Part shown: in pieces, positions 1-64,000 of the stretch
How the letters are laid out: every line of letters starts with the position of its first letter
How positions within the stretch are numbered: the first letter of the stretch is position 1
Source of the DNA: Tubulanus polymorphus
Lineage: Eukaryota; Nemertea; Palaeonemertea; Tubulaniformes; Tubulanidae
Reading direction: 5' to 3'
NCBI RefSeq assembly: GCF_964204645.1
Contig: NC_134025.1
Location: forward strand, 806,001-870,000
DNA: 64,000 bases
Made by a program: the position numbers and the translations under genes
Notes under the pieces: model-generated
Told to the model about the DNA's origin: nothing
The model's input: the letters and a program-made list of their open reading frames with translations, nothing else
Database searches by the model: none

Positions 1-179
1 ACTTTTTGAACCAATAATAAACTCGTAGTTTCATCGTCGTTTTCTCTGATTTCACACGGTTCAATTTTACAATCCTCACCATAATCATTATTATATTTTC
101 GTCTTTTATTTCCATCCAGTTTTGTTTTTGTTTGTATTGCATCAATATCGGATTCCTCGTAATCCGTAGGTGACATCAT
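1..179 (-). CDS. SLC29: ENT (SLC29) copy 1, first coding exon only (partial)
   Basis: On the minus strand an ATG at 177-179 opens a reading frame that runs off the left edge. Its translation (MMSPTDYEESDIDA..., then KPCEIREND-type acidic sequence, then ETTSLLL) matches the first exon of the two complete transporter copies to the right. It keeps the acidic dileucine pattern ExxxLL. This is therefore the 5' end of a third equilibrative nucleoside transporter in the same tandem array, with the rest outside the window. No donor site is visible inside the window, so the exon end is unknown. Confidence 0.75.
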   Translation of the reverse strand, partial: MMSPTDYEESDIDAIQTKTKLDGNKRRKYNNDYGEDCKIEPCEIRENDDETTSLLLVQK

Positions 180-662
180 TGATTATCAGATAAACACCAA
201 TTTTCAACAGAACAGATATTGAAGTCGATGAGTGTTGAACGAGTTTCAATGTACAAAAGACATCGAAACCACGTAATGTTACCAATTAATAATCATAAGA
301 CAACCACCAGATCAAACCGCACTATTTTACCACAGTGCTTACCTATACCAGTCTGTACACAGTCTATTGATTACAATAGATCACTTGAAATGATAAAAGT
401 CACTATTTTTATTGCAGATAGGAAAATAACAAGGCCCGAGCAGGAATTTTTTTTCTGTGGTTCTTCTTCGAGCTCTCCACCCCCGACAATTGATAGTTTG
501 AACCAACACCCTGACAGTGACGGAGTTTCTTTCTTACGGTTTTCTCTCTGGAGCACTCCACCCCATCCACCTTTGGTTTGGAGAAGTGACATTTTCGTGT
601 TAAACGTTAAAAGTCAACGACACATGTTGTGAAATATCAAATGTTTTATTCAAAGAATATTT
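180..662. other. Intergenic spacer between ENT copies 1 and 2
   Basis: No gene seen. Open frames at 219-632 (plus) and 371-592 (minus) are low-complexity and have no splice or homology support. The right part is the 3' flank of copy 2. Confidence 0.5.
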
Positions 663-6780
<6,118 letters not shown>

Positions 6781-7565
6781 TTCAACAAAAATATCTTGAT
6801 GTTTCTATGCTTCTTGATGCGACGATTTCATCCAAAACTTCCAATGAACTGAATCCGTCCCTGATTATAGTCAAAGACTGATAGCGAATTCAGAATTAAC
6901 AAGACTTCAGTGTTTGATCATCATGACGCATTCTGAACACCAAACAATCTAATAGTTACCTTCTTTACGGACAACGGCTAAGACAGTAGAATACCGGTAC
7001 AGGTACAACTAGATAAATGCGCAACTTTGATTGTTTAAGTGTTTCAGATAACAGTATATAGGTGATCGTAGATCTATATTTATTCAGAAAATAAAATGTC
7101 TATGATTTTATGTTGGTTTTTTTTAAGTCAGTTCAATCCACACAAAATTATGCAACAAAATAATGTCGCCGGGGAACATAAACTTTAACCACACCTCAAA
7201 ACAATCAGTGTGAAGAAATATCAAATGGAATCAAATTTTTGGCATTTCTATGGTAGCGACAAGAGTTCTTCTCTGAGCTCTCCCCGTCCCAGACGGTTTT
7301 AATCCTGTGACAGAGTCTCTGTGATGCTTTTCTGAGCCAAATAATTGATATTTTGAATCCTGAGAGTTTTCATCTGTGCTTCTTCAACGAGCTCTCCATC
7401 CTTGACATTTGATAGTCTGAATCCTGAAAGGTATCTTTCTCTGCTAGTTCTCTGAGCTCTAATCTAATCCTGACAATGACATTTAAAATGTTAATAGCTC
7501 CGAATCAAACCTGACTTTAATACAGATTCATTCAAAATGATGGATGTTTTATTCGACAAATATTT
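6781..7565. other. Intergenic spacer between ENT copies 2 and 3
   Basis: Holds the 5' flank of copy 2, similar to 11,358-11,410 upstream of copy 3, and the 3' flank of copy 3 with loosely repeated GAGCTCTCC-type stretches at 7260-7450. No gene seen. Confidence 0.5.
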
Positions 7566-11357
<3,792 letters not shown>

Positions 11358-12491
11358 TACAACAAAAATATCTTGATGTTTCTATGCTTCTTGATGCGAC
11401 GATTTCATGGCATCGTGTAAAATGTGTTGTCAATCTCAATCTCTCTGGTTAATAGTCGAAAAATGGTATACGAATTAAAAATTTTAACTGTAGTCCGAAT
11501 ATCAGACGATCTTCGGGTACCCTAGTTTCAAAACACTTGAACACTAGACTATCGCCGATATTGCGCAGTTCATTTCGTAAGTATTTCAGATAACAAACGT
11601 AAGTGATCGTAATAGGTAGGAAATAAGTTTAAAAAAAATGTCATTTCAAGTTACATACAGACACTCAGTCGGCGAGGTCCGTGATGGGAGAGCGGTCCGC
11701 CGTCAGAATAGAATTGTCCGGTCATATTTAGAAGAAACCCTGCACTATTAACACAATCTGCTGTTGTTTGTAATGAAGCAAAGTCCATCAAAATACATTC
11801 TAAAATAGCTACAATATCACAATATCGGTACGGACCTGTTGGGTAAAAACTTTTTAAAGATAATTTAAATCTCAAATTTCTTTGAGTAGCTATACCAAAG
11901 TGGCTAGGTGGATAACTCGAAGCTATTCGTACGAAACCGTGTCAGTATTTATGTCCAGTCATTTTGTTGCTTCCCAAATCATTGAATGCTATATACTGTT
12001 TTGTTTAATTTATTCAAACATTATTTTCAAAAATATTGCCTTTTTGTCAGAATGTACCCGGCCGTGTAGTCAGGGATGTTGTTCAGTGTCAGCTTGACAA
12101 ATTGTTAGATGGGGCTGACATTAGCCCGGCCCTAATAATGGTTGGTAAAACGTGCGGTCATCTGGTAATTCAGGGCCTGATCTTTGCGGTATACTATAGG
12201 GAAGGAAATTTGCCCGTATTGATCACGCCGAGATTTGTTCCACATGCCGTGAAGAAGTCCGGCTCCGGATTTTAATGTACGCAAAGAAATTCTGGGGTTC
12301 GACATTGCTACCCCTTAACTTCCACATAATCTTGAATTCTATTGTATTAATTCACAACGTTCATTCACCACCAAATCTAACATAAATCAATGTTTTCATG
12401 GAATCTTAATGATTGAAATATCTAATGAACGTTTATTTACATTAGCTACGAGTAAACATTGCAGTCACGTGATCAACATAAACCGTACAAA
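11358..12491. other. Intergenic region, no gene recognised
   Basis: Separates the ENT array from the Shisa-like gene. Open frames at 11651-11875 (minus) and 12036-12275 (plus) are short and show no known motif and no paired splice sites, so I do not call them. Confidence 0.4.
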
Positions 12492-14108
12492 ATGGCGGAC
12501 GTCATGAATTATGTTTTGATCGTATTCATTATGCTTTTATTCGGTATTTATCCATTTTGATGTTTATAATTTAAAACCCGTTCTAAGCGTCAAATGGCCA
12601 ACAAAACACGACACATACTACCGCAATAGGATGGTTTGTTCTTGATTCTGTAGTCCACAAACTAGGCCTTTGCCATGCCATTATTCTTCAATCCATTCAA
12701 TTCAATTCCACATCTGGATGGATGTTCCAGATTCCATTCAGATTCATCAATTCATCAGTCAGATGCCTGGAATAAATTTAAAACCACCCAGTTCAGTGTC
12801 GTTTTTAAAATACCGTGGTTATCCCTTGCTGCCAAGGCCTTTGATTTCAAACAATTCAGATTCGAATCTGGAATTGCATAAATACATATAAATTGTTTAT
12901 TTGATTGTTAGGATGTGAAGTATTGGATTGTGCACGCTCTTCATACAGCTCTTACTCTAGTAGAAGGTTAGTCGATTCTCTGCGAATTTTTTTTTTGAAT
13001 GCGAAAAAATATCGTTTGATTTTGATTGTGTTTTCTGTTCCAGATACTCGTACTCATATTCATACAGATCTTATCGATCCCCTTACCGAACTTATCGCGC
13101 TCCCTCCAAATACTCCTCTTATTCGTACAGTAAATCTTACTATGTTCCATCACGTTATTATCAATATCGATCTCCATCTTCAACTTATAACTCGAGAAGT
13201 TCAACCAATTACAGATCATCATCGTATAAATCATTGACTTATTATTCCAGGTCAGTTTAAACAAACACCTTCATAATTAAACCACCATTCAATACAATAT
13301 TTCTGCTGTCAATCTGCTGTCTGTACCCTGTACCCCTCAGACAATCTGCTGTCTGTATCTTGCAGCCCTTCAGGCTATCTGCTGTCTGTATCATGCAGCC
13401 CTTCAGGCTATCTGCTGTTTGTATCATGCAGCCCTTCAGGCTATCTGCTGTCTGTATCTTGCAGCCCTTCAGGCTATCTGCTGTCTGTATCTTGCACCCC
13501 CTCAGACAGTCTGCTGTCTGTACCCTGTACCCCCTCAGACAATCTGCTTTCTGTATCTTGCAGCCCTTCAGGCTATCTGCTGTCTGTATCTTGCACCCCC
13601 TCAGACAGTCTGCTGTCTGTACCCTGTACCCCCTCAGACAATCTGCTGTCTGTATCTTGCAGCCCTTCAGGCTATCTGCTGTCTGTATCTTGCAGCCCTT
13701 CAGACAGTCTGCTGTCTGTACCCCCTCAGACAATCTGCTGTCTGTACCCTACTTCCCCTCAGACAATCAGGGCGCAGTTGCTCACAAAGCTCTCATTAAA
13801 ACATGTTATGGGTTTGTGTTTCTAGATTAAGAAGATCTACATATAACAGAAGATATTATTCATCTTTATCAATGACTCCATATTTTGCGATGTATACTTC
13901 ATTTGTTGGACGTGGTGTTTATGCGCGTCGCTCAGGATCAACGCTTTCTAGTAAGTTGTTGACAATTCTTTCACAAGTCACAGTCAAATTTGATAAATTC
14001 ATCACTATTTTTAGGTTCCGATATTTATTTCTAATTCAATTTTTTCAAGTGTAAGTCGTCATTTGAATAATTCATCGATATAATGATTATCTGACTTGAG
14101 TTTCACTG

Positions 14109-14179
<71 letters not shown>

Positions 14180-15278
14180 TAAGGTGGAACATGTAAGAAC
14201 TATGATTATATAAATGGAACTCAGTTAGGAATGTTTCATTGCCCGCTGCCGTTCGAACCGTCCGATTACACCTATTGTTGCGGTTATTCTAAAGCTGAAT
14301 ATTGTTGTCGTCTCTGGGATACGTGAGTATAAGATTTGAGGCTTTAAAGGAATGGAGTTCAAGGCTAAATAACTAATTGTTTTCTATTTTCGCAGTCCTG
14401 GTAATACAGCTGGTGTCGTGATCGGAATTATTCTTGGCGTTTTAATAATTGGATTAATAATCGGATGTTGTACTAAATATTGTATAGCTAAACATAAGGC
14501 TAAAGTCAGACCAAACACAGGCTGTAAGTAAGATACAACATACGACAGTGCAACCTAGTTACAACAAACTTCAGGGCACCAGAATATCTGGACCCAGTTG
14601 CTCAAAGTTGAGTTAACCAGTGGATAATTGATATAATGACAATTAAAAGTTCATAGTTACTATGTATTTATCCGCCAGTTATCTTTAACCAACTTCAGCA
14701 ACTGCAGCCCCTGTTCCTGTTATAGCCAATAGTTCACTGTATCCACTATGAAATTAGTATAATTTTCTTATTTCATACACAGTTTTAAGTCTGTTGTATG
14801 CGATAAATCATTACGACGACGAAATATGATTTTGACGATTTGCGGTAAAACTTTTCGTTCAGATGTTTTGTTTATTTCTCTTTCTAAAGCTGTAAGCGTT
14901 ACGTTTACATCAGGAAGACCGGCAAATAATCGACGAATTCAACCTAGCGTTATCCGTCCATCGACGACATCTGTGCGACCAGCAGCGACACCGTAAGTAA
15001 CTACATCATTCACTCCTCCTATTACTGTTAGTTTCTAATGATTGTATGTTTATAATTGTAGAATAACTGGACCGGCGATAGGGGTACCGGTTTATCCGCC
15101 ACCCCGGAATGATCCTGCTTATCCGCCATCTTACCCGCCTCCGGCTTACTCATCGCTGATGCCTACAGCTCCTGTACCGCCCCCTAGTGGCCCACCTCCT
15201 GCCTACACGCCTCATATACCGGCGCCCTCTACATCAGCAGCTACACCGAGTCCTTTTGTATATGAAGCACCTTCGTAA
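12492..15278 (+). CDS. Shisa-like single-pass membrane protein
   Basis: Eight exons, all in phase: 12492-12543, 12912-12966, 13044-13250, 13826-13950, 14184-14322, 14396-14523, 14890-14992, 15062-15278; 341 residues. Start ATG lies in AAAATGG and gives a signal peptide (MADVMNYVLIVFIMLLFG). Residues about 25-145 are rich in Tyr, Ser and Arg (YSYSYSYRSYRSPYRTYR and similar). Residues 147-193 hold the cysteine domain, with FHCPLPFEPSDYTYCCGY then EYCCRLWD, the Shisa arrangement of paired cysteines. One helix follows (about 198-218), then CCTKYC and a proline-rich tail with PPSY, PPAY and PPAY, which are PPxY ligands for WW domains. Shisa-family proteins act as membrane adaptors for receptor trafficking; the partner here is unknown. 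A polyadenylation signal AATAAA is at 15741-15746. Confidence 0.85.
13300..13765. repeat. 33-base minisatellite with splice-acceptor-like units, Shisa-like intron 3
   Basis: About 14 units of the type CTGCTGTCTGTATCTTGCAG followed by CCCTTCAGGCTAT, with a variant unit CACCCCCTCAGACAGT. Each unit pairs a pyrimidine-rich run with CAG. Open frames on both strands through this block (13360-13830 plus, 13257-13733 minus) are repeat artefacts. The acceptor used in my model is downstream at 13825. Confidence 0.95.
14110..14176. repeat. (AT)n microsatellite
   Basis: About 33 AT dinucleotides in the intron just before exon 5 of the Shisa-like gene, ending a few bases upstream of its acceptor. Confidence 0.97.
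14588..14712. repeat. Short palindromic element in Shisa-like intron 6
   Basis: Starts CTGGACCCAGTTGCTCAAAG, ends CAGCAACTGCAGCCCCTG. The arms GTTGAGTTAACC...GGATAA and TTATCC...GGTTAA pair approximately. Ends resemble those of the GGCCGGTT family but the interior differs. Confidence 0.6.
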
Positions 15279-16493
15279 TACAGCAGGGAATAAACTGAAC
15301 GCTCCCATTATTTTATTAGATGGTTTACAGTAAATCACACTGAATGCTCGCATTATTTATTAGAAGTTTTACGGTAAATCATCATTTGTTTGCAATAAAT
15401 CAAAGTAAATATTAGTTGACATTAGCTCAATAATTACAATTAATCACCATGGCAATGATATATGAATTGGGTTGTTTATAGATAGGGAGAGGGAGGGATG
15501 GAGAGGGGGAGGGAGAGAGGGGGATGGAGAGAGGGGAAGGGAGATGTGTTCATAGAGTAGATTTTACTATATTTATCATGTCAAATACAGAGTTGATATT
15601 TTGATTGGTGAAGTTTGTAAAGTTACCTCTAGGGTCTCAAGAGATTCTACTTTGTTAATGATAAATACTGCTCATTGTTAATATTTCATCATAGTTGATT
15701 ATTTTATGTATAAACTGCACTGAACTGAGTTTTTATTGTAAATAAAGGCTTTTTAACACTTCTGCTGAATATTGCTCTATATATCCGTCCACTTACATAC
15801 ATAGTCAGTTAATCTGTGATAGACATTATATCTATTTTACTATCGCTATTTCTGCAGCAATTCTCAGCGTTAAATAAAGAAAACGTTTATATTTGAAAAC
15901 TATTAAATAGTGACCACATGGTGGCGTTTTCACGAACCGGATCTTTATAGTGTTTTCCTAATCGCACATTATTTATTAACTCTTCTATTTTAGGAAGGAT
16001 CTATGTATTACACATGTAAACTGTGTATTCTTTAAATATACTTTTTAGCATTTAGAATAAAATATCTTCATTTGTTGTAGAAAATCTATTCGTTTTTATT
16101 GAATGGTCTTTTTACCCCTTTGAATGTCCTGTATCCAATTGTGACTTCATTCCAAAAGTGGTCCTTCCTAGAGTTGTTAGATTGGCTATAACTGAGATGG
16201 TTTTGAATGTAAGCCATGAGTGTTTAATAGTGGACTTGGACCGACGTGACTTCTCTGTTGAAAGTCGACTCTGAAGGTGAAATATTGGAAACAAGCCGGA
16301 CAACTGCGGAAACGGATCTTAAGTAAGTAACTACTCTGTCGACAGAAAAATAAATCAACAACCAGCTTTTATCTTGTAAAAAGTGTGTATTTCTCTACAA
16401 AAATACTCAAATTGGCAACTGATTTGAAATGCAAAACATCGTGATTAATTCAGCGGATGACAACAGTTTAATGAAGAGGCATTGTTAATATAA
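15279..16493. other. Intergenic: 3' UTR of the Shisa-like gene and a GA-rich tract
   Basis: Contains the downstream untranslated part of the Shisa-like gene with AATAAA at 15741, a purine-rich GGGAGA run at about 15481-15545, and a degraded piece of the GGCCGGTT palindromic family near 16125-16245 (core GTTGTTAGATTGGCTATAACT). No gene seen. Confidence 0.6.
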
Positions 16494-18482
16494 TCAATGA
16501 CAACTACCGTGAGCGCAGCAGCTGTGAACGTGTGATGTGGATGATGATACAGAACTGTTATTTGGTTTTAATGATTTCTTCACAATCGCTTTACTGAGAA
16601 TTTCATACGTACATGCAATATCATAAACAAAATCTTCAGGTGAAATTTCGTCGACTTTGTAGCTGAAAATAACACAACAGAACAATCAGAAATATTCCAA
16701 CAGATATGGTAAGACCTCACTACAGTTCTGGGCCCAGTTTCGCAAAAACGATTAAAGCTTAAATCGATTTAAGATAAACTGAATTAATGAAGAAATTAAA
16801 TCGATTTAAGAGTTAAACCTTTTTGTGAAACTGGGCCCTGGGTAAAGTCACACAGTCGTGACTTAAGTCCAAAATTGGTCTTAAATCTTAAGATTGGTCT
16901 TAAGTTGTTAGATTGGCTTTAGAACTGAGACGGTCTTAGACTGGTCTTAAGTCTAAGCCATGACTATGCAACTGGCCCCATGTCATTAATATCCCAAATC
17001 TCCCAGGGGTTAATCATGGAGAAGTTTTATGAAAATATGGGTTAACGAATTTTGGTTGCAAGCGTTCAATATGGGAGGTGTTTGTTGTGGAGGAGAGGCA
17101 TTTGTTTATATGATTGAATTATCTTATTGTATTATGTTTGAAAATTGATTCATAACAAACTTACTTCAGTTTTTCCTTGAAGAATTTCAGCCCATCTGGA
17201 TTATGTTTGAATGTAGTTAACATGACTTTCTTCATCTGTGTTCTAAAAATAGAATAAAGCCACGATGAAGCATTGAAGAAAATGCTAGAAATGGATCATT
17301 AGTTAGTTTCATGTCAACAACTTACTTATGAGCTAATAATTCCAGAATAAGCATCAAAAATTTACCGAGTCCTTTACCGCGAAATGATTTCTCCAGCTGA
17401 ATTTCATAGCTGAAATTACAATAAATTACCAGCATTTTATTCATATCGAAGGAGGTCATGCTCATTACTGCTGAATAGGGGTGTTAGGTTGACTGACCAG
17501 TAGAGCACCTCGTCCCCCTCTTCTAGATCGAATCTAAAATGGACAAATCCGACCGGTTTATCTTCACTCCTCGCTATTAAATACCACGCTTTGTCTTCGG
17601 TCATTTCTTCATATTTCTCTTTATCTTTCCAGCCCCATTCACTATCTTCATATCTATAAATATACAATACAGTTAAATATCATTTTCAGCTCTCGGCTTC
17701 GCAGTGTCGTCGCTAAAATTGAGTCTAGGATTTCAGATATCAGAAATGAATTGCAACTCTGTCCGAGTGCAGTAGAATTGAGATCTGTTCATGAAATATT
17801 CAGTTTTTTTCCAGATGAAATAATGCTTATTTCTAACAACTTACAAAGATTGCATGTTATCTTTTAATAATTTAAATGCCCATTGAACGTCATCTTTACT
17901 CAAATCACAAACTTTTTTACTTTCTATCGAAACCTGTAACCTGTAAATATATATCGTGTCATTTTTACCAAAAGGTAGAAATTTATTTCAACAATTGAAA
18001 CTTCAAAGATGTCGGCGATTGACTTACTCATTCCTCTCGTATTTCTTGAAAGGGAGGAAGAATTTCATGGGATCATCGATCTGTAAAATGAACAATGATT
18101 ACAAATTCTATTCAAAAGATTCAGCAATGATTCCTGAAGCTGATCGAGTATAGTATTTTACCTGATTGGCGTCATCTACTATTTTCAAGGATGCCTGTAA
18201 TTTCGCATTTTCCTGTTTTGTAAGACATTTAAAGATTAATTTAAACAAGGTTTTATCATCGATCGGGTATATTTATATTATACACGTTATTTCTACCTCT
18301 TTTCGTTTTAATTTTCGTTCCTTTCCTTTCGTAGATTTTCGCTGTAAAACAATAAAAACAAACTTTGAAAGATTGAATTGGTTTCGTAAATCGAAGGAAA
18401 ATGCCGTTTAAATTTAGTTCCGATCAATTATGTCACTAATAAGATATCAATCAGTTTGAAAATCATCTCAACTTACACCCAT
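16494..18482 (-). CDS. Naa40: N-alpha-acetyltransferase 40 (histone H4/H2A N-terminal acetyltransferase)
   Basis: Nine exons in transcript order, all in phase: 18477-18482, 18297-18341, 18162-18212, 18028-18080, 17845-17940, 17498-17653, 17326-17409, 17165-17242, 16494-16662; 245 residues against about 237 in vertebrates. The first exon encodes only Met-Gly. NAA40 hallmarks: basic N-terminus [47 protein letters not shown], the FRFD...GDEVLYCYEIQLE core, the acetyl-CoA loop [22 protein letters not shown], and a C-terminal Cys/His cluster (CCAHGSCH). The enzyme acetylates the N-terminal amine of histones H4 and H2A. It shares its upstream region with WDR74. Palindromic repeats occupy the last intron. 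Confidence 0.96.
16728..16840. repeat. Short palindromic element in NAA40 last intron
   Basis: Ends CTGGGCCCAGTTTCGCAAAA and TTTTGTGAAACTGGGCCCTG are inverted; inner arms TAAATCGATTTAAGA pair. It abuts the next palindromic element with no gap. Confidence 0.85.
16839..16980. repeat. Short palindromic element (GGCCGGTT family), adjacent to the previous one
   Basis: Runs from the shared CTGGG to ATGCAACTGGCCCCA, with GACTTAAGTCC and GGTCTTAAGTC arms and the core GTTAGATTGGCTTTAGAACT. The left end is altered where it meets the other element. Confidence 0.85.
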
Positions 18483-18744
18483 GACTTTCTCTCAATCAAT
18501 TAAACAATCTATCTGCAGCAAAAACAACTTCTTTTCCTGAATAATTAATTCAATATAGAGAGGGAAGCGGGCTCATAATTACTTTGGCAAGTGAGGAAAG
18601 GGCGGCTCCGTATCGCCGTGGTAAATGACCCCGCATGCCACAGTAAGAATATTGCGCGGGTGAGTTAGTTCATAAGTTCACCGCTAAATAAATACATAGA
18701 GGCAGCACCTGACGGTGAAGATCTGATACAGGTCAAAATCCAAT
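18483..18744. promoter_or_regulatory. Shared (bidirectional) upstream region of NAA40 and WDR74
   Basis: Only 262 bases separate the two start codons, which point away from each other. It holds both 5' untranslated leaders and a GC-richer middle part (GGGCGGCTCCGTATCGCCG at about 18600). No TATA box was clear in either direction. A shared promoter is inferred from spacing alone. Confidence 0.6.
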
Positions 18745-21236
18745 ATGGCAGCGCCCATGAATTTGATAGTTGGTTCAGAAATTGGACTTTTAAAAGGTAT
18801 TTCTACTAGTTCGTGCTACCTCGAAGGGCCTCAACCGTATCAGATTAAAGTTAAGAAAGGCCTTCATTATTAACTTAACTTCGAAAACGTTATTTAGAGT
18901 TTAAAATGATTTTTTCATGTAACGATCTCGTGTCCAATGAGTCGAGATTTAGTAGCGGTGGCAGCACCTGCCGGTTAAGTCAACGGTTCGGGGATCGACG
19001 CCGGTCTCAAAATTTCATCCATTTACCTTATTTTCAGGCATCAACGCACAGAAAAAGACTTTTCAAAATCTCAATGACATAAAACACGTAGATAGAAATC
19101 ATGAAATATGTGTTATGTGCTGGGCTGATAGTGAACAAGATGAAGTATGTGGACGTGTGGTGACAGTTTCTGATTTCATTCTTTAGTTTACATTATTAAA
19201 ATAATGAGTTGTAGTGGTAAAATATATCTAAAAACTGAATGATTATTGCAGGTGAATATAGGTTTAAAGAATCACACGGTGAAGACTTACTCTTGTGAGT
19301 CTGGTGTTTTAAACAATCAGTTTAAACTGGTAAATGTAGAAGGACGACTTCGCGGTTTGGCTCGAATTGAAAGGTAAATATTCTAATCTTATGAGAACTC
19401 GTGCCACCAGCTCTCCCGCTAGATGGCGTGCGTGAAGTCGGGATTCATTTAATACTTGATTCCTTGAAAACTGAATTAAATAATTGTTTCTATGACTTCG
19501 AATCTCTTTTAAGTATGAGAAATAACCATAAAACTCATTTTGGCAATGTTTACATTATGAGAAACTCATGTTTGTCCAATATTTCTATTTTTGCTCTTTT
19601 TGTTGCAGTGATTTTGTTACTTGTACTGAAAATGGACCGTTACAGCTTCAAAATAATACCGGGGATAAGAAGGTAAATCTCAAATTAACTGATTATTCAT
19701 TAATTGCATATTCAAATTAATTCTCATCTTTCACCCATTGATTTTACAGTTAGAAATTACTGTGGGAGAAAATATTTGGTGCATGCAACAAAATTCATCG
19801 ACTCCAAATCATATTGCGACTGGAGGCAAAGAGAATGATCTGAAAATATGGGATTTAGAGAAACCAGAACAGCCAATATTCAGAGCTAAAAATGTAAGTC
19901 AACATCATCCGGTTCCGCAGTTCAGCATCCAGTCCCACTGTTCAGCATCCAGTCCCACAGTTCAGCATCCAGTCCCACAGTTCAGCATCCAGTCCCACAG
20001 TTCAGCATCCAGTCCCATTATTCATTTCGTAATATTTAATTTGTTTTAGGTGAGAGATGATTGGTTATGTTTACGTGTTCCTATTTGGGTGATGGGTGCA
20101 CAGTTTATACCTGATAGTGAGAAGATAGTTACTAGTACCGGACACCATCAGGTTTGTTATTATTCTATTAATTAAACAGATTTAACCTGTTGATTTTAAC
20201 AGCATTTTGATGGCATGTTTATTTTCTATGATAGGTTCGAGTATATGACCCTTCGACCCCACGGAGGAGACCTGTTATAGACATGCAGTACGACGAATAT
20301 CCACTTACTGCAATGAGTCTCACGAGCAATTCAAAGTAATAACTATAATTCCTCTTGATTACATTTCAAAAAAGAAAAATTAAGATATTTCCAAAATTGT
20401 TGTTAAGATTTGAATGGATTGAAAATGAATTCTAGTCAAACTTAAACGATAACCGAGGAATTGGATCCCGAGTTTCAAATGATGTTAACCTAATCCTTTA
20501 TTCTACAGCCAGATAGTTGTTGGAAATACACAAGGAAGCATGGCATTATTAGATATAAGACAAGGTTTGTTCTCTTTTAAGATACTGACCTCAGAATCAA
20601 TTCTATTTTATGAAGCAGTTCTAGATATGTCATATGTCATGTTTTCGTTGTAGGAAAAATGGTTCATAAATTCAAAGGATTTGCTGGTGGAATCCGGTGT
20701 ATTAAATGTCACCCGACTCTTCCGTACATCGCTAGTTGTGGCCTCGATAGATTCCTCAGAATTCACGAGATGAACTCTAAAAAACTCATCAGAAAGGTGA
20801 CTATATTTTAGCTATCGAAAATGAAGCGATTTTCAATGGATTTCATTTTAATTCGATAGTTTTCTTTTCCGATACAGATTTATCTAAAATCAAGATTGAA
20901 TTCAATGGTGATGAAATCTGACAATTGGGGTAAATTACTGGACCAAAGCGAAATGTTAGAGGAGTCTAAGACAGATGAGAAGGAGGATGAAACGAGTAAA
21001 TCTACTGATGATGATGAGGAAGCTGAGGATGATATTGACGATGAGAAGCTCTGGGATAATATGGAAGTTGTTACTGAAACAAACAGAAAACGGAAATCGA
21101 ATTTAGAAGCAAAAAGTGAAAATAGGACGAAATCATTACGGAAACGGAAAACTGCCAGTGAGTTCAATAACTTCAATCAACATTCATCATTTATTTACAC
21201 ATATCTTTGATTTTTCATCCTCTATTTTTAGGTTAA
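18745..21236 (+). CDS. Wdr74: WD-repeat protein WDR74 (ribosome biogenesis)
   Basis: Eleven exons, all in phase: 18745-18796, 19038-19144, 19252-19373, 19609-19672, 19750-19893, 20050-20151, 20235-20335, 20509-20564, 20654-20796, 20878-21157, 21232-21236; 391 residues, close to human WDR74 (385). Blades seen include GGKENDLKIWDLEKPEQPIF, ending near FRAKNVRDDWL, VRVYDPSTPRRRP, VVGNTQGSMALLDIRQGK and ASCGLDRFLRIHE. The C-terminus has an acidic stretch (DDDEEAEDDIDDE) and ends in basic Lys/Arg-rich sequence (SLRKRKTA), as in WDR74/Nsa1, a nucleolar factor for the 60S subunit and a partner of the AAA ATPase NVL. Splicing ends the frame two residues into the last exon. AATAAA follows at about 21282. 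Confidence 0.95.
19905..20016. repeat. 21-base minisatellite in WDR74 intron 5
   Basis: About five units of CAGTTCAGCATCCAGTCCCA, starting about 15 bases after the exon 5 donor at 19894. Confidence 0.93.
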
Positions 21237-21676
21237 TTGTTGGAAGATGCATATTAAGTCTCAACTTGTAAAATAGATTCCAAATAAATGGATATTGTAA
21301 ATTATAATCCAATAGAGGTGTTGTTGTGCGATATCTTCGGCGGGAGAGTTTTTAGATCCAGCGACATCAGAGGAGTGGGTATGCCTGGATTGAGTTGTTT
21401 CGACCGTTGTGAACAAGATCTACAACAAATAGTTGACTCCGACAAACTCTTTCACAATTAATACTTTATTTACAAATAAATCTTTAAAAATATCACAAAA
21501 AATCACAAAGAGATATTAAGTTATTATCATTATTATGAAGAAACCAGCAGCAGTAGAACCACAAATTTAAATTCTCTGATATTAATGAAATACTATTTTA
21601 AAGCATAAAATCTAGGATAATACAGGAAAAAATGTAAGGCTCACGACAGAAACGAAATCAAATACATTCGTTCTTT
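21237..21676. other. Intergenic: WDR74 3' end
   Basis: WDR74 3' UTR, then AT-rich sequence. A stretch at about 21385-21415 (GTTTCGACCGTTGTGAACAA) recurs at about 23440-23463 in the first MTARC intron, so it is a dispersed repeat piece. No gene seen. Confidence 0.5.
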
Positions 21677-22436
21677 TTAATGCAGTTTGAATAATCTGTT
21701 AGAACTATGCATGTCGTCAACATATCTGAAATGGAAACAAAAGACAACACGATATAGAAACAATTAGACCAACAAATTTTGCTGTAAATAGCTGGTATTT
21801 CAATTGAGTTGAGGACCACCCAGGACATTATTCTAACCCTGAGTAAGAGTAGAGGGGCCAAAGAAGAACTTCAAGACTTGGAGGACTGAAACCCTGCCAC
21901 CATCTGGGATTGAATCCTATGAACCCTGGATTGACTTGACCAAACCCCTCCATGAAGTTAGAAATCTAAATCTACCTGGTCATTGGGCTATTGATGTGCG
22001 GGAATCTCGTAGTTGGTGGGAACGCTGACATCGACGGCGGTAAACCTTGACCAGTTCCCCAGCTAGGTGGCGCTGATTTCTGTGCGTGTCCTCTAGACGG
22101 ATAGATTTGACGTAAAGTTGACCACTCCTCGCATCTCGTCGCCGGGCTCGATATATGTAGAGTTACCCCTCGGTCGTAAGCTCTTAATGAAGCGTCACTC
22201 GGTGGTATCCAGTATCCGGCTGGTCGGGGTAATGCCTCGAGCGGTGGAGCCAGCGGTTTATGTCTCGCTACTGGAGCTGTACTACGCAGATCTGTTGGAA
22301 TGTACCTCTTATTCACCCAAACTGTATCACTGTGTTTTGGAGCCGCGTTATTTGATTCGTAATTGTTCAATCCATTTTTATAACTCGAATATGCGTATTT
22401 ATAAGCTCCAAAAGCGCCTAGACAGGAAGCAGCCAT
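21677..22436 (-). CDS. Small unrecognised protein, two exons
   Basis: Exons 21976-22436 and 21677-21725 join in phase (ACC AG + A TAT) to give about 169 residues ending SSNRLFKLH. The start is in CAAAATGGC, a good context. The coding part is more GC-rich than its surroundings. Visible features: MAASCLGAFGAYKYAYSSYK at the N-terminus, then a Pro/Tyr-rich middle (VWVNKRYIPTD, RPAGYWIPPSDASLRAYDRG) and a Ser/Pro-rich end. No transmembrane helix. I do not recognise the family; short proline-tyrosine proteins of this sort include axonemal microtubule inner proteins, but that is only a guess. The length of the open frame (154 codons before splicing) and the consistent splice pair support a real gene. 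Confidence 0.6.
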
Positions 22437-23159
22437 TTTGACGCTATTCAGTTGTCAATAGTAACTCAGGTGGCGCCAGCTGCTGGTCACTGTATACAAG
22501 GCACCAGCGGGCCACCACCGGCAAAGGCTGTAAAAGTGTTGGGAATACTTTGGAACTGACTCGGATCGAGTCATCCGTCGTGAACTGGCGTCAGTCACTA
22601 CAGTGTGCGGAATAACAGTAACTGTTTTGTGGTACCGAATACCAAAACCCCTGAACTCATTCTTTGTGCGGACTACCATTGACTGGAACCATCTCCCCGA
22701 GGAAGTGATAAACGCTTCGTCGACTGAAGCCTTCAAACGGCGGCTCCAGTCTATCTAAGTGCAGTTAACCCTATATCCCTCTCTAACGAAAAACCAGAAT
22801 CGGTTGCTGTTGGCGTTACTCATCAAGATCAAGATCAATATACTATCAAATAATTCAAAACTTGCACGCGACGAATTAAAACAAATTCAAGTTCAAAAAA
22901 GCCTTTCCTAAAGTCCGTGAGTGCACTGAGCATCGTACAAGGGTTCCTGATTAAAATGCCCTGGATAAAAAAACAGGAACATTGAATTTGAATATGAATA
23001 TGTCTCAGACAACGTTCCACGCCGCGGGCCAGCGCAGGTTTGACCCGATATCTCGATAACATTGTTCATTCTACGATTAGATTCACTGTACGTGTGACAG
23101 ATTAATAGTAATTCTGCCGGACGTCTTTTCACATTCCGAGGATTAACTCTCAGTGTATA
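22437..23159. other. Intergenic with LINE remnant
   Basis: Apart from the retrotransposon fragment at 22600-22758 nothing is recognised. The right part is the MTARC 5' flank. Confidence 0.5.
22600..22758 (+). pseudogene. Truncated LINE (non-LTR retrotransposon) 3' coding end
   Basis: The frame ending at 22758 reads NSFFVRTTIDWNHLPEEV followed by INASSTEAFKRRLQSI and a stop. This is the typical C-terminal end of LINE reverse transcriptases (NSFFxRTIxDWNxLP...SLxxFKxxL). Just upstream RNNSNCFVVPNTKT, also typical, lies in another frame, so a frameshift separates them. The rest of the element is missing. Confidence 0.75.
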
Positions 23160-25426
23160 ATGGGTGATGTAAACATATTTCTAAGTCTGCTCGCTGGATC
23201 TCTAGTGAAAGCAGCAATGATGATGTGGGCACAGGGACATCCGGTTCGTAAAAGGGACTGGGAGAAGGTCGGGACTGTGTCGGAACTGTTCGTGCATCCG
23301 TTAAAATCTGGACGAGGATGGAGTGTGACAGAGGCGCAAGTTGAGTCAATCGGACTGCGATATAACGGGGTTTTAGACAGGTAAACATTAACAATATCGA
23401 ATCCGATGCGTCCGGGAGTTTTAAAACGATTTATTTCAATGTTTCGACCGTTGTGAACAAGATCGGCGAAAAATTCATACTCTATTATGACAACTTCTCA
23501 TTTCTCATGAATTGTTTTGTTATATTCAATCTTGTAGCCTGGTCAAATGGTTCGATTGACTGCACTCAAACAATATACATGTAGGCTAAGCAGTAAAGAC
23601 GCTATCTTTACTACTCATGTACTTATCGGGTCGTCTTATGTACGGTTATTCCCAAGGGCATAGTTATCAGTTCTGATTCTAATTTTAAAACAATAGAACC
23701 AAATCTTAACTCTAGACATAAAGGCCACGAAACTGGTGTAAAATGTCTAGTCATGGTTTGACAGCCAAATATGACGCATTTATAAAATGCCCTCAGATAA
23801 ACAATGCCTGCAAAAATGTCTGCGATTTAAAAACTAATGAAAATTAAAATGGAATTTCTATAGCACGCGATATTCCATATCGAGATTAAGATAAAACGGT
23901 CCAAACGGTCTCTGAAATCAAACTTTCTAATTCTCTATTTTTTCCAATCATCAATAGGTTTTATTTGTTGACGAATTCTGAGTACAGACGTTTGAATATC
24001 CGCATGGAACCGACTATGGCTTTAATAGAAGCGAGTATACACGGCGATGACGTACATTTCGACGCACCAGGAATGAATACTTTAATTCTACCAAAACACA
24101 TCAAACCAACAACTGAAAATCAATTTGAATGCACGTTAGTTCTTTTATTTTGATTCTTGTATTTGAATTAGAATTACATTAGTGTCCTCCATAAGAGGCT
24201 TATCTGCTTTATCCCATGTTAAGATCTGCGCTGTGCCCCTGATGCCAATTCTTGGAATGTTTATTTACGACGATTATTGCTTTGGAAAGTAGACTTTTAC
24301 CGGTAATATTCGCATATTGGGAGATAAAAAGCCTTACGGTTAGCAGCCGCAATACTTAAGATTGAATGCAGCCCCGGTATTCCCTGCATTACAGTTTGGT
24401 CCTTATCGATATGCTGTTTATTTCTATAGTATAAAAGATAAACTACATCGTGGAATCGACTGTGGACTCGAGGCTGGATTATGGTTCTCCACGTATCTGA
24501 AACGAGAAAATTTAAAATTCATAATTCCCGACAAAATGTTAAACGAAATTCGTCCGGTAAGATTTGACACCGAATGCTCACCAATGTAAATGTCCATATG
24601 TAAGGCGGCGGATGATTCGCTTTGAGAAACCACCAATGAAGTACCGTAAAGTACCGTATCTGAACTGATAAGTTACAAACCCTTGGTATTTGGCACTATT
24701 TACTGACGTACTGTATTTGTATAGTTGTAAGACTTTATAATTTAATATATTTCAGTTTAGTAATTTCTATTTTATCAATCCTCAAATGGTTTTATGCCAA
24801 TCATCGGTTGATGATTTGAACAGCAGATTAGAAAACTATGAAACAACTGTGAGAGAATTTAGACCTAATGTAGTAATTACTGGTCCATCAGCTTATAGCG
24901 AGGTATGTTTTATTGACATCCTCACTTGAATTTAATCCCACAATCAGATTTTGTTGTCCACGTTCGCTTCGTTTCTTCGTTTTGCTATTGTTTTTAGGAT
25001 GATTGGGAGGAAATGCAGATAGGTGATATACATTACAAAATGACAGAACCTTGTCTTAGGTGAGATTAAGCGTCATCGAGAATTATTAATCGTCAGGAAT
25101 TGGTTTGGGTTTGTAAGAAGTATTTAATGTACATTTGAAACAATTTCCAGATGTCTTATAACAACTGTCAAAGCTGAAACTGGTGTTAGAAATCCAACGA
25201 TTGAACCTCTTAAAACATTAAGAAAGTGAGTAAAAAAGTGTTCAGTTCAGACCACTGCGCTAAGAGTTGTATTTTAACTAATCGCATTTATGATTGCAGA
25301 TATAGAATGCTGCCCACTCACCCGGCCGGTCCCGTGTTAGGCAGATACTGTGAGAATACTACAACTGGTGAAATCCGTGTCGGAGATCCTGTTTACATCA
25401 TTAGACGTCGTCAATCCACAGCTTAA
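23160..25426 (+). CDS. Mtarc: Mitochondrial amidoxime-reducing component (MOSC domain)
   Basis: Seven exons, all in phase: 23160-23380, 23958-24134, 24430-24556, 24756-24902, 24998-25059, 25151-25225, 25300-25426; 311 residues. A hydrophobic N-terminal segment (about 5-25) would anchor it in the outer mitochondrial membrane. The beta-barrel domain follows with VGTVSELFVHPLKSGRG and DAPGMNTLILP. The MOSC part has FRPNVVITGPSAYSEDDW and LRCLITTVKAETGV; this RC supplies the cysteine expected to bind the molybdenum cofactor. The end has VLGRYCENTTTGEIRVGDPV. The family reduces N-hydroxylated substrates with cytochrome b5 and its reductase. It converges with the Rab gene to the right. Confidence 0.95.
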
Positions 25427-26005
25427 ATACAAATCACTAGTCATTCTATTTTTGTTGTTAAAACGTGGACAAATAAGTAAATATTGAAGGGAAAATATGC
25501 ATTGTTTTCCTCTTTTGCGTTGAATTTTCAAATTGTTCTCACACAAGATCATGCTTACATCATTGCGTGGTTTAAATATTTGAGGCGCAACCATAATGGC
25601 AGGATTGACGATTGAATGGAAAGGAAGGATATCTTCAGCAAATGTTTTGAGGAAAAAATGCTAACATAAGACTTGTTGAATTCACGTGTGGTTTTTATTA
25701 AAAAGATAAGAACACATCTAGATTATACATCGAACTAATAAACGGTTTTACATGATTCCGTTGAAAATTCAAATATTTGAATACAGTGGACCTGAGCAGG
25801 AGTCGTTAAAGCTTACGTTACACACGAATTATTCAGGAACAAAACGACGCATTGAAGTCATATCCACTAAAATATGCAACTCAAGTAGTATCTAAATCTA
25901 CTGTCATAATCAACATTTTAGTTCTGGATTTTCATTTTTTCTGCGTCTAAAAAATCAAAATATATACAAAAACGTCTTTTCTAAGTAAGTGTAAGTGATG
26001 ACTGT
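25427..26005. other. Intergenic between converging MTARC and Rab genes
   Basis: Holds the 3' ends of the two genes. Nothing else recognised. Confidence 0.5.
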
Positions 26006-27962
<1,957 letters not shown>

Positions 27963-28898
27963 TTTTCTGTTCCTGGTGTTTTAGAGAGATTCAGCAGAAT
28001 GTTTATGTTTATATAGTTTGTATCGGTGACGCTCGGGTATTTCCGTACATTGCGTGGTTTCGTTATCGTGGAACTTTATAACTTTATTGATGACTCATTT
28101 TCTGTATTGCGCAGTGTTTTCTATAACGTGTTAGATATCTATATTTAAATGTGACAGTGGATCTTTGAAACACATGTATATATATTTCTTATGAAAAGTT
28201 CTAATAATGGTACATCTTTTCTTTTCGGACTCAAAAAACGACTGCCGTTCAGGGTCCGGTTTTCTAGACTGGTATTTATTGCTTTTGACCCTGGGGCTAA
28301 CTCACTTCATTATCAATTGAGTTAATCTGCTGGGGCCGGTTCCATAGTCGAGACTTAAGCCCAAAAAAGTGGTCTTAAATCTTAAGACTGGTCTTAAGTT
28401 GTTAGATTGGCTATAGAACTAACTTGGTCTTAGACTGGTCTTAAATCTAAGTCATGACTATGCAACCGGCCCCTGGTTTCCATGTGGCTCTTAGTATACG
28501 TACCTTGACGGTTATGTTGGGCTACCCGTCTAGCGTCTCAAACCGACGATAGACAAAATGATTTTGCCACCGTATAAAAAATAGATTGACCATTAATCAT
28601 TTAAAATCCGATAAAATAATAGATTACACAAAGTCTTTCTTTGGAGAGATGAAAATGTATTCAAAAGTAGATTTCACAATATTATTGAACTATTTCATAT
28701 TTTACTCAGTAGTTCCATATTAACCACGAGTGAATCTGGATACCACTTAGAATTAACATAATTTACCACTGAAATCTGTAAAACCAGGAAATTGATACCT
28801 ATCACCGACATCATTGCACTAATAAAACGCATTGTGTATAAGTTATTGGTAATTTGTATTCGCACTCATTTTTTCCCTGTAGTGGAAATGCTCCAAAT
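27963..28898. other. Intergenic: Rab promoter side and palindromic element
   Basis: Holds the Rab 5' flank and the palindromic element at 28330-28474. From about 28520 the left end of the segmental duplication begins. No gene seen. Confidence 0.5.
28330..28474. repeat. Short palindromic element (GGCCGGTT family)
   Basis: Starts CTGGGGCCGGTTCCATAGTC, ends CTATGCAACCGGCCCCTGG, with arms GGTCTTAAATCTTAAGACTGG and its partner around GTTAGATTGGCTATAGAACT. It lies upstream of the Rab gene. Confidence 0.92.
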
Positions 28899-30367
28899 TC
28901 ACTGTCTACGCCTCGAGTTCCTGCTGTGCCCGTACCCGTGGCCGTGACCGCGATTACTGTTATGCCCTGCAAAAGTAAAATGAGTAACTTCTTTAAGACT
29001 TCGAGTTTCAATTTGACGGTGGCGGTAATTCCGCCTGATTCAAATATATCAAGTATTCTAGAGATATGTTTATAACCAGTACTGATATATCAACGTCGAA
29101 TTTAAATTCCAATAACGTGTGCTTCAATTAACTCGACTTCCGTTTTATAACGCTACAACCATTACAATATTTAATGGGTTTTTCAAAGTATCAGTGAATA
29201 CATAAGTTTCATATTAGATTGTCAATAGTTTCCCAGCTCAAAAATGGTGTGAAAAACTATCCTAATACATCAGTTACAGGATAAAAGAGGTAAAAAAAGA
29301 TAGTATCGGATAAGTCGTACTGACAATTATTTCAATATAAGACGGAATTTTCTTGGGTAATGGTAAGAGTAAATGCTTCGGTTATAAACTATTATCAGTC
29401 GTGAAGAGAGAAAACCACGAAATGAATCTATAACAACAGCTCTCGTTTTTCCGTAACGTTTCGGAAGGACTACCTCCACCTCCACCTCCACCTCCACCTC
29501 CACCTCCACCTCCACCTCCACCTCCACCTCCACCTCCATCTCCATCTCCAACCATCTTTAAGAGTTTATTTGAAAACGAATGATTGAAGTTAATCAGGGA
29601 TTTTCTACAGATTCATCGTACACGGATATCGTGTATTTCTTTCATACGTATCATAAAAAATACATCGAATCATCTTTATGTATTTTTTGGTATCATCCGA
29701 TATGATCTAGACAGATATTTCGGATTTCCTCAATCAAAACAAATATTACTGATTAAACAAATCAATAGAATAATCGGAAAACGTGTTTATCACGATTTTC
29801 AACCCCCTAAGATATAACATGATACCAATATTAGCAACAGGTAATGTATAGATAGAAGTAAAGTAACACACCTCTTCCGTAATCACGTGTTTGTCTTGTT
29901 CTTGTTTGAGTAGTCTCTCGTGTTCTAAACGGATTTCTAGTTGGAAGGGTCCATCTTCTTGTTGGCCATCGCCACGGTTGTCTGGTTATTCCTCGCTGCG
30001 ATGATTTGGTAGTAGTTTTCACCGGTGGTTTTTCAGTTGTTATTTTCGGTTGTTCAGGTGTCGGTCTAATGTGTTCCTCGACACTTCGTTCAACGACCCA
30101 CACGTTGTCGTAATCTGTTAATTGAACCGCCTGGATCGTGCAAGGTTTATTGCGAATGAACAAAAAACACTTTTCACGAAATCTGTATCCGATACAATCA
30201 GGTCGATTCTGTAGACACACTACTCCGCAGTTCAAATCATGTATAGCACAATCGTAACAAGCTTTCAAATTGTCACTTTTTCGTAAAGATGAACGAACAA
30301 ATTTCAGTTCATGCTGAAAAGTTTCTCCAGGGACTAATAAGGCGTATATCAGAAATAGAAGACGCAT
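28899..30367 (-). CDS. Secreted cysteine-rich (PAN/apple-like) protein, copy A
   Basis: Exons 29872-30367 and 28899-28966 join in phase (AGA G + GG CAT) to give 187 residues. The start MRLLFLIYALLVPGETF is a signal peptide; an upstream in-frame ATG at 30412 is not usable in copy B, where a stop follows it, so I prefer 30367. The mature part has a compact cysteine domain (ACYDCAIHDLNCGVVCLQN, then PDCIGYRFREKCFLF and KPC), resembling small PAN/apple folds that trap peptides or sugars. Then comes a Thr/Pro/Lys linker, an Arg/Trp/Thr-rich stretch (PWRWPTRRWTLPTRNPFR), and a Gly/His tail GHGHGYGHSRNSRRRQ from the second exon. Function unknown. A CCTCCA repeat lies in the intron. Confidence 0.72.
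29473..29550. repeat. (CCTCCA)n hexamer tract
   Basis: About 13 hexamers of CCTCCA, the last drifting to TCTCCA, in the intron of the secreted gene copy A. The minus-strand open frame with alternating Glu-Val across it is an artefact. Confidence 0.95.
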
Positions 30368-32854
30368 AATTGATGTCTCTTTGCAAAATATCTTATAAAC
30401 CAATTTACTCATTAATGAAGCGTAGTAATACTATTCCTACTGTCATAGTTATCCACCTGTGATTATTCAACAGAATATATTCAGGTGTGAATCGAATTTA
30501 TGAACCAATTATTTTCATCTTGCGATAAATTATTGAAAAACCTAACGAGTTTGTTTTATCCCTTGGTTCTTCCACTTCAAAACTCTAAAACGACATAGTG
30601 TTGTAGTCCTTGCAGTATGACCCTCTGTTGTACATCAGTAGCCGAATCCCAGTATCTGAGTTTGACTGAAGCTCAGCTATAACTCTCCCACTCTCTCCTA
30701 CTGCGCGCCGTAAACACTTCACGTTTTTCCAATTTTGTTGTGCGTCATCTTGATTTTCAGTTGTATTTTTCGTGTTGAGAGCAGATTCATAACACTCATA
30801 TAAAATACACTCCCGTGAACTCAAATTAGTTGATAAGAGACTAACTAGGAGTGATCAGGGTCTAGAAAAGAGACTAGGAGTGATCATGATCAAGATCAGT
30901 GACTAGGAGTGATCAGGACCATTTAAATGTTGAAGGGTGCTTAAAACCCTGATTCAACATGTGAAGATAAAGAGGTAATGTAACCGGTAGTCAGGCGTCG
31001 GGCTGGGTCAACTTATATTATACTCAGCAAACATGTGAAACAAGGTATCAATTTTCGAAATTCATGGTTAACGAAGGAATCCATAATCTCCATCTACTGG
31101 GCATCCCACGAACTAATCCCTGGTTACACTTGCTGCCATCTAGTAGATTTCCGTGAAACTATTGTAGATCTCATTGAATCATTAAATTCTCATATCTGAA
31201 TTTTGCAGGGTGCCATCTATTGGAATTTTCCAATAATCACAATGAATTGCCTAAGATGAATTAGTCATTGAAGATCCGACAAAATGAGCGAAACATGAAG
31301 AGTCTTCCTTTGAGAAAGAGAAATTTATTTCAAAGTAGATTCCACAACATCAATGAATAATTATCTAATCTAATCTAAGCGCGCATAACCTGACACGGTT
31401 GTTGGGGCACCGAAGATGTCCCATGCCATTAGCAAAAATCCATGATATAGTAGAACTCGCTTTATTCGGATTTTTCCGATCCGGATTTTCATTAAATCCA
31501 GATGAAATATTTAGTCCATTCAACCTGACAACATACGTAAACTATTATTCATATTTCGGATTTCTCTTAATTCGGATAAATCTGGGGGCGGTCCCAATAG
31601 TCATTACAGTGAGTTCTACTGTATTATAACAACCAGTGGTTGTCGTAGGCTCAGAATCCACAACAGAACATAATTACTTTAAATCAAACGTTTGATATTA
31701 AAATCTACTCAGAACCAGTAAATTTCACTCACATAATTGAATTAGTAATGCACATTCTACAACACTTATTGTTAATTCATTCCGCAAATGAGCAACTTCT
31801 TCGAGTTTGGATTTGGCGGTGAAAAAATCGTTCATGTTTCCACCGATTCGGGATTTTACTTCTGCGCAGCAATTCCGCTGCAAATATGTCAAGTATTTTG
31901 CAGTATATTCATAACCAAGTGCTTTGATACCACCGCCAAATTTAGAATTCCAATAAAAGGTTGCAATCAACATGTTGACTTCCGTTTTGCCTGAGAGGTT
32001 TTTTAATGGTTTTTTGAAGTATCGATAAAAAAAGGAGTTTCAAATTAGACTTTTGATATTTTCCCAGCTCAAAAATGGTTTGAAAAATGACCAATTTAAG
32101 GACGCCCTCCTGAAAGTGAGAGCAGTAACAAGGATCAAAATGGAAAATAACTCATTAGCCCCACATTATGGACGGTCATTTCTTACCTTAGAAATAAATA
32201 AATCGTAATCTATTGCCATCTTTTACTTGATGATGATGATGATAATACTATTATTTATAATAATATGTTTAATATAAATATTTCATGGCGAATATTTCTG
32301 GCAGAATATTCCCAAGGATGGGAGCAAGAAAACAACAGACCTAACTCACCAAATATTGAACCATTATCCCTGATTATGTCGAAACATCCTCGGCAATTTG
32401 CAAATAAAATACATCAAATTTTTGAAAAACGCAAGCAGATTGTACATTTATTGTAAATACTACATTCTAACATGCTTCTTTCTATTTTGTAGAATGTGAC
32501 GGACGGTAAGATGTTTAGTGACTTGATTTTGTAACGAAATTTCTATTGAAAAGTAAAGATACGTGTCACGGTTATGATGAATTCATCTATCTTGAATTTC
32601 ATGGTTGCACAAAACCTAGTTATTCTCCCCGGCCACGGTGCGGCTTATCGTCCATTTCTAATCTTACAGATTAATGCACGTACAGCTCTAAATGAGTGAA
32701 TCGATGAAATGATAAAATAATTCAAATATTCATCAGTTTGAAGCTACTTTTTTGTAGTTCCAGTCGATGCTGAGATTTAACTTCTTTTAGATGGCGGTCG
32801 ATTCGTATTTGATCTAACCGGTGATCCAGTGGGTTTTTGAAACTGTCCAGTTGG
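30368..32854. other. Spacer between the two secreted genes
   Basis: Contains the flank block shared with unit B, short GACTAGGAGTGATCA repeats at 30,830-30,925, the pogo-type MITE at 31,446-31,625 and the degraded 3' half of unit B. No other gene recognised. Confidence 0.5.
31446..31625. mobile_element. pogo/Tigger-type MITE
   Basis: Left end TAGTAGAACTCGCTTTATTCGG and right end GAGTTCTACTGTA are inverted, with the CAGTAGAACTC wording familiar from pogo/Tigger ends. The interior is AT-rich with ATCCGGA/TCCGGAT words and no coding frame. Confidence 0.6.
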
Positions 32855-33241
32855 TTATGAATTTCTAGATTGTTCTTCCTGAAATATTCCAGTTGGTTTT
32901 TGCGACGGTTTATCTGTTATTTTCTTCTGTTCATTTTTTCGTCTCATTCTTTTCTCGAAGTTTTTGAAGACCCACACGTTGTCATAATCTGTTAATTGAA
33001 CCGCCTGGATCGTGCAAGGTTTATTGCGAATGAACAAAATACAGTTTTCACGAAATCTGTATCCGATACAATCAGGTCGATTCTGTAGACACACGACTCC
33101 GCAGTTCAAATCGTGTAAAGCACAATCGTAACAAGCTTTAAAATTTTCACTTTTTCGTAAAAATGAACGAACAAACTTCATTTCACGCCGATAAGTTTCT
33201 CCAGGGACTAATAAGGCGAATATCAGAAATAGAAGACGCAT
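32855..33241 (-). CDS. Secreted cysteine-rich (PAN/apple-like) protein, copy B
   Basis: Single open exon, 128 residues, starting with signal peptide MRLLFLIFALLVPGETY. The cysteine domain is nearly the same as in copy A (ACYDCALHDLNCGVVCLQN, PDCIGYRFRENCILF). After VQLTDYDNVWVF the sequences diverge: the Thr/Pro linker and Arg/Trp/Thr stretch of A are replaced by a short basic end, and the frame stops at QSRNS. The counterpart of exon 2 cannot be found in unit B. It may be a shortened but working secreted protein or a decaying copy; the intact signal peptide and all cysteines favour the former. Confidence 0.65.
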   Translation of the reverse strand: MRLLFLIFALLVPGETYRREMKFVRSFLRKSENFKACYDCALHDLNCGVVCLQNRPDCIGYRFRENCILFIRNKPCTIQAVQLTDYDNVWVFKNFEKRMRRKNEQKKITDKPSQKPTGIFQEEQSRNS

Positions 33242-33777
33242 AATTGATGTCTCTTTGTTTAATACCTTAAACCAGTTTACTCATTAATAACACGTAGTTA
33301 TTGCTATTCTCAGTGTCATAGTTTTAATCCGAGATACAACATATTTCATACATATGAATATATAGTTATGAAGCGCAGAAATTTTCGCAATTTATCACGA
33401 ACTAAATGTTACTATTTTCACCCTGCGGCAAATATGACGATTTTCTTTCTGCGATAAAAGATCGAAATACCTGATGAATCCTAGCATTTGTTTTATCCGG
33501 TTCCTACAACTTCAAAACTCTAAAACGACATAGTGTTGTAGTCCTTGCAGTATGACCCTCTGTTGTACATCAGTAGCCGAATCCCAGTATCCGAGTTTGA
33601 CTAAAGCTCAGCTATAACTCTCCCACTCTCTCCTACTGCACGCGGTAAACACTTCACGTTTTTCCAATTTTGTTGTGCGTCATCTTGATTTTCAGTTGTA
33701 TTTTTCGTGTTGAAAGTAGATTCATTATACCCATATAAAATACACTCTCAATAACTCAAATCAGAGTTGATAAGAGA

Positions 33778-34064
33778 CTAATGTCTATTTCAACCTGACT
33801 TGAGAGCATTCCGGGTAGCCTAGCTCAGTCAGTTTTGGTAGTACATACCAGATAAAGGTCTTAATAGGACCATAAAGGACAAGCAGTCGACCTAAATCAT
33901 CATTTTGTAATCCATTTGAAACTGTGTTGAAGGATATCCAAAAAGTCTTCACTGAAAGGGGTTAAATGAAGAGAAGTGACTTCACGATTTGAAAGTTTAA
34001 CAATATGTTTCCATGCCTGCATGCCAACCGAAATGCTCTCAAGTCAGGTTGAAATAGACATTAG
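33778..34064. mobile_element. MITE with 33-base perfect terminal inverted repeats
   Basis: Left end 33778-33810 (CTAATGTCTATTTCAACCTG...) and right end 34032-34064 are exact inverted copies. Inside, near the left end, GGTAGCCTAGCTCAGTCAG resembles a tRNA box A. In unit A of the segmental duplication the same flank is continuous (AAGAGACTAACTAGGAGTG), an empty site that proves insertion in unit B, probably with a TA or TAA duplication. Confidence 0.88.
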
Positions 34065-35740
34065 GAGTGTTCAGGATCTAGAGAAGAGACTACTGACCAA
34101 GATCTAGTTAGATTTAATCGTCGATTTACGTATAAACTCACTTTTAGTGTGTCAAATGTGGTGTGGAGAAGGATCCAGTTTTACAGTTTTTGGTTTAAGA
34201 TATCTTATTTGTCAGTTAATTGTCAAGTTAAGATTAGTTCATTTCAAATGTTTTAACTCTAGACTCACGAATATTTAAAACCTCTTCTTCAACGTGTGAA
34301 GATTCTCTCCTTTATATTTTAAACCCGTCTCATAAATTGACGAAGTCAAGGTTGTTCATTTATTACGAGAATTTTAGTGCTCGATTTTGTTGAACTGTAT
34401 CAGACACAAACTGAAAGTTCACTCATAAAATATAACTATTCTATAGGAATTAATGGGGAAATTTCACACACATTGAACTAGACCAAATAGGCCTACAACA
34501 TTAAATTTACTGTACTGTAATCAATGTGTGCTATAACTCACTGATATATAACGGGTTTTATCGAGAATTATATCGATACCGTGAACATTGCATTACTTGA
34601 CCTGATATCAGAAACCCCCAGTACCCATTGTGTAGAAAACATTAAACGTGGGGTTTATTTGATTGAAGTAAAATGTTAGTCATACGAAATAAATGACCTC
34701 ACAATTATTTCAAATCCCTGCACGCTAAGAATAAAAGGAGTCCGAATGTTTCATTCAGCTACACTGTAGTTTACGACGTAACGACTGTATATCCTAATAG
34801 TTTATTCCATGTTTGTATATCCTAACAGTCATCTCCTGCAATACTCAAAATATTTAAGATACAGTTTCCTGAAGATGACTATAAGGATATAACCAAACTG
34901 TCTAATAAACTTATAGCTCAAGGAAACATTTCGAACTTTTATCATTTTTAGTCTGCAATTTTTACTCAGAGTGTTTTCTCAACCAATACAAACATTTTCT
35001 ATTGTAATCTGTATGTAACAATATCAGTCATGGATGAAATGATAAAGTTATAGTAAATGAAGACTTATATATTTAGTGAAAGTTCAATAAACTGTAAAAA
35101 TACAGAAAACTATTTTTATATCGAATGACGCAAAGAGACGTGAACAATATTAAAGGTTGTTTTGTAGATGTAAACATTGCAAAAGAAAAACTGAACAAAA
35201 TACGTGAGAACTTTCAATCTGTGGTTATGTTTTAATGTGGGAATTTCACATTCAAATGAAAATTAATATTCACGAGATCACAAGCAATGCATAGAGTGAG
35301 GGTTTAGAAACTACGTCGCGGTTATAAACCTGATTTTCAGTAGAAATCGTCGTCGAATAAATTGCAGTAATTTTTCCTCGAATATTGAAAATGTGATTTT
35401 TCCTCTGAGCAGTTTTTTCGAAGATTTATGTCCGCTTCGTGACAGAGAACTTGGCTGCGTCATTGTTTGAAACGACATATAAATTCAGTCTTTATAAAGA
35501 TTGTTTATTGAAATTTATTGCCTTTTCGTTTGTTTTCGTTTTTCTTGAAAGTTGAAACTTCTATCAAAACACTTTTAGACTCACCAATAGACTCGACTCG
35601 GACGGTTACGGTTCAGTTTGAAGGGATAGAACATTTTTGATCGACCAGTAATTTATAGAAACTTAACATTATCTAGAATGTGAATAAAACGTTTATCTTC
35701 GGATTAATATATAACCATAGGATTTTTACCGGCAGTAAGA
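34065..35740. other. Intergenic, no gene recognised
   Basis: AT-rich sequence upstream of the first cadherin-repeat receptor. A piece at about 34,790-34,940 (CTGAAGATGACTATAAGGA and AACATTTCGAAC) belongs to the dispersed CTGAAGATG / GAAACGTT repeat family. Nothing coding seen. Confidence 0.5.
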
Positions 35741-38700
35741 ATGGCGCAATTTATACCGACCAGGAGAATAGATCTTGTCATTATAATTTTACTCGGTGTC
35801 ACAAGTAACGTATTCTGCGCAGGTAAGTGAAAGGTTTCTATGGAGGATCCAATCCGTTCACATTTCTGAACTAACTCTCAATACAGAATTAACCGAAGAA
35901 CGTGGAACTGGGTTCTAATGTTTACAATCGCTGTACCTATTATTGAACATCAATATCTTACCAAAATCAATTCTGCTGAGTAAATAATAGTTTATTGATC
36001 GTTCTATTTTATTACAGATTTTATGTTCAATTCTCTGTCATTCTCGATGCCGTCTGGAATGACTATTGGTCGTACATACACTCTGTACGGTCGCGCTGGT
36101 CTACGTAGTAACGTGTATATACCTACAAGTACGTATTCATCTTATTTCATTATTTGGAATAATGATGTGAATGTTGAATTAGTTCATTTGTATCAGTCAC
36201 AAACATTCATTTGTGGGTTCAATGTTTGAAATGTGACTAACTTCGCCAACAACTAGAATATAGATATCCCAAGATAAGACGAATGGAAAATAAATTGCGA
36301 ATAGTTTTTTTGTCTTCAGGAATCAATCCAAAACAAAGAAACAAAGATGCAAAGATCGATATGCATATTCTTTAGATCTCATACTTCTTCACTAACATTA
36401 GAATTCCTGAAGATGCCCTTTAGGATATTGTCAAAACGTTGAATAAACCATTATCTAGAGGTCGAAACATTTCAGACTTATATTCTTATCGTAAGATTGA
36501 ATATGATCTTTTACAACACTGACTCAAAGTGTTTCATCAATGGTTACCTATTGAATTGAGTTCAGACAGTTGCACAGTGATTTCATTTGATTTTAGCCGG
36601 AGGTAACTTTCCATCCAAAGTCTACTGCATGGAGTACGATGTGACGAACGGAGCTCCACCGAGTCCGCTTCCAACTCCAGCTATTCCAGTAACATTCAGA
36701 CCGAGTGGTGGAGAGAACTGGGGAATACTCGGAGGACGAACTTCAACACGATCTATACAAATTACATTTACAGTACCGTCACCTAAACCTCTATGTGACG
36801 CCTGTATATATCTGTGTATAAACAGTGATGCTCCGCACGCTAATGAACAAGCGAATGAGAAAGACAATAACTGGGCTTGTCAAACGACTTCTTTATCATG
36901 TGATACGGGTAGGTTTACTAATGATATATATTTCATTGATAATCAATGATTATCACACAACTGCTGATATTTCAAAGTTTATTTATCTGACAGCTTCGAG
37001 ATCTATCTGAATTCCATCTTCACAGAAACAGTAATGGAGGCTATTTTGTGAAATCATTTCCGTTTCTCTGAATGTTGGATTTAGATAAAACTGTCAGATT
37101 TATAAACTTCAAAAATATTATCAATGTAGAGACCATATCAGTTTATCCATCACAGTTTGATAGTATTTCTTCGATCAAAACAGTTTCTACAGTTAATTTC
37201 TAACTTTTACTCATTTACAGACGTGAGTTTAACATCGATGTCGTCAGTACCGACACTTTACGAATGGAAATCTGTGCAAACTCCTTACTACGTCGACGTG
37301 AAATCTGATAAATCATTTACTGCTACAACTTCAACTGATAATTTTGTATTAACTACATTTTTCTCTGATAAAACAACAGCGAGTTGCGAATATACAACAA
37401 AAATGGTACCGTATAGTTGTACACCTCTAGCCGGAGCCCCGAATATCACTACAACTATGACTTCAAATTTAAAACAAGGTTTAACCGGAGGTAAAACAGT
37501 GACATTATCTGGCACGGTAAATTTCCCTGCACTTCCGGCAGCGATATGCGGTGTTGCGACGCTCCATGTCTGTACAGTCATCTCAAACTCTACTGATTCT
37601 ACTTGGGGAGAAATAATCTCAAATATGAACAATAATATTCAGTGTCGTCCTGTAAATGATAGATTCTGTACTCCAGGTAAGTGAGAATAGAGATATTCAT
37701 TACAATTAGACAGGTTTACAGATTACAAACTCTCTACCGGCCGCTTCTATCGGGTTTACCGATAAAATACAAATCCGGATTAGGCAGAAAACGAATGCAC
37801 CAGAAGAGAATTCCGGAATCGGTAGCGACCAATCGAAACCTGTCTAAATCAAGTCTGTCTGTTATAACTGAATCATTCTGTTTTCACTTTCAGATCCGAT
37901 GATTGATAATCCCGTTGCCAGCGCCCCCTGTCTGATAAAAGGGAAAGCAGTTTCGTTGGATTTCACATTCGATATAACAAATAATAAACGAACTGATATC
38001 ACGACTGATACATTTACTAATATTCCAGCATCGACTGGAGGCACGAATTTCGCTATAGTCGCCATGTTAACATCAGCGGCGACGATCCCTCCAACATCGG
38101 CGACTACTCTTTACGCGTACAATCTTACAACTACACAATCTATGGCTCAGAAATTAGATACCACAAACAAGATTACACCAGTCAATGCTAAAGCGAGTAA
38201 TGTTGTAATAACTGATAAATGTAAAGATGTAAAATATGTTTGTTTTTTGTTAAAACCTGGAACTAAACCGACATACGCGGTCGACTTTGACCTCAACAAT
38301 AACCACACTTGTACGACAGACGCCACTCTGTTTAATGACAGGAAAATCTGTGATCCTGGTAAGAAATGCTTCATTCTTATATTTAGTAGCCATGCACAGA
38401 ATTTAAATCATTAATTTTTGTGTGTATTTTGTAGATCTATCACTGACTATTTCGAAAATACAACCGAAACTACAAGGAGTTGATGTTCCAATAAGTGATG
38501 GTTACCCGGTCGATTTAGATATTGATTTCTCATTCAAAAACGTGGCCACAAATCCAGACATCGCTTCAGGAAACAATGTTATTGCGCCGTGTGGAGCTTA
38601 TAATAATCATAAATTCACCGCGTTAATCATTAACAAAGATTTAACTAAATCTGCGAGCGCGATCACGTGTTCATCGGTTATTACAAACAGCGCTCTGAAC

Positions 38701-41700
38701 GCTACTGTTTTAACTACTATAGACTCGACTACTATTCTTCGAGCTCCGATACTCGCAGCTAGCGACGGTCCCGCTATACCGACTAATAAAGAACTAACTA
38801 ATGTCAGACTAACTCCTGAAGATTGTCTATTACCTAAGTATGTATGTATATGCGTTGAACCGGACCCGGCTGCTGGTTGGACTGACTTCAATATGACGAA
38901 TAATTTCGATTGTAAAGTGATAAAACAGGACTGTGGTCCGTGTAAGTATTTTACCCTAAGCCTGGCGCCAACTCCCTGAGAAAATATATTTGAGGGAGGA
39001 ATGTTTTTAATTTACAGCTATTGGAAATCTACCGAATACAACTTGTATCTATGAGAATGTTACTGGTGATAATTGGTTATTTACTATAGAAGCTTCAGAT
39101 CCTGATGACGATTTATTAACCTGGCATTATTACGCGTCTCCAATGGATGATAGTTTCTATATGGATCCAGCAAACAGTGAGTCCCGATATTTCTACACTA
39201 AATACTGCGGGTGTCTCGGATAATGAATTCTATTTGTTTAACAGGTGGAATCATCAAGTATAGAGCCAAACATAAAATAAATTACGAGAAAATAAAGGAA
39301 TACAAACTTCACGTAATGGTTACGGATAGTAAAAACAAAGGCGTTACTGGAACTTTGAATATCTGTATCAAAGATTCAAATGATTTACCGAAATTCCACA
39401 ATTTACCGGCGACTGTAACTGTTCCTGAAAATCAACTTCATCAAGCTTCAATATTTCAGGTATACATCATAATTAACTCTTTTTCTCATTCTATCTAAAT
39501 TATGAAGTGTTTTATTACAAGTTATAATTGACGTGTGTTTTTTTGTCTAATGTTTACAGTTAAATGTAACGGATGAAGACAATGATCCTATTGCGTTTAA
39601 TATCACATCGTCTCAACCTAAAGATGGTGTAAACAAATTCACTGTGGATCGCAGTAAGTGCGCGGAACATAGAAATATCTGACAGAAACACTCTCTGAGA
39701 GTCCGTGTTTTAGTGATCTCACAATAAGAATGAAAAAATATTCCTTTGTTTCCCCGAGAGCTAATTATAGTCTATTCGACATTTCGACTATCTGAAGATG
39801 ATAGAATCATATTATCTGATATGATTATATTTTCAGATTTAGGTGTGGTTTATGTGAAGGATAATGCAGGAATAGATTATGAATATTTATGGGATAATTA
39901 CATCCCGGCTCCGTCTTATAAACTGAATATAACAGCTTGTGATAATACAGGATGTACAGCAGCATTTCTGAATGTTTCAATACTAGATGTTAATGAACCT
40001 CCATTTTATTCACCAAATAAATCTAATCACTTCAAAATCAAAGAACCAGCCACTGTAAGTTTTAGATCAAAAACTCTTTCGCTGAACGATTCATATCAAA
40101 ACATCTGTATTTTAAATTGGGTGAATTTATTGCAGTATGCTGCGCCATGTCCGGCCCGAAGAGGAAGAATATTTGCAATCCAGACGGCAGGAGATGTTGA
40201 TTCATTTATCCCATCTTCACCTCCTAGAGATCCATTATCATATAGTTTATACGATAAGAAATATGTGAATGATTTTTATAAACAGCACATAGTTGGAGGA
40301 ATGACTATTTGTGAAGGCGACTCGGTGATAGACTATGAAAGCACTACATTACCGCGTATATTCTATATAGGTAAAATTATATGTTACTATAGTTAAACAA
40401 CTAAAGGGTCGTGTAAAAAGGAATAAGGGTTAGGGTTAGGGTTAGTTAAATCAATATTAATTAAAAAGGAATAAAACTAAGATGGAACTAAAAGAACTCA
40501 TCCACCAGAAAGTCATTATTAGGCAAAAGCAGATCGTGACATATTGTATGGTGCTAATCTGCAACCCTTAATCTAACAGGGCCTCACAGCATACCAGCCG
40601 TGCGCACTATAACCCGCAGGTATTGAGATGTTTAATATTGAATATTTCAGATATAGTTGTCACTGATTCTGGATTCCAACATGAAGGTGACAAGAAGGGT
40701 ATTGTACCTTTATCAGCCGTTTATCAACTGAAAGTTTACGTGCAAAATATGTGTGAAACGCCATATTTTACTGCCCTACCACAAGTATCAATACCTGAAA
40801 ATACACCAGTCGGTACAACAGTAGCTGAGGTAGCTGGTACAGATGCAGATCTGTGGTTATACGGTGAATTCTGGTTCACTGTTGATCCTACAAATAATGC
40901 TTCCAAATATTTCGAAACTCGAAGAATATCCCGAACACGCGCCGCTCTACTGGTGAAATCTCCCATAGATTCTGAGGTCTACACAACATTCATCAACGTT
41001 CCAGTTAGAATTATTGACTATTGTAACAAAATAAGGACTGGCACGGTGAAAGTGACCGTTTTAAATGTCAATGATAATGCTCCGGTTTTTAACCAAACAC
41101 TTTATAACTGGGAGGTATCGACAACAGCAGCGATCGGAACATTCCTGGGACACGTCTCCGCTACTGATGCTGATAACGGTAATCTATTCAATCGTCTTTC
41201 TCTCTTCTATCAAAGGTTAGAATTGAAATATAATGTTTTTCTATTAATTTCTCTATATTTCTAGCTGTAACTTCGATCACGTATAATAAACTGTATCACG
41301 CTGAGATGTTTTCCATGAACTCCAGTTCAGGAATGGTTGATACTTTACTCACTCCGATGTTACCTTACCATAAATACGTATTGTATACAGTCGCTTCTGA
41401 TAACGACCCGAAAAATCCGCTCAAATCGCTGTAAGTTTTCATCTATAAAACCAGATATAAAACTAGAATTATTGATCTCTCGAATATTTATCTAATTAAT
41501 TTCAGAGTATCTACGATAAGAATTGACACATACGTGGAATGCGAGGTTCTCACTAGCTGGTATTCGAAACAAAATCTTCTACATTTCAATTATGCCAGAA
41601 TTCAGTCGTTTCTAATGAGTTTACAACCACTTTGTAACCCGTGTTTACCACGACTACACAATATATCTGAGATTAACGGGTGCGGCGATCTGTTTTATCG

Positions 41701-42426
41701 CATTATTCGATATTTTCTGGTCTAATCGCCGATAAATGAATGATATCTGATTTTCAGGAAAGCGGTTCTGATTATATATTTCCTGAAAGATGGATCTACG
41801 GAAGTTCTGGGAAATATCGGAAGACCGAAAGAGTTTCTTACTAATGATACCGTATTAAACTCATTATTACCGACGGATTTGACGCCGTATGAGATCAGTA
41901 GTGTCACTAATACGTGTCCTGTTCCTGTAGTTGTGACGTCATGTAATTGGATTCTGTGTACAATCGAAGGGAATTTGTTACTGGGATTTTTACTATCGGT
42001 AGCATTGACCGTGTGGTTAGGGTTGATATTAGCTATTGGTTTATACTTCTTCCCTACACATGAACGACACGGGTAAATCTTACAAGTTCCATACTTGAAT
42101 TCAACATAAACCGCAACACATCAATTTAATGTTTGAAAAAGCATCGAAATGAAGTTGCATCTATTTACTTTTCTTTCAGACAACGTTTGGACACTCCGTT
42201 TGTGAAAGGAGGTGATTTTGTTCGGAAAGTAGAGACTGTTCGGTTCCATCATCCCGAGGCTGCTCAAGGTATAAAATATCGTGTTTCATCATAATTTTGT
42301 GTTGTTCATAAAGATTAAATTGAAACTTTATATTTTCTATTTTCAGGAGATTTAGTGACTCTTGATTTTCGATATTCTGATAACCCGACAGTGGCGCGAC
42401 GATTCCTACCGGAAGTCAATGGATGA
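35741..42426 (+). CDS. Large single-pass receptor with cysteine repeats and cadherin repeats, paralogue A
   Basis: Seventeen exons, all in phase: 35741-35822, 36018-36128, 36597-36908, 37221-37676, 37894-38358, 38435-38941, 39018-39176, 39245-39459, 39560-39653, 39837-40054, 40136-40370, 40651-41178, 41265-41430, 41506-41679, 41758-42072, 42180-42268, 42347-42426; 1401 residues. Signal peptide 1-27. Residues 28-644 are four CARDB-like beta-sandwich repeats, each ending in a C...VC or C...LC pair, Asn-rich NNxxC and CxPG/D. From 645 to about 1180 come cadherin repeats with DEDNDP, LDVNEPP and LNVNDNAPVF calcium motifs. A membrane-near domain (1183-1300) precedes a helix (about 1311-1338, GFLLSVALTVWLGLILAIGL) and a 63-residue tail. 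Probably an adhesion or recognition receptor. AATAAA lies at 42548. I know no named family with this order. Confidence 0.85.
40425..40445 (+). repeat. Short telomere-like (TTAGGG) run
   Basis: AAGGGTTAGGGTTAGGGTTAG in the intron between exons 11 and 12 of receptor A. Three units; an interstitial trace, not a telomere. Confidence 0.8.
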
Positions 42427-42702
42427 TGATCGTATCGTCATCTATATCGTACTAATCGTATCTTGTACTAATTATCGTGAACATGTGTATCCGTCTGCTT
42501 TCTGTGTATCCGTCTGCTTTCTGTGTATCTGTCTGTATTAGTGAAACAATAAAGCATTTTCTATTTCAGTTTCCAGTTGTAACAAAAAAAAGAAAATCAT
42601 TTCGTTACAAAATATTCCATACCTTGTTCTATTGATCATGAATTAATTCATTTATTCCTGTCAATTTTGCATTGACTGATGTTTTCTGTTTGGGGGTGAA
42701 TG
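42427..42702. other. Convergent gap between receptor A and the GPCR
   Basis: 3' UTR of receptor A with a triplicated TGTGTATCCGTCTGCTTTC word and AATAAA at 42548, then the GPCR 3' side. Confidence 0.7.
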
Positions 42703-43755
42703 TTAGGTCACTGAGAATGAAGCGCGACATGAGGCCCAAATCCTACTGAAAATATTGTAGGTCTCTAAACGGAATCTTTTATTTGTTAAACAGTAAACGG
42801 AAAAATTAACACAAGAATCAAACATTGACATTAACAGTGAAATCTTACGAAGAACCATTTGATCTATTCCAGATATAGTCAATGAACTTATAAAATAGGG
42901 CAGTCGATCGACACATCCGGGAAACTCACAAATAATATAAACCACGACAACTGCTGAAACCATCTTCAATATTCCTGCATCTTTATCCCGGGCAGAAGCG
43001 CCACCTATTAGCGATTTGCGTCGTTTTCCGGCCCAATTATACACGACAAACAGAATTGCGTTAACAATTAACAGAAGGGTGATTGGTAGGTAAACCATAC
43101 CAATGGGGACTGTATATCTGGTACTGATACCTGCAATGAAATGCCTCCTAGGACGAACACGAATATCTGTATACTCCGGCCAGTAAACTGTATAAGTGTA
43201 CTGACCTGGTTTTAGACACGGCCATCTCGTTAAACCCGGTATTATGTTGGGAACCATAAACGGATAGTAAAGTAATATTGATACTAATAATAACAATAAA
43301 CATAGTAAATTAATAGTTGAAGGTTTCCAGTAGCGTTTATATTTCAACGGGAAAATAATGACTAAAATTCTCTCTAAACTCACAACAACAACGAACCAGT
43401 TTCTGACAAACTGTGACGGATAAAAGCCAAAGTAGGCTACAATTATAAACCACCAACCAAAATACCAGTCATCATAACGAAAAACCAAGTCACCCAGATT
43501 ACTGTAGATAAAATACGTTCTCAGCGGATACATGGTAAAAGACGATAAACTGAACGCAAGATCAGCGATTGCTAAAATACCGAGAGTATGATAACAATTA
43601 TTGCGTAGTCTCTTTATAACGATAATAGTGAGTAAATTCAACAGAATACCGCAAATGGTGACAGGACCCATTCCTATCATGTACATATAAACACTGAACT
43701 GATAGTTCCATCTTATTTTCTCAGTGCAATGATACTGTGAACTATTCACTACCAT
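42703..43755 (-). CDS. Rhodopsin-class G-protein-coupled receptor, peptide-receptor type, intronless
   Basis: One uninterrupted frame of 350 residues with seven hydrophobic segments. N-terminal Asn-Ser-Ser at 4-6 can be glycosylated. Class A marks: GILLNLLTIIVI in helix 1, LAIADLAFS in helix 2, SLERILVIIFPLKYKR at the end of helix 3 (Glu-Arg at 128-129 in the DRY place), a Cys at 180 in the second outer loop, CEFP near 276-279 in helix 6, and DSCVNFSVYCLTNKRFR in helix 7 in the NPxxY place. These wordings are usual in invertebrate neuropeptide receptors (FMRFamide and related groups). The ligand cannot be told. It lies on the opposite strand between the two receptor paralogues and converges with the first. 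Confidence 0.93.
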   Translation of the reverse strand: MVVNSSQYHCTEKIRWNYQFSVYMYMIGMGPVTICGILLNLLTIIVIKRLRNNCYHTLGILAIADLAFSLSSFTMYPLRTYFIYSNLGDLVFRYDDWYFGWWFIIVAYFGFYPSQFVRNWFVVVVSLERILVIIFPLKYKRYWKPSTINLLCLLLLLVSILLYYPFMVPNIIPGLTRWPCLKPGQYTYTVYWPEYTDIRVRPRRHFIAGISTRYTVPIGMVYLPITLLLIVNAILFVVYNWAGKRRKSLIGGASARDKDAGILKMVSAVVVVYIICEFPGCVDRLPYFISSLTISGIDQMVLRKISLLMSMFDSCVNFSVYCLTNKRFRLETYNIFSRIWASCRASFSVT

Positions 43756-46418
43756 GTCTATTCACTGCCACTTAATTCGACCTGTAGTTGCCTTAGAATT
43801 ACGATAACGATGCATGTGCAAATAGATTTCATAAGTTAATAGAAGCGCTGGCGCTTTTGTGAAATCGATACCTATGGTAATGTATAATATATAAAATTGT
43901 AGCTATCATTACGTTGAGTATTTCTTCCAGTAAGAACCCGACACAACCATACGTGAAAACTAAATGAAGAATATATTTCTGCAAAAAATATATTTGAAAT
44001 TGACGACTGAAAAGAGATTTACTTGATTTATATTTTCTGATTTATTAACAGCAGGTTTTATTCAATTCACAACGTACTAGCAGTGGTTATTCAGTGTTAC
44101 TTTGTTGAGTTTGAGTTTAACAACTGCAGGGACGTGGTCGTTTAACAGAAGTTACCAGTGACCTTCAATATTGATATTGTAGCGAATTTGTGACGAAAAT
44201 AGCCAAGAAATCATCAAGAAATCGCCTTTCACTAAACGTCCAGGGGCAAATTGCGCAGTCTAAAAAAGGTCTTAAATCTTGAGACTGGTCTTAAGTTGTA
44301 AGATTGGCTATAGAACTAAGTTGGTCTAAGACTGATCTTAAGTCTAAGCCATGACTATGCAACCGGCCCCTGTGATTCTTGACTCTTTGTTCCATACTAA
44401 AAAATCGCGCATTCTGCTGTATATATTATTACTGTGTTGCGTGTAGATTAAACTCGCTATTTAAAATCATTTGTGTTCAGTTTTCTGTAAGGTTTTCCGT
44501 TTTCTATTGAAACTCGAGGAGATTATGTTTAATTCACCGTGAAGACTGTTAGACTTCACCTCACTGCATTTAGACTTCAACTCTGTGCATATTAGCTTCT
44601 TTTCCCCCCATTTAAACAAAACCTAACGATAATATTTTTTTTCGATTGTGCTCACATCTTTGTGATTTCTTTCTGAAATAAACCTTCTCACAAAGAAGCT
44701 TTTCTTTTACAACAAGAAGAATTCATATTTCGTTTCGACAACGTTTTACGTAAACTAGATATATTTTCTGAACCAATTATACATAGAAAGGCTGGTTGTA
44801 AACTTCAAACTTTACTTTATCCGAAAAATTCGAAGTCGTATATTACAAAATGAGTGTTACAAAAACAATTCAACTGAAGAGGTAATGTATACAATACAAT
44901 CAAATTCTTAAGAAATGTTGTTGATGACATACGTTAGATTTAGATATCAAATACACGTAGTTGAGACTATTTCCAGTTTTGAATGTTATTGAGTGAAACA
45001 ATAGCTGTTCTCTATATTCTCTAGCTTCAGCGTGGGTTTTCACTCAAGACGATTTAGATTTTTAAAATATTTTTGGATAGTTTATTGATTTGGACAACGA
45101 ACCTATGTGAATTAGGATATCATGATATCATAAATGAATTGTAATCGACAATAAGGCTAACGACGATTATTACTGTAATGACCCTCAACAAGTTGTTGTA
45201 AATAAAACATACGTTTTTCAAATATAGAATTATTCAGTGTATGATTAAAGTAAATGTTATATTCAAACCTCAACAGTCTTATTTCTTCTTAAAATTCGAG
45301 TTCTTGCTCTTTTCATATTTCTATAGTGAAAGAATTGAATTCTTTTCATTTTCCTACAACGCGAAGGAAACCATTTATCTGAAGCACACCTCCGATCTGT
45401 CAACGAAACAATCAAAGCTTTCATAGTCGCTTCTATGTGAAAGGTTATTTTTTCGACAAATAACCAGCAAATTCCTTTATTGGTGTCGTACACCTGAGCT
45501 CATCTTATAACTTTCAATTGCCTCAATTGTTTGTACAGTATTGAATCGTAGACAAACATTGAGAAAAAACTGACTTAGCGGCGGTCGTCTCGCGTTTAGT
45601 AAGAGATTGATATAAACTATACTGCGATCTTTATCAGGTTTATATATTTAACTCGATCGTTTTGAGAAGTCGTTTTTTATCACACATCGAAAACGGCGTT
45701 TTATTATTAATAGGTTTTATGTTTTTAAAACGGTAAGGATTTGTTTTGCGTATTTCGATGCGATAATACATGTCTGTTTTAATTGATCGATAGGTTTTTA
45801 CGAAAACGACCATAGAATAACAAATTGTTTGCTTTGATTTTCAATCAATTTGAAGTCGACCTGGTTGATAATACTTCTCACGATTAAAGTATAGGAAGGG
45901 TGCTAAGAATTTCAAACTGTGCTGTGCGGATATTAACAAATGAAGGGTATAGAATTCTATATTAAGATTTAACGTTATTTATATTAAGAATGAATAGAGT
46001 CCGAAATGTTTCCTTGAGCTACTATTTTATTCGAGGTTTCGTCCAGATCCTAACAGTTATTTTCATGAATATCAATTCGATAATTCTACTTATTCATTAT
46101 TCATTCGTTATGACTATACTATTAGGATTGAAACATTGAATAAGTATCAGCTTAATCAAAGAAAACATTTTTCACTTTTTTGCGTTTTTTTAGTTTGACA
46201 TGTTACATTATCTGCACAACACGGACTTAGAGTGTTACATCAATGGTTTATAACTGAATTTCACATCAGGAGCTGCACACTTCTCACTGGATAATACTGA
46301 TTAAGGTTCCACATATTCCTTATTACAAACACGGACTTAGAGTGTCGCATCAATGGTTTATAAATGCAAATTACATCAGGTGCACTGCTCAATGGATGAT
46401 TAAGATTCCACCAATAAA
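43756..46418. other. Intergenic between the GPCR and receptor B
   Basis: AT-rich, no gene recognised. Contains the palindromic element at 44241-44372, and near 46200-46370 two similar stretches (ACACGGACTTAGAGTGT..GCATCAATGGTTTATAA) that are a short direct repeat just before the receptor B start. Confidence 0.5.
44241..44372. repeat. Short palindromic element (GGCCGGTT family)
   Basis: From CAGGGGCAAATTGCGCAGTC to CTATGCAACCGGCCCCTG, with GGTCTTAAATCTTGAGACTGG arm and core GATTGGCTATAGAACTAAG. Confidence 0.9.
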
Positions 46419-49400
46419 ATGGCTCATCACCGACTTCACTGTTGGCTGATACTGATTGGTTTATTCTCGACATTAATGGCCCTACAGCAAGGTACAGTCA
46501 TTAATTCACTACTTTACAAGTACATTAAATTTGCTCTTCAATAACGTTAGATTTTACCTAAGAGGTTTTTGAAACTATTTCGGTGTTTATTATGAGTGTT
46601 CGTTTTTACTGTTTAGTTGGAGTATATGAAGAAAAAAAAAACAGATACAGATTAACATTTCTCTTTTGTAGATCAAATAGTTCAAAACGTAGATAAAAAG
46701 TCCTATGAAAGATTTTCGGAAACGTTTTCTATTTTGTTAAACACAGATTATCGAGTAAAGACTCATTGATTGTTTTTAAGTATAGGTGTTTACCGTAAAA
46801 CAAAACAAAAAAACATATACGAAATATCATTTCTCATTCATATAAACATATATCAATTTAAAAATATTTTTCAAAGCTTTTCTTTAAGATTTGTTTTCTT
46901 TGGTATTCTATTACGTTAAATGACGATTTTATGTCAGCGAGTTCACTGTCTTTTTGCTCTTTTGGGTATTTTATTAATTCTAGATTATGAAGTAAGTGTA
47001 TTTACGGCAACAATGCCTGCAAACTGGGTTGCTGGATCTACTATCACAATACCAATATCTGTATCTATTAGACATATTGCCGTTGACGCCATCGCTGCAC
47101 AACCAGCCCCCAGTAAGTTCTACCAAGAAATTCATATATCATTCACTTGAACTTCATTCAGTATGTCAATTATTTTCTATCCAAGAATTGTGATTTCATG
47201 ATTTTATTGTTAAATAAGTATAATTCCTGAAGATGAAGACTAGTACTCTATAGGATATACGTCGTCGAAACGTTGAAAATAAACGATTTACTGAAGGAAA
47301 CTTTATGGACTCGTTACTTTCTGCTTGAGTGTCAGTTTTTTTCTTTGTTACTATCTACAACATCATCTTCTTTAATCATTTAAGATTTAAACTATGAAAT
47401 AGTGATTCGTATGACTCAGTACGATCTGAGAGCAGTTGGAGCGGGCTCTGATTTTACTACACCTAAAACATGTACACCGACAATCAACTTCGCTCCCAAT
47501 TCTCAACGGGTAAGAACCACAAAATCCGTATCTCACAATCCAAGCCTATAAATCTGAAATATTTCATTTGCCAATTTATGAATTGATGAAAAATTATTAC
47601 AATGCTACTTATCTTTTTATCACTTAATGATGAAACCTCATTATCGGGACTTTAAATATATTTTTTCTTGTTGTAGCATCAATATTCAGTATCAGGATAA
47701 AGTCGAAACGTTAAATAAACTACTAACTCAATGAAACATCTCGGACTATATTTTGATTCTGTGTGGGATTGAATTAATTCTAATGAATATACTTGTTCGT
47801 ACATTTTACAGTTGGGTCTACTGGTTGGACAGACATATTCTTTATCTGGTTCCGCTTCCTGTACGCTACCGAGTGGTGCGGATTGTTCTACGATACAGTT
47901 TTTATGCATCAGAGTTCAGGGCAATCCTACGAATGTCATAGCTCAGGATTATTTAGCAAATAATTGGAAATGTCAAGATTTATCGACAGTGACATCCTGT
48001 AGTCAAGGTAGGAAGCACTCGATGAAACCCTTTGATTCACACGAACAGCCTCATTCAATCTCTTAAGCGGAAACAGTGTTTCCGAGATCAAACATGTTAG
48101 ATTCCGCGTGTTCTATGTTACCCGTATTTCCTTGTTTCTCTGCGTCGTGTGCCAAGAAAAAACACGACGCTATTTCTTCAAATGCATGTTTTTGTGTCGT
48201 CATGACGATTTTGCTAGTGTCCCTCCCCTCGGAGAATGCTCATTCGACAGAATCTTTATCAACAACCATTGTAGCATTTTATTCGTTTAAAATAAATGCC
48301 ACCAAGTGTCCTATAGACTGAGAGCTAATATAGATTATTAACCCCTCTTGTGAACAATATACTTGATATTGAATGAAACATTGCGCACTGAGTTTGAATG
48401 ATATAAATACCTTCGGTTATAATAGATTTCAGACTTTTTTTTTAGTGTTTTTGTCGTACGCGGTTCAATCGGTATATTTACATTGAAAGAGGTAAATCCG
48501 AACGTGTGTTTCAACAACAGCCGCCGCCGCCACGCACTGCAGAAGTGTTCATTCATTTATCAGATTTTTAGACCTTATAAACATCCAAACGTTTTACGAA
48601 TCAAAATTAACGAAGTCAAATTCTAACAAACAAAAAGGAGTGAATGTGATATACATAGAAAAACCCACTTTCCACATTTATTTGAAGAATTATCGGAAGC
48701 AGAGAATTTAAAAAAGAGCCGGCGTTTCGGTCTCTAACTCCGCAGACGTTCGTTACACAAATCATTCGTGAATTCTGCGCATCCCGTTGCTGTTCCGTTC
48801 CATTGTTGAATATGATTTCCATGTCGTACTTCGTCTGACGATAAGAAAAAAATTATTCGTTGTGTATTTTTAGATTTGGAACTGGTTTCGTTCACAGCGC
48901 CCCCTGCGATGATATTATCCGTTCCTAAACTCGGCCAATCTGTGTCAATAACTCTAAAGAATGCGGCTACACCAGGACCGGGCGCTGATATCCATAGCGT
49001 TACTGGAAATAGTATCAACTATAAACTAGAAATGGGTTATTTTACTGATAATCTGGGAGCTACTCCGACCGCCGGCGCTACGGCGGTAACTTTAAGCGTC
49101 AGTCCAGTTTCAGACTTACAGAAATCACTGACAGCTCAAACATCCCTCATTCTATCAGCATCAGTAAACTACGCAGCATTAACTAACGCGTTTTGTGCGC
49201 AGGCTGAATTCGTGTGTATGAAAGTTTCAGCAGGTTCCGGCGCTGGATTTTCAGAAACAAATCTTAATAACAACGTCAAGTGTCAGCCATTGTCGCGAAG
49301 TTGTCATCCAGGTAATACTGCAGTGCCACCTGCGTCTAGAATGGCCATAACATAAAATACTATGTAACTGATAACACACGAATCACGATGCCTGTTCAAT

Positions 49401-52400
49401 ATGCAAATTCTACTATTTGAATATCTATATACTTATCAAATTCAATATTTTAGATCCAAAAGCTGTAACCTTGACAACGACAGTGACGTCTATAGTTTCC
49501 GATACAGCGACATCTATACCTTTAAATCTAGTGATCGATAACGATGCTGTAAGTGGTAATGATATAGTAGCATCGACCGCCGCTCATTTCGCATTGGAAG
49601 CGTTCTTCTCGACGGATAACAGCGGGTCCAACTTACTGGGTACTACACCTTACCCTGTGACAGTACCGGCACAAAACAGCAATACTGATGCGTTATTAGC
49701 TACAAACAGTACATCTATAACAGGCTCGGTAACAATGACTTTACCTTCCTCAAAGTGTAACCCGTTACACTATATCTGTATCCGACTACTACAAGGAGCT
49801 GACACTCAATATAAAGACGCTGATTTGACGAATAATGTCACGTGTTTTTCTATCGATTCATTCAAAGGATGTAAACCAGGTAAAATAGTAATAAAACTAA
49901 TGAAAGATATGAATTCGCAACACCTGACTGATCACCACGGCTAAATTATCAACTCTCTGACCAGACGACTCTACCACCACGACTGGTCTGTGGTCTAGTG
50001 CTTAGCACGCTTGGCCAGCACCCTCGAGGATGAAGGTTCAAGTCCTGCTAGGGTTATGGTTATTTAGGCCATTTTTATTGTAGTAGTAATTCACCTCCTT
50101 GGTTTAGGGTTACCTACAGCAGATGATGGTTGATCTAATAATTAATTGCCCCTAAGATACCTTTTTCGTCGTTTCTTCGTCGTTCCATCAGGTTTCTTTC
50201 TAATCGTCAGTTTCATAGTAAGACTAATGTAATTACAGATCCAGTATTGACTGCTTTTTCAATCTCTCCAACACCTCCAACCACCACCTACGTGTCAGAT
50301 GTAAACAGCAATTCTGATATTAGCGTTACTATCGGTAACGCGGCAACAGGGGGCGCTGCTTCAAATATCGTCAGCGATTCCGTTAAAATCAACTTCGTAA
50401 TAGACGTACGTAGATGTCATGTATCAAAACATTTTAAACTAATTCATAATTGCTTTATTGATTTTCAGTTTTTCGCTTATTTCAGGTGATCTTATCCGAT
50501 ACCGATTTTAATGTAACCGCAGCAACCGTATCACAAACATGTACAACATCTCTAACGTCTTTAACTGATGCATTAAACGCCGGAGCTACTGTTACAAAAA
50601 CCGGTACAACTTCTATTAATATACCCAGTTCTAAATGCAAACAGATACAGGTAAAATAGCGGTCCACATTTCATAATGTTTTGTACGATGATGTAAGGTT
50701 GTCTGAATTTTCTGACGCGTTTGAATATTTTGTTATATATATATATTCAGTTCGCCTGCGCTCATGTTAAAGCAGGTTCAACGGCTTCTTACACCGATGA
50801 AAACCCGAATAATAACTACTATTGTGTGGATATTGTAGCGAAAAAATCATGTGAACCAGGTAATTTATAGCTCCAATAATGAATCCAGCCGCTCGTCGCT
50901 TACTTCCCCGATGTTGTGTGGTCCGGTTTCTCACCACGACATTCGTCTGGTAGCCACGACAACCGTCCGGTAGCCACGACATCCGCCTGGTAGCCACGAC
51001 ATCCGTCCGGTAGCCACGACATCCGCCTGGTAGCCACGACATCCGTTCCGTGATCCAGCATAATCATCGGGAAGGCTTTCGTTGCACATAAACATGTTCA
51101 GAAGATAATTGATTGAATAGACATAAGAATTAAAACAAATGAATAATATTTGAAAAACGAAGGGTTTAAATAAAACCAATATGTATTTGATACTTTTACA
51201 GATTTGGAAGTAACTTCAGTAACTCCATCACTTCCCACTACCAAAATAAACGATCAAAATGCTAAAGAATTATCACTTTCAATCGGGATCACTAACGCTG
51301 CAGCCGTATCCGCTACTGACGGCAACAATATTCTCATTGCCATAGCACCAGCGTTCAATTATGACGTCATAGCTTTCTTTTCGAATAACGCGGATCCTAC
51401 GTAAGTTTATACCGCCGGAAATATACTAGGTCATCTGCATCAATCATTCTTATAATTATGATCTAATGTTTATTGTTTCTAAATTGTACAGAGCGAACAC
51501 TCTGGGAGAACCGAACATTACATCGATAACTTACACAACAGTAGCGGATAGACGCGCCGGATTGACACCAGGTGGCGCTGCGACGATTAATGGCGCCAAA
51601 TTCAGTACGACAATACCCGCGGCAAAATGCGCGAGCTTCGATTACGTATGCGTATACGTCATAAGATCTACTTCCGGTCAGTGGAGAGATTCAAACTACA
51701 CGAATAACGTCAAATGTGGTGACGTCACGGCGCTTAAAGATTGCGCCCCTGGTAAATAGCATTATATCCACACGGGAAACTATTGAAATGTATTTTAGAT
51801 TCAAAGTTTTCGCTTCTTGTTTCTCGCTAAATTGTGTGTAAAATTGTAAAACGTGTATTAATTACATTAGTTACAATATTACATTGAAACCGAATAGAGA
51901 TGATTTTGGGGAAAGAAGGATCAACAACAGCAAACTGAAAATAATGTACATTATCAATGTTTAAAAATGTTCAATTTTAATCATAGTATTTTTGAACGTG
52001 CCAAAGACTCATGCATTTAAAGAACAGCCGTGTACGAATACGGGAGATGTTGTATTCAATATATCAGCTGTTGATGGTAATAACGATGTATTGACATATT
52101 CAATACAAACCGCCGGATCACCGTTTTCAACAACAGGTAAAAATATAGAATTCATTAAACATCAGGGTCCAGTTCCACAGTTGTGAGTTAAGATTTTACC
52201 CTGGGTTGAAACATTAAAAATGAACTAACTTTAACTCAGAGTTAACTCTAACTCACAACTGTGGAACTGGGTCCAGGGGCCGGATGCACATTCATAGCTT
52301 AGACCAGTCTGAGACCAAATTAGTTATCTAGCCTATCTGACAACTTAAGACCAGTCTTAATATTCAAGACCACCTTTGGACTTAGGTCACGACTGTGCAA

Positions 52401-55400
52401 AAGACCCCAGGTTCCACAGTTTGACTCAAAATCCGTCCTTTTCAATGTTTTAAGTCTGGATGGAGTCAAATACAAGAACTGTGGAACCTGGTCCACGATC
52501 CATCTCGATTAGTCACTACAGTGTCGGCTCAATCTATTCTGTTTTTAGGTTCTAAAATAATTCTGTCGTCATTGGTCGATTTTGAGACTGGTCCAAACAA
52601 TCGACCAATCACCGTTCGAGTTACGGATGGAACGACACCTATCGACGGAACCGTAACTTTCACTATTGACGACTGTAACGAGGTTCCGGTGGTAGCCAAT
52701 CAGACTGCTTCATGGGATGAAAATAAACTGGGTTTAATTCCGAGCCCGGCGATGACGGCGACTAACCCGGAATCAGTGGCCGGACAAACTGTACAGTTTA
52801 GTATCAATTCAACAAATCCAGTTACAACAGGATTAGTTACAATCGATCCAAATACAGGTAGAATCCTCCTCAAAATCCTCACATAAAATATACTCCAAAA
52901 AGACTTCAGGTTACTCTTCGTATTTCAGGGATAGTAACAGTGCTGCCACCTGGGTTAGATTATGAAACTAGTAGTGTATACACGCTGACAGTGTATGCTA
53001 CAGATAACGGTCTTCCATCGATGACTGGTATCGGATATTTCACTATAAATGTCGCTGATAAACCCGATTCTGTAGTTATACATAATTTAGACGATACTGT
53101 ATCTGTATTCGAGAATGTGACGACAGGGGGCGCACTGTTCGTTGTGAATGCTACGGATCCTGATGGTGATACGGTTTCATTTTTACTCTCAGCTTCTCCT
53201 GACGATGGTAAATTCTCGATTGATTCAGCCACAGGTTCGTATAATCCCTCTAGACCCCCGTTTCGCATCCGTCAGGTGCGGTGGATTAATCTTAACGGAT
53301 CCCTGAACGAATAACCATAGCCAACGCAACAACATCAACGAAATCATTCTTTCAAACCCGATTGATAATTCTTCATAATCTCGAATCCTTTGTTTAATGC
53401 ACATGTAATTTGCATTAGTATAGGTGAAATTGGCTATAAAGCTATTCAACAAAGTACCCCGCTTCAAAACTCGTTTTAACCAACCATTTCGAAGTGTGGG
53501 ACTCTGATAGAAATTGTTTGTTGTTCATTTGGTCTCTATGATAATAACGAATTCAGAGTTAAAGCATCTTATTCATCAGATAGATGTATTTTGTATTTGT
53601 TTATAGGTGAAATCAGTTATAAAGCGGTTCCACTGTTTAACTATGAACGGATACCTCAGTATAAACTAACAGTAATGGCTAAAGATGGCACGACGACCGG
53701 AACAGTTCGTACATTAACATTGAATATAATAGATACCCCAGAACCTCCTAGATTCATCAACCTACCCGCTACTATAACAATACCAGAAAATAGAATCAAC
53801 ATCGCTGATTACTATACAGTATGTATTTACAATCCTGTTCTATCAACATGAGAGATATACGTGTATTTTTCATACGAATTATTACTTTTTCATAAATATG
53901 GACTAATTTCGTGTTTTAGTTAAAGGCGCAAGATGATGAAGGGGACCCGATAACGTTCACCATTTCGAGCTGGTCCCCTAAAAACGGAGCGGACAAATTC
54001 AAACTTACAAGTATTGACATGAATCAGCCCTTGATTATATCCATCACCTGGGTGAACTTCGGTTATCTGAGTTAGTCGACTATTTGTCAACTAAGTGAAA
54101 CCGATTGTCAGTCAGTCGGAATTCTTATCCGAAAATAATGCATCTCAGGATTGAGCACGTTAGTTCGAACCTAATTCCAAGATGGCCGACACTATGGAAT
54201 GCGTTAAGAACGAACTATAGCGCGTTCGATTATCAGCTCCGACGAAATCCGAAGTTCACCATCAGTTTTCCGCCAAAATATCAAATCCCTGATTATGAAA
54301 ATTAAGTTAATTCTATCAATCAAAAGTTGGTTTCACTCCGCTTTCAATTGTTCCACAACGAATTGTTGCTGTATGATCTTGTTTTTTTAGATGCGGGTCA
54401 ATTGAGTTCGGTGCTGAACCCAGGCCTGAATTACGAAGCGAATCAAACGTACAAACTATCAGTGAATGCTTGTGACAATACTGGGTGCGACACTGGCAGT
54501 TTAACTATCGATCTGAAAGACGTCAATGAGTTCCCACAGTTCACTCCTGTCTCGTATAGATTCATACGAGTTGTTGAGGTATCTACAACAAACTCTTTAC
54601 ATTCATCTGTCAAACATTTATTTCATTTATTCTTGATATTTTTATACTACAAATTGTTTAAGGCAGTTAAAAACGCCAATGGCGCAGAAGCTGTCTGTTT
54701 TCCACTTTCCATACGTGGAAACTATGGCTATGACCGTCATAATGACAAAGACAAGTGTCCCCTGTGAAGTTTCTGGGTGTTTCAAGTATCATTAAATTCT
54801 AACGATTTGATAAGATAAAAAAAACCACTATACAAAGATTAAAAGAATTTAAAAACAAGAATTTATTTATTCAATCTAAATTATATAGAATACACGACGT
54901 TTATGGTCTCCTCAGATACCCCTGCTTTTAGTCTATATCTCACACATGACGATGATCTCTAGTGTGAGATCGAAACGTCGTGTATTCTATATATTTTAGA
55001 TTGAATGAATAAATTCTTGTTTTTAAATTCTTTTAATCTGTAGATAGTGGGTTTTTATCTTATTACCCGTTCACCACGTTTGAGTGTGTTTATCGTTCTC
55101 TAACGATTTGTTTATCGATTTACCGAGGCAGCGAGGATTCCACTTCTCAATATTACAGGCCATTTTATGAGAGCATTTCTTCACCTTTAGAGGGGCCTGG
55201 TACATGAGACTTTTGACCGCTCGTGAAAACCAGGTTTAAAGCGCTCTAAGCTAGCCTTATTCATCTAGCCGATCAAGCGTTATTTAAGCCCCATTATCAT
55301 CATTTTCATTGCTGTTATCATCAAAATCATTTATGATTAAGGAAACGGCTAATAAATCTTTATTGATTTAAACCGTTGAATTCTTGATTACGTAACTAAA

Positions 55401-58400
55401 AATGTGTGTATTTCTAGCCGTCCGTGAATATCAAACTGACATCAATCGATCCTGATCGATCGGATAAAGCCACGTACTCAGTCATGCCTGGTCCTTACTC
55501 CGGGTTCTTCTTCATAAATAAAACATCGAAAGAATTGTTCAGTTCGTCTTTGAATTATGAGAGCAAAACGTTACCGAATCACTTCTCAATAGGTAAATAA
55601 ATCTGTACCTCGATATACGAGATACGAGATACGATATATATATATATATACGAGATACGAGATACGACATATGAGTTTTTTTTCCATTAACAAATCAGTA
55701 TAATATGATATATTTAACATTCAGAATAGACATTGATAATGTATTGATATTAGATTAAGGACTGTACAACAGTAAACTTCATCTAGCAGTTTTTTATAAA
55801 GATATTTTTGTAAATCGCATCTTTAGAGAAACAGTAAATGTTAGTTTATAAAACCTTTTCTTATTGGTATCTAAAAAGAATAAGATTCATTTACTGTTCT
55901 TCTGAAGATGGGATTTAGATGACTTCCGAAATTATCAGGTACATAAACTTAGACAATGAGTATCATCTCGTGGTATTAATCATTGATAGATTAGTAATAT
56001 CTCCGTTAAGAAGTCGACTATTGTTTACGTATCATTTCAGATATAAAAGTCGAAGATAAAGGAAAATTATCATCAATTTTACGATGTTATTTTGAGATCG
56101 TGAATAAAAATGATGAAACGCCGAGATTCTTTCCAAACAGGATTTCGGTGACCATTAAAGAGAATGATTCTCCTGGTAAAAAACTGGCTACATTCAGAGC
56201 TTTCGATTTAGACATTGGTAAATAATAACCACTGACAAGTACGGTTGATAACTCGGGATCCAGTTCCACAGTGTCATAAGAAAATGTATTACGTTTTGCT
56301 TTTTTAGTGACACTGTGGAAATGGATCCTTCAACTCTGAAATTACTTAGTTTGCAACCATTGTTTAAGTGTAGAGTTGAATTTTATGTAAAAGCTGAATA
56401 ACTTTGCTTTATCAAGAAGTGTTACATTTTCTCACTTCTTATTCATCTATTTTTTGATAAGGAACATTTGGAACATTCGACATCAGAGTAGATCCGACCA
56501 GTTACGCATTTTCATATTTCGAAACTAAAACAATCGATACGCTTAAAAATGGTTTAAAAACCGTCGATCTCCTTCTCAAAACACCGCCAGATAAAGAGGT
56601 CTATAAAACTGGTCCACCGACTTTTAAGATACAAGGTATAGATTGCTGTATACCCGGTGTGGTTAACACAGGGGAGGCGACAGTAACAGTTACATTACAG
56701 AACGTCAATGATAATATACCAGTATTCAAACAAAGTCTTTACGATTGGGAAGTTTCATCTACGGCAGAAATAGACACAGTTATCGGACAAATAGAAGCTA
56801 CTGATGGTGACGTAGGTAAGAATCCGTTATATTTAAAATTATCTTCAACTGAATTCACACGATTCGAATCTTGTATATTCAACAAAAGATACAACGCGGC
56901 GGTTTTGGTTGTTTTCTAGCAGTTATCGCCAGGGGCTGCTTACATAGTCGACACTTAAGTCCAAAAGTGGTCTTAAACGTTAAGACTGCATTTATAAGTC
57001 GTTAGTTTGGCTATAGAACTAAGATGGTCTAATGCGAGTCTTAAGTCTAGTTCATGACCGTGGATTCAGTCCCATGATTAAGTATAAACTTAGAACAGTT
57101 AAAATTCGAATTAATCATCGAAAACCATTAAGCCTTATTTTTTCCTTTTCCTAAATTATTCGCATTATCTTTTGTTAATATATTTGCAGCATATTTTGAA
57201 GTAACGTACGAACTGTTGTATCCTAGTGGTGAATTTATTCTGGGTCCGATTAACGGAAGTGTTAGCACACTAACGACACCTATGTTAGTTTATCATGAAT
57301 ACTTACTATATGCTGTAGCTACGGATACTGACCCCAACTGGAAATTCACCTCATAGTAATGTATTTAATGTTTAATATTCTATCAGAATTCGCTTACAAA
57401 GTTTTACGTTTCTTAGAACTGTGGAACTGAGCACAGAAGTTTCTAAATGTTCAACGTCTTCAAAATGTAAAATAGAAATACGAATTTCGTCGAATTAATG
57501 ACTGTAGACTTAGAACTAATCCGAGCGTCGTATTTCATGAATTCAGCTTTACGACGATAAGAATTGATACGTTTAAAGAACAAGAAATACTGACTTCATG
57601 GCACACGAAACAGACTGAAAATTACTACAACAATCCTTCAAATCTACAGCAGTTCCTCTCAGAGGCGAGTGGACTATGTGCGCCCTGCAGAGCTAAACTA
57701 CATAACATCACTACAGACAGGTAGTCGTATAGATGACTACTCTTTCTGACAACTTTTATTGTTCTAAATAATGAGTATAATATATTATTTTTTGTATTTC
57801 AGTAACAACGACACAATTCTGAATCTATATTTCATAAAAGATTCGTCGTCTATGGACATCGGCAACATCGGCAAATCTAAAGAGTTTTTCAGAGCTGATT
57901 CTATCATCGATAAATATACTAGACCTAATACGGCTGGTATTCCACTGTCGTGGGTTTCAGATAAACCGATATTTACTAAGGACGGATTATTCAATATATC
58001 TAACACTTACAATATCACACCCGTCGAACCATATATCTGGTGGTTGGATAATATTATTGGTCACATACTAATAGGAACTTGTATGACATTATTATTAAGT
58101 TTGTTTCTGGGATTTATTATCGGGATTGGACTCTGCTGCAATCCGCGAGCAACTCCTATCAGGTGGGTCCATTACAAAATCAGTCACTATTTTCTTTTGC
58201 TCTGATGATGATATTTAGAAACTGTTATTCTTCAACTACGAGTACTTGGAACACACAAATCTGTGAACGAAAGACAATTTATTCAAAGTGTAAATTTGGA
58301 AATCAAAAGGTTTATCGACGCCACGAAGTTTCGGCTCTTACAAACAGTCATTATCTTGTTGTGGTTAACTGTTATTGTGTTTGTTTTGCTGACCTGACAT

Positions 58401-59219
58401 TCTAATTGTGGAATTTTACTAAAATCTGCAATTATGTTTATTACGAATGTCTCTTCGTTACAGGCTCGAGTTGGATTCAGCTATTTTTGACCTGCGTGAA
58501 ACTAGAGTTAGATCAACAACAGCAGCAGCAACAACAGCAGCAGCAACAGCAGCAAGATCAACAGCAACAGCAGCAGCAATATCATCAGCAACAGCAGCAA
58601 CAGCAACAGCGGCAAGATCAACAGCAACAGCAGCCAATATCAAAACTACTGCAATCATTAAAAAACAAAACAATATTGCACTGAATCACATCGCTTCATC
58701 ATCTAATACACCGTCAATATCTACACGTTCTTACAACGATTCGAACTCGGGACCTCCGACACGAGAAACAACACTTAGTAATGATGATATTATCGAGGAT
58801 GAGCCGCCGTCGACTCCGAAATCTACAACTAGAATAGCGAGAATTTACGATCAAGGTAAGCGAGGAGCAGAATGACTCAAATCAACCAAGAATAGTCCGT
58901 AGAAGGATTGAGAACAGATCATAGTTCTAAAACCGATCTAACAACTTAACACCAGTTTTGAAATTGATTTAAGACAACTTTTAGACTGAATTCACGATTG
59001 TTCATTATTGGGCCCTGATCATTACAGTTTTAGATAATAGATAAAGAATGAACGATATGAGACTAGGTCATTATGAATTATGTAAGATTTTGATGTTTTT
59101 AATGTTTTTAAGATGCTGGAAAACCGTATGATTTCAACACGGAAACAAACGAAAGGTCGTACGATTATAACTTCGATAATAAAGTGTCGCCATCAGCGAG
59201 AGATGTCAGAGACTGGTGA
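46419..59219 (+). CDS. Large single-pass receptor with cysteine repeats and cadherin repeats, paralogue B
   Basis: Twenty-five exons, all in phase: 46419-46491, 46984-47112, 47385-47509, 47812-48007, 48874-49311, 49454-49879, 50239-50405, 50486-50650, 50751-50859, 51202-51400, 51492-51751, 51987-52136, 52549-52857, 52929-53234, 53607-53818, 53920-54010, 54391-54578, 55418-55592, 56041-56217, 56462-56815, 57190-57355, 57547-57720, 57803-58162, 58464-58855, 59113-59219; about 1815 residues. Signal peptide MAHHRLHCWLILIGLFSTLM. Cysteine repeats span about 25-762, cadherin repeats about 763-1470 (VNDNIPVF, KDVNEFPQF), then the membrane-near domain, a helix near 1617-1641 (TCMTLLLSLFLGFIIGIGLC) and a tail of about 174 residues with an Ala/Thr run and IIEDEPPSTP. 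Two late exons have exactly the lengths of receptor A (166 and 174). An extra exon near 54660 is possible. Tandem paralogue of receptor A. Confidence 0.82.
46920..47112 (+). CDS. Alternative first exon of receptor B (candidate)
   Basis: The frame of exon 2 stays open upstream to an ATG at 46920, giving MTILCQRVHCLFALLGILLI, itself a good signal peptide, joined without splicing to LDYEVSVFTATMPANW. The acceptor at 46983 has a strong pyrimidine tract, so both a spliced form from 46419 and a start at 46920 are possible. Confidence 0.45.
49985..50055 (+). repeat. tRNA-derived SINE-like sequence in receptor B intron
   Basis: TGTGGTCTAGTGCTTAGCAC (box A-like) and GAAGGTTCAAGTCCTGCTA (box B-like) at tRNA spacing, between exons 6 and 7. 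Arms do not fold into a clean cloverleaf. Confidence 0.55.
50936..51047. repeat. 20-base minisatellite in receptor B intron
   Basis: About five to six units of the type CCGGTAGCCACGACATCCGT / CCTGGTAGCCACGACATCCG between exons 9 and 10. Confidence 0.93.
52163..52494. repeat. Cluster of three abutting palindromic elements
   Basis: Three inverted-repeat elements lie end to end in one intron of receptor B: 52163-52276 (CAGGGTCCAGTTCCACAGTT ... AACTGTGGAACTGGGTCC), 52273-52410 (GGCCGGTT family in reverse, CCAGGGGCCGGATGCACA ... GCAAAAGACCCC) and 52406-52494 (CCCCAGGTTCCACAGTTTGA ... GAACTGTGGAACCTGGTCC). Confidence 0.9.
53418..53464 (+). pseudogene. Relic duplicate of a receptor B exon start
   Basis: TATAGGTGAAATTGGCTATAAAG echoes the acceptor and first codons of the exon at 53607 (TATAGGTGAAATCAGTTATAAAG). 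Similarity ends after about 35 bases and no donor follows, so it is a broken partial copy in the intron. Confidence 0.5.
54826..55050. mobile_element. Foldback element in receptor B intron
   Basis: Arms of about 80 bases are inverted: CCACTATACAAAGATTAAAAG on the left and TTTTAATCTGTAGATAGTGG on the right, continuing through TAGAATACACGACGTTT and AAACGTCGTGTATTCTA. A second small hairpin (TCTCACACATGA ... TAGTGTGAGA) sits in the loop. Confidence 0.85.
56256..56328. repeat. Small palindromic element in receptor B intron
   Basis: GGATCCAGTTCCACAGTGTCA and TGACACTGTGGAAATGGATCC are inverted; about 73 bases. Ends resemble the elements at 52163 and 52406. Confidence 0.8.
56929..57073. repeat. Diverged palindromic element (GGCCGGTT family)
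   Basis: From CCAGGGGCTGCTTACATAGT to GTGGATTCAGTCCC, with GGTCTTAAACGTTAAGACTG and core GTTTGGCTATAGAACTAAGA, in a receptor B intron. Confidence 0.8.
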
Positions 59220-59548
59220 TACCTATGTATCAGAGACTGATGATACGTATGTATCAGAGACTGGTGATACGTAGCCTATGTATCAGAGACTGATGATACG
59301 TATGTATCAGAGACTGATGATACGTATGTATCAGAGACTGATGATACCTATGTATCAGAGACTGATGATACCTATGTATCAGAGACTGATGATACCTATG
59401 TATCAGAGACTGATGATAGTATGTATCAGAGACTGATGATACCCATGTATCAGAGACTGGTGATACGTAGCCTATGTATCAGAGACTGGTGATACCTATG
59501 TATCAGAGACTGATGATACGTAGCCTATGTATCAGAGACTGGTGATAT
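59205..59548. repeat. Minisatellite seeded on the receptor B stop codon
   Basis: About 15 units of 21-24 bases (TATGTATCAGAGACTGATGATACG and variants). The first unit overlaps the last codons and stop of the gene (GTCAGAGACTGGTGATACC), so the array fills the start of the 3' UTR. AATAAA follows at about 59605. Confidence 0.93.
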
Positions 59549-60415
59549 TGATGTACTGAACAATCCGCCATATTACATGCATTGCTTGTTTTATGTTTTC
59601 ATTGAATAAAATTGTTAGTTTTATTTCGTTACGCCTTGTTTCAGTTAGTGTAAATGGATGGTCTTTAAAATATTCGAATCTCACCCCGAAGATACACATT
59701 TTATACAAACTTTGTATCGCCGTGTTAATCCACTGTGCTGCATGAATAGCATTCAACAAGATCAGTTGAGTAACATTTCTGAGGATTTCAGTAATATTTA
59801 TTCATTTTTTGCATATATTTATTATAAGTATTTATCTAACCATAAAATTTACTTAACAGAATTAGTTAATTTATATAAAGTATACAGATATATTAAATTT
59901 GAATCTTTAAAATTATAATTCTTTGGGAAATCTGATTTCGATAAATATATATTATATATCATTAATAAAACTTTCTTTTTATCGTAAAATATGGAATAGA
60001 ATTTACAGGGATAGAAGAAAAATCAAACAACGGATGAAAGATGTAAATATGTACGGATAAATGAGAGGATATACAGCGAAACCTCGTTTCAGCGAACTTC
60101 ACTGGACCACAATATATGTCCGATAGTTCGTTATATCGATTTTGAAATTAATTAAATTTTCTTACTTGGGACGAAATTCTATGTTTGTTGTATCCGATGA
60201 ATCGTTGTATCCGAGTTCGTTATAACGAGGTTACACTTAACGCGCGTTTACTCAGAGTAGAGAATTGATTATAACCAACTTTATACAAATTCAAAAGTTT
60301 AAAAACGAAATCTATTCATCGGCGGTTACAAATATAGATGCTACGTTTTGAACTGTCGGTAGATATCATCGTTACGAGTGACGTATTTCTTACCATATTC
60401 CCTCCTCGCGTGAAA
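59220..60415. other. 3' UTR of receptor B and spacer
   Basis: Holds the minisatellite, AT-rich sequence, and a MITE at 60072-60238. The open frame at 59658-59918 is AT-driven and has no support. Confidence 0.6.
60072..60238. mobile_element. pogo/Tigger-type MITE
   Basis: Left end TACAGCGAAACCTCGTTTCA and right end CGTTATAACGAGGTTACACT are inverted and carry the GAAACCTCGTTATAACG wording of pogo/Tigger ends. No coding frame inside. Confidence 0.7.
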
Positions 60416-61924
60416 CTATATATCTCCGGGGTTCGCACCTTTTAAAACCATATACCTCCCCTTAACATCGACGAACATATCCGAACCAATAACTGTTTTA
60501 ATATCTCGCCGTGTTTTATCGCCGAACCCGCTGTACGTGTGCGTAAAAGCGTGGTTCGTGTAAGCAGATTTCGGCGGAGGTTTATTCTGAAAGTTCTGAG
60601 CTTTCAGCCACGCGCAAATCTTCTTTTTCCGAGGCGACGAATTTGCGTCGACGTTCACAGCGCTACATTTCTGTCTCAGAAAATCGGCTGCATCGACGCT
60701 GATATCCGGATTAAAGTTATTATGATAAGGCACATAAACCGAATCACAAATCGAGACGGCCGAATCATTATTCGATGACTTGTATTCCTCTAAAGCCCTG
60801 GCCACCATTATCGGACCTGCTTTTCCTAATAAATCGTTCGCTTTCGTTCGTTTATGCGCTGCTTCCAAATTACGAATGATATGCGCGAAGAACCTATGAC
60901 CCGGCGTTGACATGATGATGGCGCTCAAGGGAATAGTCTGTAGACCATGCGCCAGGACTGTATGGGCTTCATTATCCTCGGGGATCAGTAGCGAATGAGA
61001 ACGCGTTAGTTTCTCATCCCATCGTTTTAACGCAGAAACGTCGAGATCGGCGTAAACACCACCGAATTCATACATTATAAAAAAACCTCATAGCATCAGC
61101 GCGATTCATATAAACCGGGTAACTACGAAACAGTTGGATGTATCTCGGGAATCGTCTGCTAATAAATTCATCGGTCGTGTTCGCCGTCCAGAACCGGTTT
61201 TCCCAATCGGGTTGATATTTGCGCCAGGTTTCGACGTATTTGATCAAAGTTCCCGGAACCATCTCAGTGTTCCAAGTTTGGTGAAGTCGTTTTGGTATCT
61301 TTGAAAGAGATAAGATAGAAAAAAACTTTTTGATACAATTTCTAAATTTCATACGGAAATTTCATTTTATCGTTTTCTATATAAAAAACAAAATTATGCT
61401 AAATTAGAATATGATATATTGATAAGGAGTCTGCAGGGAATTCATTAATGTTTCATGTCCATTTTTCATGCATTTCTGAGCTGAGAAATTTTCTTTAAGC
61501 GCCAATAAAATGGAGACTATATCATACCGAACCAGAATGTTTATAGAAACTAAATTGAGGAAAGGATAGAACTTCACTTTTTTTCGCTTTATCGTAAAGT
61601 TATTTCTCAAACGGAAAGCGGTAGAAATAATGAGAAAAAAGTGAATAAAATGAATTGAAATGTTTCGATACTAACCGCATTACATCCATTGTGTTCTGGT
61701 AACTTCATTTGTTCAATTAAAACAGCCAGTTCATCCTTATATGACACTGGAACTTTTATACCTTTTAGTAGATCGATATCATTATGAACGCTGAGTCGTG
61801 AAATATAACGACTCAATTTATGATCATCGTTCATATTTCTCGATAGATAAATCATTATAAAAATTACTACCAAACAAACTCCGCCAAATATCAGTAACTT
61901 GTTAGTTGTGTACATGATTGTCAT
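60416..61924 (-). CDS. GT32-type glycosyltransferase (DXD), type II membrane, frame break
   Basis: Exon 1 (61676-61924) encodes a short cytosolic end and a membrane anchor (LLIFGGVCLVVIFIMIYL), the Golgi type II layout. Exon 2 (60416-61298) starts in phase with IPKRLHQTWN, then ENRFWTANTTDEF and NRADAMRFF, followed by MYEFGGVYADLDV. That is the substrate-binding region with the metal-binding Asp-x-Asp of the sugar-binding glycosyltransferase family that includes Och1 and SUR1-like enzymes. Between RFF and MYEF the frame shifts by one base at a run of seven T (minus strand) at about 61078-61084. Downstream, 219 codons stay open to the stop. The break may be an assembly error in the homopolymer or a recent mutation. 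Acceptor sugar and substrate are unknown. Confidence 0.82.
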
Positions 61925-62591
61925 TTCACTTTTGAATCTATATCAGGACTCGCTGTGACACCCGTGCGGTGTTCACTGTCAAGTCGTGGATCGGGACGCC
62001 CGCCCTGCTCAGCCAGTCAGAAATACATCGATTATAATTTGAACCAATAGTTTAACACTGCATTATGATAATTAAGTGATCAATATATGAATTACGTTTA
62101 TGATACCTTTTTCTATTTCGCGTTCTTGAACTGATTTGAAAAAAAGTTTGTGTCGGTGTTGTGCGTGTTCACGTTGGCCCGAATCAACTACAATACTAAG
62201 TGTTTGGTTTACATTCTTACATGGTTGGGGACGAGACAATTTCTAATCGATTCTTAACAGGGATCATATCTCATACATATATATGACATTGATAACATAC
62301 GTTCATCACATAGAATCATTGATAGAACAATATCGGAACAAAAGACTGGTCACCTTACAGACCTTACAGCGATAATACACTTCCAACCATAAACCGACCT
62401 GGCCTCATCCTGTTTGAACTTCGGCCGTATCTTCTGTCGTAACACGACGCCTCATATTGGACGTCAAATGGCCTTCAACTGCAAAATAGCTACATAATTC
62501 AATAGCTGACATTAATTTCAATTTCATGACGTAATTTTATTAGTTACCTAGTTACCGTCGCGTAGATGTGATAACCATAGTTACTAGAAAC
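61925..62591. other. Divergent spacer between the glycosyltransferase and the coiled-coil gene
   Basis: About 670 bases between start codons that point apart; a GC-richer stretch at about 61,950-62,010. No other feature recognised. Confidence 0.5.
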
Positions 62592-64000
62592 ATGGACGTC
62601 TCTACGATGCGATACGCCTGGGAGGAAACTGCTTCCGCGAATAGAAATAGAATTCATAATCTTTTATACGAATTTAACGAATTTATTGACAGTATGGATG
62701 ACATCGACAACGTGAAAGAAGATAATACATCGCTACAAAAACAAGTTTTCGTCGAATCTAACCCGCTGAGCTACCAGGGTATCACCACAGCTAACCCGCT
62801 AAGCTACCAGGGTATCACCACAGCTAACCCGCTAAGCTACCAGGGTATCCCCACAGCTAACCCGCTAAGCTACCAGGGTATCACCACGGCTATCCCGAAA
62901 TCACAATATCAGCATAAAACGGCTGATTTAAACAATCTTTTCAATGTTATATCAGAAGAACATCGAATTTGTGAAAATACGCACATTCAGGTAAATAATA
63001 ATCAGTTCATTATAAATTCCTCATATCATTTCTAAAAATTGTTTTAAGGTTATTGATTTAACTCAGTTCATGTCGATATTCCAAACCTTAATTTATCGGA
63101 AAATTTTGATATTTATCTAAAACTCATCTTCTGAAGAAACAGTTATTTTCTGAAGCTGGCATTTAGAATCTTGAAAAAAAACTGTCAAATAAAGTTTGAG
63201 ATATCAACATTGAGTTTGTTATTATTCATGATATTCTACACTGAGGGAATACATATTGTTAAATGCACCGAAGAAACATGAAAAATATTAACAATTTATT
63301 TCATCAGTTTAGCAGAATTCTCGATCAGATGGCTGAAGAACGATCAATAATGAATAAACGAAGTGAAGATGATCAAAAGACTATAGAATTCCTCGTTAAA
63401 AATCTATCAGAATTAAAACAGCAGCAGCAGCAGCACCAACACCAACAGCAGCAGCGCCAGCAGCTACAGTCTGACCCCACAGGGACCCTAGTACAAGATA
63501 ATGACTTAACTAATAAGGTTTGTCTATTAATTTAGAAGTTTATTTATTTTTTTCGGACGTCAATTCCTCAATAGTATTTATGAAAATAGGATGCGCGAAC
63601 CACTGAATTTGATGCCAGCTACTACAGGCTCGAACATGGGACTAAAAACATTCTATATTATGATATTCCGATAGATGGCGCATGTGAAATGCGGCGCTTC
63701 GAAAGACTTCAATTCTACGAATTCCGATAAACGATGGCGAACGTTTACTCTGCTATGGATATATACAATCCATCCATAGAATATTTACAATAATTTAATT
63801 TCAGGTAAAAGAATTAAAAGTTCAAATAGATGAACTGCAGAATGCTATAGTGATACGAGACGGTGAATTGTGTGGACTTCGAATTCATTTGTCAGAAAAA
63901 CAGAAACAACTCGAAACAGTGAATAATAAACTGCAGTTGACAGAACGACAGTTACAAGATCTGACAGAGATACATCGATTGAAACAGATTGAGGGTGATT
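62592..64000 (+). CDS. Coiled-coil protein, partial (continues past right edge)
   Basis: Exons 62592-62990, 63308-63517 and 63805 to the edge join in phase 0. The start at 62592 (AACATGG) is preferred over an in-frame ATG at 62568. The N-terminus (WEETASANRNRIHNLLYEFN) leads into four tandem copies of NPLSYQGITTA (33 bases each, 62758-62890). The second exon has DQMAEERSIMNKRSEDDQ and a Gln/His run (about 63418-63470). The third is a charged heptad-like coiled coil (KELKVQIDELQNA, LSEKQKQLETVNNKLQLTER). I do not recognise the family; long coiled coils of this kind are often centrosomal or ciliary. The acceptor at 63307 was chosen because it keeps phase; an ATG-starting open frame at 63263 is interrupted upstream. 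Confidence 0.65.

Follow-up and report, generated by a model that had tools for sequence, protein, structure and literature searches.

What kind of receptor is encoded by two neighbouring genes that place cysteine-bearing repeats ahead of cadherin repeats, and does this order belong to a described family? The genes, A and B, lie in a window of 64,000 nucleotides from the nemertean Tubulanus polymorphus (contig NC_134025.1, positions 806,001 to 870,000), and their coordinates are counted from its first letter. Domain searches and paralogue comparisons suggest that they are two of seven related genes for adhesion receptors that cross the membrane once; these receptors are, on balance, best read as membrane-anchored rods whose reach would be set by the number of repeat units.

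Two paralogous receptor genes and their parts

Genes A and B are adjoining paralogues on the + strand, extending from the start codon of A at 35741 to the end of the B stop codon at 59219. In both, a signal peptide and four-cysteine repeats lead into cadherin repeats, after which come a membrane-near domain, a single helix and a tail. Exon models were guided by splice consensus and codon bias, and by how well the paralogues agreed. Identity between A and B is 37% across the cadherin-to-transmembrane part (E 2e-116) and 26% across the repeats (E 8e-31). Gene models, Pfam and this alignment confirm, at these positions, the two neighbouring genes of the same unusual order reported in a preliminary description. 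Searches of Pfam, NCBIfam and PDB place A and B no further than 'cadherin', in line with the earlier inference of a new family; among the literature matches listed, no description of the architecture or its parts was found.

Gene A (35741..42426) was modelled with 17 coding exons encoding 1401 amino acids. Its signal-peptide exon (35741..35822) was recovered by a separate scan and ends in phase 1. Repeat 1, of the R1 type, spans two exons (36018..36908), and repeats 2 (37221..37676), 3 (37894..38358) and 4 (38435..38941) each occupy one phase 1-1 exon, repeat 4 being of the last type and grouping with B repeat 5. Seven exons encode the cadherin repeats (39018..41430), which are supported by PDB cadherin matches. 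The membrane-near domain (41506..41974), delimited by paralogue alignments and patterned RIDT...CxxC...GNIGRPKEF, is split by an intron at 41680-41757. The only C-terminal transmembrane-like window in A (41975..42037, hydropathy 2.61) precedes a cytoplasmic tail (42038..42426) that carries a DFRY motif at its C-terminus.

Gene B (46419..59219) was modelled with 25 coding exons encoding 1815 amino acids. Its signal-peptide exon (46419..46491) was likewise recovered by a separate scan and ends in phase 1. Repeats 1 (46984..48007) and 4 (50239..50859) span three exons each and repeat 5 two (51202..51751), while repeats 2 (48874..49311) and 3 (49454..49879) are single phase 1-1 exons. Cadherin repeats (51987..57355) are followed by a two-exon membrane-near domain (57547..58064, paralogue alignments), the single C-terminal transmembrane-like window in B (58065..58127, hydropathy 2.47) and a Thr/Ala-rich cytoplasmic tail (58128..59219), where a CAG-type repeat is read in the ACA/GCA frame.

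Pfam family PF00028 scored 101.6 bits in A (3.3e-29, 4 stretches) and 143.4 bits in B (2.9e-42, 5 stretches) at a cut-off of 28.8; no other Pfam family exceeded its cut-off in either protein. Tandem repeats above the Pfam cut-off, a mark of the cadherin superfamily, were found in both. The family EC profile recognised 4 cadherin repeats in A and 7 in B, the family range being 4-7. The catenin-binding domain of classical cadherins was not found in A or B, and the only additional Pfam entries up to E 10 were Cadherin_4 and RibLong, both below cut-off. Calcium sites of the DxNDNAPxF type, noted previously, are present but few: a motif scan located them in 2 linkers of A and 4 of B, several of them degenerate. 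As most linkers are degenerate, calcium stiffening may be partial.

The membrane-near domain matched at nine genes of the contig (A, B, C, D, A2, E, F, G and H), and an alignment of seven contained 14 invariant columns; C was omitted, as the domain is truncated in its model (the exon stops at 26559985, whereas the match continues to 26560013), and A2 because it nearly repeats A. Nothing convincing was found for the domain in Pfam or PDB sequences, the best PDB rows being interleukin-1 (E 0.12) and leukaemia inhibitory factor (E 0.15), and a two-row alignment found nothing in viral contigs. The domain could be a form of the membrane adjacent domain (MAD), which would make these receptors mechanosensory or microvillar links of the CDH23, PCDH15 and PCDH24 kind. 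It sits after the last cadherin repeat and before the helix, as outlined for MAD in PMC8691648, and the order of strands and helices read from the alignment would fit beta-alpha-beta-beta-alpha-beta, the crude count being ambiguous in both helices. This reading is nevertheless considered unlikely: no MAD match appeared among the PDB chains, which include protocadherin-15 chains that may or may not contain the MAD, and CDH23, PCDH15 and PCDH24 are not known to have a four-cysteine repeat array.

The tails of A and B do differ completely, as first noted, but the DFRY motif of A recurs in A2, E, G and H. The proposal that differing tails imply different signalling partners is weakened by this shared motif, although B, C, D and F lack it.

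The four-cysteine repeat and its possible likeness to CARDB

Four repeats in A and five in B measure 141-169 amino acids. In the family alignment of 85 repeats, the four cysteines were kept in 85, 85, 84 and 84 repeats, and each asparagine of an NN pair in 83. The cysteine/NN signature occurred six times when all six frames of the window were read; among 30 shuffles by two-base blocks, it was absent from 28 and occurred once in each of the other 2. The 'CxPG' motif described earlier must be corrected: the G comes from intron sequence, a phase-1 intron having split the codon after its first base, and the spliced protein reads CxP followed by a D belonging to the next repeat.

Pfam gave no match, PF07705 (CARDB) included, for 23 distinct repeats of the 85, drawn from sets of 9 and 22, the latter being 22 of 29 representatives. 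NCBIfam gave none for the 9 repeats searched. Nothing convincing was found in PDB sequences or, with one repeat as query in each, in prokaryote contigs and plasmids. The repeat is thus apparently an undescribed animal domain, as judged by these searches. In a crude count of predicted secondary structure, strands predominate.

A beta-sandwich fold resembling CARDB had been suggested for the repeat. As no locus emerged when prokaryotes were scanned with 2L0D, a CARDB structure, a CARDB profile was built from 32 sequences, comprising 4 from PDB and 28 domains of two plasmid proteins (30 pieces were found, and two shorter ones were dropped). In local mode, hhalign aligned the profile of 85 repeats with CARDB over 91 columns at E 0.0041, with elements in matching order and an HHsearch probability of 8%. 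Smaller sets gave E 0.0089 over 45 columns (9 repeats) and E 0.056 over 49 columns (22 repeats), and with only 4 sequences in the CARDB profile P was 0.068 across 24 columns. Global mode was out of register, placing the first half of the repeat on the second half of CARDB (E 0.025).

In a control of 200 shuffles, 195 scored at most 14.0 compared with 21.4 for the real alignment, and 5 scored 130-205 over 7-23 columns. Stricter parsing returned the same five high scorers, and the longest shuffle alignment among the 200 covered at most 41 columns. The five presumably reflect a numerical fault of the aligner. Owing to these outliers and the out-of-register global alignment, no CARDB homology is claimed. 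A search of the complete genome in six frames found no match to PF07705. In the local alignment, the repeat and CARDB share an N.A after an early strand, LSD.D, L.aG, tiP, a Y-C strand and D/E..NN. The repeat differs in its length (about 141-169 amino acids) and its four conserved cysteines from the CARDB domains of bacteria and archaea, which have about 100-115. The sandwich proposal therefore stands as weakly supported, and distant kinship with CARDB is suggested, not shown.

Repeat arrays across the contig

The pair is part of a larger set: the same contig holds seven repeat-cadherins (A, A2, B, C, D, E and F), two of them giants, and not the tandem pair alone. Two further cadherins, G and H, have the same membrane-near domain, and no repeat was found in them. 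A2 is a recent copy of A; its model skips the RIDT exon, which is nevertheless present and open. The giants C (about 39 repeats, about 6,900 amino acids) and D (about 25 repeats, about 4,800 amino acids) converge. Repeat number therefore varies roughly tenfold within one genome, from 4 to about 39. The C model has a suspect donor near 26554475 and doubtful first and last exons, and in the D model the first three exons are doubtful, with a candidate signal-peptide exon at 26581441. For F, a candidate signal exon at 29274206 lies outside the model.

Repeat units cluster by position in all seven genes, with support of 0.94 for first units and 0.90 for last units, indicating that the arrays are older than the gene duplications. 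The giants expanded through duplication of the last two unit types. In C, units four apart share a mean identity of 0.61, compared with 0.27, 0.40 and 0.28 for lags of one, two and three; the pattern in D is looser, with 0.49 at lag 4 and 0.52 at lag 10. In A and B the borders of units are phase-1 introns, and so are those modelled in C and D, with one exception. Repeat exons are entered in phase 1 in 39 of 40 cases in C and all 26 in D, and their length is divisible by three in 38 of 40 and in all 26, respectively. Such borders permit in-frame gain or loss of units.

The repeat arrays and cadherin parts could instead be separate genes or products, the giants and perhaps A and B having been joined only by the gene finder, which links exons freely. 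In favour of this, the R1 type is the opening unit of A, A2, B, E and F, but occurs within the arrays of C (unit 35) and D (unit 21). However, the internal layout is common to both giants, and the intron before the internal R1 unit has 85 bases in C and 73 in D, too short for a promoter and a signal-peptide exon. In A and B, moreover, the parts follow one another directly and in matching phase all along. Separate products are accordingly regarded as very improbable, while the giants could be split transcripts.

Of 20 exon pairs compared between C and D, six have a dS of 0.08-0.19, and in the other 14 it is at least 0.73 or too high to compute. Such patchy homogenisation resembles that of concerted arrays, of which VERL is a known example, and would suit recognition molecules (gamete or self/non-self) with arrays serving as variable, fast-evolving binding faces and not mainly as spacers. 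The greater divergence of the A–B repeats than of the cadherin part (26% against 37% identity) points the same way, as do the differences between A and A2, with 23 non-synonymous and 9 synonymous in five repeat exons, compared with 10 and 10 in seven cadherin exons. The latter contrast is not significant (Fisher p 0.14), so that diversifying selection in the A/A2 repeats is unsupported. Across 15 paired exons of A and A2, dN is 0.026 and dS 0.050; the signal exons align poorly (30% identity), and two A exons are unpaired. Furthermore, C–D dN/dS is well below 1 (0.07-0.37, computable in 14 of the 20 pairs), and seven loci are few for a polymorphic recognition system. A recognition role is accordingly thought rather improbable.

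Predicted reach and relation to known cadherins

In the preferred reading, as membrane-anchored rods, each repeat would be a module stiffened by disulphides and mainly of beta structure, perhaps distantly related to CARDB, and the array would keep binding sites away from the membrane at a distance set by unit number. Calcium would stiffen the cadherin stem and the membrane-near domain would cap it; the tails would serve to recruit partners, of which the DFRY-tailed members may share one. The receptors would most likely mediate contact, either from cell to cell or from one projection to another (cilia or microvilli, for example), with paralogues serving different distances. If the 4.5 nm per EC given in PMC8691648 is assumed for both module types, predicted reach is about 200 nm for C (39 units, 7 cadherin repeats), about 54 nm for B (5 and 7) and about 36 nm for A (4 and 4).

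More tentatively, an undescribed four-cysteine domain may have been multiplied into graded extracellular rulers, some 36 to 200 nm long, which share a cadherin stem and cap, the giants' arrays being kept alike by conversion between converging genes. If the giants are single proteins, they would be cadherin-type receptors of very great length and would offer a natural test of what determines reach. As neither the repeat nor the membrane-near domain matched a Pfam model here, relatives elsewhere may so far go unrecognised.

As outlined in PMC8691648, the Cr-2 cadherins CDH23, PCDH15 and PCDH24 (CDHR2) have cadherin repeats in tandem, then a distinct domain, a single helix and a tail. The present family shares cadherin repeats, a domain before one helix and a tail, but differs in its N-terminal four-cysteine array, in having 4-7 cadherin repeats compared with 9-27, and in a membrane-near domain for which no sequence similarity to theirs was detected. 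Coherins, lefftyrins, hedglings and TMEM132 are described in PMC6030884 as combining cadherin repeats with other beta-sandwich domains in one receptor. The family similarly joins cadherin repeats to another, putative beta-sandwich, domain; a Pfam scan of A and B found no cohesin or TMEM132-type domain.

Fat, Dachsous and CELSR are likewise large cadherins with varied ectodomains, and CELSR1 was the best PDB sequence match to the cadherin-to-tail part of A. When A and B were scanned with Pfam, no EGF, laminin G, GAIN or seven-helix family appeared, and the family profile counts 4 and 7 cadherin repeats in them, not the very many that can mark the Fat, Dachsous and CELSR group. The long cadherins known so far extend their reach through additional cadherin repeats; here, reach would be varied by a different, cysteine-bearing module.

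Organisation of the paired genes

No single long open reading frame covers the region; genes A and B are spliced, which marks the source as a eukaryote. Both were modelled with a gene finder trained on clear exons, followed by hand correction. Gene A (35741-42426; 17 exons) encodes 1401 residues and gene B (46419-59219; 25 exons) encodes 1815, and the limits of the tandem pair in the preliminary description match those of the models. In each gene the first exon codes for a signal peptide and closes in phase 1. Next come four-cysteine repeats (141, 152, 155 and 169 residues in A; 150, 146, 142, 147 and 153 residues in B), cadherin repeats, a membrane-near domain, one transmembrane window and a tail. 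When aligned, A and B are 37% identical in the cadherin-to-transmembrane part and 26% identical in the repeats. Cadherin is the sole Pfam family above the cut-off in the two proteins.

In both genes the last codon of the repeats is split by a phase-1 intron. The glycine of the 'CxPG' motif originally described was therefore read from unspliced DNA, and the protein instead has CxP followed by the aspartate that opens the next repeat. The tails had also been said to differ completely; this holds for A against B, but the terminal DFRY motif of A recurs in four other cadherin genes of the same contig (A2, E, G and H).

Between A and B, on the opposite strand, lies a single-exon rhodopsin-type GPCR (42703-43755, minus strand; PF00001, 4.5e-11). 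The tail of B contains a CAG-type repeat (58514-58642) that is Thr/Ala in the gene model and poly-Gln, then stops, in a second open frame. Beside the stop codon of B starts a 24-base tandem repeat of about 14 copies (59206-59547), which reads YVSETDDT in another frame. Elsewhere in the window, two similar cysteine-bearing, secreted-looking ORFs on the minus strand (29834-30430 and 32858-33280) form a local duplicate pair; neither matches a Pfam family at E 0.01 or better. Almost uninterrupted CTG repeats of 80 copies (5546-5785) and 66 copies (10369-10567) stand at corresponding positions of two stretches that resemble each other (see 6559-6804 and 11136-11381); a local duplication therefore carries long triplet runs.

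The repeat-cadherin family on one contig

Searches of the genome (267.8 Mb, 77 contigs) placed all matches listed on the contig that carries the window, C1: at least 76 with the five repeats of B (76/76), at least 80 with two other repeats (80/80) and at least 26 with the membrane-near part of B (26/26). Seven repeat-cadherins, A, A2, B, C, D, E and F, were modelled from C1 DNA. A2 (C1:235-242 kb) is an inverted copy of A, 96–97% identical over two blocks, introns included. The similarity starts only near repeat 1, and the signal-peptide exon of A2 (C1:242422-242491) is unlike that of A (30% identity); the first exon thus distinguishes the two copies. Within the 9 kb examined at C1:439500-448510, the match to A is confined to its C-terminal end (97.9% over 1.8 kb), a partial duplicate.

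C and D form a converging pair (C1 26.53-26.58 Mb), and E and F lie at C1 28.853 Mb and 29.274 Mb. G (C1 29.27 Mb, minus strand) combines a hydrophobic start, cadherin repeats and an A/B-type membrane-near domain. The part of H that was examined (C1 407-409 kb) is C-terminal and similar to G. Among the matches listed with family repeats, whose numbers are lower bounds, none fell at G or H.

The seven models contain 85 repeats: 39 in C, 25 in D, five in B and four each in A, A2, E and F. Conservation of the four cysteines is nearly complete (85, 85, 84 and 84 of the 85), and each asparagine of NNxxC is present in 83; aspartate is the opening residue of 83/85. The cysteine/NN signature matches six times in the window, compared with no match in 28 and one match in two of 30 two-base-block shuffles.

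Array history and the giant genes

All 85 repeats were placed in a FastTree phylogeny, from which clades with support of at least 0.8, 3–45 leaves and at least two genes were taken. The first units of all seven genes form one clade (support 0.94), and the last units also group (0.90). Second units fall into separate B/C/D (0.91) and A/A2/E/F (0.91) clades, as do third units (0.97 and 0.86, respectively). Because units group by position across genes, distinct first and last units predate the gene duplications, and the simplest reading is that the ancestral array had four or five units. C and D expanded via duplication of the fourth and fifth unit types: mean unit identity in C reaches 0.61 at lag 4, compared with 0.27 (lag 1), 0.40 (lag 2) and 0.28 (lag 3). 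The pattern in D is less regular, with 0.49 for lag 4 and 0.52 for lag 10.

Both giants carry a first-type unit internal to the array, and the preceding introns, of 85 bases in C and 73 in D, are too short for a promoter plus signal exon. Given this, and the phase-1 entry of repeat exons (39/40 in C, 26/26 in D), each is taken as one gene, with predicted products of about 6,900 residues for C and 4,800 for D, several exons being uncertain.

C and D were compared over 20 exon pairs, from unit 33 of C and unit 19 of D through the tails. dS is 0.08–0.19 in six pairs, at least 0.73 in eight and saturated in six. The low-dS exons are covered by blastn blocks (86–94%), although one block continues into an exon whose dS is 1.6 and another lies within an exon whose dS is 0.9. 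These low-dS stretches likely reflect conversion between the converging genes. dN/dS is 0.07–0.37 in the 14 computable pairs, and the genes therefore look constrained.

Proposed working and possible relation to known domains

A secreted start, repeated modules, a cadherin stem and an anchor together point to adhesion. The available text of PMC8691648 gives 4.5 nm per cadherin repeat; if the same length is assumed for the four-cysteine repeat, the estimated reach would be about 36 nm for A, 54 nm for B and 200 nm for C. The DFRY motif in the tails of A, A2, E, G and H hints at a partner common to them; the tails of B, C, D and F differ.

A crude averaged count assigns the repeat mostly strands and one short helix, which fits the beta-sandwich proposed in the preliminary description but does not prove it. 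Pfam searches with 23 distinct repeats (sets of nine and 22) returned chance-level matches only, and searches of PDB sequences returned no match in one case and one at E 2.2 in another. The preliminary description had also named CARDB (PF07705), a bacterial and archaeal domain, for comparison. The 85-repeat profile aligned locally with a 32-sequence CARDB profile over 91 columns in matching order (score 21.4, E 0.0041), but the probability was 8% and the global-mode alignment was shifted (E 0.025). Nine-row and 22-row repeat profiles gave E 0.0089 over 45 columns and E 0.056 over 49 columns, and the reversed and cadherin-repeat controls gave E 0.70 and 0.17. In 200 column shuffles, 195 scored 14.0 or less; five scored 130–205 over 7–23 columns, values suggestive of a fault in the aligner. 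The repeat is a plausible, though unproved, remote relative of CARDB. A 33-kb CDS on Anabaena cylindrica plasmid pANACY.01 consists largely of CARDB-like domains in the 8.4 kb examined.

The membrane-near domain returned only chance-level matches in Pfam and PDB. According to the available text of PMC8691648, the membrane adjacent domain (MAD) sits before the helix in CDH23, PCDH15 and PCDH24; the membrane-near domain of the A/B family occupies the same position.
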